From Clostridium sp. CX1 (lineage in GTDB: Bacteria > Bacillota > Clostridia > Clostridiales > Clostridiaceae), in contig NZ_JAODOO010000002.1 of NCBI RefSeq assembly GCF_025398335.1, positions 124,001 through 188,000 of the forward strand: a DNA stretch of 64,000 nucleotides, written 5' to 3'. Shown in pieces: positions 1 through 64,000 of the stretch; position 1 is the stretch's first letter, and each line of letters begins with the position of its first letter. Below the pieces are notes generated by a model. That model did no database searches and was not told the origin of the DNA. It was given only the letters and a program-made list of their open reading frames with translations. The position numbers and the translations under genes are program-made.

Positions 1-1
1 A

Positions 2-535
2 AGTAAGCTTGGATTAACAGAAAAGGATAAGAATGATATAAAGTGGGGACTAGACCGGGGGATAGATATTATATGCCTATCTTATGTAACTAGTGATGAC
101 AGTATTAAAGAATTGAAAAGCTTTATTAAAGATTATCAAAAATACAATAAAGATATAAAGATGCCTATAATTTGGGCCAAAATTGAGTGTAGAGATGCTA
201 TAGAAAATTTTGATAAAATAGTAAAGGTAAGCGATGGCATTATGATAGGCAGGGGAGATCTGTTAGCAGAGTTGGAACTCCATGAAATTCCTTTAGCTCA
301 AGATAAAATTGTTACAAAGATGAAAAAGAGTGTAAAGGAGCTAATTATTGCTACCTATGTATTAGATTCCTTAAAAAAAGGCAGTATGCCAACTATAAAT
401 GAAGTTAACGATATATATAATTTCATGAAAAATAAGGTTAATGGTTTTATGTTATCCGGTGAGGTAACTATTTCTAGAACCCCTATTGAAAATATCAAGC
501 TTTTAAAGGATTTAGTTACAAGATTTGAGAATTAA
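2..535 (+). CDS. pyruvate-kinase-like barrel protein, 5' end outside window, no C-terminal domain
   Basis: The frame is open from base 2, so only the C-terminal part is visible. It matches the second half of the pyruvate kinase TIM barrel: a KIE motif, the Mg-binding-like loop GIMIGRGDL, a PT..EV.D segment and MLSGE. In family members these residues bind phosphoenolpyruvate and metal. The reading frame stops right after the last barrel helix (LLKDLVTRFEN), so the roughly 120-residue C-terminal regulatory domain of normal pyruvate kinases is absent. It is either a barrel-only paralogue or a degenerate copy. The strong match of the barrel motifs supports a functional enzyme, but its substrate is not certain. 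The true start lies left of the window. Confidence 0.75.
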   Translation, partial: SKLGLTEKDKNDIKWGLDRGIDIICLSYVTSDDSIKELKSFIKDYQKYNKDIKMPIIWAKIECRDAIENFDKIVKVSDGIMIGRGDLLAELELHEIPLAQDKIVTKMKKSVKELIIATYVLDSLKKGSMPTINEVNDIYNFMKNKVNGFMLSGEVTISRTPIENIKLLKDLVTRFEN

Positions 536-605
536 ATAGTCTTTGAAGATATTATTTTTTATCAGCTTACTTTTTAAAATTTAGACTATAAATTGCAATT
601 AAGGA

Positions 606-1241
606 GTGGTAGTTATTAATTACTCTGAATTATTTAATAAATATAGAATACTAGTAGATACTTCCAGTTTTCTCTGTACTGGAGCAGAAGAGTTTTTTAT
701 TCATAAAGCTGAAAGGGAATTAAAGAATAGTAATAAAAAATTTATCATACAGTACAAAGTAGCGGAAGAAATAAATTTGTTAACTGATAGTGAAGATGAA
801 AAGGCAAGAGAAAGAGCTAAGAAAGCGGTTAAGCTTGTTAATTATATGTATTTTCAGGGGGGAACTTTAGAGCACTACGGAACAGAAGAAGATTCCTATA
901 CAGATACGCAATTTTTAAAGATATTTACACAGTTTGGTAAGAACGCAGATTTAGCTCTTATAACTCAGGATAGATCATTAGCTAAGTCTATTCTAGGGAT
1001 TAAAAATCAAAATGATATCACATCTACAAAAGATATAGCAGCTTTCAGAGTTTCCGATGATGGAAACCTAGTTAATTGGGAAGAATTGATAAAAGAAAAA
1101 AAAGTAAGAACTGTTAGTACAAGATGCTTCAACTGCCATAAATGGTTTAAGGAAAATAAGTGGTTTATAGATAAATTATACGACAACGGAAAAAAAGTAT
1201 ACTGTACTGAATGCAAAAAATTATTTATACCTGTAAGGTAG
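606..1241 (+). CDS. PIN-domain protein with C-terminal zinc ribbon
   Basis: The N-terminal 150 residues look like a PIN nuclease fold: an early acidic residue in ILVDTSSF, a central acidic patch and a late acidic pair around NADLALITQD. The C-terminus carries two cysteine pairs (CFNCHKW and CTEC) typical of a zinc ribbon. PIN domains are usually metal-dependent ribonucleases; the ribbon may bind RNA. The start is unclear: the GTG at 606 overlaps the AAGGAG ribosome binding site at 601-606, whereas an ATT codon at 615 has normal spacing. The gene stands alone, ending in a terminator shared with the convergent HAD gene. No antitoxin-like partner is adjacent, so it is probably not a VapC toxin. 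Confidence 0.7.
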   Translation: MVVINYSELFNKYRILVDTSSFLCTGAEEFFIHKAERELKNSNKKFIIQYKVAEEINLLTDSEDEKARERAKKAVKLVNYMYFQGGTLEHYGTEEDSYTDTQFLKIFTQFGKNADLALITQDRSLAKSILGIKNQNDITSTKDIAAFRVSDDGNLVNWEELIKEKKVRTVSTRCFNCHKWFKENKWFIDKLYDNGKKVYCTECKKLFIPVR

Positions 1242-1250
1242 ATTTTTAAT

Positions 1251-1287
1251 AAAAAGGGGTATCTCCAAAGGAGATGTCCCCTTTTTG
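1251..1287. terminator. bidirectional intrinsic terminator
   Basis: AAAAGGGG and GACATCTCC-type arms pair across a short loop and are flanked by A and T runs on both sides. It sits between the convergent PIN and HAD genes and can serve both. Confidence 0.85.
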
Positions 1288-1302
1288 TTAATGAAGTTAA
1301 GA

Positions 1303-2016
1303 CTAAGAATCAGCCTTTGGTAACTCTTTTACAAATTGGAAAAATTCTTCATAATTCCCCTTGTAATCTGTAATTATAGCGTCTTCTGTTCTATGTAACA
1401 TGTTATCTGTTATTAGATAAGTCTTCATTCCAAGATTTTTGGCTACAAGGTCTTCTTGCACGTCATTTCCAACCATAAGACATTCTACAGGAGATTTCTC
1501 TATATCTTTTAGTATTTCCTCGTAGTACTTTAATTGAGGTTTGCAATAGTGATTGGTTTCAAAGGTACTTATATATGAAAATTCTTCTGGGTCAAAACCA
1601 GCCCAGCGTATTCTATGATAAATTGCTTTCGCTGGAAACATAGGGTTTGTGGCTACAACTATTTTATAACCTTTTTCCTTCAGTATTTTAACACTTTCTT
1701 TAATACTTTCAATGTTGTGAACTGCTTCCCTTACATTCAAGAACCTTGTATCATAAAATTCATCAAAACGATTCTTTAGAACAGATATATCGGCTTCCAA
1801 TCTTTTCCCAAAGTCCTCCATAAAAACTTCTTCATTGGTTCTAAATTCAGTATTTTTAACCATAGCCTTTGTGGATTCCCAAATATTCTTTGCAAACTTT
1901 TCAGGTTCCATTATATCGGAAAAAGTATCTGTTAGTTCTCTAAAATATAGTTTTTCAAATAAAATCATATCCATAGAAAGTAGTGTTCCATCAAGATCAA
2001 ATAAAATAGTATTCAT
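1303..2016 (-). CDS. HAD-family hydrolase
   Basis: A 237-residue HAD-superfamily phosphatase. Motif I is FDLDGTLL near the N-terminus, motif II is in VVATNPMF, the conserved lysine is in KPQLKYY and motif III is VGNDVQED. The helical cap lies between motifs I and II, as in phosphoglycolate-phosphatase-like subfamily members. The start ATG follows a GGAGGACA ribosome binding site. It is monocistronic. The substrate is unknown; small phosphorylated metabolites are typical for the family. Confidence 0.85.
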   Translation of the reverse strand: MNTILFDLDGTLLSMDMILFEKLYFRELTDTFSDIMEPEKFAKNIWESTKAMVKNTEFRTNEEVFMEDFGKRLEADISVLKNRFDEFYDTRFLNVREAVHNIESIKESVKILKEKGYKIVVATNPMFPAKAIYHRIRWAGFDPEEFSYISTFETNHYCKPQLKYYEEILKDIEKSPVECLMVGNDVQEDLVAKNLGMKTYLITDNMLHRTEDAIITDYKGNYEEFFQFVKELPKADS

Positions 2017-2163
2017 AGTTGTCCTCCTTCATGGCTTATATCAAAATTTAAAGTAAGGGAGTAAGTATATTTAGAAAATCTCCCCAACATATTAAATAAT
2101 TTTAACATAATAATAATAGTATTACTACAAAAGGTATAGGTTTTATTATTATAACTAAAGGTG

Positions 2164-2224
2164 TTGAAGTGTTTTGAATGATTCGTGAAAGTATTTGATT
2201 TAATTTGAATGAAATTGATTGAAA
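2164..2224 (+). promoter_or_regulatory. six phased TTGA repeats, candidate FruR operator
   Basis: The G of a (T/G)TGA core falls at 2166, 2176, 2187, 2197, 2207 and 2217, so the repeats lie on one face of the helix every 10-11 bp. They lie upstream of and overlap the -35 of the fruR promoter. Tandem TTGA/TGAAN-type repeats are known operators of DeoR-family sugar regulators, so autoregulation by FruR is inferred. Confidence 0.65.
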
Positions 2225-2247
2225 TTTTGTTTTTTATCTATTATAAT
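2219..2247 (+). promoter_or_regulatory. fruRKA promoter
   Basis: TTGAAA at 2219-2224 and TATAAT at 2242-2247 are separated by 17 bp. The -35 box overlaps the end of the TTGA repeat array. The fruR start is 34 bp downstream. Confidence 0.8.
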
Positions 2248-2280
2248 GTTTACATAAGTTATTTAAGAAGGTGATTATAG

Positions 2281-3033
2281 TTGTTAACAGAAGAAAGACA
2301 TAATTTGATACTTGAGCTTCTCAAAGAAAAAGGCGTAGTAAAGATAAATGAACTTGTGGAAGCAACAAACACTTCAGAGTCCACCATAAGACGAGACTTA
2401 ACCATATTAGAAAGTACAAACAGCATTAAGAGAATACATGGGGGAGCTACATTAACTAAGGGAAGACTCATCGAACAAACTTACCTTGAAAAGGAAGTTC
2501 AGAGCGTAGATGAAAAAAGATTAATCGGTAAATATGCTGCATCACTTGTAAAAGATGGTGATTGCATCTACCTAGATGCAGGAACATCTACCTTCGAAAT
2601 GATTCAATTTATTGATAGAAAAAATATAATAGTAGTTACCAACGGACTTAAACATATAAATGCTCTTGTTGAACGAAAGATTAACTCTTATATTTTAGGT
2701 GGAAAAGTTAAAGAAACTACAAAAGCAGTTGTAGGCATAGATGCTTTGAAAAGTTTAGAAAAATTTAGGTTTGATAAGTCTTTTCTAGGAATCAATGGAG
2801 TTCACTTAGAGCAAGGCTTTACTACACCAGATTCAGAGGAAGCTATACTCAAAGAAAGTGCTATTAAGCAATCAAGACAAGCTTTTATTTTGGCAGATGA
2901 CAGTAAATTTGGGGAGGTAAGTTTTGTTAAAGTAGCGGATTTGGAAAAAGCTATGATTATTACAAACTCTCGGATAGAAGATTATGAAAATTATAGTAAA
3001 AAAACTAAACTAAAGGTTGTGGTAGAACAATGA
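2281..3033 (+). CDS. fruR: DeoR-family regulator of fructose operon
   Basis: A 250-residue DeoR/GlpR-type regulator. The N-terminal winged HTH (residues 1-57) ends in the family signature STIRRDL...L. The C-terminal sugar-phosphate sensor domain has DAGTSTFEM and GINGVH segments. It starts with TTG at 2281 after an AAGAAGGTGAT ribosome binding site. It overlaps fruK by ATGA, and fruA follows, so its likely effector is fructose 1-phosphate. Repression probably acts through the phased TTGA repeats upstream. Confidence 0.92.
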   Translation: MLTEERHNLILELLKEKGVVKINELVEATNTSESTIRRDLTILESTNSIKRIHGGATLTKGRLIEQTYLEKEVQSVDEKRLIGKYAASLVKDGDCIYLDAGTSTFEMIQFIDRKNIIVVTNGLKHINALVERKINSYILGGKVKETTKAVVGIDALKSLEKFRFDKSFLGINGVHLEQGFTTPDSEEAILKESAIKQSRQAFILADDSKFGEVSFVKVADLEKAMIITNSRIEDYENYSKKTKLKVVVEQ

Positions 3034-3941
3034 TATACACAGTAACATTTAATCCATCTATAGATTATGTCATTGATGTTGAAGAATTTGAAAAAGGAAA
3101 AGTAAATAGAGTTACAAAAGAATATAAGTATGCTGGCGGAAAGGGAATAAATGTATCTAGGGTTTTAAAGAATCTAGATATTCAAAGCAGAGCACTTGGA
3201 TTTATTGGAGGCTTTACAGGTAGGTTTATAGTTGACTCTTTAAAAAGTCAAGGTGTTGAAACAGACTTTATAGAAGTTAGTGGTGACACAAGGATAAATG
3301 TAAAGCTTAAATCAAAGGAAGAAACAGAAATAAATGGTGCTGGTCCAGAGATAGATGAAGAAGCTCTAAACAGGTTATTCAAGAAAATTGATAAATTAAG
3401 TTCTAAAGATTTTTTAGTATTAGCGGGAAATGTGCAAAAGTCATTGCCAATGGATATTTATTCAATAATTCAGCAAAAATGTTCGCATAAGGCAGTAAAG
3501 GTTGTAGTTGATACTACAGGAGAAGCTTTAATAGCTACATTAAAGTTTAACCCTTTTTTAATTAAGCCTAACAATCATGAACTGGAAGAAATATTTAATG
3601 TAAAAATAAACAGTAAAGAGGAACTAATACACTATGGTAATGAGCTTAAAGAAAAGGGAGCAGAAAATGTAGTTATTTCTATGGCCAGTGAAGGTGCATT
3701 ATTAATATGTAATGAAGGTGTTTTTCATGCATCTGCTCCAAAGGGAATTGTAAAAAATTCAGTAGGTGCTGGGGACTCTTTAATTGCCGGGTTTATTGCA
3801 AGTTATTCTGAAAAATCAAGTTTAGTTGAAGCACTTAAATTTGGTGCTGCAACAGGAAGTGCCACAGCATTTTCAATGGATTTATGTAAAATGGAAGATG
3901 TAAAGAAACTGCTCACAGAAATAACCATAACTAAGTTATAG
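3030..3941 (+). CDS. fruK: 1-phosphofructokinase
   Basis: A 303-residue PfkB-family sugar kinase that phosphorylates fructose 1-phosphate to fructose 1,6-bisphosphate. It shows the N-terminal NPSIDYV start, the GGKGIN substrate motif near residue 39 and the C-terminal ATP-site motif VGAGDS with the catalytic Asp near residue 249. Its ATG overlaps the fruR stop (ATGA), which indicates translational coupling. Its position between fruR and the fructose PTS transporter favours 1-phosphofructokinase over tagatose-6-phosphate kinase. Confidence 0.93.
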   Translation: MIYTVTFNPSIDYVIDVEEFEKGKVNRVTKEYKYAGGKGINVSRVLKNLDIQSRALGFIGGFTGRFIVDSLKSQGVETDFIEVSGDTRINVKLKSKEETEINGAGPEIDEEALNRLFKKIDKLSSKDFLVLAGNVQKSLPMDIYSIIQQKCSHKAVKVVVDTTGEALIATLKFNPFLIKPNNHELEEIFNVKINSKEELIHYGNELKEKGAENVVISMASEGALLICNEGVFHASAPKGIVKNSVGAGDSLIAGFIASYSEKSSLVEALKFGAATGSATAFSMDLCKMEDVKKLLTEITITKL

Positions 3942-4122
3942 CACGCTGTGATTGTATAGATATAATATAGAAAACAATTTTATATCATCAGCTAAATCAG
4001 GCATACCTATGTTGTATAAGAATAATTAAGACTACCTTAGTTTAAATAATAAAGATTATGTAAAGGTGTACAAAGGTAAATTAACCATAAAAATTTAAAA
4101 ATAAAACAATGCGGAGGTAAAA

Positions 4123-6015
4123 ATGAAAATTACAGAGCTTTTAAAAAGAGATACTATTATTTTAGACTTAAATTCTAAATCTAAAGCAGAAGTAATTGAT
4201 GAATTAGTAAATAAACTAGATACAGCTGGAAGATTGAGTAATAAGGAAGAATATAAAAAAGCTATATGGAAAAGAGAAAATGAGTTCTCAACGGGAATAG
4301 GTGATGGAATAGCTATTCCCCATGCTAAAACTACAGCAGTAAAGGTTCCATCTATAGCCTTTGGCCGTTCTAAGGAAGGTATAGATTATGATTCTCTAGA
4401 TGGTACTAATGCTCATATATTCTTTATGATAGCTGCAAGTGAAGGGGCACATAATGAACATTTAGAAACCTTATCAAGACTATCAAGCTTACTTATGAAT
4501 GAAAGCTTTAAAGAGGGACTTGTTAATGCAAAATCAAAGGATGAGATATTAAATCTAATTGATAATCAAGAAAAAGTTTATTTACAAGCTGAAAGCAATA
4601 AATCATTGTCAACAGAGAAGAAAACTGAAGAAAAAAAGTTAATCCTTGCTGTTACTGCATGCCCTACTGGTATAGCCCATACTTACATGGCAGCAGATTC
4701 TCTTAAAAATAAGGCAAGAGAAATGGGAGTAGATATTAAGGTTGAAACTAATGGTTCTACTGGAGTAAAGAATAGATTAACTGAAGATGAAATTAGTAGA
4801 GCAGCAGCAATAATAGTAGCTGCAGATAAACAAGTTGAGATGGCTAGGTTTGAAGGTAAAAAAGTAATTCAAGTTCCTGTAGCACATGGAATTAAAAAGG
4901 CTGAAGAACTTATAAATAGAGGATTACAGGGAGATGAACCAGTATATCATCATAGTGGAAATAGAGAAACTCCAGCAGGAGACAAAAGTGAAAAAATAGG
5001 TTTTTATAAGCATCTCATGAGTGGTGTGTCAAATATGCTTCCTTTCGTTGTAGGTGGAGGTATATTAATTGCAATATCCTTCATGTTCGGTATTCATGCT
5101 AATGATCCAAAGGATCCATCCTTTAATCCTATAGCAAAACTCCTAATGGATATAGGTGGAGGTAATGCTTTTGCCTTAATGGTGCCGGTGCTTGCTGGAT
5201 TTATCGGAAGCAGCATAGCAGATAGACCTGGTTTTGCTCCAGCAATGGTAGGTGGTTTAATTGCAGCAAACAATGGTGCCGGTTTCTTAGGTGGATTAAT
5301 TGCTGGTTTTCTTGGAGGTTACTCTGTACTATTAGTTAAGAAGGTATTCTCCGGGCTTCCAGAATCTCTTGAGGGTATAAAGCCAGTTCTTATATATCCT
5401 CTACTTGGTATATTCATAACTGGTGCAGTTATGCTGCTATTTATAGTAAACCCTGTTAAAGCCATTAACACAGCAATGCAAACATGGTTAGGATCAATGG
5501 GAACAACTAATAGGGTTATTTTAGGTTTAATTCTTGGTGGTATGATGGCTGTTGATATGGGTGGTCCAATAAATAAAGCTGCCTTTACCTTTGGTATTGC
5601 AATGATTGATGCAGGAAACTACTATCCTCATGCTGCTATAATGGCAGCAGGTATGGTGCCTTCAATAGGAATTGCTATTGCAACAACTATATTCAAAAAT
5701 AGATTTACTAAGGAAGAAAGAGATGCAGGTAAAACTAACTATATAATGGGCGCTAGCTTCATAACAGAAGGAGCTATACCTTTTGCAGCTGCAGATCCAG
5801 GAAGGGTCATACCTTCAGTAATTGTTGGATCAGCAATATCTGGAGCATTAACTATGATGTTTAATATAGGACTACCTGCTCCTCACGGTGGTATATTTGT
5901 AATACCAATAGTAAAGGGAAATCCATTGCTTTATATTTTAGCTATCCTAATAGGAGCATTTATTACAGCCTTTATGTTAGGGTTTTTAAAAAAACCACTG
6001 GAAAATAATGAATAG
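4123..6015 (+). CDS. fruA: PTS fructose transporter subunit IIABC
   Basis: A 630-residue membrane phosphotransferase that imports fructose as fructose 1-phosphate. The EIIA domain is at about 1-150 with the phosphorylated His at about residue 67 in AIPHAKT. The EIIB domain is at about 170-270 with the phosphocysteine at about residue 180 in TACPTGIAHTYMAA. The EIIC domain fills the rest, with about nine hydrophobic segments starting after GFYKHLMSG. The domain order A-B-C is the usual one in Gram-positive fruA. A GCGGAGG ribosome binding site precedes the ATG. It lies 181 bp after fruK; a separate promoter there is not obvious. Confidence 0.95.
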   Translation: MKITELLKRDTIILDLNSKSKAEVIDELVNKLDTAGRLSNKEEYKKAIWKRENEFSTGIGDGIAIPHAKTTAVKVPSIAFGRSKEGIDYDSLDGTNAHIFFMIAASEGAHNEHLETLSRLSSLLMNESFKEGLVNAKSKDEILNLIDNQEKVYLQAESNKSLSTEKKTEEKKLILAVTACPTGIAHTYMAADSLKNKAREMGVDIKVETNGSTGVKNRLTEDEISRAAAIIVAADKQVEMARFEGKKVIQVPVAHGIKKAEELINRGLQGDEPVYHHSGNRETPAGDKSEKIGFYKHLMSGVSNMLPFVVGGGILIAISFMFGIHANDPKDPSFNPIAKLLMDIGGGNAFALMVPVLAGFIGSSIADRPGFAPAMVGGLIAANNGAGFLGGLIAGFLGGYSVLLVKKVFSGLPESLEGIKPVLIYPLLGIFITGAVMLLFIVNPVKAINTAMQTWLGSMGTTNRVILGLILGGMMAVDMGGPINKAAFTFGIAMIDAGNYYPHAAIMAAGMVPSIGIAIATTIFKNRFTKEERDAGKTNYIMGASFITEGAIPFAAADPGRVIPSVIVGSAISGALTMMFNIGLPAPHGGIFVIPIVKGNPLLYILAILIGAFITAFMLGFLKKPLENNE

Positions 6016-6055
6016 AAGTTATTACAAATAACTTGTCAAAGAAAAACAACAGAAT

Positions 6056-6094
6056 AAAAAAGCAAAGGTATAATTTACTTACCTTTGCTTTTTC
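6056..6094. terminator. terminator after fruA
   Basis: AAGCAAAGGTA and TACCTTTGCTT pair with a short loop and are followed by a T run. A upstream run makes it usable by the convergent terC-like gene as well. Confidence 0.88.
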
Positions 6095-6128
6095 ATTATA
6101 GTAATAACATAAACCTTATCAATTGTTC

Positions 6129-6989
6129 TTACCTTGCAATCTTTTCCTCAGAATTACTGGAATAGTCAGCTTCCTCTTTACTTTTAACTATTGAGGTTAT
6201 AATACTAATCGTTAGAATAGAGAATATTGTAATCAAGGATGCTACTATAGATATTTCAATGTGGAAGAATAAAATTGCTAGTTTTATTCCAGTAAATATT
6301 AATATGCTGGCAACACCATATTTCACATAAGCAAACTTATTATGAAGCTTTTCTAAAAGAAAGTATAGGTTTCTAAGCCCTAATATAGCAAACATATTAG
6401 AGGTATATACTATGAAAGGGTCAGTAGTTATAGAAAATATAGCTGGTATAGAATCTATAGCAAAAATAATATCGGAACCTTCTACAAGCAGTAGTATAGC
6501 AAACAATGGTGTAGCGTATAGAATTCCATTTTTTCTTGTGAAAAATTTTTCCCCTTCAAGAGTGTCAGAAACAGGTATAATCCTATTAAGAACTTTTATT
6601 ATTTTACTGTCTTTAAAGCTATCCGCATTTTCTTCATTTCGGAACATTCTAATTCCGCTAAATATAAGAAGCAAACCAAAAATGTAAAGAATCCAGTGAA
6701 ATTTGTTAACAATAGTTACTCCTAATACTATGAATATAAGTCTTAAAATAATAGCTCCAATGATTCCATAAGTAAGAACTCTTTTCTGATATTCTTCCTT
6801 TATCCCAAAACTTTGGAATATTAAAAGAAACAAAAATAAGTTATCTAAACTTAGACTTTGCTCAATTACGTATCCACCAAGAAAAGCTAAAGCTTTTTCC
6901 GTACCCATGAAAAAGTAAATTCCAATGTTAAATAGCACTGCTAATCCAACCCAAAAACCTAAATGTAGTAGTGATTTCTTCGTTGACAT
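6129..6989 (-). CDS. TerC-family membrane protein, probable manganese exporter
   Basis: A 286-residue integral membrane protein with seven or more hydrophobic segments. It carries TerC/Alx signatures: SLSLDNLFLF near residues 43-55 and the later VEGSDIIFAIDSIPA, each with conserved acidic residues in membrane segments. TerC/Alx proteins are linked to tellurite resistance and Mn(II) efflux. The upstream leader resembles the yybP-ykoY manganese riboswitch, which fits export of Mn(II). The ATG follows a GGGAGGCA ribosome binding site. It is monocistronic. Confidence 0.88.
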   Translation of the reverse strand: MSTKKSLLHLGFWVGLAVLFNIGIYFFMGTEKALAFLGGYVIEQSLSLDNLFLFLLIFQSFGIKEEYQKRVLTYGIIGAIILRLIFIVLGVTIVNKFHWILYIFGLLLIFSGIRMFRNEENADSFKDSKIIKVLNRIIPVSDTLEGEKFFTRKNGILYATPLFAILLLVEGSDIIFAIDSIPAIFSITTDPFIVYTSNMFAILGLRNLYFLLEKLHNKFAYVKYGVASILIFTGIKLAILFFHIEISIVASLITIFSILTISIITSIVKSKEEADYSSNSEEKIAR

Positions 6990-7046
6990 AAAATTGCCTC
7001 CCTTATAAAAAATTTATGTTAACCTAGGACAAAATAAAAGGCTTTT

Positions 7047-7078
7047 AACATAATTCATATTGGGCTATGAACTATGTC
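7047..7078 (-). terminator. expression-platform hairpin of the terC leader
   Basis: ACATAGTTCATA and TATGAATTATGT pair across a 6-nt loop just after the aptamer 3' strand. A T-rich stretch follows. It may form the Mn-dependent terminator; the U tract is weak, so the control level is uncertain. Confidence 0.5.
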
Positions 7079-7172
7079 AAAAGTCTTATAACCTGAAACA
7101 GGCTTACAAAGCCAGATTTATAACACTAAATCGAATTGTTGACTTTGTAATTTAAATTACTCCCTTTTAACA
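7076..7172 (-). ncRNA. yybP-ykoY manganese riboswitch aptamer
   Basis: Read on the minus strand, the leader has AAAAGGGAGTA at its 5' end, then a helix ACAAAG/CTTTGT holding a CAACAATTCG loop opposite CTGG, and a 3' strand AGACTTTTG that closes the AAAAG/CTTTT base stem. These are the positions of the two conserved loops of yybP-ykoY RNAs, which bind Mn(II). The downstream gene is of the TerC family, a standard member of this regulon. Assigned by eye; no covariance search was made. Confidence 0.72.
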
Positions 7173-7196
7173 GAGGATTATTAAAGTTCTAAATTA

Positions 7197-7226
7197 ATAA
7201 TAGCTTAACTAATAAGGTTATGTCAA
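7197..7226 (-). promoter_or_regulatory. promoter of riboswitch-terC transcript
   Basis: On the minus strand TTGACA (7226-7221) and TATTAT (7202-7197) are 18 bp apart. Transcription would begin near 7190, about 20 nt before the aptamer. The remaining 7227-7400 is AT-rich leader DNA of the divergent dehydrogenase gene with no other clear element. Confidence 0.75.
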
Positions 7227-7400
7227 GTAAAAAATAATATATATAATAATTATAAATATTGTGATAAGTGGTCAATGATACTACATTGCCCCGGTGCGGT
7301 TTATATAGAAATACCATATTCTATAAATGAATAAATAAATTTTACAAGATAAAAATAATTAGGTAGAATTATAGTGAAAAAAAGAGAGGGGTTAGACTAG

Positions 7401-8564
7401 ATGATAAATTTTAATTACAACATTCCTACAAGGGTTTTTTTTGGAAAGGATCAGATTAAGGTATTAGCAAAGGAAATAAAAAAATATGGTTCCAAAGTAC
7501 TGTTAACCTACGGAGGTGGAAGTATAAAACGAACTGGTATATATGATACTGTAATACAAATTTTAAAGGATAATAATATTTCCTACTGGGAACTTGGAGG
7601 TATAGAACCTAATCCAAGGATAACCAGTGTAAAAGAAGGTGTTAAGATATGCCGGGAAAATGATATAGACTTTATACTTGCAGTTGGTGGAGGAAGTACC
7701 ATAGACTGTTCAAAGGTTATTGGTGCAGCCTTTTATTATGAAGGTGATCCATGGGATTTAGTTTCAGGTAAAAGTAGAATAGAAAATGTTTTGCCAGTAG
7801 GAACTATTTTAACTCTTTCAGCAACTGGTTCTGAAATGGATGCTGGTGCTGTTATTAGTAATTTAGAAACAAAGGAAAAACTAGGTTGTGGTCATCCTGG
7901 AATGTTTCCTAAGTTTTCCATACTAGATCCTACATATACCTTTACCGTACCAGCAAACCAGACAGCAGCAGGCACTGCTGACATAATGAGTCATATATTT
8001 GAAGTATATTTTAATAAGACAGAAGGGGCTTATCTTCAAAACAGAATGGCAGAAGCACTACTTAAAACCTGTATAAAGTATGGGCCTATTGCTTATAAAG
8101 AGCCAGAAAACTATGAAGCAAGAGCCAATATAATGTGGGCATCTAGCCTTGCAATAAATGGATTGTTAACCTATGGAAAGGAGACAAATTGGAGTGTTCA
8201 TGGAATGGAGCATGAATTAAGTGCATTTTATGATATAACCCATGGAGTAGGTTTGGCTATTTTAACTCCAAGTTGGATGAAACACGTTCTAGATGACAGT
8301 ACAGTTAATTACTTTGTAGACTATGGAGTTAATGTTTGGGACCTAGATAAAGATGGAGATAAATTTGAAATAGCCAATGCTGCCATAGATAAAACAAGAG
8401 AATTCTTTACTTCATTAGGAATACCATCAACTTTAACAGAGGTTGGAATTAACCGTGAAAACCTAGAAATTATGGCAAAGGCTGCTGTTAGAAGGGGATC
8501 TCTAGGTAATTTTAAGCCTCTTAAAGCAGAGGATGTTCTATCTATATTTGAAGCTTCCTTATAA
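7401..8564 (+). CDS. bdhA: iron-containing alcohol dehydrogenase (butanol dehydrogenase type)
   Basis: A 387-residue group III alcohol dehydrogenase closely resembling clostridial NADPH-dependent butanol dehydrogenases. It has the N-terminal FNYNIPTRVFFG, the nucleotide-binding GGGSTIDCSK near residue 97 and the metal ligands in DIMSHIFE and in the two histidine segments HGMEHELSA and DITHGVGLA. It reduces aldehydes to alcohols in fermentation. It is a single gene that starts at ATG after AGAGGGG and ends before a strong terminator. The symbol rests on recalled similarity; the exact substrate range is not shown. Confidence 0.88.
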   Translation: MINFNYNIPTRVFFGKDQIKVLAKEIKKYGSKVLLTYGGGSIKRTGIYDTVIQILKDNNISYWELGGIEPNPRITSVKEGVKICRENDIDFILAVGGGSTIDCSKVIGAAFYYEGDPWDLVSGKSRIENVLPVGTILTLSATGSEMDAGAVISNLETKEKLGCGHPGMFPKFSILDPTYTFTVPANQTAAGTADIMSHIFEVYFNKTEGAYLQNRMAEALLKTCIKYGPIAYKEPENYEARANIMWASSLAINGLLTYGKETNWSVHGMEHELSAFYDITHGVGLAILTPSWMKHVLDDSTVNYFVDYGVNVWDLDKDGDKFEIANAAIDKTREFFTSLGIPSTLTEVGINRENLEIMAKAAVRRGSLGNFKPLKAEDVLSIFEASL

Positions 8565-8590
8565 AAATTCTACTAGTGATATTTACAATT

Positions 8591-8650
8591 TAATACAAAA
8601 GAAAATTCCTGTCTAAATTTATATTGAGACAGGAATTTTCTTTTGTATTA
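8591..8650. terminator. long perfect hairpin, bidirectional terminator
   Basis: Two perfect 24-bp arms (8591-8614 and 8627-8650) flank a 12-nt loop. The arms end in A/T runs, so the structure can terminate transcription both ways. It lies between the dehydrogenase and uvsE. Confidence 0.85.
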
Positions 8651-8703
8651 ATACCTTAACTATACATAAACTAAGGATAATTTAAATAAGGGAAGGTGAG
8701 ATT

Positions 8704-9663
8704 ATGAGGATCAGATTAGGTTACGTAGCAATCGCTTTAAATCTTCCAAAGGTCACTTCATCCAGCTCAGTGACCTATACCAATTATAACAAATTAGGTT
8801 CTGATGAAAAAAGGTTAAATAAACTTAAGCAAGTAACGTTATCTAATTTAGATGATTTGTATAAAATTCTTAAATATAATGTAGAGAATAATATTCACTT
8901 CTATAGAATAACTTCTGCACTAGTACCCTTAGCTACCCATCCTGAAGTTGATAACTGGGATTATAGAAAGATTTTTAATGTAGACTTTAAAAGAATAGGT
9001 CAGTTAATAAAAGATGAGAAAATGAGGGTAGATACTCACCCAGATGAATTTAATGTTATAAATAGTATAAGGGAAGAAGTAGTAGAAAGTACAAGACGAA
9101 ATTTATGGTTTCACGCAAATCTATTTGAGGACATAGGTTATCCAAAGGGAAAAATGGTGCTACACATAGGTAGTAGCCAAGGTGGAAAGGAAAAGGCCAT
9201 AAATAGATTTATTAATAACTTTTCTCAGTTTCCTAAGGAAATAACCAGTAAATTGATATTAGAAAATGATGATAAGACCTTTACCACCAAAGAAGTTTTA
9301 CAGATATGTAAGGAGGTAAAAACCCCTATGGTTTTAGATGTTCACCATCATATCTGCAATAATAATGGCGAGGAATTAGAACCAATGCTTAAGGATATCT
9401 TCCATACTTGGATAGATCAAGCATTGCCTCCCAAAATTCACTTTTCCAGTCCAAGGGAAGGAAAAACTGACAGGAAACATTCTGATTTCATAAACCCACA
9501 GGATTTTGTAGAATTTATAGAAAGCTGTAGGCCTTTAAAAATTGATTTTGACGTAATGCTAGAATGTAAAAAGAAAGATATAGCCCTATATAAACTAGTT
9601 GATGATATAAAGGAATTAAGAAGTGGCTGGAATTGGATTGATGAAACTACTATAGAACTATAG
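8704..9663 (+). CDS. uvsE: UV damage endonuclease
   Basis: A 319-residue UvsE/UVDE enzyme that nicks DNA 5' of UV photoproducts and starts alternative excision repair. It shows the N-terminal RLGYVA and the TIM-barrel metal ligands spread over THPDEFNV, LHIGSS, LENDD, LDVHHH and the C-terminal HFSSPR. Length fits the family. The ATG follows GGGAAGGTGAG. It sits between two strong hairpin terminators, so it is an independent transcription unit. Confidence 0.92.
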   Translation: MRIRLGYVAIALNLPKVTSSSSVTYTNYNKLGSDEKRLNKLKQVTLSNLDDLYKILKYNVENNIHFYRITSALVPLATHPEVDNWDYRKIFNVDFKRIGQLIKDEKMRVDTHPDEFNVINSIREEVVESTRRNLWFHANLFEDIGYPKGKMVLHIGSSQGGKEKAINRFINNFSQFPKEITSKLILENDDKTFTTKEVLQICKEVKTPMVLDVHHHICNNNGEELEPMLKDIFHTWIDQALPPKIHFSSPREGKTDRKHSDFINPQDFVEFIESCRPLKIDFDVMLECKKKDIALYKLVDDIKELRSGWNWIDETTIEL

Positions 9664-9665
9664 AT

Positions 9666-9720
9666 TTTTATAAATATTTAACCCAGTATTCATATTGTAC
9701 TGGGTTAAATATTTATAAAA
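9666..9720. terminator. terminator after uvsE
   Basis: Perfect 23-bp arms (9666-9688 and 9698-9720) with a 9-nt loop, AT-rich at the base. It starts 3 bp after the uvsE stop. Confidence 0.85.
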
Positions 9721-9818
9721 CATACTGAGTTAAAGTGTATTTTATTGTAAAACTTTTAAAAATTAAGGAATACTACAAGAAAATTTAGCATAAAGATTAA
9801 CTTAAAGCAGTTAATATA

Positions 9819-9846
9819 TTGATATACTCCCATTACAAAGTATAAT
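9819..9846 (+). promoter_or_regulatory. promoter of HD-GYP gene
   Basis: TTGATA (9819-9824) and TATAAT (9841-9846) are 16 bp apart, 78 bp before the start codon. A TTCCAT/ATGGAA inverted repeat follows at about 9868-9886 in the leader. Confidence 0.65.
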
Positions 9847-9923
9847 ATAAATGGAAGAAGATATATTCCATGCATATAATGGAACACTTTTCCCAGAAGT
9901 ATATAAGTTGGAGGAAATAACTA

Positions 9924-11888
9924 ATGAAAAATAGCAAATCTATTGTTAGTATTTATAAGAAGCACATATCTATAATTATAACTCTAATTATTACTGTAAT
10001 TATATCAATTTTTACGCTTCTATTCATAAACCTACATAGTAATTATGAGAATATTAACCTAATTAACATACTAGGTAAACAGAGAATGCTAACACAAATT
10101 ATTGTAAAGGAGGTAAATCGAGTATATGAATTAAACTCAGCAGCAGAAAAATATAGAGATAACGAAAAAGAAATATCATCTATAAAAATTAAACTAGAAA
10201 AAACTCTTAATAATTTGGAAAAGTATAGGAATGAATATAGAGAGAGGTACGAAACAATAGGCCATGGATACGTCACTTTCAATGACAAAAGGATACGCTT
10301 TGAAAATGTGCTTCAGGATCTTCAGCCTACTCTATCAGAACATGAAAAAGTGTGGCCTCAGTTTGATAATGCAGTTAATATTGTTTTAAAAGAGAAAGGT
10401 AATACCAATTTACTATATGAAGGAGTAAAATATATAAATGAGAATAATGAAACTCTTTTAAAATACAGTAATGATATAACTAATATAGTTTCTAAATATA
10501 CCCATCACAGAAATTTAGTTAGACTTTACTTAACAATTTTACTATCCATTATTACACTTGTTTTCTTAAGTATATTTTTTAATAATGCATATAAAAATTT
10601 ATTTATACCTATAACTCAGCTGTATAAAGGTATGGAAGAGGTAGGAATAACAGATTTAGACATCTCTGCTGTAAAAATGAACAATGCGGAATTTGCCCCT
10701 GTTTTCTCTGAGGTAAAAAGAGTATTTAACAAGTTTAACAGCATTATTTTACTGATAGAAAACCTAGGTAGAAATATTCCTTTCAAAGATATTTTAAATT
10801 ATATTTTTGACTCTTTCATTGAATATATACCCTATACATATATAGGAATAGCACTTATAAAAGATGATGGAAAGTCCATACAAGCATCCTACGGTGTATC
10901 TGGCAAGAACCATGAAAATTTGCCTAAGAGATTACTTGGCTTTAAGACAAGCATTGAAAGAACAAGTCTAGGAAAAATTATAGAATACGGTAAAGAAAGA
11001 ATTATAAATGATCTAGAGATGTATGTAAGTAATAGTGAGGTTACAGAGTATAATCGTATTCTATTAGAAGAGGGAATAAGGTCATCTATAACACTACCAT
11101 TAAAAAATGATAAAGAGGTAGTAGGGATAATATTTTTTTCCAGCAATATAAAAAATGTTTATAAAAAAGAACATGTGAAATTTTTAAAGACATTAGCTAA
11201 TAGCATAATGCTTAGTTTAGAAGAGGATATAATTATTGACGATATGATTATTAGTTCAACATTGGCTCTTGCAACATTGACGGAAGAAAGAGATTCGGAT
11301 ACCGGAGATCATTTAAATAGAATGAAAAGTTATTCTCGTATAATTGCTCAACTACTATCTAAAGACAAAAAATATGCAGAAATTATAGGTATGCAGTATA
11401 TAGACAATATAGAAAGATTTAGTCCTCTTCATGATATTGGAAAGGTAGCAATTAAAGATGATATTCTTCTAAAACCATCAAAACTTACTGAGGATGAATT
11501 TGAAACAATGAAAACTCATACCATATATGGCGGAAAAGTTTTAAGGAGGGCAGAGGAAAACCTAAAAAAGAGTGGAAGAAACATTTTTAAAATAGGTATT
11601 GAAATTGCAGAAGGACATCATGAAAAATGGGATGGATCAGGATATCCCTATGGTAGAAGAGGAGAAGATATACCTCTCAGCGCTAGAATTGTAGCAATTG
11701 CAGATGTTTTTGATGCATTGACCAGTAATAGGCCTTATAAGAAAGCCTTCACTTTTGAAGAGTCTACTAAAATTATTTACGAAGGTTCTGGAAAGCATTT
11801 TGATCCATATATAATTAATGTGTTTCTTAATAATATTGACGTAATAAGATCTGAATATAATAAATATTTTGCCTTAACTAAACAATAA
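9924..11888 (+). CDS. membrane HD-GYP phosphodiesterase with GAF domain
   Basis: A 654-residue signalling protein. A membrane segment at about 14-36 is followed by a PilJ/NarX-like helical sensor beginning LINILGKQRMLTQ, and a second membrane segment lies near residue 200. A GAF-like domain occupies about 285-425. The HD-GYP domain at about 450-640 carries HDIGK near residue 503, HHEKWDGSGYP and ADVFDAL. HD-GYP proteins hydrolyse cyclic di-GMP; all metal-binding motifs look intact. The gene has its own promoter and a GGAGG site before the ATG. Input signal is unknown. Confidence 0.88.
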   Translation: MKNSKSIVSIYKKHISIIITLIITVIISIFTLLFINLHSNYENINLINILGKQRMLTQIIVKEVNRVYELNSAAEKYRDNEKEISSIKIKLEKTLNNLEKYRNEYRERYETIGHGYVTFNDKRIRFENVLQDLQPTLSEHEKVWPQFDNAVNIVLKEKGNTNLLYEGVKYINENNETLLKYSNDITNIVSKYTHHRNLVRLYLTILLSIITLVFLSIFFNNAYKNLFIPITQLYKGMEEVGITDLDISAVKMNNAEFAPVFSEVKRVFNKFNSIILLIENLGRNIPFKDILNYIFDSFIEYIPYTYIGIALIKDDGKSIQASYGVSGKNHENLPKRLLGFKTSIERTSLGKIIEYGKERIINDLEMYVSNSEVTEYNRILLEEGIRSSITLPLKNDKEVVGIIFFSSNIKNVYKKEHVKFLKTLANSIMLSLEEDIIIDDMIISSTLALATLTEERDSDTGDHLNRMKSYSRIIAQLLSKDKKYAEIIGMQYIDNIERFSPLHDIGKVAIKDDILLKPSKLTEDEFETMKTHTIYGGKVLRRAEENLKKSGRNIFKIGIEIAEGHHEKWDGSGYPYGRRGEDIPLSARIVAIADVFDALTSNRPYKKAFTFEESTKIIYEGSGKHFDPYIINVFLNNIDVIRSEYNKYFALTKQ

Positions 11889-12016
11889 TGCATAATTGAC
11901 GATCTTTTCTTAGAATATTTCTATTAAAAAAATATTAATAATAATATACACAAAAATATGTTATACTGTAATTGCAGTGATATCCTTGACTTTGAGAGAA
12001 AATGGAGATGATTTAT

Positions 12017-14293
12017 ATGCAGATGTGTTCTATTTGTAATAAAAATATTGCAACTATATATACAGCAAAAATGGAAAATGGAAAAACTGAGATGATACCT
12101 GTATGTATGGACTGCGCAAAAAAAATGGGAATTCCCATAGTAGATCAGTTGATGAAACAAGCAGGAATGACTCCAGAAGATATTGAAAATTTATCTGAAC
12201 AAATGAATAGTATGCTTCAAGATATAGATTTAAACGACACAGATAATAAGCCCTTTGCTAACTTCTTTAATGGTATATTCCCACCATCTAAAGACATGAA
12301 TAATAAAGATCCTAAAGCTTACAATAGAGAAGCCTCCTCAAAGGATGAAAAAGATCCCGGTGTAAAAACAAAAGGGGGCTTTTTTAAGAAAAAGAGAAAA
12401 AATCTAGATTTATATGGAATAAACTTAACGGAAAAGGCAAAATCAAATAAAGTGGATAAAGTTGTTGGAAGACATAGAGAAATTGATAGAGTAATTCAAA
12501 TTTTAAATAGAAGAACTAAGAATAATCCTATCTTAATTGGAGAGCCAGGTGTTGGAAAGACTGCAATTGCAGAAGGTTTAGCTGTAAGAATTGCTGATAA
12601 AGAAGTTCCAGCTAAATTATTTGATGCAGAAGTTTATCTTTTAGATCTAACCGCTATTGTAGCTGGCACTCAATTTAGAGGCCAATTCGAAGGCCGTATG
12701 AAAGCTATTATAGAAGAAGCTAAAGATAATGGAAATATTATTTTAGTAATTGATGAGGTTCATAATATAATTGGAGCAGGAGAAGCTCAAGGTGGTGCTA
12801 TGAACGCTGCTAATATACTAAAGCCTGCTCTTGCAAGAGGAGAAATACAGGTAATTGGTGCAACTACCTTAGAGGAGTATAGAAAGCATATAGAAAAAGA
12901 CTCAGCCCTTGAAAGAAGATTCCAGCCAGTTATTGTTGAAGAGCCAACTATAGATGAGTCTATAGAAATTTTAAAAGGTATTAAAAATTACTACGAAGAA
13001 TATCATCAAGTTAAAATATCTGATGAGGTTATAGAAACAGCTGTGAAATTATCAGCAAGATATATAACGGATAGATTTCTACCAGATAAAGCAATAGATG
13101 TCATTGACGAAGCTAGTTCAAGGGCAAATTTAAAAAACCAAGGATTAGTAGAGTTACGAGCATTAGAAGAAGAATTAAAAGAAGTTCAAGATAAAATTAT
13201 AGATGCTGCAAGTGATAATGACTATGAAAAAGCTGCTGAGTACAAGGTGAATGAATGCAGACTTGAGAGCAAAATCAAAGAAATTAAGGAGAACTGTTCA
13301 AATATTCGGTTAAGTATTGAAGATATTGCCTTTGTTATTGAATCTTGGACTAAAATTCCAGTTCAAAAAATCACAGAAGAAGAAGCTGAAAAATTATTGA
13401 ATTTAGAGGAAAGTCTTCATCAAAGAGTTATAGGTCAACATGAAGCTGTTGTAAGCATATCTAGGGCAATTAGACGTAATAGATTAGGATTTAGAAAAAA
13501 CAAAAAACCTTCATCCTTCATCTTTGTTGGTCCTACTGGTGTAGGAAAAACCGAACTTGCTAAGGCTCTAGCCACTGAGCTTTTCGGCAGTGAAGAAGCA
13601 CTGATTAGGCTAGATATGTCTGAGTATATGGAAAAGCATACAGTATCTAAATTGATAGGGGCTCCTCCAGGATATGTTGGATATGACCAGGGAGGTCAGC
13701 TGACTGAAAAAATAAGAAGAAAACCTTACTCTGTAATCTTATTAGATGAAATTGAGAAAGCCCATCCTGATGTATTTAATATGCTTCTTCAAATCCTTGA
13801 AGACGGAAGGCTAACAGATAGTCAGGGAAGAACTGTTCATTTTGATAATTCAGTAATAATTATGACCTCCAATGCTGGAACTAACTTTAAATCTAATGGA
13901 ATTGGGTTTACTCATAGTGATTATAATGCTTTAGAAAATCGTGTAAAAGAAGCATTAAAGGAGACCTTTAGACCGGAGTTTTTAAATAGAGTAGATGACA
14001 TTATTATATTTACAGAACTTTCAAAGGAAGAGCTTCACAAGATCATTGACTTAATGTTAAAAGAGGTAGCAAGTGAAGTAAAAGAAAAAAATATAACCTT
14101 AGATATATCTGAGAATGTGAAAGATTATATATTAAAGGTTGGATATAACGATAAATATGGAGCAAGACCTTTGAGAAGAGCTATTCAAAAGAATATAGAA
14201 GATGAAATTGCGGAACAATATTTACAGAAGAAATTTAAAGAAGGTTCTTATATAAAAGTTAAACTAGAAGATGATAAAATTGTTCTAGAATAA
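12017..14293 (+). CDS. clpE: ClpE-like AAA+ unfoldase with N-terminal zinc finger
   Basis: A 758-residue Clp/Hsp100 ATPase that unfolds proteins for ClpP. The N-terminus has a zinc finger (MCSICNK and CMDCAKK) instead of Clp_N repeats. The first AAA module has Walker A GEPGVGKT near 175, the middle UVR-like helix pair is near 395-430, and the second AAA module has GPTGVGKT near 505, followed by the ClpB-D2-small domain. This order is ClpE-like rather than ClpC. An ATG exists at 12002, but GGAGATGA at 12004-12011 is a ribosome binding site placed for the ATG at 12017, so that start is chosen. No clear CtsR site was found upstream. Confidence 0.85.
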
Positions 14294-14298
14294 AAAGG

Positions 14299-14345
14299 CA
14301 AAACTCATACCTAGTTAAAGCAGCTATGTATGAGTTTTGTTTTTA
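14299..14345 (+). terminator. terminator after clpE-like gene
   Basis: CAAAACTCATAC and GTATGAGTTTTG pair and are followed by TTTTTAATT. Confidence 0.88.
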
Positions 14346-14385
14346 ATTAATTATTTATAATTCCTGTTAAAATGGTGGTGTAAAG

Positions 14386-14580
14386 ATGGAAAACAAAAAG
14401 GTTCCAATTTCAGATCCGTATATTCTTCTAAGTTGGATAAATATGAAACTAAGAGATGAATTCGATAGTTTTTCTACCCTGTGTGAAGACTATCAATTAA
14501 TTGAAGAGGAGATACTTAATATGCTTAAACTCATTGGGTACAAATATAATGAAAAGACTAATCAGTTTTTTTTAGAATAA
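14386..14580 (+). CDS. DUF4250 family small protein
   Basis: A 64-residue protein with the DUF4250 layout: DPYILLSWINMKLRDEF at the N-terminus and GYKYNEKTNQF at the C-terminus. The family is common in clostridia and has no known function. Start ATG follows GGTGGTGTAAAG. It is the first gene of a likely run with the acetyltransferase and phosphodiesterase downstream (26- and 12-bp gaps). Confidence 0.82.
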   Translation: MENKKVPISDPYILLSWINMKLRDEFDSFSTLCEDYQLIEEEILNMLKLIGYKYNEKTNQFFLE

Positions 14581-14606
14581 ATACAAGAACTATCGGGGGA
14601 TAAAAG

Positions 14607-15119
14607 ATGAGTGATTTAATAAAAACTAATCTAAAAGAATTCAATTTGAGGACTGCAGAAGAAAAGGACGTTCCTTTAATTCTAGAATTTATAAAAGAAC
14701 TAGCTAACTACGAAAACCTATTACATGAAGTTGTTGCAACGGAGGACATATTAAAAGAGTCTCTATTTCAGCAAAGAGCAGCAGAAGTTATTATAGGAGA
14801 ATATAGGGGAAAGCCAGTAAGCTTTGCATTATTCTTTCATAACTTCTCCACTTTTTTAGGACGCCCTGGAATATATCTTGAGGATTTATATGTTAAACCT
14901 GAATTTCGTGGCAAAGGCTTTGGTAAGATAATGCTTTCATTTTTAGCTAAGTTAGCACTGGAAAGAAACTGCGGAAGATTAGAGTGGTGGTGTCTCGACT
15001 GGAATATATCATCAATAGAATTTTATAAAGAAATGGGTGCTGGACCTATGGACGAATGGACTGTTTATAGAGTATGTGATGATGAACTGCATAGTTTAGC
15101 TAATAAATATGATAAGTAG
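14607..15119 (+). CDS. GNAT acetyltransferase, diamine/SSAT-like
   Basis: A 170-residue GNAT enzyme. The acetyl-CoA loop is EFRGKGFGKIM near residues 106-116, preceded by YLEDLYVKP and followed by WWCLDWN and FYKEMGA. This is the pattern of spermidine/thialysine N-acetyltransferases, which acetylate polyamines or lysine analogues. It is in tandem with the DUF4250 gene and a metallophosphoesterase. Exact substrate cannot be read from sequence. Confidence 0.85.
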   Translation: MSDLIKTNLKEFNLRTAEEKDVPLILEFIKELANYENLLHEVVATEDILKESLFQQRAAEVIIGEYRGKPVSFALFFHNFSTFLGRPGIYLEDLYVKPEFRGKGFGKIMLSFLAKLALERNCGRLEWWCLDWNISSIEFYKEMGAGPMDEWTVYRVCDDELHSLANKYDK

Positions 15120-15131
15120 AGGAGTTAAGAA

Positions 15132-15608
15132 ATGAATGAATTTAAGATAGGGGTCATATCAGATACTCATGGATTGTTAAGAACTAAAGTATTAGAGCTT
15201 TTTCAAAGTTCAAATCTAATTATTCATGCTGGAGATATAGGGTCTATTGATATTATAAACTCTCTGGAGAAAATAGCACCAGTAGTTGCTGTAAAAGGAA
15301 ACTGCGATAAAGACTCTAGCTTAAATAAATATCATAAAACTGAGGTTGTTGAACTAGGAGGTAAATTAATATATGTACTACATAATGCAAGGGAGTTAGA
15401 TTTAGATGTTAAAACTTCAGGTTTTCATATAGTTATTAGCGGACACTCACATAAACCTGAAAATTATTTTCTTAATGATATTTTATATTTAAATCCAGGA
15501 AGTGCAGGTCCTAGAAGATTCAATTTACCAATTAGTGCTGCTGCAATTTATATAGATGGCTCATCTGTAAGAGCAGAATTATTTGATATATTTGATATTG
15601 AGAAATAA
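15132..15608 (+). CDS. YfcE/MJ0936-type metallophosphoesterase
   Basis: A 158-residue small calcineurin-like phosphoesterase. The metal-binding motifs are all present: SDTHG near residue 11, GDIG, GNCD and GHSHKP near residue 112, then NPGSAGPRR. Family members hydrolyse phosphodiesters in vitro. It follows the acetyltransferase by 12 bp with GGAGTTAAG as ribosome binding site. Physiological substrate unknown. Confidence 0.9.
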   Translation: MNEFKIGVISDTHGLLRTKVLELFQSSNLIIHAGDIGSIDIINSLEKIAPVVAVKGNCDKDSSLNKYHKTEVVELGGKLIYVLHNARELDLDVKTSGFHIVISGHSHKPENYFLNDILYLNPGSAGPRRFNLPISAAAIYIDGSSVRAELFDIFDIEK

Positions 15609-15698
15609 ATAATCTCTAAAAATACTAAAGTAATTGCCTAGATATGCTTCAATTGTTAAGGCATCCAGGGATAATAGGAAGGAAAGTGTAGGTTTAAT

Positions 15699-16148
15699 AT
15701 GAATTTAGTTATAAAAAAGTTCGATGATTTAAATACAAAGGAATTATATGAAATAATTAGAGAAAGGATAAATGTTTTTGTTGTTGAGCAAAATTGTCCT
15801 TATGAAGAATGTGATAAGAAAGACTTAAAATCCTTTCACTTATTTTTAGAAGAAAAGGATACTATAGTGGCATATTTAAGAATAATACCTAAAGGAGTTT
15901 CCTATGACGAAGTTTCTATAGGTAGAGTATTAGTGTCTAAAGAGCACCGTAACAAAGGCTTAGCAAAATATTTGTTAAATGAAGCAATTAAATTTATTAA
16001 GAAAGAACTTAAAGAATCAGAAATTAGAATTTCAGCTCAAGAATATATTATGAAGTTTTACGAGGATTTAGGGTTTGTAAAAGTATCACAGATCTATTTG
16101 GAGGACAATATTCCCCACGTGGAAATGGTTTATGGAAAACAGTCATAA
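15699..16148 (+). CDS. ElaA-like GNAT acetyltransferase
   Basis: A 149-residue GNAT protein of the ElaA type: LYEIIRERINVFVVEQNCPY at the N-terminus, the acyl-CoA loop HRNKGLAKYLL and the C-terminal FYEDLGFVKVS. The ElaA signature VEQ.CPY.E.D is conserved. Substrate unknown. It has its own ribosome binding site (GGAAAG) and a terminator downstream. Confidence 0.87.
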   Translation: MNLVIKKFDDLNTKELYEIIRERINVFVVEQNCPYEECDKKDLKSFHLFLEEKDTIVAYLRIIPKGVSYDEVSIGRVLVSKEHRNKGLAKYLLNEAIKFIKKELKESEIRISAQEYIMKFYEDLGFVKVSQIYLEDNIPHVEMVYGKQS

Positions 16149-16184
16149 CAATTTATTTTAGGTTATGCCATTAATGGTAACATG

Positions 16185-16227
16185 GTAAGTCTATTCTGTT
16201 AATGAAGCTATAACAAAATAGACTTAC
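16185..16227. terminator. terminator between convergent genes
   Basis: GTAAGTCTATTCTGTTA pairs imperfectly with TAACAAAATAGACTTAC. It lies between the ElaA-like gene and the convergent zinc-ribbon gene. Confidence 0.7.
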
Positions 16228-16239
16228 TAGAAAGAAAAA

Positions 16240-16551
16240 CTATCCGAAAAACTCAGGCTCCTCTTTAAAGTCAGATCTAATTGCCTTTTGCAAAATCGTT
16301 ACACTGATTTTCTCTTTGTCTGTAAGTAATTGACAAGGGAAGGTCTCTCCACACTGTGCACACTCTAAAAATTCCTTTGAATCAGTTTGTTCTCTATTAT
16401 CGAATAGGAATGGAAGAGCCTCACCTTCTTCACTCCATTGTTCAGTAAGCTCTGTATTTATATTATAAGTATAAACATAAGTAGCCTGTCGTTTCATTTT
16501 AAAGTAATTCCCATTGCAGTTAGGACATGACAAGGATTTGGATGAATTCAA
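16240..16551 (-). CDS. hypothetical protein with two CxxC pairs
   Basis: A 103-residue protein not recognised as a named family. CPNCNGNYF at residues 9-17 and CAQCGETF near residue 65 form a probable zinc ribbon split by an acidic insert. Start ATG follows AAGGAAGTTG. Single gene; no function is proposed. Confidence 0.65.
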   Translation of the reverse strand: MNSSKSLSCPNCNGNYFKMKRQATYVYTYNINTELTEQWSEEGEALPFLFDNREQTDSKEFLECAQCGETFPCQLLTDKEKISVTILQKAIRSDFKEEPEFFG

Positions 16552-16824
16552 TTTACAACTTCCTTTCTATATGTTTTCTAATTACTAGTCTTTGTATTTT
16601 TTTTGTTTCTATGCCAAAAGGGTGTAATACTTTATTCAAAAAGCATAATAATATTATCTATAGCACCTGTTAAAGTTTTTATAATCAACTAGTTAAAATC
16701 TGTATTATATATGGAGAAATGCTCATATAAGTAAAGAAACAGCATCTTTTAAAGGGGATGGAGTTTACTTAAACATAGGTAGTAGTAATATTATTAAACT
16801 CTGAAATGGGTGGAGGAGGTATAT

Positions 16825-17358
16825 ATGAATTATGATTATAATGAATGGTGTGAAGCAAGAAAAAAGGGAATGCTAAAATACCTACTAGACTCTAAGCACA
16901 TTATGTTATCTTCAGTAATTATTACAATATTTATAATGGTTGAGTTTATAGCTAAAAAAAATCTATGTAAGACTAGAGAACTTATTTTTCATTTTATATT
17001 TTTATTTGCAATTTTCACATGTACTCAAGTAGTATCGCAAATTTATAAGTGGAAGTTTATGAAGTGTTTGTATGAAAGAACTATTAAAGCGAAAAGAGTA
17101 CTGCTAAATTATTTTAAAATAATGATTGGAATTTTAGATTTATGGCTGCCTGTTGGAGTGCTGAGCTCTTTATATTTTATTCATATTAAATTAGAAACAA
17201 TAAGACATATATTAACTTTCATCACTAGTGTATTTAGTATGTCAATTTTATGGATATTGCTAGGTGTAGTAATTGATATATTTTTTATTGTTAAGAATAG
17301 TAGTAATGAAGAAATTGTTAAAGAACACTTTATAATAATGATTAGCTGCAAATTGTGA
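16825..17358 (+). CDS. hypothetical four-helix membrane protein
   Basis: A 177-residue protein with four hydrophobic segments at about 25-45, 55-80, 100-125 and 135-160, and a basic cytoplasmic-like N-terminus. The reading frame also holds a GTG at 16810, but GGAGGAGGT at 16812-16820 fits the ATG at 16825, so that start is used. Family not recognised. The preceding 16552-16824 holds no gene or clear signal beyond AT-rich promoter-like sequence. Confidence 0.65.
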   Translation: MNYDYNEWCEARKKGMLKYLLDSKHIMLSSVIITIFIMVEFIAKKNLCKTRELIFHFIFLFAIFTCTQVVSQIYKWKFMKCLYERTIKAKRVLLNYFKIMIGILDLWLPVGVLSSLYFIHIKLETIRHILTFITSVFSMSILWILLGVVIDIFFIVKNSSNEEIVKEHFIIMISCKL

Positions 17359-17474
17359 TAACAAACCTCATTTGATATATATTATCATTTACAAAGTTAT
17401 AGTTTTATGCTACTATAATTATAGGCTGTCTGGCGCTAAATATTATCGCAGTATAATATTTTAGGAGGAATAAA

Positions 17475-18053
17475 ATGGCGAGACCAATGGGACCTAGATT
17501 TAAAGTAGCAAGACATCTAGGTGTAAATGTATTTAATCATCCAAAAGCTTTGAAAAGGGGAGTTAAACCTCACAAAAAGCTTTCTGAGTATGGGGAACAA
17601 CTATTAGAAAAGCAAAAATTGAAGGCTTATTATGGAGTCTTGGAGAAACAATTCAAAAGATATATATATGAAGCTTTAAAATCCAAAAAAAGTTCAGATG
17701 AGGTTTTAATTCAAAGCTTAGAAAGAAGATTAGATAATCTTGTATATAGACTAGGTTTTGCTTCTACTTTAAGACAAGCAAGACAAATGGTAGTTCATAA
17801 TCATGTTTTAGTAGATGGTGAAAAAGTAAACATACCTTCCTTTAGAGTAAGTATAGGGAGCACTATAAGTTTAAGAGAAAAATCAAGAAAAAATCAATTG
17901 TTTACAGATAATTTTACTATCATAGAAAATGTTTTAGGATATTTGGAAAAGGATAAAAACAGTTTTTCTGGAAAACTTGTTAGAATGCCTCAAAAGGATG
18001 AAATTCCTGTAGAAGTTAAGTTTTCTAAGATACTAGAATTTTATTCTAAATAA
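17475..18053 (+). CDS. rpsD: ribosomal protein S4, zinc-free paralogue
   Basis: A 192-residue S4 protein with an S4 RNA-binding domain at about 85-150 (RLDNLVYRLGFASTLRQARQ). The N-terminus MARPMGPRFKVAR lacks the four zinc-binding cysteines of the C+ form. It is a lone gene rather than part of the rpsM-rpsK-rpsD-rpoA cluster, so it is probably the second copy that many clostridia keep. Such copies may replace zinc-type S4 under zinc limitation. No Zur site was identified. AGGAGG precedes the ATG. Confidence 0.9.
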   Translation: MARPMGPRFKVARHLGVNVFNHPKALKRGVKPHKKLSEYGEQLLEKQKLKAYYGVLEKQFKRYIYEALKSKKSSDEVLIQSLERRLDNLVYRLGFASTLRQARQMVVHNHVLVDGEKVNIPSFRVSIGSTISLREKSRKNQLFTDNFTIIENVLGYLEKDKNSFSGKLVRMPQKDEIPVEVKFSKILEFYSK

Positions 18054-18066
18054 TTTGATTATAATA

Positions 18067-18092
18067 AGATGGCTTTCCGGCCATCTTTTTTC
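18067..18092 (+). terminator. terminator after rpsD
   Basis: AGATGGC and GCCATCT pair with a 6-nt loop followed by six T residues. Confidence 0.92.
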
Positions 18093-18105
18093 ATATATAA
18101 CCAGA

Positions 18106-18151
18106 TCTATTCATATATATATTCTTTATGTAAATAATATATATGAATAGA
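18106..18151. repeat. inverted repeat, AT-rich
   Basis: 15-bp arms TCTATTCATATATAT (18106-18120) and ATATATATGAATAGA (18137-18151) flank a 16-nt loop, upstream of the small gene at 18198. Possibly a second terminator or a leader structure. Confidence 0.5.
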
Positions 18152-18197
18152 TTAATTGCCTACATAAAGGATTCTAAGAAAGAGGAAGGAGTATATT

Positions 18198-18356
18198 ATG
18201 GAAAGAGAAAAAAAGTATAATGATAATAGTAAATTGGTAAATGGAGAGGATAACAAAACGGACGAAAGAGCTGCCGTTGATTTAGAAGGAGAGGATTTTT
18301 ACATATCAACTCCCATAGTAAGTAATTACTATTATAGGTATAGACCCCAAAGGTAG
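18198..18356 (+). CDS. small hypothetical protein, 52 residues
   Basis: An ATG preceded by GGAAGGAG opens a 52-codon frame. The product begins MEREKKYND, is highly charged and ends in the aromatic-basic tail YYYRYRPQR. The ribosome binding site and a following terminator support a real gene; the protein is not recognised. It lies between rpsD and a convergent amidase gene. Confidence 0.55.
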   Translation: MEREKKYNDNSKLVNGEDNKTDERAAVDLEGEDFYISTPIVSNYYYRYRPQR

Positions 18357-18407
18357 CCTGTAACAAATGCTGTAGCTTAATAAATAACCTCTATGAAATA
18401 AAAACAC

Positions 18408-18457
18408 TGCCCTAGATTTAATGAGGTCTAAAGGAACTCTTAAATCTAGGGCATTTT
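18408..18457. terminator. bidirectional terminator
   Basis: TGCCCTAGATTTA (18408-18420) and TAAATCTAGGGCA (18441-18453) are perfect 13-bp arms with A/T runs on both sides, between convergent genes. Confidence 0.88.
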
Positions 18458-18477
18458 AATAAGTATATAAGTCACCC

Positions 18478-19005
18478 TTAAATAGTTATTTTTAAAAAGT
18501 GTATTTTTTTTGCACCCCAGGTTCTAGTATAAGGTATGTTTAAAGCTTCGAAGGAGTGATGAGATATTAAAGGCACTTTATTTGAAAATCCTGTAACTAT
18601 AGCAGAGTGGAATATCTTACCGTTGTTGTCCTCAAAAAACATTAAATCACCTAATTCTAATTCTCCTATACTAGACACTTCTCTTCCTTTAGGCCCTTGC
18701 AATCCTGATTGTTCGTTGATCTTTAAAGTCCAATATAGCGAATGTGCCACTGCCCAGGATATGGACCAGGTATCGTCTTTTACGTTATTATTACTATTTG
18801 ATCTATACCACCATGGACTCCTGGAAGTAAAATTCATGGGAGCTCCTCCAGCCCTAAGACATTGTGATACAAAGTTAGCACAGTCACCGCTTGTGTCATT
18901 TATTAAAGGAAAGTATCTATATGCTGGATTAGGCTTAAGGGCATAGGTGACAGCATAGTTAACGGCAGCTGTTCTTGAATAATTACTTTGCCTAAATATA
19001 TACAT
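18478..19005 (-). CDS. amidase-domain (Amidase_6) protein
   Basis: A 175-residue protein matching the putative amidase domain found in spore-former cell-wall proteins. The probable catalytic Cys is in GDCANFVSQCLRAGG, and the His is in FHSAIVTG; SHHSF follows. No signal peptide is seen. An upstream in-frame ATG at 19035 exists, but ACGGAGAG fits the ATG at 19005. Domain proteins are thought to cleave peptidoglycan peptides, but evidence is limited. Confidence 0.75.
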   Translation of the reverse strand: MYIFRQSNYSRTAAVNYAVTYALKPNPAYRYFPLINDTSGDCANFVSQCLRAGGAPMNFTSRSPWWYRSNSNNNVKDDTWSISWAVAHSLYWTLKINEQSGLQGPKGREVSSIGELELGDLMFFEDNNGKIFHSAIVTGFSNKVPLISHHSFEALNIPYTRTWGAKKIHFLKITI

Positions 19006-19141
19006 AATTCTCTCCGTAAAATTATTTACTATCATATTCTATGTTGGAAATGTAAAGAAAGTGTATAATATTTATAAGTTTATTGTAAGATTTTACAACA
19101 TACTAAAAGGCACATAGTTATACTACGTACCTGATAAAAGA

Positions 19142-19345
19142 TTACAGTTTCTTAGTTTTAGTTTTTATTTTAGTCTCCCTATTAGGATTAGATGAATCTT
19201 CAGAATTAATATAGTTTGGTAGTAAAGGTTTATCACCAGTTAGCCCATCAGTTAATCCAGCGGAAGTAGTATTGCCTAAAGACTCTGTAATTGATGGAGA
19301 AGATAAAATCATATCGTCTTTTGAAGTTTTTCGTCCCTGTGGCAT
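19142..19345 (-). CDS. small hypothetical protein, Ser/Thr-rich
   Basis: A 67-residue frame starting MPQGRKTSKDDM and ending in a lysine/threonine-rich tail. The ribosome binding site (AGGTTT) is weak. No homologue recognised. Kept because the frame has codon use like its neighbours, but it could be spurious. Confidence 0.4.
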   Translation of the reverse strand: MPQGRKTSKDDMILSSPSITESLGNTTSAGLTDGLTGDKPLLPNYINSEDSSNPNRETKIKTKTKKL

Positions 19346-19575
19346 ATAAGAAACCTGGTTCGTTGTACTATATAAATTTTATATTTGTTATCCTTTGGTT
19401 TATAGAACAACTAAATCAGGAAATCGCCTCCTTTCTAATACTATTTTGCTCATATATATGATTTTTTATCATATTCTCTGTAATAACAGTGCTATAGAAA
19501 TTAATTGGATATTATGTTATAACTAAGTAAAAGGTTATCTTTTATTATATGTTTTATTTTATGAGGGGGATAAAA

Positions 19576-20343
19576 ATGAAGAACTTAGTTGAAAATCTTA
19601 TTAAAAATTATGTAAGAAGCTACTCTTTGGACAATAGGTTAGAGATACAGTGGGAGGAACCTTTAGTTAGCTTTGCAGATGCAAAAGATAGCATGTTCTT
19701 TGAATTAAAAAAAGTTATAGGGGAGAATCACAAACTGCCAGAGGATTTCCTGCAGAATGGAAAAACCGTTATCACTTATTTCATTCCTTTTAATAAAGAC
19801 ATTGTCCTTAGTAATATAAAGGGGAGAGAAAGTTCAGAATTTTGGGCTAAGGCATATGTTGAAACCAACAAGTTAATTTTGAGTCTAAATGAATACATTA
19901 AGGAAGAGCTAGAAGGAAAAGGGTATGATACTATTGGCGTACCTTTATCCATAAATTTCGATTATGATAAATTAATTAATGATTGGTCTCATAGGCATGC
20001 TGCCTATATTTCTGGATTGGGAACCTTTGGAGTAAATAATATGCTTATTACTAATAAAGGATGCTGTGGTAGGTTTGGAACTATAATAACTAGTTTAGAA
20101 GTTGAAAAGACAGAAAGGAAGGAAAAGGAGTCTTGTTTATATAAATATAACGGCAGCTGCGGTGGCTGTGTTAAAAGATGTGTAAATGAGGCATTAAAGC
20201 TAGATAGCTTTGATAGGCATAAATGCTTTGAAATGTGTTTATATAACGATAAGCTTTATAATAGATTAGGTCCAGCGGATGTATGCGGCAAATGCATGGT
20301 AGGAGTTCCCTGTTCTTTTACCAATCCTACTAAGTGTTTATAG
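19576..20343 (+). CDS. epoxyqueuosine-reductase-like iron-sulfur protein
   Basis: A 255-residue protein resembling the 4Fe-4S double-cluster family related to QueG. The central part has HAAYISGLGTFGVNNML, and the C-terminal part has cysteine groups CGGCVKRC and CGKCMVGVPC that could hold two clusters. It is shorter than true QueG and lacks the C-terminal HEAT-like region, so tRNA queuosine reduction is not assured. GAGGGGGAT before the ATG at 19576 sets the start, nine codons inside a longer frame. Confidence 0.72.
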   Translation: MKNLVENLIKNYVRSYSLDNRLEIQWEEPLVSFADAKDSMFFELKKVIGENHKLPEDFLQNGKTVITYFIPFNKDIVLSNIKGRESSEFWAKAYVETNKLILSLNEYIKEELEGKGYDTIGVPLSINFDYDKLINDWSHRHAAYISGLGTFGVNNMLITNKGCCGRFGTIITSLEVEKTERKEKESCLYKYNGSCGGCVKRCVNEALKLDSFDRHKCFEMCLYNDKLYNRLGPADVCGKCMVGVPCSFTNPTKCL

Positions 20344-20549
20344 GATGTTATCTACAATGTCTAGTGATAGACAATCGTTTTAGGAATATGTGTTTAGAAG
20401 TATATATATCTGTACCATTTCTGCTAAATTCTTTAGTGTTATAGAGCAGGTAAGGAGATTTCTTAGTCTTCACTATACAAATATTTAGCTAGAAGCATAG
20501 ATATATATACTTCAAAAATAGTTTTTTAAGCTACATTTTTAAAGAGCTG

Positions 20550-21509
20550 TTATACAGCCACATTGCCACTCCATTTACCACATTTATCGCCAAAAAAGCC
20601 TATAGTAGTATTGCTGCCAAGTATTTTTACTACCTCACATCTATTAGGACAGCCTTCGCATTCAAAGCTCTTAGAGTTAAAGTTTGTATCTGCTAAGTCA
20701 AACCCTTTGAAATTAGTTAACTTGCCTGTCTTTTCTAATTTTTCTTTTGCTAAAATAGCGGAGCCTATTGCCCCCATAACTTTATAGTTTGGAGGAATTG
20801 TAACTTCGCATCCTAGTGCGTTTTCAAAGGCCACCTTCATACCTATGTTAGCGGCTACACCTCCTTGAAAAAATATCTCCGATTTAATTTCTTTTCCCTT
20901 TGCTACATTATTAAGATAATTTCTTACTAAAGCTTCACAGAGACCTCGAATTATATCTTTATCACTATATCCTAATTGTTGCTTATGTATCATATCTGAT
21001 TCAGCAAAAACGGCGCATCTGCCAGCGATTCTTACTGGATTTGTAGATTTTAATGCGTAGTCGCCAAAGTCTTCTATAGGTATTTCAAGTCTTTCTGCCT
21101 GCCTATCTAAGAATGATCCTGTACCGGCAGCACATACGGTGTTCATAGCAAAATCTGTAACTATTCCTTCTTCTAATAAGATAATCTTGGAGTCTTGACC
21201 TCCAATTTCTATAATAGTTCTTACTGTCTTTTGTGTATTTAGAGCTGCAACAGCGTGAGCAGTAATTTCATTTTTTACTACATCAGCGCCAATTATGGTA
21301 GAGCATATTTGACGGCCGCTTCCGGTAGTTCCCACTGCTATTATTTCATCATTTTTATATTTATCTTTTAATATTTTAAAACCTTCTTGAATTGCATTTA
21401 TTGGTCTGCCTTTTGTTCTTAAATATAAGGACTCCACTACCTTCATATCCTTATCTAATAACACAATATCAGTACTGACAGAACCAACATCAACTCCCAT
21501 ATAGTACAT
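20550..21509 (-). CDS. 2-hydroxyacyl-CoA dehydratase activase (BadF/HgdC type)
   Basis: A 320-residue ASKHA-fold ATPase. It shows the phosphate loop GVDVGSVSTD, EIGGQDSK near residue 102, the cluster cysteines in NTVCAAGTG and AGRCAVFAESD, and FFQGGVAAN. Activases of this family use ATP to drive one electron onto a dehydratase or reductase. A C-terminal extension has CEGCPNRC and KCGKW, unlike the short HgdC. AAAGGAG positions the start at 21509. It overlaps the preceding gene by 20 bp, so the three genes form one operon. Confidence 0.85.
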   Translation of the reverse strand: MYYMGVDVGSVSTDIVLLDKDMKVVESLYLRTKGRPINAIQEGFKILKDKYKNDEIIAVGTTGSGRQICSTIIGADVVKNEITAHAVAALNTQKTVRTIIEIGGQDSKIILLEEGIVTDFAMNTVCAAGTGSFLDRQAERLEIPIEDFGDYALKSTNPVRIAGRCAVFAESDMIHKQQLGYSDKDIIRGLCEALVRNYLNNVAKGKEIKSEIFFQGGVAANIGMKVAFENALGCEVTIPPNYKVMGAIGSAILAKEKLEKTGKLTNFKGFDLADTNFNSKSFECEGCPNRCEVVKILGSNTTIGFFGDKCGKWSGNVAV

Positions 21510-22587
21510 TGTCTTTTCTCCTTTCAAGTAAGTCTAAAAAAGCTTCTATTCTGGTTATGTATCCAGCTTCCCCAGTCATTTCATCTACAACTAAAGTTAG
21601 TATGGGAAAGTCTTTGTCTCTTGATATTGATGGCAATATAGACTTGCATACAATTTCAGGCATACAGCCCATAGGGAATATTTGAATTGCTCCATCAAAG
21701 CCTTTTTCTTGAGCTAAAACCGCTTCTCCTATACACTCTCTAGCATGACCTCCAATATAAAGCGGTAGATAATCCTTAGATGCTCTTCTAATATCTAAAG
21801 ACTGCATTTTTATGGTGGATAAGGTTGTATTCTTAAACCACCAACTAGGGGAAAGATGCCTTTTAGATGAAACACCGTAATCCATAAGCTTATCTTCTAT
21901 ATATAGGTTAGAGAAGGGTTCGATTATAGTATATATTTCACCTATAATAGCTATTTTAATCGGGTCCTTCTTCTTGTCTATTTCTATATCATTAAGAAGT
22001 TTTTCATAGTTTTTAAAATGATTTATCATAGCAGCTGGATTACTATAACTAAATGCCTCGCTTTTACATCTATTTAATAATCTTTTGCAATCTCCCTTAT
22101 TTACCTCATATCCAGCAAGAAATCTTGCCTTTTCCTCTATTTTATCTATTAAATTAATGACCTTAATTGCGTTATGTAGTACTTGAAATTTTTCTACAGA
22201 AGACTTTTGGCTTCTAGAGGTAATTTTTTCTATTCTGTTAAATAACTCCTTGATTCCAATATCCTTTGGTTGATCTAAAACTATAAAGTCTAAATTATGA
22301 CCTAATCTTTTCAATATATTCATCTGTAGTTCGCAGTATTCGCCAAATCTACAAGGGCCGCAACTGCCAACAATTAAAATAGTATCTGCACCTTGTTCTA
22401 TACTTTTTACGTAGTTACCTATCATTATTTTGAAGGGAAGACACATTTCTTCTGGCGAATAAAGGGAACCGGTTTCTAAAGCCTCTTTATTACTTGCAGG
22501 AGGTATTATGTAGTCTACACCAAGACCATCGAATATGGCTTTTGCAGCAAAACAGGTATTTCCAAGGTGAGGAAAGGTTATTTTCAT
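21490..22587 (-). CDS. acyl-CoA dehydratase activase-related protein (DUF2229-like)
   Basis: A 365-residue protein similar to the HgdB/DUF2229 group. Conserved cysteines are in NTCFAAK, EEMCLPFK, GSCGPCRFGEYC and FPMGCMPE, which could ligate a 4Fe-4S cluster. It ends with DEMTGEAGYITRIEAFLDLLERR, a motif shared with the gene upstream. The ATG at 22587 follows the stop of that gene by one base. Together with the activase, the set looks like a split form of the large clostridial activase proteins. Reaction unknown. Confidence 0.8.
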   Translation of the reverse strand: MKITFPHLGNTCFAAKAIFDGLGVDYIIPPASNKEALETGSLYSPEEMCLPFKIMIGNYVKSIEQGADTILIVGSCGPCRFGEYCELQMNILKRLGHNLDFIVLDQPKDIGIKELFNRIEKITSRSQKSSVEKFQVLHNAIKVINLIDKIEEKARFLAGYEVNKGDCKRLLNRCKSEAFSYSNPAAMINHFKNYEKLLNDIEIDKKKDPIKIAIIGEIYTIIEPFSNLYIEDKLMDYGVSSKRHLSPSWWFKNTTLSTIKMQSLDIRRASKDYLPLYIGGHARECIGEAVLAQEKGFDGAIQIFPMGCMPEIVCKSILPSISRDKDFPILTLVVDEMTGEAGYITRIEAFLDLLERRKDNVLYGS

Positions 22588-22588
22588 G

Positions 22589-23482
22589 TTATCCACATCT
22601 CCTTTCTAACATATCTGCAAAGGCCTCTAGTCTTGTATCAAAGCCAGCTTCTCCGGTATGTTCATCTATTTTTAAAATTAAAACCGGAAAACTTCCTAAT
22701 CTGTCTTTTATTAATTCAATTACAACAGAATCTATGCCACAGGCAAAGGAAGACATATACACCAATCCGTCGATTTTCCTATTTTCTGCAAGATAGGTAG
22801 AGAAACCATAAGAGTTTTTAGCAAAAGTCCAAAAGGGTCTCTTAAATAAATCTTTAACTTGATTTCTTATAATACAACTGTCGATATTCTCTTCTGTTAT
22901 TACTCCTATACCTAATTTGTTTAACTTTTTAACTACATTCATATTTGTAAAATTATCATAGATATTATAGGGATGACCAACTAAGGCTACATTTAAGTTG
23001 TATCCATTATCCCTTATACCACATTTGTAATTTTTTTGTGCGTCAATTGCAGATCTATAGGCCTTTTCAATAGTTGTAAGATTTTTTGTAAATAATTTTC
23101 CTGTAGTTTTAACCCATTTTTTTAATTCTTTTTCTGTGGAAGCGTATATGGGATAGATAATTGCTTTAGGCATATCCGATATGCTATTTAGTACCATTTC
23201 AGGTAAACCACAAAACTTAGGACATATAAATTCTCTTGTGTCTAATTGCATTATCCTGGGAATAAATATAATATCACATTTATCCTTAATTGAAGCAACA
23301 TGTCCGTGAAAAACCTTAACAGGAAGGCAAGCTTCATCTACGGAATGCTTAACACCTATATCTAATATTTCTTTATTGGTATCTGGAGATGTAATTATCT
23401 CTGCACCTAATTCGGTGAAAAAGGTTTCAAAGAAGGGATAGTATTTGTAATATAGTAATCCTTTAGGTATTCCGACTTTCAT
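22589..23482 (-). CDS. acyl-CoA dehydratase activase-related protein (DUF2229)
   Basis: A 297-residue DUF2229-type protein beginning MKVGIPKGLLYYKYYPF. It has VDEACLPVKVFHGHV, RE.ICPKFCGLPE and SSFACGID with conserved cysteines, and ends DEHTGEAGFDTRLEAFADMLERR like the next gene. AAAGGAG fixes the start at 23482. First gene of a three-gene operon with a second DUF2229-like protein and an activase; likely subunits of one ATP-driven electron-transfer system. Confidence 0.8.
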   Translation of the reverse strand: MKVGIPKGLLYYKYYPFFETFFTELGAEIITSPDTNKEILDIGVKHSVDEACLPVKVFHGHVASIKDKCDIIFIPRIMQLDTREFICPKFCGLPEMVLNSISDMPKAIIYPIYASTEKELKKWVKTTGKLFTKNLTTIEKAYRSAIDAQKNYKCGIRDNGYNLNVALVGHPYNIYDNFTNMNVVKKLNKLGIGVITEENIDSCIIRNQVKDLFKRPFWTFAKNSYGFSTYLAENRKIDGLVYMSSFACGIDSVVIELIKDRLGSFPVLILKIDEHTGEAGFDTRLEAFADMLERRCG

Positions 23483-24129
23483 TAAAAAATCTCCTTTAGC
23501 TAATGTAAAATAATTTATAACCACATTAGTATATTTTACCTTGTTATCAAAAAATTATTCAAAACATCAGTTAGTAATATTATAACTGTATTGTATTTAT
23601 TAACCATATGGATTTTGTTGAAAAATTACGCTGTAAAAACTTTATAACATAGAGAAATGCGATTGAGCTTTTTTTGTTGATAAAATTTATGAATAAAACG
23701 GGATTTGAAAATGTTAATAAAAGTAATTTTTGCTACTAAATATCTACAAGCCCCTTCTGTTTAGGGGATAAGAGGGGATGATTACAGAGCAGTTATAGAT
23801 TTATATGTAATTTAAAAGAGAATTTATACCGTATTGTTATATAGCAGCAAGTTAACTTATCCTTTTAAATTTTATTTATGTAATTGATAATATTCTCAAT
23901 TGAAACTTTATACAAAGATAGTAGTAGATGACTAGTATAAATATATAATATAATTATACTTACAGGACACATATTGCCTTAAGGACTATTTTAATAGGAA
24001 TTCAAATACAATCCTATTTGTTTATATATAAATAACTTATAAGTACTAATAATATACATATAACTAAATCTTATTAATCTAAATAAATCATATATAAACT
24101 TATATTCGCTAAATACACATTTCTTAAAC
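23483..24129. other. non-coding stretch
   Basis: About 650 bp without a credible gene on either strand. It is very AT-rich. A CCCC/GGGG hairpin lies near 23751-23766, and an AATAGGA/TCCTATT inverted repeat near 23993-24018. No match to a riboswitch class was recognised. It separates the divergent activase operon and the HTH-recombinase pair. Confidence 0.5.
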
Positions 24130-24166
24130 TTCGCGTATTGTAATCCGCGAACGAATATAGTATAAT
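24130..24166 (+). promoter_or_regulatory. promoter with TTCGCG palindrome over -35
   Basis: TTCGCG (24130-24135) and CGCGAA (24146-24151) form an inverted repeat with 10-bp spacing. It surrounds a -35 TTGTAA (24138-24143), 17 bp before TATAAT (24161-24166). The CpG-rich palindrome stands out in AT-rich DNA and is a likely repressor site, perhaps for the HTH protein encoded next. Confidence 0.6.
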
Positions 24167-24202
24167 GAAATCAAGGCTTGAGGCATATTAAGGAGGTTTT
24201 TT

Positions 24203-24931
24203 ATGACTAGAGGTAGAACCATAACATTTAGGTATAAACATTTTAAGTACGATGATAACATTAACAAGATGTTATCTATTAGCCTAACCCCTAAAGATGA
24301 AGAAAGATTAATTAAAATATATAATAATTACGAATCCTTAGGTGTTCGTCGTGGTTACGAGTATATAATAAAAGATTTATATATTTTGTTAGAAAAATAC
24401 TCCGTTAGCACCACAGATATAGCTAAAATTTATGATGTTGGAATTCGTACTGTTCAGATATGGTTAAAAGAATTAGGATTAAATAGAACGTTAAAGGAAG
24501 CTCAACAAATTGCAGTAACAAAAAGAGATTATAAAACTGTCAAATCCCCTTCTAAAGGAACTGCAACATCCAAAATAGAGGTAAAGGATAAGGCGAGGAA
24601 TTATATCACGGTAGAGCTAAATAGATTGCTAGTGGAGAGATTTAACAATTATGAAGTAATAGTCGGAATAGACGCCTTAGGAGTTATAAACTCTAAAAGA
24701 GCTATTCCTATAATAGTAGCTAAAAATACTGTGTTTAAGAAATTTTTAATTGACTTTGTAGAACTTGAAGGTAATGAGGAGGAACTAGACAAAACCAAAA
24801 GAGTTACAGCAGAAAAGATGGGTTATAAATTGTTGTTAGTAAAGCACCAAAATCTTAATGATGAAAAAGAGATAAATCATGAATTGATGAATTTATTTAA
24901 TGAAATAACTAGTGAATTGGAAGGGATATAA
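24203..24931 (+). CDS. unknown HTH protein paired with recombinase
   Basis: A 242-residue protein of unrecognised family. Residues about 70-100 (TTDIAKIYDVGIRTVQIWLK) look like a helix-turn-helix. A charged linker follows, then a C-terminal alpha/beta domain of about 110 residues containing VIVGIDALGVINSKRAIP. AAGGAGG precedes the ATG. The recombinase gene starts 4 bp after the stop, so they are co-transcribed and may act together. Could be a regulator or a recombination accessory factor; not determined. Confidence 0.65.
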   Translation: MTRGRTITFRYKHFKYDDNINKMLSISLTPKDEERLIKIYNNYESLGVRRGYEYIIKDLYILLEKYSVSTTDIAKIYDVGIRTVQIWLKELGLNRTLKEAQQIAVTKRDYKTVKSPSKGTATSKIEVKDKARNYITVELNRLLVERFNNYEVIVGIDALGVINSKRAIPIIVAKNTVFKKFLIDFVELEGNEEELDKTKRVTAEKMGYKLLLVKHQNLNDEKEINHELMNLFNEITSELEGI

Positions 24932-24935
24932 TAAT

Positions 24936-25928
24936 ATGAAATATGATATTAAAGGAATAAGAAATAATGACTTACCGGAACAGGTAACAAACTTTTTAAA
25001 TTATTTAGAAACAATAAAAGGTAAATCTGAAAATACATTAAAGGCCTACAAGGTTGATTTGACTATGTTTTTTAGATTTATAAAAATGTATAAAGGAATA
25101 CCCTATGATGATAATCTAGATTTTGAGGAGATACCTATATATGATATAGACGAATATGTTATAAGAAAATTAAAACTATCGGATTTATATGCTTTTTTAT
25201 CCTTTACAGAGAAATACAGATCTAATAGTGCCTACGCCAGAGCTAGAAAGGTAGCTACTTTAAAGTCTTTCTTTAAATTTTTAAGCGGCAAGGCTAAGAT
25301 TATAGATGAAAACCCTGCTATAGATTTAGAGTCTCCTAAGATAAGCAAGAGAAATCCTACATACTTAACTTTAGATGAAAGTAAATCTCTCTTAAAGGCT
25401 ATTGAGGGCAAAAATAAAGAAAGAGACTACTGTATGATAACTCTATTTTTAAACTGCGGCCTTAGACTGTCTGAGTTATGTGGAATTAATATTTCTAATA
25501 TTAAAAAGGACATTTTGACAGTTGTAGGAAAAGGAAATAAGGAACGAACGGTTTATTTAAATAATGCCTGTATAAAAGCCATAGATAACTACCTTATAGT
25601 TCGTCATAAAAACATAGATAAGATAATAGATAAAGACGCACTTTTTATTAGCAAAAACAACACAAGAATCAGTAAAAGATCAGTAGAAGTCATGCTAAAG
25701 AAATATCTTAGTGCTGCTGGATTAGATACAGATAAGTATACTCCTCATAAGCTTCGACACACTGCTGCTACACTTATGTATAAGTATGGAAATGTAGATA
25801 TAAGAAGCCTCCAACAAATACTAGGTCATGAGAATGTATCTACAACACAAATTTATACCCATGTTGATGACGAAAAGTTGAGACAAGCTGTAAATTCTAA
25901 CCCTTTAAGTGATGAAAATACAGATTAA
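24936..25928 (+). CDS. tyrosine recombinase, XerC/D-like
   Basis: A 330-residue phage-integrase-family recombinase. A SAM-like core-binding domain is at about 10-115 (LNYLETIKGKSENTLKAYK). The catalytic residues are Arg in CGLRLSELCG, HKLRHTAA with His and Arg, LGHEN and the Tyr in TTQIYTHV. Length and context next to lexA are chromosomal, so it may be a housekeeping Xer-type resolvase rather than a phage integrase. ATG at 24936 follows GGAAGGGA. Confidence 0.85.
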   Translation: MKYDIKGIRNNDLPEQVTNFLNYLETIKGKSENTLKAYKVDLTMFFRFIKMYKGIPYDDNLDFEEIPIYDIDEYVIRKLKLSDLYAFLSFTEKYRSNSAYARARKVATLKSFFKFLSGKAKIIDENPAIDLESPKISKRNPTYLTLDESKSLLKAIEGKNKERDYCMITLFLNCGLRLSELCGINISNIKKDILTVVGKGNKERTVYLNNACIKAIDNYLIVRHKNIDKIIDKDALFISKNNTRISKRSVEVMLKKYLSAAGLDTDKYTPHKLRHTAATLMYKYGNVDIRSLQQILGHENVSTTQIYTHVDDEKLRQAVNSNPLSDENTD

Positions 25929-25930
25929 AA

Positions 25931-25973
25931 ATAAAGCTTCAACTATAGATGTTACCTATAGTTGAAGCTTTAT
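25931..25973. terminator. terminator between convergent genes
   Basis: Perfect 18-bp arms ATAAAGCTTCAACTATAG (25931-25948) and their complement (25956-25973) with a 7-nt loop. Confidence 0.9.
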
Positions 25974-25978
25974 CAAAG

Positions 25979-26491
25979 TTACTTTCTAAAATCTTTTTCT
26001 GTTTTAAATCTAAGCACTCCAGGAAACTCCTCGTAAGTTAACTCGCTTAATCTTCCGTCATCTTCTAGAATTTCGCTTAAGCCTTCAACGTCATCAATGA
26101 AAACTAAATTTTCATCAATATCATCTGTATCGTCATAGGTATACTCATCATAATCACTGTTAACATAATCATCATCTATGTAGGCAGTTTCCTCTGCATC
26201 ATCAGAAACCTCTCCCCTACCACTTTCAGAGTCCCCTTCAGAAAATTGATAATGATTTTCACTTGTAATTTTTGAATTACTATCATTAGTTATTTCTTTT
26301 TCGTATTCTTTAACTTCTTCTTCATCTTCTATAATTTCATCGATCTTAATAGATTTTATATCATAACCTTCTAGCTGCATGCACTTGCCACAGTTATTAC
26401 ACTTCTTACTCCTATTTAGATCACAAATTTCGCATTCACCACAGTTATCACATTTCTTACTTGCTTTAAAAATACAATAATCTCTATTCAT
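25979..26491 (-). CDS. cysteine-cluster acidic protein
   Basis: A 170-residue protein. The first 37 residues hold eight cysteines (C6, C14, C17, C20, C23, C31, C34, C37), including CDNCGECEIC and CNNCGKC, which suggests a metal or iron-sulfur site. The rest is extremely acidic and low-complexity, with many Asp, Glu and Tyr residues between about 55 and 145. Not a recognised family. GGGAGCAG precedes the ATG. Divergent from lexA across 263 bp. Confidence 0.65.
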   Translation of the reverse strand: MNRDYCIFKASKKCDNCGECEICDLNRSKKCNNCGKCMQLEGYDIKSIKIDEIIEDEEEVKEYEKEITNDSNSKITSENHYQFSEGDSESGRGEVSDDAEETAYIDDDYVNSDYDEYTYDDTDDIDENLVFIDDVEGLSEILEDDGRLSELTYEEFPGVLRFKTEKDFRK

Positions 26492-26684
26492 AGCTGCTCC
26501 CTTTCTAGCTTAATAACTCTTAACATATTATCTTTTTTCTTTTACTAGAATCACTTGAATTTAGTCCTAATAAGAAAAAATTAAAAGTCTAAATACTATT
26601 ATACATAATAAATTTATAATTCCCAAGGGTTTTGTTAATTTTTTTCTACAATTAAAGTTGCATTTTCAAGATGTAAGTTATAAT

Positions 26685-26698
26685 AGAACATAAGTTTG
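26685..26698 (+). promoter_or_regulatory. LexA (SOS) box
   Basis: AGAACATAAGTTTG fits the Gram-positive LexA consensus CGAAC-N4-GTTYG except for the first base. It overlaps the -35 of the lexA promoter, so LexA probably represses itself. Confidence 0.75.
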
Positions 26699-26724
26699 AT
26701 ATTTGTTCTTTTATATGGTATAAT
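26696..26724 (+). promoter_or_regulatory. lexA promoter
   Basis: TTGATA (26696-26701) and TATAAT (26719-26724) with 17-bp spacing, 30 bp before the lexA start. Confidence 0.8.
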
Positions 26725-26754
26725 TTTAATAATTAACATAGAGAGGTGTTTTAT

Positions 26755-27363
26755 ATGGCTGAACACAAAAATACTAAACAAATGGAAATTTATGAGTTCA
26801 TAAAAAATCAAATTAGAGACAAGGGTTACCCTCCTTCAGTTAGAGAAATATGCGCAGCTGTAGGCTTAAAGTCTACTTCTACAGTCCATGGACATCTAGA
26901 AAGATTAGAAAAAAAAGGTCTGATAAGGAAGGACCCTACCAAACCAAGAACTATAGAAGTAATTGAAAACTCATTAAATAAAAAGGAAATGATAAATGTT
27001 CCCATAATCGGTACAATTACAGCAGGACTTCCTATTTTGGCAGTAGAGAATATCGAAGGTACTTTTCCTTTAGCAGTAGATTATATAAGAAGTAATAAAG
27101 ATCTTTTTATACTAAAGGTAAGCGGAGAAAGTATGATTGATGCTGGTATTCTAGACGGGGATTTTTCTATAATTGAGAAAGTAAACTCTGCTGATAACGG
27201 AGATATAGTTGTGGCTTTAATAGAGAATGAGGCTACCCTTAAAAGATTTTTTAAAGAAGAAAATTATATAAGACTTCAACCAGAAAACAAAACTATGTCT
27301 CCTATTATAGTAGATAATTGCGAAATAGTAGGAAAGCTAGTAGGAGTATATAGACAGTATTAA
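26755..27363 (+). CDS. lexA: LexA repressor
   Basis: A 202-residue SOS repressor. The winged HTH covers residues 1-65 ([21 protein letters not shown]). The self-cleavage bond is Ala90-Gly91 in TITAGLP, and the catalytic pair is Ser126 (GESMID) and Lys163 (TLKRF). AGAGGTG supports the ATG at 26755 over the in-frame GTG at 26746. An SOS box overlaps its promoter. It is followed by a strong terminator. Confidence 0.96.
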
Positions 27364-27379
27364 TTTAACTACTAAAAAA

Positions 27380-27438
27380 CTAAAAGAGGTGAAGATATAG
27401 AAAAGAATTAAAACTATCTATGTCTTCACCTCTTTTAG
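27380..27438. terminator. terminator after lexA
   Basis: A 21-bp near-perfect stem (CTAAAAGAGGTGAAGATATAG and its complement with one G-T pair) with a loop of about 17 nt. Confidence 0.85.
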
Positions 27439-27526
27439 ACAAGTATTTACTAATGTAGCCCCTTTAGAAATAAAAATTTATTTATCTCTTCATTATTTAT
27501 TACTTAAATTATATCCATCAAACTCA

Positions 27527-28810
27527 CTATTGTATAGTTTTTGATAATGCTATTAAGATTCCTATTTTTGCATGGTCAAAGGTAAGTCCTCCTTGTAGAT
27601 ATGCAATATAAGGTTCTCTTATAGGCGCATCTGCAGATAACTCTATTGAAGCACCTTGAACAAAGGCTCCTGCAGCCATTATTACCTGATCTGTATAACC
27701 AGGCATATCCCAAGGTTCACACTGAACAAAGGAATCAATTGGGGAACCTAGCTGTATTCCCTTACAAAAGTTAATTAGTTTCTCTTTATCATTGAACTTA
27801 ATAGCTTGAATTATATCACTTCTTTTATCCGTATATGATGGAAGTACCTCAAAACCTGCAAGTTCCATTATTCTGGCACAGAATAATGCCCCTTTTACTG
27901 CTTCAATAGCTACATGAGGAGCAAAAAATAAACCTTGATACAAGAGTCTCATAACTCCAAAGGTAGAGCCGCATTCTCCTCCTATTCCCGGTACAGTTAA
28001 CCTGTAAGAAGCTTGAGTAACATACTCTTCTTTACCTGCTATATATCCCCCTGTTGGTGCTATTCCTCCACCAATATTTTTAATCAAGGAACCGGCTACT
28101 AGATCTGCTCCAACATCTGTAGGCTCCATTGTATCTATGAATTCACCATAACAGTTATCAACAAAGCAAATTATTTCCGACTTAATATTTTTTACAAAGT
28201 CTATTATTTCTTTAATTTCAGATATTAGTAAAGACTTTCTCCAGCCGTATCCAGTAGATCTTTGAATATGCACTAACTTTATGCTAGCATCTTTTTCTAG
28301 TTCTCCTTTTATTTTGTCGAAGTTTATATTGCCTTCAGGGGTTAGGTCTACCTGCTTATAGTTTACTCCATATTCCTTTAAAGAACCTATATTTTTCTTA
28401 TCGCTTATTCCTATTACATTATGTAAAGTATCATAGGGTGTTCCGCAAACAGATATCATAGTATCCCCTGGTCTTAGGTTACCAAATAAGGCTGTTCCTA
28501 AGGCATGAGTACCATTTACAAAATGAGGTCTTACAAGAGCGCTTTCACAATTAAATATTCTTGCATATACCTTATCTAAGGCATCTCTTCCTATATCCCC
28601 ATATCCGTAACCAGAAGAATTGGTAAAATGAGAATCACTTATTCTTTCTTCTTGAAAAGCGTTTAAAACCTTTAGTTGGTTATATTCTCTTATTTCATCA
28701 TATGCTGCAAATTCACCCTTCACATCTTCTAAAGCTTGTTCATAAAGATTGATTACCTTTTCATTTATTCCATAAGCTTTTTCTAGATATTCTTTTGTTA
28801 AATTAATCAT
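27527..28810 (-). CDS. methionine gamma-lyase family PLP enzyme
   Basis: A 427-residue fold-type I PLP enzyme of the family once called aluminium resistance protein. The PLP lysine lies in GSLIKNIGGGIAPTGGY, and RPHFVNGTHA and FVDNCYGEF are conserved. The true reaction is uncertain; by similarity it may cleave sulfur amino acids. GGAGGTC precedes the ATG. It lies between hfq and lexA as in many clostridia. Confidence 0.9.
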   Translation of the reverse strand: MINLTKEYLEKAYGINEKVINLYEQALEDVKGEFAAYDEIREYNQLKVLNAFQEERISDSHFTNSSGYGYGDIGRDALDKVYARIFNCESALVRPHFVNGTHALGTALFGNLRPGDTMISVCGTPYDTLHNVIGISDKKNIGSLKEYGVNYKQVDLTPEGNINFDKIKGELEKDASIKLVHIQRSTGYGWRKSLLISEIKEIIDFVKNIKSEIICFVDNCYGEFIDTMEPTDVGADLVAGSLIKNIGGGIAPTGGYIAGKEEYVTQASYRLTVPGIGGECGSTFGVMRLLYQGLFFAPHVAIEAVKGALFCARIMELAGFEVLPSYTDKRSDIIQAIKFNDKEKLINFCKGIQLGSPIDSFVQCEPWDMPGYTDQVIMAAGAFVQGASIELSADAPIREPYIAYLQGGLTFDHAKIGILIALSKTIQ

Positions 28811-28918
28811 TTTATAGACCTCCAGTCAACCAAGTATTTATTTTATAAGAATTGGATTAATATATGAATATAACCCAGATTTGCTTTAAACTTTATGCCA
28901 TTGATTATAATAACACAT

Positions 28919-28951
28919 AAAAAAAGAATAGGCAATTATTCGCCTATTCTT
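28919..28951 (-). terminator. terminator overlapping hfq stop
   Basis: AAGAATAGGC and GCCTATTCTT pair with an 8-nt loop, followed on the minus strand by seven T residues. The hfq stop codon touches the 5' arm. Confidence 0.9.
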
Positions 28952-29192
28952 ATACTTCTCCCTCAGGAGCATTATTGAATAATACTGGTTTTAAAGGTGT
29001 TATAGTGGAGATTGCATGTTTATATATCATCATCTGTTTGCCATCACAATCAAGAACTACTGTAAAGCTATCAAAGCCCTTAACATTACCTTTAATTTGG
29101 AAGCCATTAGTTAAGTGTATAGTAACTGGCGTTTTGCCTTTTCTCGCCCCATTTAGAAATATATCCTGTAAATTGTTGGCTGTTTTGCTCAT
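28950..29192 (-). CDS. hfq: RNA chaperone Hfq
   Basis: An 80-residue Sm-like protein that pairs small RNAs with mRNAs. It has the Hfq Sm1 segment ([17 protein letters not shown]) and Sm2 YKHAIST, and a short C-terminal tail typical of Firmicutes. GGAGGGTGAG sets the ATG at 29192. Downstream of miaA, in the usual miaA-hfq order. Confidence 0.96.
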
Positions 29193-29347
29193 ATACCTCA
29201 CCCTCCGCAGTTTTTATTTTATAGTATTCTATAAATATTATAAAATTCCTTTTAATTTTTATAAAAAATTTATCTATTTTATAAATCTAATTAAAATTCG
29301 TCCATAAACCCCTATAGAAAAGCTATAAATCTATTGGATTATAAAAA

Positions 29348-30292
29348 TTAATAACTTTTCTCTTTAATAAGGTTAAATTTACTTATTATGCTGTCTACAA
29401 TATCATCATCACTATTAAACTTATCCTTATCAACCCAAGTAACTCTATCATCCTTTCTAAACCAAGTTAGTTGTCTTTTAGCATAATTTCTGCTTCCTTT
29501 TTTAATTAGATAAATAGCTTCATCTAAGGATATTTGGCCATCTAAGTAATATAATATTTCCTTATAACCTATTCCCTTCATAGATTGCATATCAGCAGTG
29601 TATCCCATAGATTTTAGTTTTACAACTTCATCTATAAGTCCTCTATCCATCATTATGTCTACTCTTTTATTTATTCTTTCATATAACTTCTCTCTATCCA
29701 TTGTTAGGACAAAGTAATGAACTCTATAAGGTATATTAAAAATATCATTATTGGCATTATAATGAGAAATAGTTTTCCCTGTAAGTTTAAAAACCTCCAA
29801 AGCTCTAATAACTCTCTTTAAATCATTTGGATACAACCTTTCAAAAGATTCAGGGTCTATGTCTTTTAATAAGTTATGAACGTATTCTTTTCCCTTACTT
29901 TTAGCTATATCTTGAAGATAAGATCTATATTCTTCGTCATTCTCTGCTTCGGTAAAGTCATAATTATATATAAGTGAATTAATATATAGTCCTGTACCTC
30001 CTACTAGCATAGGAAGTCTTTCTCTATTATTAATATCTTCAATAATTTCTCTAGCCATTTTTTTATACTCAGATACATTAAAAGTTTCATGAGGCTCCAC
30101 TATATCAATCAAATGATGGGGTATCCCTTTCATTTCAGCGTTAGTTATTTTAGCAGAACCTATATCCATATATTTATATATTTGCATGGAATCTGCTGAT
30201 ATTATTTCGCCTTTTAATTTTTCAGCTAATTTAATAGATATATCAGTTTTTCCCACAGCGGTAGGCCCTGCAAGTATAAATAAGTCTATCAT
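29348..30292 (-). CDS. miaA: tRNA dimethylallyltransferase
   Basis: A 314-residue enzyme that adds a dimethylallyl group to A37 of tRNAs. Walker A-like GPTAVGKT is near residue 9, [15 protein letters not shown] follows, then GGTGLYI and the C-terminal [10 protein letters not shown]. It lies 15 bp after mutL in the miaB-mutS-mutL-miaA-hfq run. Confidence 0.96.
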
Positions 30293-30307
30293 AATATCCC
30301 CCTTTTA

Positions 30308-32236
30308 CTACTGTATTCTCTTGAATTTTTTTTCTAGTTCATTTAAAGTAAATTTAATTATAGTCGGTCTTCCATGAGGACAGGTAAAAGGATCATCAAT
30401 ATATCTTAAGTCTTCAATCAATGACTTCATTTCAATTATTGAAAGGTTATCATTTGCCTTTACTGCAGACTTACAGGCACGTTTAGCTATAGTATTATAT
30501 TTTACCTCCCAAGTTTCTCCAGATCCTAGATTTTTTAGATTTTCCAATAAATTTGTAAATAAATTCTTTACATCTGGCTTTCCCAGTATAAGAGGTACTT
30601 CCCTTATACTAATTGTATTATCGCCAAAAATATTAATATCAAATCCAACTTTTGTAAAAGTCTCATTGTTTTCTTTAAATATATCAAAGTCTTCTGGTGA
30701 GAGTTCCATAACCATTGGGGTCATTAGAACCTGGGAGATAACATTATTTTCTTTAATGCTTTTTTTATATTTTTCAAATAAAATTTTTTCATGTGCTGCG
30801 TGCTGATCTATAAGATATAAGTTATCCATAAATTCTGCCAAGATATAAGTACTATGAAACTGTCCTATAACTTTTAGCGACGGAAATTTAGCTGTTTTAT
30901 CCTCACTAGGTATTATGTGTTTTCCTGCAGACTCTATTTCCTTTGTATCTTCCGGCACAGTTTTGTATTCTTCATTAGGGCAATCTGCCGATTCTTTAAG
31001 TATATGTTTATTTAAATAGTCCTTTTGAACTAAATTTTCACTAGTATGTATATCTTCCGCAGTATTATAGGGAATATTAGTAATCTCACAACTTTTAGTA
31101 TTGCCATATTCTACACTTTTATAATCACTTTCACTGAAAGAATTTAAGTCAATGGGAAGTTGAATTCTTTGCATTTCAGTCTTATCTTCTTCCTTTTTTA
31201 AGGTAATACTTTCTTCTTCTACAGGTATGCTGAAGGAATCCTTTAAGTAATTACGTAAAGCTTCATGAATGGCATTAAAAGTAAGTTTAAAAATCTCTCT
31301 GTCATCTCTAAATTTAACTTCAGATTTAGTAGGATGAACATTTATATCTGTATACTCTGGAAAAATGTCCAAAAAAACTATAAAAAAAGGAAACTTATTA
31401 ACAGTTAAAAAAGATTTAAATGCATTTTCTACTGCAGCAGTAATAAGTTTATTTTTTATATATCTTTTATTTACAAATATACTTTGATTATTTCTGCTTC
31501 CTCTGCTTATTTCAGAGTTTCCGATGTATCCATGAACGGAAGCAATATCACTGTGACCTTCAAAGGCTATTATATTTTCTGCTACTGTTTTACCATATAC
31601 GCTTCTGATAACATCTAATAATTTACCTGTGCCATAGGTATTAAGAGTCTTCTTGTTATTATTTAAAAGCTTAAAAGACACCTCCGGATTAGCCAAAGCA
31701 AGTCTGTTCAAAATGTCTGATATATAAGCAGCTTCTCTGCTGGAGGATTTCAAAAATTTTAGCCTTGCAGGAACATTATAAAATAAATCCCTTACTTCTA
31801 TAGTAGTCCCTACATTAGAGCCAGCCTCCCTAATGTAATCTGTTTTTCCGCCACTTATAGATATTTCCTTACCATAGTCAAATTCTTCAATTCTACTTTT
31901 TAACACTGTATTAGATACCGCTGCAATACTTGCTAAGGCCTCTCCACGGAATCCCATAGTGTTTATGTTATAGACGTCATCTATATTGCTTATCTTACTG
32001 GTGGCGTGGGGCATAAAGGCCTTTTCAACGTCATCGGGATGAATTCCTTCTCCGTCGTCAATAATCTTTATGCTTTTTTGACCTCCTTCTATAATCTCTA
32101 CAGTAATATTTTTAGCATGAGAATCTATACTATTTTCTACTAGTTCTTTTACTACAGAGTAAGGACGTTCAACAACTTCACCAGCTGCTATTTTATTTGA
32201 AGTTTCAATACCCAGTACATTTATTCTCTTTTTCAA
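30308..32236 (-). CDS. mutL: DNA mismatch repair protein MutL
   Basis: A 642-residue GHKL ATPase. N-terminal motifs are [14 protein letters not shown] and [10 protein letters not shown]. The C-terminal part has the endonuclease motif [12 protein letters not shown] and CPHGRP, so this MutL can nick DNA as in organisms without MutH. The linker between about 340 and 460 is acidic and variable. It follows mutS by 81 bp. Confidence 0.96.
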
Positions 32237-32317
32237 AGTATCACCTCCTAAACAAGTTAATAGCGAAGATTAGAAACGTAAATTTGTTCCTAATCTTTAA
32301 CTATTAATCAATAACTC

Positions 32318-35140
32318 TTAAAGTGTTTTTGCTCTTTTTATTAATTCATAAAGTTTATTGAATCCATCCATAGGAGTCATGTTTAATATATCAATGTTTG
32401 TAATTTCCTTTATAAGGTTTTCCTTTTCAATATCGCCAAAATCCATCTGTAACGATAAATTTGTATCTGCTGCTTTTTTCTTTTCTTCAAAATTAATATC
32501 TAAAGACATTAGTTTTTCTTTATTTATTAAGTTATCTTTCTTTACTTGGTCTAAAGATATCGATTGGGAATCTTCTAATTTATCTAGTGCTATTTCCTTT
32601 TCTTTTGAATCTTCTTGCTCATTGACACTTATAGCTGCATCTTTATTTAAATATAAATCACAATTGTTATCCTCTTTGGTTATAGGTGTATTAGTCTTTG
32701 TGAATTGGTCAATGTTAATATCATTTGCTCTTTCGTTTTCTATTCTATTTAAAATATCCTTAGCCCTTCTTATTACTTCATCTGGTAATCCAGCAAGCTT
32801 TGCAACCTCTATACCATAGGATTGATCCGCTCCCCCTCTTATAATTTTACGTAGGAAAACTATATCACTTCCTATTTCTTTTACAGATACAGAGTAGTTT
32901 TTAACCCCTTCTAGGATCCCTTCCAACTTTGTCAGTTCGTGATAATGGGTTGCAAAGAGGGTTTTACACTTAAGTCTTTTATTATTGCATATATACTCTA
33001 CAACAGACCAAGCGATACTTAAACCATCATAAGTACTAGTTCCTCTTCCTACTTCGTCTAATAGAATTAAACTTTTATTAGTGGCGTTTTTCAATATATT
33101 TGATACTTCCCACATTTCTACCATAAAAGTACTTTTACCAGAAGCTAAATCGTCAGAAGCCCCTATTCTTGTAAATATTTTATCACATACTGAAATCTTT
33201 GCAGCTTTAGCTGGTACAAAGCTTCCTATTTGTGCCATAATAACAATTAAAGCTACCTGCCTCATATAAGTAGATTTACCTGCCATATTAGGGCCGGTTA
33301 TAACTAATAATTGCTCATCTGATGTGTTTATATTTATATTATTAGAAACAAAACTCCCTGATGGGATAATCTTTTCCACTACAGGATGTCTTCCCTCTTC
33401 TATACAAACCTCTTCATTATTTGTTATTTTAGGCTTACAATAATTATTTTCTAAAGCTATAACAGCTAAGGAACTTAGACAGTCTAATTCAGCTATAGTT
33501 TTTGCAGTTTTTTGCATTCTGTCAACGTGTTTTTCAACTTCTTCCCTTACCTGAACAAAAATATCATACTCTAAATTTATTAGTTTCTCTTCCGCACCTA
33601 ATATCTTTTCTTCCATTTCCTTCAATTCAGGAGTAATAAATCTTTCCGCATTGGCTAAAGTTTGCTTTCTTATATATCTTCCCTCTGGTATAGAATTTAG
33701 ATTAGACTTGGTTATTTCAATATAGTAACCAAATATCTTATTATATCCCACCTTAAGGGACTTTATGCCAGTTATTTCTCTTTCGCTATTCTCTAGAGAA
33801 GCAATCCACTCTTTTCCGTGGGCTTTAGCAATTTTAAACTCATCTACTTCTTTATTATAGCCTTCTTTTATTATGTTTCCTTCTTTTACAGATATAGAAG
33901 GACTTTCTAATATAGCTTCATCAAGGAGTTTATATATATCTTGCAGCTCATCTAGATTTTCATACATATCTGCCATCAAGCCGCTTTGAAAAAAACCTAA
34001 AATATTTTTCACATACGGAATTTTTTCAATGGAGTTTTTAAGAAATATTAGTTCTTTAGCATTAACACTTTTAGAGGATATCTTTCCAACTAACCTTTCT
34101 ATGTCGTATATTTCTTTTAAAGCATCTTTTAGATCCTCATGAATAGACATATTGCTTAGAATTTCTTCTACCGAATCTAACCTCTTTTGTATTGAGGTTT
34201 TATCTATCAGCGGCTGCTCTATCCACTTTCTTAGCTGTCTTCCGCCCATAGCTGTATTAGTCTTATCCATAACCCATAAAAGAGATCCTTTTTTACTCTT
34301 TTCCCTTAGGCTCTCAGTAAGTTCTAAATTTCTTCTAGAGTTACTATCTATGCTTAAGTAGTCTACTATACTATAATAATTAAACTCATTGATATGATTT
34401 AGAGAAGTCTTTTGAGTTTCCATTACATATTTTAAAAGTCCACCACAGCACTTTAATAAAATTGCACTATACTCATTAGTTTTTACATTAGCAAATTGCT
34501 TAGTTATTACTTCTTCAGCTTTTGCTAGGAAAAATTCTTCCCCTAATCTAGAAAAGGTAACTTGAATTCTTTCCTTTATACTTTCAATTATCTCATCATC
34601 AAGATTTTCTTGAATTAGAATCTCCTTTGGAGAATACTTAGATATTTCATCTAATACAACAGACAAATCAAAAGAAGTTTCTGTGCAATTAAAATCTCCT
34701 GTGGAAACATCTGCAAAGCATAAAGCAGTCATGTTTTTTTCTTTTTCCATATATAAGCTCATTATATAATTATTCTTATTTTCCTCTAGAAAAGATGAAT
34801 CTGTATAGGTTCCTGGAGTAATAACTTTTACAATGCCTCTTCTAACTATTCCTTTTGAAGCACTAGGATCTTCTAATTGCTCACAAATGGCAATCTTATA
34901 ACCTTTATTAACTAATCTACTTATATAAGAATTAGCTGCATGAAAGGGAATTCCACACATAGGCGCCCTTTTGTCTAACCCGCACTCTCTTCCTGTAAGT
35001 ACAAGCTCCAGTTCCTTTGAGGCTATTTCTGCATCTTCAAAAAACATTTCATAAAAGTCACCTAGTCTAAAAAATAATATACAATCTCTGCAGTCCTCTT
35101 TTACTTCTAAATACTGCTGCATCATTGGAGTTAAAGCCAC
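32318..35140 (-). CDS. mutS: DNA mismatch repair protein MutS
   Basis: A 940-residue mismatch sensor. The mismatch-binding FYE is in [12 protein letters not shown] near residue 30, the Walker A is GPNMAGKST and the Walker [14 protein letters not shown] roughly 90-residue low-complexity linker near 810-895 (rich in Lys, Glu and Asp) makes it longer than most homologues. Precedes mutL in an operon. Confidence 0.96.
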
Positions 35141-35160
35141 TTTTATACCTCCTTAAAAAT

Positions 35161-35200
35161 TAATTGGGAATGAGAATTTTCCATTCCCGATTCCCAATTA
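35161..35200. repeat. nested inverted repeat between mutS and miaB
   Basis: AATTGGGAAT (35162-35171) pairs with ATTCCCAATT (35190-35199). An overlapping GGGAATG can instead pair with CATTCCC, so two alternative hairpins exist. It may modulate read-through between miaB and mutS. Confidence 0.5.
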
Positions 35201-35202
35201 TC

Positions 35203-36558
35203 TTAAACCTGTTCTCCTATTAATGAAAATGAATTAGCTTTTGTTATCTTAACATTTACTAATTTGCCAATGTTGCTTCCATCGCCGGCAAAGTTTACAA
35301 GCTTTCCAGTTCTAGTTCTACCCATTAATTTTGTCTCATCGTTTTTACTTAGTCCTTCTATTAAAACTTCTTCTATTCTACCCTCGTATTCTTTGTTCTT
35401 CTTAGCAGCAGAACCGTTGATTACTTCTACTAATCTATTAAATCTATCATGCTTTACAGCATCGTCAATTTGATCTTCCATTTCGTCAGCTGGAGTACCT
35501 TTTCTTCTGGAGTAAATAAAGGTAAAGGCTGAATCGTATTGAACTTCCCTAGCAAGGCTAAGAGTTTCTTCAAAATCTTCATCTGTTTCTCCAGGGAAAC
35601 CAACTATAATATCAGTACTTATTGCTACATTAGGAATAGCTTTTTTTATCCTTTGAACTAAGTCTAGGTACTGTTCCTTTGTATAGCTTCTATTCATTTT
35701 CTTTAATAATCTTGTTGAACCAGATTGAACAGGAAGATGTATATATTCACATAAAGTTTTACACTCTGCTATTGCATCTATTACATCCTGTGTTAAGTCC
35801 TTAGGGTGAGAAGTCATAAACTTAACTCTTTCTAATCCTTCAATCTTGTCTATTTCTCTTAAGAGTTCTGCAAAAGTAATTTTTGGATCTAAATCTTTAC
35901 CATAGGAGTTAACATTTTGACCAAGTAATGTAATTTCCTTATACCCTTTTGCTATTAGATCCTCTATTTCCTTTTTAATGTCCTCCAATTTTCTGCTTCT
36001 TTCTCTACCTCTTACATAAGGTACGATACAATAAGTACAGAAATTGTTACATCCATACATTATAGTAACAAAAGCTTTTACATCACTTTCTCTATCTATT
36101 GGAAGACCTTCAACTATTCCATCTTCCTTATCCTGCACTTCAACTACTGATTTTCCCTCTTGTTTAACCCTATTTAGATATTCTGGAAACTTATAAGCAT
36201 TATGAGTTCCAAATACTATATCTACAAAAGGAAATTTCTTAACTATAGCTTCAGCCATACCTTCTTGCTGCATCATGCATCCACATACTGCAATAATAAG
36301 GTCAGGATTCTTTTCTTTTTGCTTTTTTAGCGCTCCTAAGTTTCCGTATACCTTTAATTCAGCATTTTCCCTCACGCAGCAGGTATTAAAAATTATTAAG
36401 TCTGCAAATTCTTTTACTGTAGTTCTTTTATAACCTGTCTTTCTCAACATCCCAGATAGCTTTTCTGAATCTTCTTCATTCATTTGGCAACCGTATGTAG
36501 AAATAAAGAAGGTTTTGTCAGTGGCTTTTTTAATTTCTTTTAGTCCTTTTAATTGCAT
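35203..36558 (-). CDS. miaB: tRNA-2-methylthio-N6-dimethylallyladenosine synthase
   Basis: A 451-residue radical-SAM methylthiotransferase acting on A37 of tRNA after MiaA. N-terminal UPF0004 domain with [13 protein letters not shown], radical-SAM cysteines in [15 protein letters not shown], and a C-terminal TRAM domain. First gene of the mut-mia run; it adjoins the mobile region upstream. Confidence 0.95.
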
Positions 36559-36628
36559 ATATTAATCCTCCAATTTTATCAATGTTTCAACAAATAATTG
36601 TATTATATCATATCAATTAATTAATTAC

Positions 36629-36659
36629 AAAGAGGGATTATAGTGCTTAATCTCTCTTT
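36629..36659. terminator. terminator at left end of mobile block
   Basis: AAAGAGGGATTA and TAATCTCTCTTT pair with one G-T and a loop of about 7 nt, 20 bp after the rep-like stop. T-rich DNA follows on the plus strand. Confidence 0.65.
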
Positions 36660-36678
36660 ACTTTTTAATTCTTATCTC

Positions 36679-37485
36679 TTACCCTTCCATATATAATGAT
36701 TTACCTTCTATTCCATAGAGCAGCCGCATTTCTAATTCTTTAAAATCATAATTTCTTTGGGTAAAATTATTGAAGGTACTAACAGCATGAGCCTTTATAT
36801 TTTTTAAATTCAGTCTGTTTTCATCTTTAAAAACAGACTTATAATTTTCTAAAACCCATTTGGTATATGCAAAAACATTCTTTACACTCTTTTGAGATAC
36901 TGCATATCCATGTCCTTTAATAATTTTCACTATATCATTACAAGCTAATTTTAAAAGTTCTTTAGACTCCTCTTTATCGAATCCTGTAGTATTAGATATC
37001 ACTTCAATATCCTTTGATGCATCTGGTGCTTTTTCGGTTTCCTCTTTAACTATATTAGGATTTTCAATTGCCGCTGGTGTTAAGTCCTCTTTTTCATCAA
37101 CAATAACTTCATCAATATCTATTTGACCTTCTATTGGAGCATTTCCGTCACTATCTATATGTTTAGTCTTACTTTCTTCTACTGGAGCAGTAATCTCTGC
37201 TTTATCTTCAACCAAATCAGTTTTCACACTATATACATACTCATATCTTCCTTTGTTTCTTGTCTTAGATTCCACAAGTACACATTTGTCCTTAAGCTCT
37301 TTCCATACTCTCCTAAAGGCAGTTTCACCATAGCCACTAATGGATTTTATGTAGTCTCTCTTTATAGAAAAATTCTTTATAGTTGATAAGTATTGTAACT
37401 TAGCATAAAGTCCTATTGCTTCCAAAGATAGATTTGCATCAAAAATTATTGAATTATTTATTTTGGTAAATCCTTTAGTAGCCAT
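36679..37485 (-). CDS. replication-initiator-like protein (winged HTH, DnaD-like tail)
   Basis: A 268-residue protein. Residues 1-75 form a winged-helix domain starting GFTKINNSIIFDANLSLEAIGLYAKL, as in Gram-positive plasmid and phage replication proteins. An acidic linker fills about 85-165. The C-terminus has a DnaD-like region ending FNNFTQRNYDFKELEMRLL, the common tail of such replisome organizers. AAAGGAG precedes the ATG. Its promoter has a consensus TTGACA inside an inverted repeat, so expression is probably repressed. It may start replication of an episomal form; the exact Rep class is not certain. Confidence 0.7.
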   Translation of the reverse strand: MATKGFTKINNSIIFDANLSLEAIGLYAKLQYLSTIKNFSIKRDYIKSISGYGETAFRRVWKELKDKCVLVESKTRNKGRYEYVYSVKTDLVEDKAEITAPVEESKTKHIDSDGNAPIEGQIDIDEVIVDEKEDLTPAAIENPNIVKEETEKAPDASKDIEVISNTTGFDKEESKELLKLACNDIVKIIKGHGYAVSQKSVKNVFAYTKWVLENYKSVFKDENRLNLKNIKAHAVSTFNNFTQRNYDFKELEMRLLYGIEGKSLYMEG

Positions 37486-37543
37486 GTTATAATCTCCTTT
37501 CGATATATTGTTCCTGTTGTTTTATTGTTTTGTTGTTAAATAT

Positions 37544-37579
37544 AGTATATCATTTATGTTGTTATGTTGTCAACAACAT
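37544..37579 (-). promoter_or_regulatory. rep promoter with inverted-repeat operator
   Basis: On the minus strand TTGACA (37573-37568) and TATACT (37549-37544) are 18 bp apart. The -35 lies in ATGTTGT-CA-ACAACAT (37564-37579). The 13-mer CAACATAACAACA (37569-37557) ends 7 bp before the -10, exactly as in the RHH promoter. Confidence 0.78.
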
Positions 37580-37589
37580 AAAGTTTAAA

Positions 37590-37631
37590 AATAACAATAG
37601 CCAAGGTTTATTTACCTTGGCTATTGTTATT
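37590..37631. terminator. perfect hairpin at end of RHH gene
   Basis: 18-bp perfect arms (37590-37607 and 37614-37631) with a 6-nt loop. The RHH stop codon is in the loop, so the 5' arm encodes its last residues. It separates the RHH gene and the rep promoter. Confidence 0.85.
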
Positions 37632-37763
37632 ACGTTTTTCAAGCACCAGTTTTAATCCCTCTTCAATCAAATCGTTTATTTTACATTCTTCATTTAGTGC
37701 TAATAACTTTATGGACTTTATTAATTTTTCATCAATAGTTGTGTTTATAGCTTTTCTCGCCAT
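37608..37763 (-). CDS. ribbon-helix-helix repressor, 51 residues
   Basis: A short gene with a strong CGGAGG site before its ATG. The product starts MARKAINTTIDEKLIKSIK and continues with an alpha-helical LNEECKINDLIEEGLKLVL, the strand-helix-helix pattern of Arc/CopG proteins. Such proteins often control plasmid copy number or toxin-antitoxin operons. It lies just upstream of rep, and both promoters share one operator sequence, so it probably represses itself and rep. Confidence 0.8.
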   Translation of the reverse strand: MARKAINTTIDEKLIKSIKLLALNEECKINDLIEEGLKLVLEKRNNNSQGK

Positions 37764-37793
37764 ATCTATACCTCCGTTCAACTTTATACCTTT

Positions 37794-37824
37794 ATTATAT
37801 CATATTTGTTGTTATGTTGATATA
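37794..37824 (-). promoter_or_regulatory. RHH promoter with shared operator
   Basis: On the minus strand TATAAT lies at 37799-37794. The 13-mer CAACATAACAACA (37819-37807) ends 7 bp before it. The -35 is poor (ATATCA at the aligned place). Confidence 0.7.
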
Positions 37825-37845
37825 CGTTTTTGTTGTTATCTATAA

Positions 37846-38145
37846 AATTATTTTTGTCAAAACAACCGTTTATTATTTTATAATATATCTTTTAGGTATA
37901 GATAGTTGTTGTATAAGTGTATTCTTAATATAAAGTCTTATTTAACTATAGTCTTATTATATATGTGTGTTTCCCACCTGTGGTGTTATCAGCATATGAA
38001 ACTCCTAAAAAAGCTGTTAACCACATGATTGAATTGAACATGTAGTTTTGGCTATGTGCATTTTACAGCCGACATAAGTACAAGAGGTTTTACCCTATAG
38101 TAATACCATAAAGCAAAACCTCTTGTACTTATGCCGGAATATAAA
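37846..38145. other. non-coding stretch, candidate replication or transfer origin
   Basis: About 300 bp without a gene between the RHH promoter and the small gene at 38146. It contains the 19-bp inverted repeat at 38073-38133 and is otherwise AT-rich. Its place between rep/RHH and the relaxase gene fits an ori or oriT, but neither is proven. Confidence 0.45.
38073..38133. repeat. 19-bp perfect inverted repeat
   Basis: CATAAGTACAAGAGGTTTT (38073-38091) and its exact complement (38115-38133) flank a 23-nt loop. No T run follows, so a terminator is less likely than a structured origin site. It lies downstream of the relaxase gene. Confidence 0.75.
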
Positions 38146-38256
38146 CTATTTTATTATGCCATGTCTTACTGCCCACCAGTATCCCTCTGAAAGGTCATCT
38201 TGTCTTTCCTTACTAGCATATTTCCATGCCACAAATAAAAATAAAAAATACATCAT
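38146..38256 (-). CDS. small putative membrane peptide, 36 residues
   Basis: An AAAGGAG site 8 bp before ATG-ATG opens a 36-codon frame. The product starts MMYFLFLFVAWKY (hydrophobic) and ends GYWWAVRHGIIK. Both start codons lie in the 3' arm of a 15-bp hairpin whose loop holds the ribosome binding site, so translation may be controlled or the frame may be a by-product of the terminator. Not recognised. Confidence 0.42.
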   Translation of the reverse strand: MMYFLFLFVAWKYASKERQDDLSEGYWWAVRHGIIK

Positions 38257-38292
38257 ACTACCAGCTCCTTTATTATAAGTATGATGTATTTT
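38245..38292 (-). terminator. hairpin after relaxase gene with RBS in loop
   Basis: AAAATACATCATACT (minus-strand 38292-38278) pairs with AGTATGATGTATTTT (38259-38245), loop of 18 nt. TTTTTTATTTTTATTT follows, as in an intrinsic terminator for the relaxase transcript. Confidence 0.7.
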
Positions 38293-38317
38293 CCATATTT
38301 TTATAACTCTACTTTCT

Positions 38318-39337
38318 TTATTTTTTTATTTCTTTCTCTGGACCTTTATCATTTCCGCTGACCTGATTTTTAGCGTAGTTTAATATCTGATTAATTGAGC
38401 TTTCTGGAACCTTATAAAGCTTACTCATGGCTTTTATAGTTTCTCTTAGCACTTCCCTCTGACTTTGCAGCTCCTTTATTTGTTTATATAAAACTCTATT
38501 GTCTTTTAATGCTTCTTTATCCTTTCTGTCCGACACTTCCATAATATCTTTGTAAAAGTGAAGGGTCTTTTGAAGTTCGATGACTTTCTTCTCTATTAAG
38601 TCATTGTTTAAAGCTTTTGCACACACACTTTTTATATCTTTAGTATCTATTTTTTTATTCATTAATGTATAATACTGGCTTATCTTTACATGAGTTGCTT
38701 TACTGCCTTTTATTCCTCTAATTAATCCTAAATCTTTCATACTGCTTCCGTAACTGTCCTGTAACGCACTCATTCTTTGTTTATTACCAAAGAATCTTTT
38801 ATTAGCTAACTTATAACACTTATGCTTTTCGTCATAAACTCTAGGACAAAATAATATATTTAAGTGTAATGTTCTTTCGTCCTCGTGGCTGGATATATAG
38901 AGAATTCTATCTTCTCCAAATGTCCTATTCAGCCACTGGACGTTTTTATTTATCCACCTTTCTTTTTCTCCCGCTGGCATCTTCTCAAAGTATTCATGAC
39001 TTGCTGTTAAAAGCATAGAAGTAGCTAATACACTATTCTTACGGACCTTAACATTTTTAAGGTATTCCTGCAGGTCTTTAGTTATATTACTGCTACCTTT
39101 AATGATTTTGTTAAACTTTGCCCTTTTAGGATCTGCATTTAATACTTCTTCTTTTCTTTCCATGTGCTTTTCGAAAGTTTCTACCCCTGCCAAATTATGA
39201 TATCTAGCTCCAACTCTAAAAATACAGTAATGCTTATTTCCTCTTACATGAGCCGCAGTTATATCTTTTTGTTTTAACTGCTCCGGTTTCTTGTCTAATA
39301 GCTTTACATCATCTTCAAGAAAGTCAAATTTAATCAT
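38318..39337 (-). CDS. mob: divergent Pre/Mob (MobV-like) relaxase
   Basis: A 339-residue protein with the features of plasmid recombination/mobilization relaxases. The N-terminal segment HYCIFRVGARYHNLAGV and the central SSHEDERTLHLNILF at about 149-163 match the family's HxDExxPHxH metal motif, but the Pro is Leu and the last His is Asn (HEDERTLHLN, 151-160). SYGSSMKDLGLIRG follows as in MobV proteins. The C-terminal 100 residues are coiled-coil-like. Relaxases nick oriT and lead the strand into a recipient. It overlaps the preceding coiled-coil gene (ATGA) and belongs with the coupling ATPase. Confidence 0.75.
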   Translation of the reverse strand: MIKFDFLEDDVKLLDKKPEQLKQKDITAAHVRGNKHYCIFRVGARYHNLAGVETFEKHMERKEEVLNADPKRAKFNKIIKGSSNITKDLQEYLKNVKVRKNSVLATSMLLTASHEYFEKMPAGEKERWINKNVQWLNRTFGEDRILYISSHEDERTLHLNILFCPRVYDEKHKCYKLANKRFFGNKQRMSALQDSYGSSMKDLGLIRGIKGSKATHVKISQYYTLMNKKIDTKDIKSVCAKALNNDLIEKKVIELQKTLHFYKDIMEVSDRKDKEALKDNRVLYKQIKELQSQREVLRETIKAMSKLYKVPESSINQILNYAKNQVSGNDKGPEKEIKK

Positions 39338-39636
39338 TCTTCATCACCTACAGCAGCATCTAAAAGCTTATCTAAATCTTCGTACTTACTTAAAGTATTT
39401 AAGGTTTCTTCCTCCTTATGCTTTAGTAATTCCTGTAGCTGAGCCTTTAATATGTCATTCTCTTGCACTACCTTTATATAAGCCTTCTGTAATTCCTCAT
39501 AATTCTCTTTTAGAGTAAAATATTTAATTTTGAGTTCCTGCATCTTTTGTTCCTGTTCTTTTTTAGCTTCCAGCTCTATATCCTTAACCATGATTTTAAA
39601 TTCATCTGTAGATATTTTTACTTTCTTATCAAACAT
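39334..39636 (-). CDS. coiled-coil protein, probable relaxosome accessory
   Basis: A 100-residue, nearly all-helical charged protein with heptad-like repeats from about 15 to 85 (EAKKEQEQKMQELKIK). Good GGAGGGG site. Its stop overlaps the relaxase start. Not recognised; its position suggests it aids the relaxase. Confidence 0.6.
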   Translation of the reverse strand: MFDKKVKISTDEFKIMVKDIELEAKKEQEQKMQELKIKYFTLKENYEELQKAYIKVVQENDILKAQLQELLKHKEEETLNTLSKYEDLDKLLDAAVGDEE

Positions 39637-39795
39637 AATTTCCCCTCCGAATGAATTATTGAATTTGAAACTTTCACTTTCTCATCCTTTGTGGGACAAC
39701 CTTTGAAAAAGGTCTAGTAAGTTAGTCTTTTAAAAAAGAGAATAAAGTTAGAATAAAAATTAAAAGTTTGACTAAGCTAACTTTCATGAAACTTT

Positions 39796-41238
39796 TCAAA
39801 ACCTTTCTGGAAATTCTTCTGGGTAGACATACGTTGAGTAACTTTCATTTTCATAATAGATATTCAGATAATCTTTTACTGGTGCTAAATTATGAGCTAT
39901 AATCAGCATCTCATTTATTTTAAGCTCTCTAATATTGCTTTCAGCGAACATTTTTTCTTTAGTTGCGGAATAGCTTATACTTGTATTATTCCCGCTTCTT
40001 GATGTGCTTTTCTTTTTAACATCTACATAGCCGCACAGTTCACTGGCATAGCTTAATGTAGATGTCTCTGATATGGATGGGAGAATACACTTTGTCTTTA
40101 GGTTATTTAGAATTGTTAATCCGTTATCTCTTCCGTATAGCTGGAATAGCTGGCTAATACTTTGTAAGCATACTAGGAAGCTTAATTCCCTGCTTCTACT
40201 TACCGCCACAGTATTATGAAAATTTAATATCTGTCCAGTAGCAGTGGCAAATTCATCAAACATAAAGTACACTGGTAAACTTTCTTCTGAATAGTTCTCT
40301 ATAAGATGGGTTATCATTTGACTGTAAAATATACTTAGAAATGGACTTAAGTAATTCGCTTTCTGGTCATTATAGCTTACATATAAAGCTATAGGTTTTT
40401 CTCTTAACTCTTCTGGGGTAAATTCTGTTTCACTGGTTAACTTCTCAATATTTTTATCAAGGAATATCTGCAGATTAGTAGCTAAAGTAACTTTAATACT
40501 AGATGCAGTTTTGGGACTTTCTAGCGATGTTTTAAAGATATTATATTGTTCCTTTATATCTTCTTTACAATTTGAAAATAACAGGTCAATTTCTTCTGTA
40601 GAGTGGTTTATTATGAGTCTTAAAGCCTCGGTTATAGTGTTCATAGGTCTGCCTTTTCCCTTGCAGTAAAGCATACTAGCAACTAATAAAGGTAATGCCA
40701 TGTTTATCCATGTACTGTCATTTCCTCCGCTCTTTCCGCTGCTTAATTCTATTGCCTTAACCCCATTTATTAATAAGGTTTGTGATAGTTCTCTCACTTC
40801 TGTTAAATCTTTAGCCTGTTCTAAAGGATTGTACTTCCATGAGTGCATATGATCAAGCGGACTAAATAGTATAGGCTCTCTTCCTATGCTTCTTTGATAA
40901 TTGGCAGTATCTCTGTAAAGTTCTCCTTTAGCATCTAAAATAATTATGCTGCCTTTTATGCAGTCACTTAATAAATTAGGATAAAATAAGCTAGTAGTTT
41001 TCCTACTTCCAGTAGCTCCAACCACTAAAATATTTTCAAAACACTTCTTCTCTGATAGCTGCATATTCTTACTTATTCTTATTCCGTCTGCTCCTTTAAT
41101 ATCTTTTAACTTGTTGCTCTTACCTACTACAGGCTTTTTGGTGATTATTGAATGGTTATCTAAATAAACATTTAAAAAAGTTGCTCCTACGCCTAAAGCC
41201 CCGATCACCTTTCCATAAAATAAAGTTGAACCTAGCAT
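39796..41238 (-). CDS. VirD4/TraG-family coupling ATPase
   Basis: A 480-residue type IV coupling protein. A short N-terminal hydrophobic segment (residues 3-25) is followed by the nucleotide site GATGSRKT at 74-81, where the usual Gly before Lys is Arg, then LDAKGELY, the Walker B FMFDEFAT near 325, and LQSISQLFQLYG. Coupling proteins bring relaxosomes to a type IV secretion channel. It is short for the family, and no channel genes are present in the window. AAAGGAG precedes the ATG. Downstream of it is the relaxase operon. Confidence 0.85.
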   Translation of the reverse strand: MLGSTLFYGKVIGALGVGATFLNVYLDNHSIITKKPVVGKSNKLKDIKGADGIRISKNMQLSEKKCFENILVVGATGSRKTTSLFYPNLLSDCIKGSIIILDAKGELYRDTANYQRSIGREPILFSPLDHMHSWKYNPLEQAKDLTEVRELSQTLLINGVKAIELSSGKSGGNDSTWINMALPLLVASMLYCKGKGRPMNTITEALRLIINHSTEEIDLLFSNCKEDIKEQYNIFKTSLESPKTASSIKVTLATNLQIFLDKNIEKLTSETEFTPEELREKPIALYVSYNDQKANYLSPFLSIFYSQMITHLIENYSEESLPVYFMFDEFATATGQILNFHNTVAVSRSRELSFLVCLQSISQLFQLYGRDNGLTILNNLKTKCILPSISETSTLSYASELCGYVDVKKKSTSRSGNNTSISYSATKEKMFAESNIRELKINEMLIIAHNLAPVKDYLNIYYENESYSTYVYPEEFPERF

Positions 41239-41258
41239 ATTTACACGCTCCTTTTAAA

Positions 41259-41423
41259 TTAGTTAAATTCTCTATTATTCTTCTTTTGTTTCTTCTCTAA
41301 ATATCTGGAGTAAAACTCTATTGCATCTTTGATGTAATCTGACTTTTCTTCTTTTTCCATAACCAGTAAATAAAGCTTCATATCTCTAGTTGTTTTCTTA
41401 AAACTTACATCAATTCGTGGCAC
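41259..41423 (-). CDS. small ribbon-helix-helix protein, 54 residues
   Basis: The frame runs further upstream, but GGGAGGGAG fits a GTG start at 41423. The product MPRIDVSFKKTTRDMKLYLL then EKSDYIKDAIEFYSRYLEK has the strand-helix-helix layout of RHH DNA-binding proteins. It ends 20 bp before the coupling gene, so it may be an oriT-binding accessory protein or a regulator. Confidence 0.65.
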   Translation of the reverse strand: MPRIDVSFKKTTRDMKLYLLVMEKEEKSDYIKDAIEFYSRYLEKKQKKNNREFN

Positions 41424-41530
41424 TTTCTCCCTCCCCTTTCCTGTACTTCTAATAACAATATATGTATACATTACAGAAAAGTTGCATAATTTTAAAAACA
41501 TTTTTGTAATTTTACAAATAAAATTTATAA

Positions 41531-41560
41531 AAATAAAAAGCACCTATTTCTCAGGCACTT
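41531..41560 (-). terminator. terminator overlapping XRE stop
   Basis: On the minus strand AAGTGCCT and AGGTGCTT pair with two G-U pairs; the stop codon is in the loop and TTTTTATTTTT follows. Confidence 0.65.
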
Positions 41561-41753
41561 TATAAATAACTTCTTCTATTCTCTTTCCTGTTTTTAAACA
41601 TATTTGTAATAGATTTTCCCCACTTGGTTGAACTCTATTTTTCTCATATCTGTTATAAAGCCATCTGTCTATTTCTAAAAAATCCGCGAACTCTTGTTGA
41701 GTTTTATATCTAAGTTCTAATCTAATATCTAAAAGTCTGTTTTGAATAGCCAT
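41544..41753 (-). CDS. XRE-family regulator
   Basis: A 69-residue Cro/cI-type HTH protein: NRLLDIRLEL, then TQQEFADFLEIDRWLYNRYEKNR as the HTH, then LLQICLKTGKRIEEV. AGAGGTGATG supports ATG at 41753 rather than the upstream in-frame start. It opens the plasmid-like block and may control the mobilization genes. Confidence 0.82.
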   Translation of the reverse strand: MAIQNRLLDIRLELRYKTQQEFADFLEIDRWLYNRYEKNRVQPSGENLLQICLKTGKRIEEVIYKVPEK

Positions 41754-41813
41754 ACACATCACCTCTAAATAATATATTCAAGAAATAAGTGTTTTTTCCT
41801 TTTATATGTAAAT

Positions 41814-41845
41814 AAAAAAACCCCCCGAGCCTAAGCCCGAGGTTT
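41814..41845 (-). terminator. terminator after amidase (end of phage late operon)
   Basis: On the minus strand CCTCGGGC and GCTCGGGG form an 8-bp GC-rich stem with a 4-nt loop, followed by seven T residues. It separates the phage late genes and the XRE-mobilization block. Confidence 0.8.
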
Positions 41846-41848
41846 AAA

Positions 41849-42634
41849 TTATTTTCCTATAAATTGCAAAACTGCCTTTATTGTCTCATATCTGTCAGTA
41901 CCTTTTATAATTTTCTTAGTGTAGCTAGTAAACTCCCCGCTCCCTACTGCATACACATTTTCTACTACACTATAGTCAAATGGTGTTGAATTTGATATTA
42001 TAGGGCACTGTAAATAGTCTGCCAAATACTCTGCAGCTCTCTTATCAACTTCATTGCTATAAACTACTATATTTTTCACTTTTTCATTTTCCTCCTTTAA
42101 AACATTAGTATTTTGTCCTGTTAGTCCCTTAACTATAGCATTAGCTATATCTTCCGCATTATATCTCGCCATATCCTCATTAGAGTCTACGAAACAACAC
42201 TCTACCAACATGGCAGGCATATTAGTATGTCTAATAACTGCTAACTTTGAGCCATCCTTAACACCTCTATTTCTATATCCTAAAGAACATATATTGTTAA
42301 GAATAGTTTTTACCTCCGGTAATTCTTTAGCGTTCATGGTGTAAATTTCGGTGCCAAATCCTCCAGGAGTGGCATTAAAATGAATAGATACAAATATACC
42401 TGCTCCACTATTATTTGCTGTGTTATACCTATAGTATAGAGAATCATTTATACTTGAAGCCTTATTACAAGTACAGTTAACTACTTTATATCCTAATGCC
42501 TTTAGTTTAGCAATAACCCTGTTGCCTACTTCTCTAGTAAGTAGACTTTCCTCTTTAATTGCACTAGTTCCATAGTCAGATCCTGAAAGCGTATGTCCCA
42601 TGTCTATTGCAATAACAGTATTTAAACTTAGCAT
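41849..42634 (-). CDS. N-acetylmuramoyl-L-alanine amidase endolysin
   Basis: A 261-residue lytic enzyme. The Amidase_3 domain (residues about 6-170) has the zinc ligands in DMGHTL, an early Glu, SIHFNA and the catalytic VECCF. The C-terminal 80 residues resemble a cell-wall-binding repeat 2 unit (VYSNEVDKRAAEYLADYL). Next to a holin, so it is the phage endolysin. GGGAGGAG precedes the ATG and contains the holin stop codon. Confidence 0.9.
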   Translation of the reverse strand: MLSLNTVIAIDMGHTLSGSDYGTSAIKEESLLTREVGNRVIAKLKALGYKVVNCTCNKASSINDSLYYRYNTANNSGAGIFVSIHFNATPGGFGTEIYTMNAKELPEVKTILNNICSLGYRNRGVKDGSKLAVIRHTNMPAMLVECCFVDSNEDMARYNAEDIANAIVKGLTGQNTNVLKEENEKVKNIVVYSNEVDKRAAEYLADYLQCPIISNSTPFDYSVVENVYAVGSGEFTSYTKKIIKGTDRYETIKAVLQFIGK

Positions 42635-42637
42635 TTT

Positions 42638-43054
42638 CTACTCCTCCCTTATCTCTTTCTTATTACCTTCTTTAAGTTGCAGCAATACTTCTTTGAGTTT
42701 TTCTGGCACCGGTAATCCTAATGCAGCACTATTTTCTATTATAGATATACCCTCGTTAGCTATGTAAAAATATGCTACTAGAGTCCTAAACACCCATGTA
42801 CCGGTATTAGAAAGCCTGTCTAAACTTACAGCAACTATAAGAACTACAAATATTACTGCCTTTCTAGCCAAGCCTTTAAAACCTACATCACTTGACAGCT
42901 CCTTATTGATTGCACCTCTTAGCAGTCCAGTACAATAATCTAACACCATAAATACTATAAGTATCTGCAAGGCTGTGTCCCATGCTCCAAATAACCATGT
43001 AAGATAAGTTCCCGTTCCAGCAATAATTGAATTAAATACTTCTTTTTTATCCAT
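42638..43054 (-). CDS. phage holin (TcdE/BlyA family)
   Basis: A 138-residue holin with three hydrophobic segments at about 25-48, 65-85 and 90-105 and the family core FMVLDYCTGLLRGAINKELSS. It permeabilises the membrane so the amidase can reach the wall. Its stop is 4 bp before the amidase start. Confidence 0.9.
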   Translation of the reverse strand: MDKKEVFNSIIAGTGTYLTWLFGAWDTALQILIVFMVLDYCTGLLRGAINKELSSDVGFKGLARKAVIFVVLIVAVSLDRLSNTGTWVFRTLVAYFYIANEGISIIENSAALGLPVPEKLKEVLLQLKEGNKKEIREE

Positions 43055-43070
43055 TGTATACCTCCGTTTT

Positions 43071-43105
43071 AAAAAAATAAAAAGAACCCGGTATGAACCA
43101 AGTCC
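43071..43105 (-). terminator. terminator after phage recombinase
   Basis: On the minus strand GGACTTGG and CCGGGTTC pair with wobble pairs across a 6-nt loop; TTTTTATTTTTTT follows. It starts at the recombinase stop. Confidence 0.68.
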
Positions 43106-44091
43106 TATTGAAACTTTTTATATTCATGCTTTATATTTTCTTCTGAAATTTCACTATACACAAGTGTAGTTTCTGGAGAATCGTGGCCCATCAATTTTTG
43201 TAAAATAACCAGCGGCATCCCTGAGTTTAGCTTATGGGTAGCAAAACTATGACGAAATAGATGTGGATAAATAGATTTATCAAACCCCGCTCTAATTGCT
43301 ATATTATTTATTTCCCGCTCTACGCTTCTACTGCCCATACGTTGATGAGGATATTTACCGGTTACAAACAAGGCTGGACATTCATCTTTTCTTGCAGATA
43401 AATATTTTTGTAACAGAATTTTTGCTTTTATACTAAAATATATTTTTCTCTCCTTATTGCCCTTGCCTATAACATTCAGCGACATTTCATACCAATTTAT
43501 TTTGTCCTTATTTACACCTATAACCTCTGAAAGTCTAGCTCCAGAAGATACTAAAAATTCTATTAAAGCTTTTTCTCTATCTGTTTTACACGCCTGTCTT
43601 AGAAGTTCTATCTCTTCTTCCGTGAGTGCGTGTCTTAGCCTCTTAGGTTCTTTGGTATGTTTAATTTTTTTAGTAGGATCCTTTGGTATATATTCTTCAT
43701 TACTTAACCAACCAAAGAAGCTTTTTAGAGTAGAGATATGTGTATTGGTAGTTGTACCTTTTAGGTTCTTGCATCTTACTGCTAAATACATCCTGATGTC
43801 CATGGTTGTTACAGTTGCAATAGGTTTTCTGATGAAATTAGCAAAGGACATAAGATTTAACTCATAGCTATCTAAAGTCTTTCGACTTAATCCATCAAGC
43901 TTTTTTACTGCCAAGTATATCTGTATTTTTTCTTCAATATCACTTGCTACTAAAGCAGTTTCCTTTGAAAGAACATCATAACCATAGAAAGCCTCTTCGA
44001 GTATTCTTCTTAGCTTCAATTGGTCCAGTTCCGGGAATTCTAATGAAATCTTACCAATACATTTTATGATAAGTTCATCATTGCAATTCAT
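43105..44091 (-). CDS. tyrosine recombinase inside phage late region
   Basis: A 328-residue integrase-family protein. A long N-terminal extension (about 1-60) precedes the SAM-like domain. The catalytic residues are Arg in SSGARLSEVIG, HLFRHSFATH with His and Arg, MGHDSPETT and the Tyr in TLVYSEI. AAGGAGG before the ATG. It lies between XkdX and the holin, an unusual place for an integrase; it may integrate the element or resolve its dimers. Confidence 0.85.
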   Translation of the reverse strand: MNCNDELIIKCIGKISLEFPELDQLKLRRILEEAFYGYDVLSKETALVASDIEEKIQIYLAVKKLDGLSRKTLDSYELNLMSFANFIRKPIATVTTMDIRMYLAVRCKNLKGTTTNTHISTLKSFFGWLSNEEYIPKDPTKKIKHTKEPKRLRHALTEEEIELLRQACKTDREKALIEFLVSSGARLSEVIGVNKDKINWYEMSLNVIGKGNKERKIYFSIKAKILLQKYLSARKDECPALFVTGKYPHQRMGSRSVEREINNIAIRAGFDKSIYPHLFRHSFATHKLNSGMPLVILQKLMGHDSPETTLVYSEISEENIKHEYKKFQ

Positions 44092-44168
44092 AAAATTTTC
44101 GTCCTCCTTGAATAACCAAGGGGATATCTGTCCATAATTAGAATGATATCTCCTTAGAGGTATTTTGG

Positions 44169-44207
44169 GAGAATAGTGATTAGTTTGCGAGGCTGAACAC
44201 TATTCTC
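44169..44207. repeat. inverted repeat upstream of recombinase
   Basis: 10-bp perfect arms GAGAATAGTG (44169-44178) and CACTATTCTC (44198-44207). The stretch 44092-44316 has no gene. It may terminate the tail operon or be part of a recombination site. Confidence 0.55.
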
Positions 44208-44316
44208 TTTCTTATTCATAGGATTTCCAAATTTATGAATTATATGTGCATTTTAAGAACATATTTTCCCGTTATACTTGTACATTCAGCTTTCTAAATT
44301 AATACAACCAAGGTTT

Positions 44317-44463
44317 CTATTGTGAAGTAAGTTGTGCTTCTACTTCATCTCTGTACTCTTGTATTTTTATATCTTCCAGCTTAAACGCCTCTCCGGTTTG
44401 AGGATTAATCTTACCACTTTTTATTCTATCTACTAGCCAATTAACATATTCTTGATTTATCAT
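44317..44463 (-). CDS. XkdX-family phage protein
   Basis: A 48-residue protein missed by size: begins MINQEYVNWLVDRIKSG, has NPQTGEAFKLEDIK and a C-terminal helix. This is the XkdX pattern found after tail fibre genes in Gram-positive myophages; function unknown. Its ATG directly follows the stop of the previous gene (TAGATG), with GGGGGT as ribosome binding site. Confidence 0.82.
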   Translation of the reverse strand: MINQEYVNWLVDRIKSGKINPQTGEAFKLEDIKIQEYRDEVEAQLTSQ

Positions 44464-44763
44464 CTATATTACCCCCTGTGCTATCATTAGTTGATTTTGC
44501 AGTTCTTCTATCTGTTGCTCTGGTGTTAATGTTGATGGGTTTAAATCAAATTCTAAAAATTTGTTTTCTACATCAGTTACGGTTATAGAATTTAATCCAT
44601 CCTTTAGTCTTAAAAACTCATCTGCATACTTACCATATTCTAAGTCTATCATAACTAAATTATTTACATCTGGTCTTGGTAAAACATCTCCAGACATTTC
44701 TCCAAAGTCGTGTAATATTCTATTAGTTGATTTATCTATTAACAATCTTCTTCCTATATTCAC
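44464..44763 (-). CDS. phage tail-fibre-associated small protein
   Basis: A 99-residue protein (GTG start after GGAGGG). It has an N-terminal strand-rich part, RRLLIDKSTNRILHDFGEM, and a helical C-terminus ending QQIEELQNQLMIAQ. Similar short proteins lie between fibre and XkdX genes in clostridial prophages. Exact function unknown; perhaps a fibre chaperone. Confidence 0.65.
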   Translation of the reverse strand: MNIGRRLLIDKSTNRILHDFGEMSGDVLPRPDVNNLVMIDLEYGKYADEFLRLKDGLNSITVTDVENKFLEFDLNPSTLTPEQQIEELQNQLMIAQGVI

Positions 44764-44780
44764 GTTTTAACCCTCCTCTT

Positions 44781-46028
44781 TTATTCAAAAGCATACCATC
44801 TTAAACCATCAGGTCTTGTGCCCATTGGGAAATTAGCAAAATTTATAGAAAATCCATTAGATAGTATACTCATTACATTTTTTAAACTATTCCAAGTTGT
44901 TCCTCCAGTATTACCAAGTCCGTTGTATGAATAGTTGGTCATTGCTATATTAAGCCCAACGTCTTTAATATATAATCCAACTGTATTCCCATTTACATAA
45001 GGTGAGCTATTATCCAATAGATATAAAATTATAAAACTTGGTGAAAAACTTAAATTATTTACTGTTACAATTGTACCACTATAGTTAGGTCCAGGAAACG
45101 AACCACTAGCCCACCTTTTTCCTGTATTAATATTTGCAACTTTTGATACTAAGTTAGCTAAAGTATCAGTTTCAACTGAACTCTGCCCTTTATTAGTCAA
45201 ATTTGTAGCTAGTGTGTTTTTATTATTTTGAATGCAATTTTTCAACATTTCAAAAGTATCGCTACTTAATGCAGGAGAGCCAATAACGTTAGCGATACCT
45301 GTTTTTCCGTTATTGGCATATTGAAAAAGATTACTTAAAATAGTTTGAACGTCTGAACCAGTTATGCCAGTTACATTTGCACTTATATTACTTGCTTTGT
45401 GTGCTCCCGACGTAGTATCAGCCAAATGTCTATTAATCGTATTATTTGAATCTTCTAATGTAGTTCCATCATTTAACTTTATATCTTCTGCTTTTAGTAC
45501 TACATCTCCAGTTTTCCCATTTACCTTCGTAACCGGTACCTTTATATTGCTTATTTGATTTTGTAAGACTTGTATATCTTTTTTAGTGGCTAGTATAACA
45601 GTCGGGTCTACTTTTAAAGTAACACTTGCAGTATTACTTACCTCTAAAATCATCCTTATGATTAAGTCCTTAGAGCTGCCTTCACTTGCTATAGGTTTAT
45701 ATGTTTCTGGATATTTGCCTATAACTACTAAATTACCCTCATCATCAAAGATACCAGCTTCACGTATCATAAAGCCGCCTTGATCGGCTGGAATTACTGT
45801 CTCCATTACTATCCAATTAGGGTTGTTTTCATCTACTATTACTGAATTAATGTTTCCTTCCCATACTTTGTTTTTTAATTGAGTTTGTTCCTCTGTTGGA
45901 TTATAGTAAGTTCCTCCACCATCTCCAACTTGGAATTTTACTAAGTTTAGCTTTATTCCTAATGCACTTACATTAGCTATTTTAGATTTACCTAGTTTAG
46001 TCAATATCGTATAAAATTGCTCTGCCAT
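44781..46028 (-). CDS. phage tail fibre
   Basis: A 415-residue fibre. The N-terminal domain (about 1-145) is the P2-gpH-type tail-fibre module (AEQFYTILTKLGKSKIANV, IREAGIFDDEGNLV). The middle has KVNGKTGDVVLKAEDI collagen-lectin-like repeats, and the C-terminal 100 residues form a beta-rich tip. The tip should bind the host surface. Its start overlaps the gpI stop (TAATG). Confidence 0.85.
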   Translation of the reverse strand: MAEQFYTILTKLGKSKIANVSALGIKLNLVKFQVGDGGGTYYNPTEEQTQLKNKVWEGNINSVIVDENNPNWIVMETVIPADQGGFMIREAGIFDDEGNLVVIGKYPETYKPIASEGSSKDLIIRMILEVSNTASVTLKVDPTVILATKKDIQVLQNQISNIKVPVTKVNGKTGDVVLKAEDIKLNDGTTLEDSNNTINRHLADTTSGAHKASNISANVTGITGSDVQTILSNLFQYANNGKTGIANVIGSPALSSDTFEMLKNCIQNNKNTLATNLTNKGQSSVETDTLANLVSKVANINTGKRWASGSFPGPNYSGTIVTVNNLSFSPSFIILYLLDNSSPYVNGNTVGLYIKDVGLNIAMTNYSYNGLGNTGGTTWNSLKNVMSILSNGFSINFANFPMGTRPDGLRWYAFE

Positions 46029-46693
46029 TAATTAGCCTCCTTTCTAGGATATATAGTCATACTCTCTATCCCCTTAGTGCCACTCAACGCCACATTTAAC
46101 TTGCCTTTAGATTCTATATTTCTAGGTGACCAAGGGTAAACTGTTATTTCTTCTCCAGAACTTATACAACTTCCAATAAATATACTCCCATTAGTGGTTA
46201 AAAATATATTTACTAATTCAAGCCAACTACGTTTGTTTTTATAAGCATTTATAAGCTGATCTAAAAGGACTAAATCTTCAGGAGAGGCTCCTTGATTTGT
46301 TGCTTCAGCATAGACTTTAAACCTGTAAGGACTTCCTCCATAATCAGACCACTCTTCAACCCAAGAACGTCCAAAAACAATTTGGGTGGCTCTTTCTACA
46401 GCTGCTGGAGTACCTTTTGCTTTATGAAGATGCGTCGAATTTTTTACTAATTCACGTTTTACGGCTAAGGAAAGAGCTGCTTTATAAAAGTCAACATGCT
46501 TTTCATATGCTAGAAAGTCAAGTAATTGCTCCGGAAGATTGTCCACATTCGTTAAATCTGAGAGAGATTCTGCCTCACGATACGCCTCTTTAATTTCCCT
46601 TTCGAAAGCTTCAGCTAGTGCAATCACAAATGGGTCTTGTTTCAAACTATATGGAAGAATATTAGAGATTAAATAATCATTTAAACTATTCAT
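46028..46693 (-). CDS. phage tail protein I
   Basis: A 221-residue P2-gpI-type baseplate protein: LLPYSL-like start, LPEQLLDFLAYEKHVDFY, HKAKGTPAAVERATQIVFG. It links baseplate and fibre. It overlaps gpJ by 8 bp. Confidence 0.88.
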   Translation of the reverse strand: MNSLNDYLISNILPYSLKQDPFVIALAEAFEREIKEAYREAESLSDLTNVDNLPEQLLDFLAYEKHVDFYKAALSLAVKRELVKNSTHLHKAKGTPAAVERATQIVFGRSWVEEWSDYGGSPYRFKVYAEATNQGASPEDLVLLDQLINAYKNKRSWLELVNIFLTTNGSIFIGSCISSGEEITVYPWSPRNIESKGKLNVALSGTKGIESMTIYPRKEAN

Positions 46694-47804
46694 CTACTAA
46701 TCCTCCAAATCTTAGTGCAGTACTATCTTCGTGAGCAACTTGATATTTTTCAACTTGAATATACATTGTGGAATTTACAGAAACCCTATAGGCACCTGCT
46801 TCCTTTAATCTGGCTATTAGCTCAGATAAATCCACATCTCTACCAAGCTTTGATTTTTGCCAGATTAAATAATCTTGAAAAGCTTGTTGTATCTTTTGTT
46901 GAATAGAAGTTAAAACAGACGATTTGGATTTAGATATCCAGTATTGAACGTCTACATTGTAATTAACAACCTCTGGAATATTTACAGTCACATGATCTGT
47001 TAGTGGACGAATCTTTTTATCTGAGCAAATTTCAAGTACCTTATCAATCATTTCCTCTGAAGGCAACTTGCCATCTTGCAAAAGAATACGTATATCTACA
47101 GTACCCTCACTTGGACTATCTACTTTTACATCAATAATGTCTTGGCTTGCTGTTTTTGCCCAATACTCATAAGCACCTTCTGGCCCTGCAACAGAAAAAC
47201 TTTCTGGGGCAATTCTTATACGTTCAGCATAAGGATTATCATCTTCAATATCAACACCACCATTTGAAGTAGTTATATTTTTAACTTCTTTAACCCAAGG
47301 AAGAGGATCTACTAAGTTTGTAATTTCCCCTGGTAAATATCCATTACCAGTTATTCCCGCTTCTGTACAGGTAGCAGCAATCTGTATAGTATTTTCGCCA
47401 GCAGGAACAGTTAGTGTTTCATCTGTTGCAAAGTAAGTGTTATCACCAACTAAAAAACGCGTTCCCTTTGGAATAGTCAACACATCTACTCGGTTCTCTT
47501 CAATTATAAATTTCATTGTTGTTACTGCAGCAGATGCTCCTAGCCTCGGAGTTGAGACATCCTCTCCTTTATGGTCCAGAAAATCATCTTCTGCATAAGC
47601 TAATAAATTTTGCTTTAAGGCATAATTAAGATTGTTTCGCTCTTGGGTCACATACAAGACAAGTCCTTGAATAAACTTTCTGCGAGGATCAGCATTTGAA
47701 AGAGTTATCCCTGTTTGAGTTTCAACGTATGATAACATATCATTTTCAATTTTTTCTGGGTCTTTTTCTAAAAAATTAATATCTGGTAAATTAAATCGAT
47801 TCAT
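46686..47804 (-). CDS. baseplate J-like protein
   Basis: A 372-residue P2-gpJ-type wedge protein. Markers are GEDVSTPRLGASAA, TIPKGTRFL, GNGYLPGEITNLVDPLPWV and the C-terminal DVDLSELIARLKEA. It overlaps the gp25-like gene by 14 bp. Confidence 0.9.
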   Translation of the reverse strand: MNRFNLPDINFLEKDPEKIENDMLSYVETQTGITLSNADPRRKFIQGLVLYVTQERNNLNYALKQNLLAYAEDDFLDHKGEDVSTPRLGASAAVTTMKFIIEENRVDVLTIPKGTRFLVGDNTYFATDETLTVPAGENTIQIAATCTEAGITGNGYLPGEITNLVDPLPWVKEVKNITTSNGGVDIEDDNPYAERIRIAPESFSVAGPEGAYEYWAKTASQDIIDVKVDSPSEGTVDIRILLQDGKLPSEEMIDKVLEICSDKKIRPLTDHVTVNIPEVVNYNVDVQYWISKSKSSVLTSIQQKIQQAFQDYLIWQKSKLGRDVDLSELIARLKEAGAYRVSVNSTMYIQVEKYQVAHEDSTALRFGGLVDE

Positions 47805-48099
47805 CTACGCTCACCCTCACAATCGTCTTCAATTGTCCATCTTTTCTGTTTCCCTCAAACCTTATTTCTTCCACAATAGCTCTAGGCTCGTTATCATTTA
47901 TAGCTTTCATAATCCTAGCCGAATTAATAGCTTGTGCTGCAATAATTGGAGAATCTAAATCTGGTATCCACCCAAAGTTTCTATCCATTGGACAACTATA
48001 GACAAAGGTTGAAAGGATAAATGATACATTTTGCAACACCTCTTTTGTTCTAGTTGCTCCAAAATCAATTTTACTAAGATTAGTTACTTCATATTGCAT
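47791..48099 (-). CDS. gp25/gpW-like baseplate protein
   Basis: A 102-residue baseplate wedge protein of the T4 gp25/P2 gpW group: QNVSFILSTFVYSCPMDRNFGW and INDNEPRAIVEEI. GGAAGGTG site. Gene order gpU-(gpW)-gpJ-gpI fits P2-like tails. Confidence 0.87.
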   Translation of the reverse strand: MQYEVTNLSKIDFGATRTKEVLQNVSFILSTFVYSCPMDRNFGWIPDLDSPIIAAQAINSARIMKAINDNEPRAIVEEIRFEGNRKDGQLKTIVRVSVDESI

Positions 48100-48116
48100 A
48101 CATACACCTTCCTTTC

Positions 48117-48515
48117 CTATAGACGATATTCTTTAAGAGTGACATTAACCTCTGCTGACAAAATATTACCGTTACTGTCTATTACATTATAGGCCTCACT
48201 CATCTGCTGTATATACCAATAGTTTTGTGATACAGGTTTACCACCTATAATAAAATAGTCAACTTTACCTGTATCACGAATTTCCCTAAGTTTTTCTAAT
48301 TGCTTTGAAGGGTTTACCCCTAATTCTGCTTTTAGCAAAATATCGAATGAGATTTCCTCAAGTTCCGCTCCAATAAACTCACTTATCGGTTTCTTTTGGT
48401 TAACTTCATGCTCAGCCCAACGTACTGATCCACTTCTTTTTAAATTAGAGAATGTCTGCGTTATTTTTTCAGACACCTCAAAAACAATCTCACCAAAACT
48501 ACCTATCTTGGCCAA
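48117..48515 (-). CDS. phage tail protein, P2 gpU-like
   Basis: A 132-residue tail-completion protein starting MAKIGSFGEIVFEVS with a TTG codon; GGAAGTGAT fits this start better than the TTG at 48530. It has QTFSNLKRSGSVRWAEHE and GGKPVSQNYWYI as in gpU. Confidence 0.8.
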   Translation of the reverse strand: MAKIGSFGEIVFEVSEKITQTFSNLKRSGSVRWAEHEVNQKKPISEFIGAELEEISFDILLKAELGVNPSKQLEKLREIRDTGKVDYFIIGGKPVSQNYWYIQQMSEAYNVIDSNGNILSAEVNVTLKEYRL

Positions 48516-48542
48516 ATTAATCACTTCCAATCGATTAAGATG

Positions 48543-48965
48543 TTACAGAATCTGTTCTCTATGCGTATGGTTTTTCAATGAAATTCCATCTGCTATTACA
48601 TCACCCTGAACATTAATGTTTCCTTTTATATTTATAGGTCCAGTTGCATCTATTGTAAGCGTGCTTGTACTAGTATCATATTCAATCACTGTACCATCGA
48701 CAAAAGTCATATGCCGCTTACGTTTATTACTAACAGGTGGAACATCTTCATCAGAATAAACTGATGCCAAAATATAACCAACCTTTTGTTCAGTAAATCC
48801 GCAAATAACTTGTTCTTCAATTTCAGGAATCCAATAATCTTTACTTTTACATGTTCCTCTATATCCAATTTGTAATTCAGCAGATAGTTGCCCTGTATCG
48901 GGGAAAAGAACTCGTCCAGTACATTTTTCCTCATTTACTGTTTTTACAATTCCAACTTTAATCAT
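48543..48965 (-). CDS. phage baseplate assembly protein V
   Basis: A 140-residue gpV-type spike protein. An OB-fold part (MIKVGIVKTVNEEKCTGRV) is followed by a short beta-helix (TLTIDATGPINIKGNINVQG) and a C-terminal HTHREQ, which resembles the iron-binding HxH tip of P2 spikes. GGAGGG supports ATG at 48965, overlapping the gpD-like stop by one base. Confidence 0.87.
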   Translation of the reverse strand: MIKVGIVKTVNEEKCTGRVLFPDTGQLSAELQIGYRGTCKSKDYWIPEIEEQVICGFTEQKVGYILASVYSDEDVPPVSNKRKRHMTFVDGTVIEYDTSTSTLTIDATGPINIKGNINVQGDVIADGISLKNHTHREQIL

Positions 48966-49984
48966 TAGTAACCCTCCAGACATCTTCTAATTTGAAGTGA
49001 AACAGAATCCTGAGAGTGTATCACTTGAGATATGATATACTTACCATCAAACCAACCAAACTCTTTTAAATTTATAGTCATTCCTGCATCCAAGTGTTTT
49101 TCACTAATTACATTCAATGTTAAAGTAGTTGCATTTTTGTTAGCTTCCCTCAGTTTTTTCTTTGCTAATTTTTGTGCTTCAGCAGTGGATTTGACATCTT
49201 CTTTAACTACAAGAGTTCTTCCTACCTGTGGTGATTTTGGAGGAGTAAATGTAGCTTTAATAGTTTTTTTCTTATTAGAGTCTACATTTTCAACTCTGCA
49301 GGCTTTATATGTTTCAGTTAATGTTGTTTTCGCAGACCAATTAATTACCTGAATTGAACTATCTCCGCTATTATTTCTGTAAATAGTGGCAACTGAATCT
49401 CTACTCTCATAGTCTGCTTCATCTAATATAACAATTGAGTTATTTGAAAGCTTCAAGCACAATCCTTCATCACTACATATTTTATATAGAAAAGATAAAT
49501 CAGTTTCGTTATCTTGCTCATAACGATCTTTTTGGGGATTATCATCTGTTTCATAGTAAAGCTTTAATCCATTTGCTTTAGCTATATCACCTGCAACAAC
49601 TTTTAATGTTGCCTTTTCCCAAGCCTTAGACTTATCTTCTCCACGAATACTATTACTTTCAGGAACAGATAAAGCCTTTATTGTTATTTCTGTAGGAGGT
49701 CCAGAACCCTCTATTTCATCTATTTCAAAACTTCCAATTTTCGTCTTGATATTAGTTTTTGACCAGTTCTGTTTTTCAATAGCAGCCGTAATTGTAGATC
49801 CTTTCTTTGGAAACCAACTATTTAGCCATACGGTTTCAATATCTTCTAGTACAAGTTGAAGGTCATCTATCTGCCCGCTTAAATTATCTGTATATGTCCA
49901 ACTTTTTGTATGTCCAGTTAAATGCTCCATAATGCTTGTTCCATTATAACTAATATCTAGTTGTGTACGTCTACTATTGGTCAT
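48965..49984 (-). CDS. phage late control D-like baseplate hub
   Basis: A 339-residue gpD-type hub protein: LDISYNGTSIMEHL, ALSVPESNSIRGEDKSKAWE, LSFLYKICSDEGL. It forms the base on which gpV sits. ATGA overlap with the gpX gene. Confidence 0.87.
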   Translation of the reverse strand: MTNSRRTQLDISYNGTSIMEHLTGHTKSWTYTDNLSGQIDDLQLVLEDIETVWLNSWFPKKGSTITAAIEKQNWSKTNIKTKIGSFEIDEIEGSGPPTEITIKALSVPESNSIRGEDKSKAWEKATLKVVAGDIAKANGLKLYYETDDNPQKDRYEQDNETDLSFLYKICSDEGLCLKLSNNSIVILDEADYESRDSVATIYRNNSGDSSIQVINWSAKTTLTETYKACRVENVDSNKKKTIKATFTPPKSPQVGRTLVVKEDVKSTAEAQKLAKKKLREANKNATTLTLNVISEKHLDAGMTINLKEFGWFDGKYIISQVIHSQDSVSLQIRRCLEGY

Positions 49985-50199
49985 ACTTCATCAACCTCCC
50001 CTAACCATTTTGGCCGTTCTGTATATTCAGCAGTATCTATGCCCTCTGGAATTGTTAAAGTGATTCCTCCAGGAAAGATAACTATCTTTCTATATTGTTT
50101 GTTTGCTTCTATTAAAAGAGGGAACAAATACTCGTTCCCTAATGTGTCGTGTGCTATTTTATCCCATGTATCACCTTGAATTGTTATATATTTAGCCAT
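49981..50199 (-). CDS. phage tail protein X (LysM-like)
   Basis: A 72-residue P2-gpX-type protein: ITIQGDTWDKIAHDTLGNEY and VIFPGGITLTIPE, the LysM-like repeat. It overlaps the tape measure gene by 8 bp. Confidence 0.88.
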   Translation of the reverse strand: MAKYITIQGDTWDKIAHDTLGNEYLFPLLIEANKQYRKIVIFPGGITLTIPEGIDTAEYTERPKWLGEVDEV

Positions 50200-52873
50200 T
50201 GTAACTCACCCTCTTATCACTGCTTCCTACAGATGATGGTACCTGCATATTATTAATTCGAGTAGCTAAATTGTTTAAAGCAGTTTCTACTCTTTTCCCA
50301 GCAGTTGATATCCCACTAAGAGATTGAAGCCATCCACCAGCTTGATTAGCTGTGCTAGCAAGTGTGCCTAAATTACTTTTTAAGGCATCGGCACTAAATC
50401 TAATACCCATAAAAGAACCAGACATCCAGATATTGATTTGCCCTGTGCTGTTTGCCATGTTTTGAAAATTTTGTGCACTTAAGCTAGTTGCAGTTTGCAT
50501 TGCCATAAATCCAATCGTCAGAGAAGTTGCAGCCTGCCCTGAAGAAAGAGCCAGTGTTTGTAAATTGGTTGTATTTAGAGTTAATGCCGCATTGATACTT
50601 GTCAAGTTTATAGAAAGTTGGGTATTAGCTTGCACAGCATAAGTTTCTAAGCTCTTGACACTAGTAACTGTAGTCGTAACAGCTGATTTTAACTCAGCTG
50701 TTGATTGAGCTACAATAGCATTAGTTGGTGATGCGGTTGCACTCGTTTGAGTATTTGTTTGAGTTGCAGTTGATTGCCTTGTAGTATCAACTGCTTTCCC
50801 ACCTACCCATTTTCCTGCTACATAGCCACCTAGACCACCAATAAAACCACCAATTGCCGTTCCTATTCCTGGAGCAATAGCTGTACCAATTGCTGCACCT
50901 ATCTTTGCTCCCCCAAGACTTCCTGCAAGCCCTGTTCCGGCTTGTACTGTGGATTTTGCTTTATCATTTGACCGGTAGACATTATATGCTTCCATAGCAA
51001 TGGTTGCTGGTAAAGCCGCTTTGCCTAATACATTCCCAACCTTGCCTAAAACAGGTTTAAGTACACTAGTGTTAGTAACGGATTGAGCGACTTGCTTAGT
51101 AGGGAATGGTATAATTTTACCTTTTGAAGAAGTTGAAGGCACTGGAGCTGGAACAGACTTTGGAGTTACTCCACTGGCAGTAGCCTTAGCACCTTTTGCT
51201 TTATTATAAATCCCTTTTCCTGCACCCAATGCACCTTTAGCTAGTACTCCACCTCCAAGCATCCATGCAACTGCACCGCTTCCTAAAGCAGAAAAAACAT
51301 TTCCTTCTGCCAAATTACTCATAGAAGTTTTTAGAGCACCAGTAAATGCGTTATACCATGCTTTTGCCGCAATTTCTCCAAGCTTAGCAAAGATTTTATT
51401 CATACTCTCACCACCAGGTCCACTAAGCCACTCTTCTGTTTTTGCAGATGCTTCATCTAACATATAAACAACTTTATCACCAAAATCCATGTTGGAAAAC
51501 TTAGCGTCCTCTGAGGTGAATGGCTTGAAAACATCTTTTAAAGTACTTGCTAAACGTTCTCCAGCTTGCTCAATTCCTCCCGAGCTTTTGTCAATACCAG
51601 AGCTTATTCCATTAAATAAGTCTTGGAAAACTGGAAGAATGGGTGTAGCAAATTTGATTTGTGCAGTTTCTACACTTCCTTTTAACTCCTCTAATGAACC
51701 AGCGTAATTATCCTTCATAGCCTTAGCTGCCTTTTCTGCAGCACCTGTTGAGTTTTTTAATGATTTAGTCAACTCATTTATTTTTTCAGGACCTGCAGAG
51801 AAAAGATTAAGCATACCAGTAGCAGCTTCAGTTCCAAATACAGTTGAAGCATATTGTACCTTTTGTGTATCAGATAAGTTCTTAGTTGCCTTATTCCAGT
51901 TATCTGATAGTTCTGCGAGATTCTTAAACTTACCCTGTGAGTCAGTAACTGAAAGATTTAACTTATCTAAAGCTTTCCGTGCTTCTTTTGGAGGATTAGA
52001 TAATCGAATAAGAGCCATACGCAAGGACGTTCCAGCTTGCTCTCCACTTAATCCTTTATCAACCATTACGCCTGTTGCTGAAGCTAATTCCTCTAGACTT
52101 AATCCAAGTGTATTAGCCACAGGAGCAGCATATTTAAAGGAATATCCTAAGTCCTCTACACCAGCCGCAGTTTTGTTAGCACTCATAGCCATAACATCAG
52201 CTACATGACTTGCCTCTGTTGCCTTTAATTCAAAAGCATTTAATGCTGATGTAACAACAGATGATGTCATTGACAAATCTTCACCAGATGCTTCAGCAGC
52301 AGCTAGAATTCCAGGCATAGCACCAATAATTTTATTTGTATCCATACCTTTAGAAGCTAACTCCTGCATAGCAGTTGCTACTTCAGTTGCAGAAAGAGAA
52401 GAACTAGCCCCAAGTTCAAGTGCTGTATTACTAAGTTTTTTCATCTCTTCCCCAGAAGCACTTGCAATTACACCTACCTTGGTGATTTGCTGCTGAAAAC
52501 TAGCAGCCTTATCTAAGGAACTCATAGCTACGCCTGTTGCTGTGACGGCTGTAGCAAATGCAGCTGTACTTGCTACATTTTTTGCTGTATCTAATCCGTT
52601 GCTTAATGCCGATTTAAATCCCTTAATTCTCTTTTGTGTTGATTCTAGTCGTGATAACTCCTTTGTTAGCCTCTGTGTAGATTCACTAAGCTGATCTTGT
52701 GTTATTTTACCTTTTCTGAAATCATTGTTCAAAGCATCTAGTGCTCGCTGAGTTTGCCTTGCTTCATTTTTCAGTGATGTTAGCCGACTATTTGCTGTAG
52801 AAAAAGTACTGGAGAAAGAACTAGCTAGTTTTCCTCCAATCTGAAAGCTCATCTCAAAAGTTTTTCTAGCCAT
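50192..52873 (-). CDS. phage tail tape measure protein
   Basis: An 893-residue tape measure that sets tail length. The N-terminal third is coiled coil. The TP901-type core domain lies at about 130-330 (LGASSSLSATEVATAMQELA). Glycine-rich hydrophobic segments at about 645-715 include GTAIGGFIGGLGGYVAG. The C-terminal part is helical. Its start overlaps the frameshifted chaperone's stop. Confidence 0.92.
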   Translation of the reverse strand: MARKTFEMSFQIGGKLASSFSSTFSTANSRLTSLKNEARQTQRALDALNNDFRKGKITQDQLSESTQRLTKELSRLESTQKRIKGFKSALSNGLDTAKNVASTAAFATAVTATGVAMSSLDKAASFQQQITKVGVIASASGEEMKKLSNTALELGASSSLSATEVATAMQELASKGMDTNKIIGAMPGILAAAEASGEDLSMTSSVVTSALNAFELKATEASHVADVMAMSANKTAAGVEDLGYSFKYAAPVANTLGLSLEELASATGVMVDKGLSGEQAGTSLRMALIRLSNPPKEARKALDKLNLSVTDSQGKFKNLAELSDNWNKATKNLSDTQKVQYASTVFGTEAATGMLNLFSAGPEKINELTKSLKNSTGAAEKAAKAMKDNYAGSLEELKGSVETAQIKFATPILPVFQDLFNGISSGIDKSSGGIEQAGERLASTLKDVFKPFTSEDAKFSNMDFGDKVVYMLDEASAKTEEWLSGPGGESMNKIFAKLGEIAAKAWYNAFTGALKTSMSNLAEGNVFSALGSGAVAWMLGGGVLAKGALGAGKGIYNKAKGAKATASGVTPKSVPAPVPSTSSKGKIIPFPTKQVAQSVTNTSVLKPVLGKVGNVLGKAALPATIAMEAYNVYRSNDKAKSTVQAGTGLAGSLGGAKIGAAIGTAIAPGIGTAIGGFIGGLGGYVAGKWVGGKAVDTTRQSTATQTNTQTSATASPTNAIVAQSTAELKSAVTTTVTSVKSLETYAVQANTQLSINLTSINAALTLNTTNLQTLALSSGQAATSLTIGFMAMQTATSLSAQNFQNMANSTGQINIWMSGSFMGIRFSADALKSNLGTLASTANQAGGWLQSLSGISTAGKRVETALNNLATRINNMQVPSSVGSSDKRVSYNG

Positions 52874-53299
52874 CTTTGTCCTCCTCTCCCACTAAGGCAT
52901 CCATCCAACCTTTTAGTTCTCTGATTGTTTTAGATTGCCAGTATTCAATGCTTGTATAGGTGCCTATTGCTAATTTGATGAGGATTCTTCGGAACTCTTG
53001 GATTCCTCCTTCTGTCCCGACAATCCCATTAAAAAATTTCTTACTGAAAAGGTAACTTCTAAAAAGTCTGGTGCAGATAACTTCTTTAAATCATCCACAA
53101 TAATACCAGATGCTTTTGAAGCTACTGAAAGCAATACCTTTTGATCATATACATTGTTAAATCCATAAGCACTTCCATTTACACGCAATTCAGTATCTAC
53201 CTTTAAAATATCTTCGCCTGTTAAATCCTCAAGTTTTAATTCAATTTCATCAATTTCTTTTCCATCTAAATTTAATGATTTGTTTAAAGCTATTTTCAT
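52866..53299 (-). CDS. tail assembly chaperone, -1 frameshift product (gpE-E' type)
   Basis: Reading the zero frame to codon 90 and slipping back one base at T-TTT-TTA (minus strand, 53036-53030) gives a 144-residue fusion. The extra 54 residues contain GGIQEFRRILIKLAIG and IEYWQSKTIRELKGW and end 8 bp inside the tape measure start. Such frameshift fusions are the rule for tail chaperones of this position. The slippery heptamer and the clean open frame are seen; the efficiency is not. Confidence 0.8.
52970..53299 (-). CDS. tail assembly chaperone, short form (gpE-like)
   Basis: A 109-residue protein starting MKIALNKSLNLDGKEID with the core LKKLSAPDFLEVTFSVRNF. It is the zero-frame product, ending in a Ser/Glu-rich tail (KSSEESSSN). 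It precedes the tape measure, as all tail chaperones do. GGAGGG site. Confidence 0.85.
   Translation of the reverse strand: MKIALNKSLNLDGKEIDEIELKLEDLTGEDILKVDTELRVNGSAYGFNNVYDQKVLLSVASKASGIIVDDLKKLSAPDFLEVTFSVRNFLMGLSGQKEESKSSEESSSN
53030..53036 (-). promoter_or_regulatory. slippery heptamer TTTTTTA
   Basis: T TTT TTA in the zero frame of the chaperone gene, a strong -1 slippery site of the X XXY YYZ type. The -1 frame is open on both sides of it until 52866. Confidence 0.78.
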
Positions 53300-53315
53300 A
53301 TTACTTTCCCTCCAA

Positions 53316-53840
53316 TTACATTCCTAATGCTTTTCTTAAATCTGCCATATAATCAACGCCGTTAACAATATAGATGTAGTTAACTTTATCAAGTTCAATA
53401 AAGGTTTTCCCCTCACGCTCAATTTTTAAGTATAAGACTTCAACTTCCGTTGACCCTTCATAAGGAGATCCTTTCTCCGCTTTACCTAGTTCATTATTAG
53501 TTGGAATACCTCTAACTACAACTCTATTAGCTTTAAATTCATGCTTACCTTTTGTTAGATTATACTCTTGGTTAGCTAAACGACAGTCAATTATCGCCAT
53601 TTGTGGCTTTAAAAACTCCAATAAATCTTCTGTGATAACAGTCCAGTTTATAGTAAGTTGCATACTTTGAAAGTGTCCTATGTTAGGGGATTCGTATTCG
53701 CCAGCAATTCCACTACCAGAAACAGTTTCTGTCATGGCTTCTAAAGAAGGTAGTTCCAAGTCTGCAACTCCTTTTAGTTCAGGAGATCCATTTACATATA
53801 TTCTGAAATCATTCAGCTTTTCAGGAATTAATTTACCCAT
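53316..53840 (-). CDS. major tail tube protein
   Basis: A 174-residue P2-gpFII-type tube protein: IPEKLNDFRIYVNG, LELPSLEAMTETVSGSG, VVVRGIPTNNELG. It forms the inner tube under the sheath. GGAGG site. Confidence 0.9.
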   Translation of the reverse strand: MGKLIPEKLNDFRIYVNGSPELKGVADLELPSLEAMTETVSGSGIAGEYESPNIGHFQSMQLTINWTVITEDLLEFLKPQMAIIDCRLANQEYNLTKGKHEFKANRVVVRGIPTNNELGKAEKGSPYEGSTEVEVLYLKIEREGKTFIELDKVNYIYIVNGVDYMADLRKALGM

Positions 53841-53860
53841 ATTCTTTTACCTCCTATTTA

Positions 53861-55321
53861 CTATTCTGAAAACATTTGATTATAATAAGTAGCATCAAAT
53901 TCTACAATAAAATCAATTTCACGGGCTGGTGTAGGTTCTGCTAAATATACATGGTAACGAACAATTCCATCTAGTAAATCAGTAGTTGGATTTTCTTCCT
54001 TTAAAAATTCTACTCTTCCACCAATAAGTGCACCAGCTGATGTTAACCCATTTAGCCAAATATTAATCTCATCTACCACGCTACTAATTAGCATCTTATT
54101 AATTAAGTTGTCCACCTTTTGCCATGTTCTTAGAATAATCGTATTTTGTACCCAGTTATGCATACGTCGAACAGGAATAAAAGCATCTTTTGTATTTTTA
54201 TTGGATGGATATGCCCCAGTTCTGTTTCCCCAAGCTCTCCAATTTCCCATAAAATTTAGTGCTGTGACGATACCTTCCCCATTTAAATATGCTGCCTGAT
54301 CAGGGCCAAGGTTAACTTCTGTCCCATCTTTTGTAATTGCTTTATCAATTTTTAAAGGCTCATTTGATGGACTCTTATGTGGAGTATCATCATTTTTTGA
54401 ATCTACAAGATTCATAAGACTAGCCAAATGTGTTGAGAAATTATATATTTTATTATTAAAAGCCAACTTTGGCCAACAAACAAATTCATTTTCAGAGATA
54501 TAATTCCCTTCATTTTTCCATCCTGAAACTTTTGTATAAGTATTTGCCTCTAATGTATCAATATCTACAGCAGTACATGCTTTAAAATAAGTATTCACAC
54601 TACTTGCCTTTGCTTTCATGACAGCTTCAATAGTAGGTTTTTTTGAATATTTAGGTGCAATAATTGTTCCAGGTACTAAACCGAATTTAGGAAAAATAGA
54701 GTTAATTAATTCTAATCCTGTTGAAGCACCTGTATTAGCATCTACTCCTCCAATTATGTCATTATCTGTTACTTTCGATGGATCAATTTTTGTATAAGAA
54801 ACAGATAGAGTACCTTGTTCAAGAGGAATAGAACCACCTGTAATTGCCGTAATTATCACATTTCCATCCCCATCAAATGTTGCTGTATAATCTGTATTCT
54901 TAATCAATTCTTGTCCATCAGAAGTTGCAATTTTTACTTTTAATGTATCTAGTAATACTCCCCTATCTGTAATTACTGACCTATGATTTAGAATAGGCAC
55001 AGAACTGGAACTAACTTCTGTAATATGTTTAGATGGATCTAGTACATTAATAAATACTACTGGTCCTACCCCATACAACATAAAAGCAGTATTCATAGCT
55101 TCGCAAAGAGTATAGCTTTCCCAATCATCCGAATATCCTAACGCTTTCACAGCTTCACTGTATTTATATGCAAGTAACGGTTTGCTCACATACTCCCTTG
55201 TTTCCGCTAAATTAATTGGTGCTGTACCTACTACTACTTGAAGACCTGCGGTTGCTTGTGCAGCAGAAGCAATCGAAGTAACTACTTCACTTGCATAAAC
55301 CCCATGTTTATAATCAGTCAT
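53861..55321 (-). CDS. tail sheath protein
   Basis: A 486-residue P2-gpFI-type sheath. N-terminal HGVYASEVVTS handshake arm, central domain with GGVDANTGASTGLELINSIF, and a C-terminal YHVYLAEPTPAREIDFIVEFD strand. Contractile-tail identity rests on it. Its start overlaps the upstream stop by one base. Confidence 0.93.
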   Translation of the reverse strand: MTDYKHGVYASEVVTSIASAAQATAGLQVVVGTAPINLAETREYVSKPLLAYKYSEAVKALGYSDDWESYTLCEAMNTAFMLYGVGPVVFINVLDPSKHITEVSSSSVPILNHRSVITDRGVLLDTLKVKIATSDGQELIKNTDYTATFDGDGNVIITAITGGSIPLEQGTLSVSYTKIDPSKVTDNDIIGGVDANTGASTGLELINSIFPKFGLVPGTIIAPKYSKKPTIEAVMKAKASSVNTYFKACTAVDIDTLEANTYTKVSGWKNEGNYISENEFVCWPKLAFNNKIYNFSTHLASLMNLVDSKNDDTPHKSPSNEPLKIDKAITKDGTEVNLGPDQAAYLNGEGIVTALNFMGNWRAWGNRTGAYPSNKNTKDAFIPVRRMHNWVQNTIILRTWQKVDNLINKMLISSVVDEINIWLNGLTSAGALIGGRVEFLKEENPTTDLLDGIVRYHVYLAEPTPAREIDFIVEFDATYYNQMFSE

Positions 55322-55626
55322 TACTTACTCACCTCTTTATTAAAATATTTCTTTACTTCCTCAAACCAAATGCTTTCAGCAGTACCCTTTTCATTCACAT
55401 TCCTCTCAAATTCTGAAAGCTTACTAAGTTGTATAAATAAATTTTTTAGAATAGGAAACTCCTTTAACTGCTCTTTTAAGTGTAGTGGATATCCATTCCT
55501 ATAAGTGGTATATCTTGAAATGTATTTATTTGTTGGTCCAACATAAATAAAAACAGTTTCCTTTTTTTCAGAAACTGTTTCATTAGTGGTAGTTTTCTTT
55601 GTTTTAGAAATCAAAATTATGTTCAC
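55321..55626 (-). CDS. small phage protein of unknown function
   Basis: A 101-residue protein starting with GTG, overlapping the upstream gene by 23 bp and the sheath by one base. It contains ETVFIYVGPTNKYISRYTTY. Short proteins at this place precede the sheath in several Gram-positive myophages. The ribosome binding site is weak. Confidence 0.65.
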   Translation of the reverse strand: MNIILISKTKKTTTNETVSEKKETVFIYVGPTNKYISRYTTYRNGYPLHLKEQLKEFPILKNLFIQLSKLSEFERNVNEKGTAESIWFEEVKKYFNKEVSK

Positions 55627-56068
55627 TCCAATCCATTTGTACTTTTTGAATATAGAAATTTAAATCCATAATTGCAAACCAATAAGGAAAAGGTTGTTCT
55701 TCAAAAAGTTCTATTTCAATTTTATCCTTTAGTGAAAAAGAACCTATAATTTGTGTCCTTCTAAAGGCTACTTTTAACCTAGTTGCAATATTTAACGGAT
55801 CCCTCCATCCATTTTGCTCATCTTCATTGTATGCACCAATTATTATCCGAATACTAACAGTATCATCTTCATTGTCTTCTTCAGAAATATACCTAACAAT
55901 AACGTAAGGAAACTCAGATGAATCTTCTCCCTTTCCTTTAGATGGTAAGTAGCCAGAATAAACTTCAGGTGCTTTAGTGATACCGTTAGCTTTTGTAGAT
56001 AAATCATATTCTTTTACTGCTTGTTTTATAAAGCCAACCAATTCATCAACTAATTCAATAGGGGTCAT
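55604..56068 (-). CDS. putative tail-completion/neck protein
   Basis: A 154-residue protein with ELVGFIKQAVKEYD and FPYVIVRYISEEDNEDD. Position between the gpZ-like gene and the sheath suggests the tail terminator. TAATG overlap with gpZ-like gene. Function inferred from place only. Confidence 0.6.
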   Translation of the reverse strand: MTPIELVDELVGFIKQAVKEYDLSTKANGITKAPEVYSGYLPSKGKGEDSSEFPYVIVRYISEEDNEDDTVSIRIIIGAYNEDEQNGWRDPLNIATRLKVAFRRTQIIGSFSLKDKIEIELFEEQPFPYWFAIMDLNFYIQKVQMDWSEHNFDF

Positions 56069-56622
56069 TAGCTACCTCCTAACACTCGACTAACCTCATG
56101 CTCTAATCGAGTTTCTAATACTTCTGCTGCTTTTTCTTCTATTTTACTAATAACATTCTCATTCCCAAGCATTTGAGGAACAGACGGACCATAATGTCCC
56201 CGAATGGGAAGCCGTTTCTTCGAAACTCTTGTAAATACGTTAGTATGACTATTACCCATGCTTGTTACAAACGAACCATTAATCATCTTACTAGATCCTT
56301 TCTTAACACTGACAACTGCATATCTCCCATGAGCAGGTAATGACTTATTTGCTCTAACCTTAAACTTCATAAGTTCAAGTACACTACCTGTAGATTTGAT
56401 TTCAGCTGATAGGTTTTCTGAACTTGCATTTTTAATCTTAATAGTGCTGGTAACATCCCTTTGCTTAACAATATACGTTTCTCTTATCAACCGCCCTGCC
56501 TGTGTTTTTGCCGTGCTTGCTGAACGATTTATAGCCCTTGCTGTAACAATTGGAACCTTCTTAGGTACTTCTTCTAGTTTCTTTTGTAGTTTTTCCATTT
56601 GAGGAATAGTTAGATCAATCAC
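56068..56622 (-). CDS. prophage minor tail protein Z (gpZ-like)
   Basis: A 184-residue protein: IVTARAINRSASTAKTQAGR, RLPIRGHYGPSVPQM and a helical C-terminus, as in lambda gpZ. It helps join tail to head. GTG start. Confidence 0.8.
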   Translation of the reverse strand: MIDLTIPQMEKLQKKLEEVPKKVPIVTARAINRSASTAKTQAGRLIRETYIVKQRDVTSTIKIKNASSENLSAEIKSTGSVLELMKFKVRANKSLPAHGRYAVVSVKKGSSKMINGSFVTSMGNSHTNVFTRVSKKRLPIRGHYGPSVPQMLGNENVISKIEEKAAEVLETRLEHEVSRVLGGS

Positions 56623-56630
56623 ATAATCAC

Positions 56631-56954
56631 CTAACCTTCATTTGACATTAGATTAATTTTTATCAAACCATCTGCTTCAAAGACATCTATTACATGGTAG
56701 TATTCACCATCAAGTTGAAGCCGATAGCCTAAGTTTGGCTTTTCACAATCGGTAGACTTTACATATATAGTTAAAGTTGATTGAAATACCCCCTGCATTG
56801 CGTTTTCCACTTTTTCAGTACTAGAAAACTTTTCAAAGGCATCTGAATCAATAATAACAGGTATTTGCAGCCCATCAAGGATATGAAGGTCTGCAAATTC
56901 ATTGACATTTATAAAAATATCTAAATCCTTTTTTAGCTGTTCCTTAAAATTCAT
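56631..56954 (-). CDS. head-tail attachment protein (lambda gpFII-like)
   Basis: A 107-residue protein with FVD-like strands: IPVIIDSDAF, LTIYVKSTDCEKPNLGYRLQLDGEYYHVID. Similar to the phage head-tail attachment family. It sits between the small connector and gpZ, as in lambda. Confidence 0.72.
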   Translation of the reverse strand: MNFKEQLKKDLDIFINVNEFADLHILDGLQIPVIIDSDAFEKFSSTEKVENAMQGVFQSTLTIYVKSTDCEKPNLGYRLQLDGEYYHVIDVFEADGLIKINLMSNEG

Positions 56955-56955
56955 C

Positions 56956-57231
56956 TCAATTCACCGCTTTCAAAATAGCATCAATAATCTCTGCCTTTTT
57001 ATTAGAATCATCAATACCTTCAATGTCTCTTTCTTCCACTAATTTTAATAATTCTGCTTTAGTCATAGACTCTAATTCCCTATGTTGTCCGTTATCTTGG
57101 GCGGTTAAACTAACAGCACACTGATTTTCTATTAACTTCTTCGCGAAGTCAGGGGGACAAGAAAACTTATCCCCTTCCTGAATAATCCTTCCACTTAAAA
57201 ATACTGGGTTTAAAGCTTTTAAAATAACCAT
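56956..57231 (-). CDS. head-tail connector with HeH/LEM-like C-terminus
   Basis: About 91 residues from ATG 57231, where AAGGTGA is the ribosome binding site. N-terminus MVILKALNPVFLSGRIIQEGD; C-terminal MTKAELLKLVEERDI then EIIDAILK is a HeH/SAP-like helix-extension-helix, as in gpFI-type packaging proteins. Confidence 0.65.
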   Translation of the reverse strand: MVILKALNPVFLSGRIIQEGDKFSCPPDFAKKLIENQCAVSLTAQDNGQHRELESMTKAELLKLVEERDIEGIDDSNKKAEIIDAILKAVN

Positions 57232-57241
57232 ACCATTCACC

Positions 57242-57577
57242 TTAGCCTATTTTTATTCTTGCTACTGTTCCAGCTGTAGCTTTAGCTTCGACTACCCACC
57301 CAGCAGGGGTATTAGTCCCAGCCGTTACTGTTATGGCAGTACCATTCCAGTACGCTGCTTGTCCGACAGCAAAAACTTCAGTATTCAATGCAGGAAGATC
57401 ATATACCCCAACCACATGAATACTTCCTTTAGCCCCTACAGGTACATCACACCCAGCCACACCTATTCTAGTAGCTAACCTTACTACATCATTAGCTTTA
57501 ATATTAGTCACCCCTGTATTTGTATAATCAATAGCTTCTCCACGTTGAACATAACTTGCTTGAGGGTTATTTAACAT
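57242..57577 (-). CDS. DUF2190 capsid decoration protein
   Basis: A 111-residue protein with GEAIDYTN, GSIHVVGVYDLPA and AVGQAAYWNG as in DUF2190 proteins. These sit next to capsid genes and stabilise heads. One base separates its stop from the next region. Confidence 0.82.
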   Translation of the reverse strand: MLNNPQASYVQRGEAIDYTNTGVTNIKANDVVRLATRIGVAGCDVPVGAKGSIHVVGVYDLPALNTEVFAVGQAAYWNGTAITVTAGTNTPAGWVVEAKATAGTVARIKIG

Positions 57578-57600
57578 ATTTAAACTCCACCTTTCTAAAA

Positions 57601-59064
57601 TTATTGCCCATTATTTTTAACGACTGTTTTATAATCTACGATAGTAACACCATAGTCTATATAAATATCCCATAGATATCCTAGTTGACCAGCAGGTGGC
57701 TGTTTCATAACAATTGTCGGCATATCCAATCCATTTAAGTAGTCAACTTGAATAGGACTTCTTAGTTGGTCAGCAGTCATATACCATTCCTTTGCTCCAT
57801 TAGCTGTTGCATCATCTAGTTCAGCATCGCTAATAATTTTAAAGCTATTGTAGAACGGGTTAGGTATATTAGGATTTGTTTGAGCAGGGTCGATAGATGC
57901 ACCTATTAATTGTCCTGACTTTGTTTCTAAGGCAGTCGGAACCAGCATAAATTTAGCAGGAATATTTAATTTCACTTGACCACCTGCAGCCTTCTGATTT
58001 CTCATCTTCATTCTCATGTCAGATAACGCATCTACACTTGGATTGGATCCTATAGATGATATATTTCCATGGTCAGCTGAGAATAGCTGTTTTCCGTCCC
58101 AAATTGCTGGATTCTTAGCAAGTGTTTGATATACTAATCTATTAATTCCTAGTCTTGCAGATTGTGCATAAAGTGCTGGGATAGTTGATATAAAGTCTAC
58201 ATCATCATTTATAAATGCTTCACGAGTCATACTGAATTGACGACCAAAAGTAAGTAATTGACGAACTGGTCCTTCTTCAGCATTAATGGAATCATGTTTT
58301 AATTCACCATTTTGAGAAACTAATAAAAGTTCACCGGCTGTTCCAGTTTGATAAGTCTTAGTTGGTCTAAAATCTTTTAACGTTCCTCTTCTGGTCCACA
58401 GTTGATAAGTTGTTTCAGCCTCAGTATAAGCTTTTTCAAAAACAGAGCGTGCAGTTTGGTCCATAATGCCAGTAAATAAGCTAGTTGGATTTAAGTACTG
58501 ACGTAACATCTCATCTTCATTTAAACGATAAGCATTTTGCACACCCTCAAGTCTTAGTGTTTCTTTTGCTAATTCTTTTAAAGATAAACCTCGAAGTTCC
58601 TTTGCACCATCAGCTGGTTTTTCAACATTTAATCCAACACGGAGTGCAAGTCCATCCACTGCAGCAGCACGGAACTTATCTCCCTCATCTTGAATAACTC
58701 CTACGCTTGACGGCTTCTTCGTTTTTAATTGCTTTTGAAGTATGAATGCACGCACTTCATCCACTGTATTTCCTGCTTTAATATACTCCTGTGGCTCTAA
58801 CTCAAAGCTTCTGCAAAGATCTGTAATATCCATAGTACGCTGTCTTTCAGCTTCTCTTGCTTGTCTAGCTATTTCTTCATTGTCCGGAACCTGAATTATT
58901 CCAGCAGCCGCTATATTTGTATTATTACCCATTGCCCTCAATGAATCAATGTTGCTCTGTAAGCCATCAAACTCTCTTTGCTCCTCTGTAGTTAAATCAC
59001 GGTGATTTGCTTTAGCCTTATCTAAGATTTCCTGCTGTCTTGCTAACATTTGTTCTAAAGTCAT
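57601..59064 (-). CDS. major capsid protein with N-terminal scaffold-like extension
   Basis: A 487-residue protein. The first ~200 residues are helical (MLARQQEILDKAKANHRDLT) and probably act as a scaffold removed by the adjacent protease. The HK97-like shell domain follows (about 210-487) with QFSMTREAFINDD and the C-terminal YIDYGVTIVDYKTVV. GGAGGG site. Confidence 0.88.
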   Translation of the reverse strand: MTLEQMLARQQEILDKAKANHRDLTTEEQREFDGLQSNIDSLRAMGNNTNIAAAGIIQVPDNEEIARQAREAERQRTMDITDLCRSFELEPQEYIKAGNTVDEVRAFILQKQLKTKKPSSVGVIQDEGDKFRAAAVDGLALRVGLNVEKPADGAKELRGLSLKELAKETLRLEGVQNAYRLNEDEMLRQYLNPTSLFTGIMDQTARSVFEKAYTEAETTYQLWTRRGTLKDFRPTKTYQTGTAGELLLVSQNGELKHDSINAEEGPVRQLLTFGRQFSMTREAFINDDVDFISTIPALYAQSARLGINRLVYQTLAKNPAIWDGKQLFSADHGNISSIGSNPSVDALSDMRMKMRNQKAAGGQVKLNIPAKFMLVPTALETKSGQLIGASIDPAQTNPNIPNPFYNSFKIISDAELDDATANGAKEWYMTADQLRSPIQVDYLNGLDMPTIVMKQPPAGQLGYLWDIYIDYGVTIVDYKTVVKNNGQ

Positions 59065-59077
59065 TTATAATTCCCTC

Positions 59078-59677
59078 CTATAAATAGTTTTTATTTAATT
59101 GAATTTGCTTATAATAAAGTTCCAATGGTGCAGACTTTAAAAGAGTTTTTTGAAATTCATTCATTTCCCTACCTACCCCTACTGTTGCATCGGCAGGAAC
59201 AGAAACAATAGATATTTCTACTGGAAGCCATTTAAGTGCAATACTACATGGCCCTGTAAATTTTCCATTAGCTGATACTTTCCCAGCAGTAACTTCTTCC
59301 CAGCTATCAACTCGATAGCCAACACTAACACCTTTTAACGTACCACTTCTTACCTTCTGATAAATCTTTTCACTTTCATCATCTTCATCAAAGGTAACTA
59401 ATGCTTTTCCCCTGTTATCTTCAATCCAAGCTTTATCGATTCTTCCAATAACCTTGTCTCTGGAATGATTAAAAAGAAGACATCCAATTTCACTTAGTCT
59501 TGATAAATCGCAGGCTCCATCTTGATGGCTTAAAATTTCTGGCCCAAACCATCTATCATAGGGTTCTTCACTTGAGAAGCTTAATTCAACTTGCCGTGAA
59601 CCTTCCTCAACTTCCCTAAAATTAATTCTTGAATATCGCTGGCTAAATTGAGAGTTATTCTCCTTACTATTGCTCAT
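59078..59677 (-). CDS. HK97-family prohead protease
   Basis: A 199-residue S78/U35-type protease. LLFNHSRDKVIGRIDKAWIED carries the catalytic His, and ISIVSVPADATVGVGR the Ser/Asp region. It matures the capsid. Overlaps the portal gene by 11 bp. Confidence 0.87.
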   Translation of the reverse strand: MSNSKENNSQFSQRYSRINFREVEEGSRQVELSFSSEEPYDRWFGPEILSHQDGACDLSRLSEIGCLLFNHSRDKVIGRIDKAWIEDNRGKALVTFDEDDESEKIYQKVRSGTLKGVSVGYRVDSWEEVTAGKVSANGKFTGPCSIALKWLPVEISIVSVPADATVGVGREMNEFQKTLLKSAPLELYYKQIQLNKNYL

Positions 59678-61094
59678 CTTTTATCACCCCCTTCTCCTTC
59701 ATATATTGAATTTCTCTCGCTCTTTGGTCTACGATTTCTTTCCAATCATGGCCATAGGTAGCTGAAAGTTCTGCAAGGGTAGTTTGATTTGTTTCTAATG
59801 CAATTCTATTTGCATTAGCCTCTTTTAGAGGGTCAATCCATTTTTGCCCTGGCGGAGTCCACTCATGCATCATATATTCTTTTTTCTTACCCCAAAAATC
59901 CTTAATTGCAATGGCTCCACTTAAAACGGCAGATATTAAAAAAGTTTCATAGACCTCTGTAAGAAAATGATCAATAAGATATTGCTGTTCAATTTGGTAG
60001 GTTTTTTCATCTTCCAGCAAACCCTGTCGTGCACTACTGTAGTTAACTTGTGACATATCCCTTGAAACGGATTCATAAGAAATCCCTTGGCCACTGCCCG
60101 TCAATCTTTGCTGCAATCTTACAAAGTCAGCTGCACTAGCTCCTTGTGCCGGAGGCTGAACAACAGATACATCCTCCCCAGGACTAAGCTCCATAATCAT
60201 TCCTGGGCTTAACGTTTTTCCTTTATATTGATTAGTATTCTGCTTTCCTCCTGTCCTTCCAATTCCGCCAGTGTCAGGATTCATACGTTTGATAAAAACG
60301 GATAAGCAAGCAGAAACTCTCTCTTTTACACTAACAGCCTCCATATAAGAGTTAACATCTTTAATTCTTGTTATAGTTGGAGACATTTCTGACATTTCAC
60401 GGACTTGGGAAGGTCTCTTTTTAAGCCATAAAAAAATGACGTCATTTGCTTCAATTCGTTCACTTTTTCCCAAATAGAAGCCATTGACATCATATTTTTT
60501 AAAGTAGTATGCAATTGGTCGATTAAATTCATTGTATTCAATACCATTTAAAACCCTGATATTATTTCTACTTATTTGCATTGTATCTAGGTCATCAACT
60601 TCCCTAACCTGTAAAGTAAAGGGTACGACACCCCCTTGAGTATATCTTTTAATAAAAAAAATGCCACCATCAACCTTTTTCCTTCTTAATGCCATTCGAC
60701 ACATTTCATTGAAGCTTTGCTGATAGGTAACATCGCAATTTCTCGGCTTACACCATTCTCTCCACAGCTTCTCAATTTCCGAATTAAGATTTTCATCATC
60801 TGTTTTCGCTTGAAGTTTAAATCCGGTTCCAACCACATTTCTCTCAAAAGCTCCAATGATACTTTCACTCATATCTGAGTTTCTTTCTAAATCACGTGCT
60901 CTGGCACGGATTGTATCACGATAGGCACTATCCGTTTGCTCAGCAGATGCATTTACCGCACGCCATCCTGCATTTAAACGGTCTTCAGTACCAGCATCAT
61001 AACTACGTAATTCCTGATATGCTTTTCTCCAAGCCTCACGCCTATATGCTGCACTTGGAGATATAAATGCTACTGCTTTATCTAGCCAGCTCAC
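59667..61094 (-). CDS. lambda-family portal protein
   Basis: A 475-residue gpB-type portal. The start is placed at GTG 61094 (MSWLDKAVAFISPSAAYRREAW), which AGGAGGTGAT fits, three codons inside the longer frame. Markers: NVVGTGFKLQA, RRKKVDGGIFF and SSARQGLLEDE. It forms the DNA gate at the head vertex. Confidence 0.88.
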   Translation of the reverse strand: MSWLDKAVAFISPSAAYRREAWRKAYQELRSYDAGTEDRLNAGWRAVNASAEQTDSAYRDTIRARARDLERNSDMSESIIGAFERNVVGTGFKLQAKTDDENLNSEIEKLWREWCKPRNCDVTYQQSFNEMCRMALRRKKVDGGIFFIKRYTQGGVVPFTLQVREVDDLDTMQISRNNIRVLNGIEYNEFNRPIAYYFKKYDVNGFYLGKSERIEANDVIFLWLKKRPSQVREMSEMSPTITRIKDVNSYMEAVSVKERVSACLSVFIKRMNPDTGGIGRTGGKQNTNQYKGKTLSPGMIMELSPGEDVSVVQPPAQGASAADFVRLQQRLTGSGQGISYESVSRDMSQVNYSSARQGLLEDEKTYQIEQQYLIDHFLTEVYETFLISAVLSGAIAIKDFWGKKKEYMMHEWTPPGQKWIDPLKEANANRIALETNQTTLAELSATYGHDWKEIVDQRAREIQYMKEKGVIKDEQ

Positions 61095-61099
61095 TCCTA

Positions 61100-61318
61100 T
61101 CACCTCCTGTCAAAAACACCTACATATGTATTACCTAGTAAGTTATCCTGACTATTTTCATAGTTCATTTGAGCCTGCAACTCTTTTTGTCTTGCATAGA
61201 GCAAAGATAAGTCCGCTCTTTTCAACCTTCTTGACCCAATCTGATACTCTTGACCACCAATTTCAATAGCAGTTATAGCCTCATTAATCTGTTTTAACTG
61301 TTCTTCTAAAGATAACAT
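61100..61318 (-). CDS. gpW-like head-tail joining protein
   Basis: A 72-residue lambda gpW-like protein: LEEQLKQINEAITAIEIGGQ and GSRRLKRADLSLL. It joins portal and connector. GGAGGTGTG site; follows terL by 12 bp. Confidence 0.87.
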   Translation of the reverse strand: MLSLEEQLKQINEAITAIEIGGQEYQIGSRRLKRADLSLLYARQKELQAQMNYENSQDNLLGNTYVGVFDRR

Positions 61319-61330
61319 AATTCACACCTC

Positions 61331-63181
61331 CTATAACCATTTATTATTTTTTAACCATGAATCGTTAAAGTCCATGGATTGTGTATTTACATTTTGAGGT
61401 TCTTCCTGTTGTTGTTCCTCTTCTTGCATTAAATGAATACTTCGGACATTCAGAATATCAGCAGCAGCCAATGCATAAACCTCAGTATCTAAATAGTGGT
61501 TATCCGCATGACTTGTTTTTGGTACCCACACTTGATTAATTCGACCACCACTAGTTTTAACATTAACCTTATGCTCCGCTGTTACCTGTTCTGCATACTC
61601 TCGGTCACACCCTTCATAAACCATCCAAGAGCCATTACCATTTGGTTTTCTCATCCTTGAAGCTATCATATCTTTATACTTTCCGCCGTCTACTAATAGC
61701 AGTCGCATGCCATGAGCTTTGGATGTAGCTTTATTAATTGTGCTTATCTTAAAGTGTGAATATCCGCTAGCAGTACCTTTAGCAGGAATTGCCCATTCAC
61801 TATTTTTAGCACAGAAATCATAAACTGCATCTGTCTGGTCTCCTGAGTCAACTGCACAAAGGTTAACCATAAAGGCTTCACCATTTCTTTTTTTGTATTC
61901 TGAATTCATAGCCATTTCAATTTCATTAAAGCTTAACGCTTGGCCATGAGCAATATTTTGACTTGTAAGATACGGCCCCCATGCACGAATGGTCCAATAT
62001 AAGCTAGACTCCTGAACATCAACTCCCCCAGTAAGCATAACTGCCCAATCTGGCACCTCAAATTGTTTATAACTAGTCTGCCTTTCTAGTACCATGTCTG
62101 CATTTGTTTTTAATTTTGTATCTTCCCACGGTTCGGCAAGCCATGAGTTAACGAAGTTTTGAAATTCTTCTGGGTCATCTTTAGTAGTTAGGAATTCTTT
62201 TGCAATCTCTCCAAATCTTACAAAGGGAGAATATAAAGTATTCATCCAGTAAGCTACTTTTCTAGGATATTGTGTCCTTTGCTTAAATACTTCCCACCTA
62301 CCATAACGCAACATCTGTGGTTTATGTTGGTCTGTAATTATACAACCACATTCTTGGCAAACATAAGTAGCTAATTCAGCCCTTTCTGCATAACTCATTC
62401 CCTCTTTTTTTGGCCATTTAATTTGTTCAAGCTTAAGTTCAATATATTCCCCACAATGCGGGCAAGGAACTTTATAATGCTTTTCAATATCAGCACTTTC
62501 TTTAGCTTTCCAAATATGTCCTGTTTTAAGAGTTGGTGTAGATGTCATGAATATCTTTCTGTTATTTGAAAAGGTCTTTGTACGCTCTTTAGCCAATTTA
62601 ATTGGATCTGCTTCTTTTTTACTTGCTCCTGGATACTTGTCAACTTCATCTAAAAGTAAAAACCTAACAGGTTTACTAGCTAAAGAGGATGGTGAATTAG
62701 CACCACTTAAGGTTAAATACAATCCTTCAAATTGTAATTCTAATTTACTGGACTGAAATGGTTTGAATTTTGTTCTTAATTCTCTTGAATTCATTAGCAT
62801 TGGCTGCAATCGATTTTCGGATATACTTTCTGCAAGCTTATCAGACGGATAAACAATCATTGTTGGTGAAGGATCTTGCATAACTATATACCCAACCATA
62901 TTTTGGAGTGCTTCTGTTCCTCCTACCTGTGTTGGTTTAACAAATATAATTTCTTCTGTTTCTGCATTGTTAAACTCATTCATTATATCAACTAAATAGG
63001 GGGTAACAGAATTCTTCCATTTACCAGGTATAGCAGAGGATTTATTATCTAAAATACGATACTTTTCAGACCATTCACTAACTGCTAAGTCCTCAGGTGG
63101 CCTTAATTGTCTTAATGGATTCTTAATGTAATCTGGTAAATTACTTTGCTTTCTTCTTGGCACTATAAACACCGTCCACAC
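61331..63181 (-). CDS. terminase large subunit (GpA family)
   Basis: A 616-residue packaging motor. N-terminal ATPase with VKPTQVGGTE as Walker A near 85 and LLLDEVDKY as Walker B; a zinc-binding CPHCGEY...CQECGC; and the C-terminal nuclease with CAVDSGDQTDAVYDFC. GpA-family terminases cut at cos sites. It overlaps terS by 41 bp; the real start may be the GTG at 63163. Confidence 0.9.
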   Translation of the reverse strand: MWTVFIVPRRKQSNLPDYIKNPLRQLRPPEDLAVSEWSEKYRILDNKSSAIPGKWKNSVTPYLVDIMNEFNNAETEEIIFVKPTQVGGTEALQNMVGYIVMQDPSPTMIVYPSDKLAESISENRLQPMLMNSRELRTKFKPFQSSKLELQFEGLYLTLSGANSPSSLASKPVRFLLLDEVDKYPGASKKEADPIKLAKERTKTFSNNRKIFMTSTPTLKTGHIWKAKESADIEKHYKVPCPHCGEYIELKLEQIKWPKKEGMSYAERAELATYVCQECGCIITDQHKPQMLRYGRWEVFKQRTQYPRKVAYWMNTLYSPFVRFGEIAKEFLTTKDDPEEFQNFVNSWLAEPWEDTKLKTNADMVLERQTSYKQFEVPDWAVMLTGGVDVQESSLYWTIRAWGPYLTSQNIAHGQALSFNEIEMAMNSEYKKRNGEAFMVNLCAVDSGDQTDAVYDFCAKNSEWAIPAKGTASGYSHFKISTINKATSKAHGMRLLLVDGGKYKDMIASRMRKPNGNGSWMVYEGCDREYAEQVTAEHKVNVKTSGGRINQVWVPKTSHADNHYLDTEVYALAAADILNVRSIHLMQEEEQQQEEPQNVNTQSMDFNDSWLKNNKWL

Positions 63182-63659
63182 TCATTTGATAGAGTGCATC
63201 ATTAATAATTTCTGTTAGGCTTTTTTCAATACGCCTTGCCTCAATTGGTTCTACATAAGGGCCAACTTCCGCAGATAGTTTTCTCGAAAGCGACATAGCT
63301 GATTTTTTAAAAACAATAAAAAACCTAGCCAACTCTGCTTCAACTACTTCCTTTTGGATATACTTCCCGTTTGCAATATCTGTTTTCAGCCTAGTCAACT
63401 CAGACTGTGCTTCTTTAAATGCAACCTCTGCTTCTAACTTCTTCTGTTGAAGGTTTACGGATTTACTAACTTCGGAATCAGCATTGTATATTTCACCACG
63501 CCACTTCAACACATGTTTTAAATCCCACCAACCTCGGCTATGTTGTGTTAACCCTTGTCTTTTCCAGTCAGTAAGCGTTCTATCACTAACATCTAATATT
63601 TCGCAAAGAACTTTAGTTGATACAACTATTTTGTTATCGGCCTGCTTAATTCCATCCAT
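63141..63659 (-). CDS. terminase small subunit
   Basis: A 172-residue Nu1-type DNA-binding subunit. An HTH at about 10-45 (LCEILDVSDRTLTDWKRQG) is followed by a long coiled coil (QQKKLEAEVAFKEAQSELTRL). GGGGGGTGAG supports ATG at 63659 over the upstream in-frame start. It selects the packaging site. Confidence 0.85.
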   Translation of the reverse strand: MDGIKQADNKIVVSTKVLCEILDVSDRTLTDWKRQGLTQHSRGWWDLKHVLKWRGEIYNADSEVSKSVNLQQKKLEAEVAFKEAQSELTRLKTDIANGKYIQKEVVEAELARFFIVFKKSAMSLSRKLSAEVGPYVEPIEARRIEKSLTEIINDALYQMSVDGVYSAKKKAK

Positions 63660-63721
63660 AAACTCACCCCCCAATTCCGAAGTTCCGAAGTAAAATTTTT
63701 TGTTTTTATGGAGCAAGATTT

Positions 63722-63767
63722 CGGGGCTCGCTAGCCCCGCACCTCCCGTACCCCCTTAGAAGGACCC
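63722..63767. other. GC-rich palindromic region, candidate cos site
   Basis: CGGGGCT (63722-63728) and AGCCCCG (63733-63739) form a hairpin; GC-rich CACCTCCCGTACCCCC follows. GC-rich DNA directly upstream of terS is the usual place of cos in lambda-like packaging systems. Inferred, not proven. Confidence 0.45.
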
Positions 63768-63789
63768 ATGACTTAATAACTTTGCCTTA

Positions 63790-63804
63790 ATACCATAGTG
63801 GTAT
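63790..63804. repeat. short palindrome
   Basis: ATACCA-TAG-TGGTAT between the candidate cos and the upstream hairpins. Possibly a protein-binding site. Confidence 0.35.
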
Positions 63805-63834
63805 ACTTACTATTATTACTTGTGCAAATAAAAT

Positions 63835-63880
63835 AAGCACCTGGAGTTAACCAAGTGCTTTGCTGTTGCCACGCAACAGC
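63835..63880 (-). terminator. tandem hairpins upstream of terS
   Basis: Two hairpins: AAGCAC.TGG/CCA.GTGCTT (63835-63860), followed on the minus strand by TTATTTTATTT, and GCTGTTG/CAACAGC (63862-63880). They likely end the transcript of the gene to the right. Confidence 0.7.
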
Positions 63881-63939
63881 TTATTAATCTTACATAGTAT
63901 CATTATATCAATTTATATACCCTCATTACTGACAACTTT

Positions 63940-63999
63940 TTAAGAAATCTTTTTTATTCTTAATCCTCTTTGATATGCAAACAATTCTCTTGCTTGCTT
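63940..63999 (-). CDS. C-terminal end of an unseen gene
   Basis: The minus-strand frame is open from the right edge to a TAA at 63942-63940 and encodes KQARELFAYQRGLRIKKIS. It is followed by the tandem hairpins. Too short to name; the start lies outside the window. Confidence 0.35.
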   Translation of the reverse strand, partial: KQARELFAYQRGLRIKKIS

Positions 64000-64000
64000 T

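Follow-up and report, generated by a model that had tools for sequence, protein, structure and literature searches.

A MobV relaxase and a VirD4-type coupling ATPase beside the structural genes of a temperate myophage integrated in miaB of Clostridium sp. CX1

Results

Gene content of the locus

The window analysed here is a 64,000-nucleotide stretch of the genome of Clostridium sp. CX1 (G000, C12:124001-188000), and all positions given without a contig name refer to it. Reading rightward from miaB, it contains a cassette of plasmid-type genes followed by endolysin, holin, tyrosine recombinase, tail, sheath, head, portal and terminase genes, with the main genes on the minus strand. The features are as follows, the last of them lying beyond the window.

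36486..36492, no strand: GGCAACC, the left attachment core, located in the 5' portion of miaB (junction sequences, miaB alignments)
36493..36558, minus: start codon and initial codons of miaB, provided by the element in place of the native N-terminus, which is left at the right junction
36679..37485, minus: weakly rep-like protein, 268 aa (phrog_4707)
37608..37781, minus: small RHH-like protein (PF20605, 8e-4, below its cut-off)
38069..38137, no strand: near-perfect hairpin with 34-nt arms, candidate oriT
38318..39337, minus: MobV-family relaxase, 339 aa (HxDExxxHxN motif at residue 151)
39334..39636, minus: small protein of 100 aa, probably coiled coil, between ATPase and relaxase
39796..41238, minus: VirD4-type coupling ATPase, 480 aa (PF02534, T4SS-DNA_transf)
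41259..41543, minus: RHH-like protein (no Pfam family; phrog_18533, unknown function, 1.3e-22)
41544..41762, minus: XRE regulator (HTH_3, 2.9e-8)
41823..41842, minus: terminator-like hairpin with T run, between endolysin and cassette
41849..42634, minus: endolysin, amidase (Pfam, PHROGs)
42638..43054, minus: holin (Pfam, PHROGs)
43105..44091, minus: tyrosine recombinase (Pfam, PHROGs)
44781..52873, minus: tail fibre, baseplate and tape measure genes (PHROGs)
53861..55321, minus: tail sheath (phrog_23, 2.7e-82)
57601..63716, minus: capsid, protease, portal, large and small terminase genes (PHROGs)
L008:3671-3677 (C12:203670-203676): right attachment core GGCAACC, the other copy of the left core

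Searches of Pfam, PHROGs and NCBIfam bore out the first-pass annotation in its placement of rep-like, RHH, relaxase, VirD4-type ATPase, RHH and XRE genes, all on the minus strand, beside myophage genes, and PHROGs confirmed that the lysis, tail, head and packaging genes form a complete-looking contractile-phage block. The 'rep-like' label fared less well: the gene at 36679-37485 exists, but the best named PHROG (phrog_4707, replication initiation protein) matches at 2.8e-7, no Pfam family reaches its cut-off and there is no NCBIfam match. Its relatives are few (one plasmid record and one phage record, with partial-length matches only), and we rejected the idea of a well-supported plasmid rep gene at this position, as the label rests on weak matches.

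The relaxase matches Pfam Mob_Pre at 1.7e-29 and, with 121.6 bits against a cut-off of 100, falls within the NCBIfam MobV family NF041497. MobV relaxases are defined by the metal-binding and catalytic motif HxDExxxH, which is intact in all four relaxase copies compared, the window's included. The coupling ATPase is a member of PF02534 (4.8e-54; 184.4 bits, cut-off 20.1) and is related to, but not a member of, the CD1115 subfamily, where it scores 203.3 bits against the NCBIfam cut-off of 250. Its Walker B motif is present; its Walker A motif departs from the canonical form, with a non-glycine residue at a position that is occupied by glycine in 9/9 compared relatives. The XRE regulator is 58% identical to its counterpart in the same position of a prophage in another genome (G143). 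We found no integrase gene in 36560-41762. The GC content is 30.9% in the cassette, 35.7% in the structural genes and 31.3% in the host flank.

Terminator-like sites are in excess in the region (9 found, 2.4 expected), with one directly after the endolysin gene, whereas promoter-like sites are not (25 found, 32.1 expected). The terminator-like site at 41823-41842 sets the cassette apart from the late genes. The hairpin at 38069-38137 has no T run and is absent from the list of terminators; its fold has a z of -9.43 relative to 200 shuffled sequences, none of which folded as well, and we regard it as a candidate oriT. Scanned regions of four relatives contained no counterpart of it. MobV plasmids have their oriT upstream of the relaxase gene; unlike in that arrangement, the hairpin lies downstream of the window's relaxase gene. 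A search of the host draft genome for a VirB4-type ATPase, with PF12846 only, gave one match, below the cut-off; the same search, run as a control, exceeded the cut-off in only 3/14 named genomes.

The presence of the tail sheath gene indicates a contractile tail, which, together with the head and packaging genes, makes this phage a myophage. Its large terminase belongs to phrog_15. Around the tyrosine recombinase and tail fibre genes we found only short pairs of inverted repeats.

Limits of the element and its insertion into miaB

The element does not end with the window, and the extent assigned to it in the first-pass annotation (36560..64000) was too short by about 15.7 kb. To the right of the window lies an early region with genes for PcfJ/PcfK-like proteins, a DUF3102 protein and a replication initiation protein, whose final genes encode a repressor-like protein, a Uma2-family protein and a large serine recombinase. 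The recombinase is the integrase (C12:201946-203622); next to it comes an aminotransferase gene of the host. The extension to the right end and the search for att repeats, both proposed at the first pass, succeeded: GGCAACC, common to both junctions, flanks the mobilization genes and the phage together, and the 43,184 bases (43.2 kb) from core to core include the mobilization genes, the phage genes and the large serine integrase. Host miaB continues to the left of the core and the native miaB start lies to the right of the core; thus, the element provided miaB with a new start codon and N-terminus.

We searched for miaB in seven genomes of the genus, the source genome included. In 6/6 congeners the MiaB protein is continuous across the point at which it is split in the source genome, over a 14-residue stretch. 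The DNA alignment of the left flank to the congeners stops at window position 36492 in five of the six and runs slightly longer in the sixth (L046). Four congeners have a miaB start that aligns with some 93-98 bp of the element's right end; L042 has only a weak 34-bp match and L043 none at that place. The aminotransferase gene is next in order in the four loci of sufficient length (L043 to L046). The insertion site is not a tRNA gene, as ARAGORN found no tRNA in the window; Rfam gave no match within the window either.

With a serine integrase and both of its attachment junctions, the phage has the hallmarks of a temperate myophage, and, being integrated in miaB, it is not an extrachromosomal replicon of the phage-plasmid kind. 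The mobilization cassette is, with little doubt, part of one integrated phage element.

The ATPase-relaxase pair in other phages and in plasmids

The ATPase-relaxase pair is rare. Within the family, an ATPase search at 1e-60 identified 4/206 genomes and a relaxase search at 1e-15 identified 3/206, in both cases including the window's own (that is, three and two others). A relaxase profile applied order-wide at 1e-30 identified 4/225 genomes, and a class-wide relaxase search at 1e-40 only the window's own among 391. In public phage records the ATPase was found in 25/50,697 and the relaxase in six, all with less than 60% identity. In a scan of IMG/VR, 2/351 pattern stretches proved to be relatives of the ATPase (23-25% identity) by its profile, and 0/26 proved to be relatives of the relaxase by its own. 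Copies of the ATPase also occur in the MAG loci L052 and L053, where they lie among apparently chromosomal genes, with no relaxase in the ORF lists of these loci.

The pair recurs in two unrelated phages, those of C. mobile (G120) and C. caldaquaticum (G110), whose large terminases belong to PHROG families other than the window's phrog_15; across the three phages the pair shows 36-48% identity. The C. mobile contig (51,964 bp) has 119-bp identical ends and would therefore represent a circle of 51,845 bp (51.8 kb). It encodes a large terminase, a portal protein, minor and major head proteins, sheath, tape measure, baseplate and endolysin, the pair is accompanied by ParA, RHH-like and replication genes, and the whole looks like a circular phage-plasmid. 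The C. caldaquaticum prophage has the order tail, endolysin, ParM-like partition gene, RHH-like gene, ATPase, relaxase, with a 47-bp copy of the 3' end of tRNA-Pro 180 bp past the relaxase gene. A second 47-bp copy, on contig C45, completes tRNA-Pro and is followed by a tyrosine integrase gene; we infer that contigs C45 and C46 are joined through the prophage. In the window element and in C. mobile, both genes of the pair have open, full-length reading frames; the ATPase frame of C. caldaquaticum ends slightly early (one TAG) and has a Walker B motif that is off consensus. The C. guangxiense genome (G160) has a 6,357-bp contig that ends with an RHH-like gene and the ATPase gene, with a 42-aa stretch upstream of the ATPase that is 69% identical to the window's RHH-like protein (41259-41543); the relaxase was not found in this genome at 1e-15.

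The fourth order-wide relaxase match comes from another family of the order (G213). It lies on a 14,457-bp (14.4-kb) contig with 55-bp identical ends that carries the XRE, ATPase, 109-aa and relaxase genes in the order seen in the window, along with a resolvase, a weak RepB_primase-like protein (below the cut-off) and a tyrosine recombinase, and appears to be circular and plasmid-like. Its ATPase is the closest coupling protein to the window's (49% identity), its relaxase is 39% and its XRE regulator 31% identical, and its 109-aa gene, of the same size as the window's small protein and in the same position, shows no significant sequence match to it. Small mobilizable plasmids that encode a coupling protein of their own, namely the G213 contig, the 11-kb p1-UTDF19-31A of Rossellomorea and the 20-kb pFDU301G of Priestia, resemble the window element in having a coupling ATPase beside a mobilization relaxase, and differ from it in that their gene listings contain no phage genes. 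In p1-UTDF19-31A and pFDU301G, moreover, the relaxase is annotated as MobA/MobL, in contrast to the window's MobV, and the ATPase is distant.

In a tree of nine ATPases, the window and G213 sequences are paired (95/96), as are those of C. mobile and C. guangxiense (98/97), which are joined less firmly by C. caldaquaticum (84/87). This topology suggests that transfer between plasmids and phages occurred more than once; it goes no further than that since the root of the ATPase tree is arbitrary (it was placed for drawing only) and no branch of the four-row relaxase tree is strongly supported. The search for the same gene order in other genomes and circular contigs, a check proposed at the first pass, turned up the pair in the C. 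mobile circle, in C. caldaquaticum and in G213, but as a rarity (3/206 for the relaxase at 1e-15).

The post-lysis position in miaB-integrating phages

At E 1e-100, relatives of the serine integrase are encoded in 10 other genomes among the 206 of the family. In 8/10 there is a stretch resembling the native miaB N-terminus beside the integrase gene (E from 5.8e-5 to 0.046, each weak singly), and in 6/10 miaB is on the same contig as the integrase gene, 22 to 45 kb away. As there is no overlap between these 10 genomes and the 3/206 with the relaxase (1e-15), the cassette is an accessory of the miaB-integrating phage group.

Six 20-kb stretches from the miaB side of integrase-bearing genomes were compared by BLAST with a reference protein set. 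In two of the six (L081 and L084), the interval from the lysis genes to miaB encodes an XRE regulator, an FtsK-like ATPase and a Replic_Relax-like protein; the XRE regulator of L084 shares 58% identity with that of the window. The remaining four had no match to either pair of ATPase and DNA-processing protein among the reference proteins. A second prophage-like region of the source genome (L010) has lysozyme, XRE and FtsK-like ATPase genes and a Replic_Relax match below the cut-off; the Replic_Relax-like protein of G143, used as a query, did not retrieve the L010 copy at 1e-10. The Replic_Relax-like protein is found in 20/206 genomes of the family, with an FtsK-like neighbour in 20/20 (the phage context was read for two). 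Because FtsK-like and Replic_Relax-like pairs occupy the post-lysis position in L081, L084 and L010, the slot from the lysis genes to the attachment site in clostridial temperate phages might be a dedicated place for exchangeable, unrelated DNA-transport cassettes, each an ATPase with a DNA-processing enzyme (VirD4 + MobV, or FtsK-like + Replic_Relax), and transmission by virion and by membrane channel might be a regular phage strategy; we consider this generalization unlikely.

Discussion

Could such a cassette move the phage that carries it? We put the chances at about even that the cassette mobilizes the phage, or did so until recently. The locus is best read as one 43.2-kb temperate myophage, put into miaB by its large serine integrase, in which a plasmid-type cassette (XRE, RHH, VirD4-type ATPase, small protein, MobV relaxase and candidate oriT hairpin) is cargo between the lysis genes and the attachment site. 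After excision, the relaxase would nick the phage circle at an oriT, and the coupling ATPase would dock the nicked circle on a type IV secretion system (T4SS) provided by another element. Such transfer, we infer, would give the phage genome a conjugative route in addition to its virions. The anatomy of the element is in keeping with the first-pass proposal of spread by both virions and mobilization; the off-consensus Walker A motif, an oriT that is a candidate only and the lack of a VirB4-type ATPase over the cut-off in the draft genome are less so.

These weaker points are what might be expected if the cassette had been captured from a mobilizable plasmid by recombination and were now decaying cargo, no longer working in the window's phage, an explanation that would also accommodate the altered Walker B motif of the C. 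caldaquaticum copy, the lack of a helper T4SS detectable over the cut-off with PF12846 and the poor conservation of the 38069-38137 hairpin in the relatives scanned. We consider it somewhat unlikely: the window element and C. mobile both retain open, full-length frames for relaxase and ATPase, the relaxase motif is intact in 4/4 copies, and retention of the pair in three unrelated phages at 36-48% identity is not what neutral decay would favour.

Less likely still, the pair may have another role in the phage: the relaxase might replicate or resolve the circle, or the pair might move DNA at the membrane or interfere with conjugative plasmids that compete with the phage. That L081, L084 and L010 hold an FtsK-like ATPase and a Replic_Relax-like protein after the lysis genes suggests that an ATPase with a DNA-processing protein may be the selected trait, and, in the description of the Bacillus jumbo phage 0305phi8-36 (PMC4113786), deletion of the relaxase-translocase island caused no detectable growth defect. 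Nevertheless, the window's enzymes belong to plasmid mobilization families and have a plasmid-like closest relative, and the function of Replic_Relax in these phages is putative, the L010 copy being below the family cut-off. The other option raised at the first pass, a mobilizable plasmid integrated beside a prophage, the two meeting near 41,800, is very improbable and was rejected: the lower GC content of the cassette (30.9% compared with 35.7%) and the terminator-like site that sets it off would fit, but both junctions of the split miaB, whose counterpart is intact in 6/6 congeners, lie outside the mobilization and phage blocks and enclose them together, the same pair is found inside the C. 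caldaquaticum and C. mobile phages, no integrase gene lies within the cassette (36560-41762), the G143 prophage shares the XRE gene adjacent to the endolysin, and we found no support for a boundary at that place.

Mobilization of the phage by its cassette is our preferred reading, and the element shares features with several known kinds of mobile DNA. Integrative and mobilizable elements (IMEs) have an integrase, a relaxase and sometimes a coupling protein, with no T4SS of their own; the window element has the same three components but, unlike IMEs, also has a virion-building block. Phage 0305phi8-36 is said to have an operon that starts with a DNA relaxase gene, followed by translocase and anchor protein genes, in a non-essential island (PMC4113786). 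Judged by that operon description, it is like the window element in having relaxase and translocase genes in a phage genome, and this precedent means that the combination is already known as a kind; 0305phi8-36, however, is a large phage, whereas the window element is a 43-kb integrated prophage with MobV and VirD4-type proteins and a plasmid-like source.

A mixture of phage and mobilization functions is also seen in P1-like phage-plasmids and their plasmid derivatives, with a relaxase or oriT listed for 30 P1-derived plasmids and two P1-like phage-plasmids (PMC10879196). On that account, mobilization genes in the P1-like group mostly mark elements that no longer have their phage functions, whereas the window element is integrated and has a complete-looking structural block. 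Phage-plasmids are described as very common in other clostridia in a passage of PMC10210947; further related work includes PMC12977533, PMC11389934 and PMC7232213 (the last a reference-list line). In the part of the literature searched, we recognised no description of a clostridial phage with a MobV + VirD4 pair.

The C. mobile phage-plasmid and the C. caldaquaticum prophage make the question of mobilization testable in more than one element. If the cassette works, a single mobile element would have two exits from the cell, one lytic and one conjugative. Phage genomes could then reach cells that lack the receptor, and plasmid mobilization genes would gain a route through virions.

The miaB junction and the genes of the element

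Upon integration of the element, the first codons of miaB were swapped for element-encoded codons (window 36486–36558), and the gene after integration is an open frame of 451 aa. Besides its serine integrase, the element encodes a tyrosine recombinase (window 43105–44091), located between the tail genes and the holin gene; a search for inverted repeats near this recombinase found only short ones.

In the mobilization cassette, AACAACA-like repeats, which are possible operators, are found on both sides of the RHH-like gene (window 37608–37781), at 37486–37620 and 37782–37860. The early region of the element, past the window edge (L007:12977–15966), includes genes for DUF3102, PcfJ-like and weakly PcfK-like proteins; the Pcf names derive from a conjugative plasmid. 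A second prophage-like region in the same genome (L010:7245–13698) encodes a holin, a lysozyme, an XRE protein, an FtsK-like ATPase and a Replic_Relax-like protein.

Related genes in other genomes

The endolysins encoded at window 41849–42634 and L021:14148–14909 have in common a 97-aa C-terminal stretch (58% identity); their catalytic parts do not align. Relatives of the coupling ATPase from two MAGs (L052:9719–11365 and L053:9515–11872, the latter appearing as two ORFs) are located amid chromosomal-looking genes, and no relaxase gene was seen near either of them in the ORF lists of both loci. Contig 6 of Clostridium mobile MSJ-11 (L019, L020 and L038), which carries an ATPase–relaxase pair together with phage genes, appears to be a 51.8-kb phage-plasmid, circular and complete, that includes mobilization genes.
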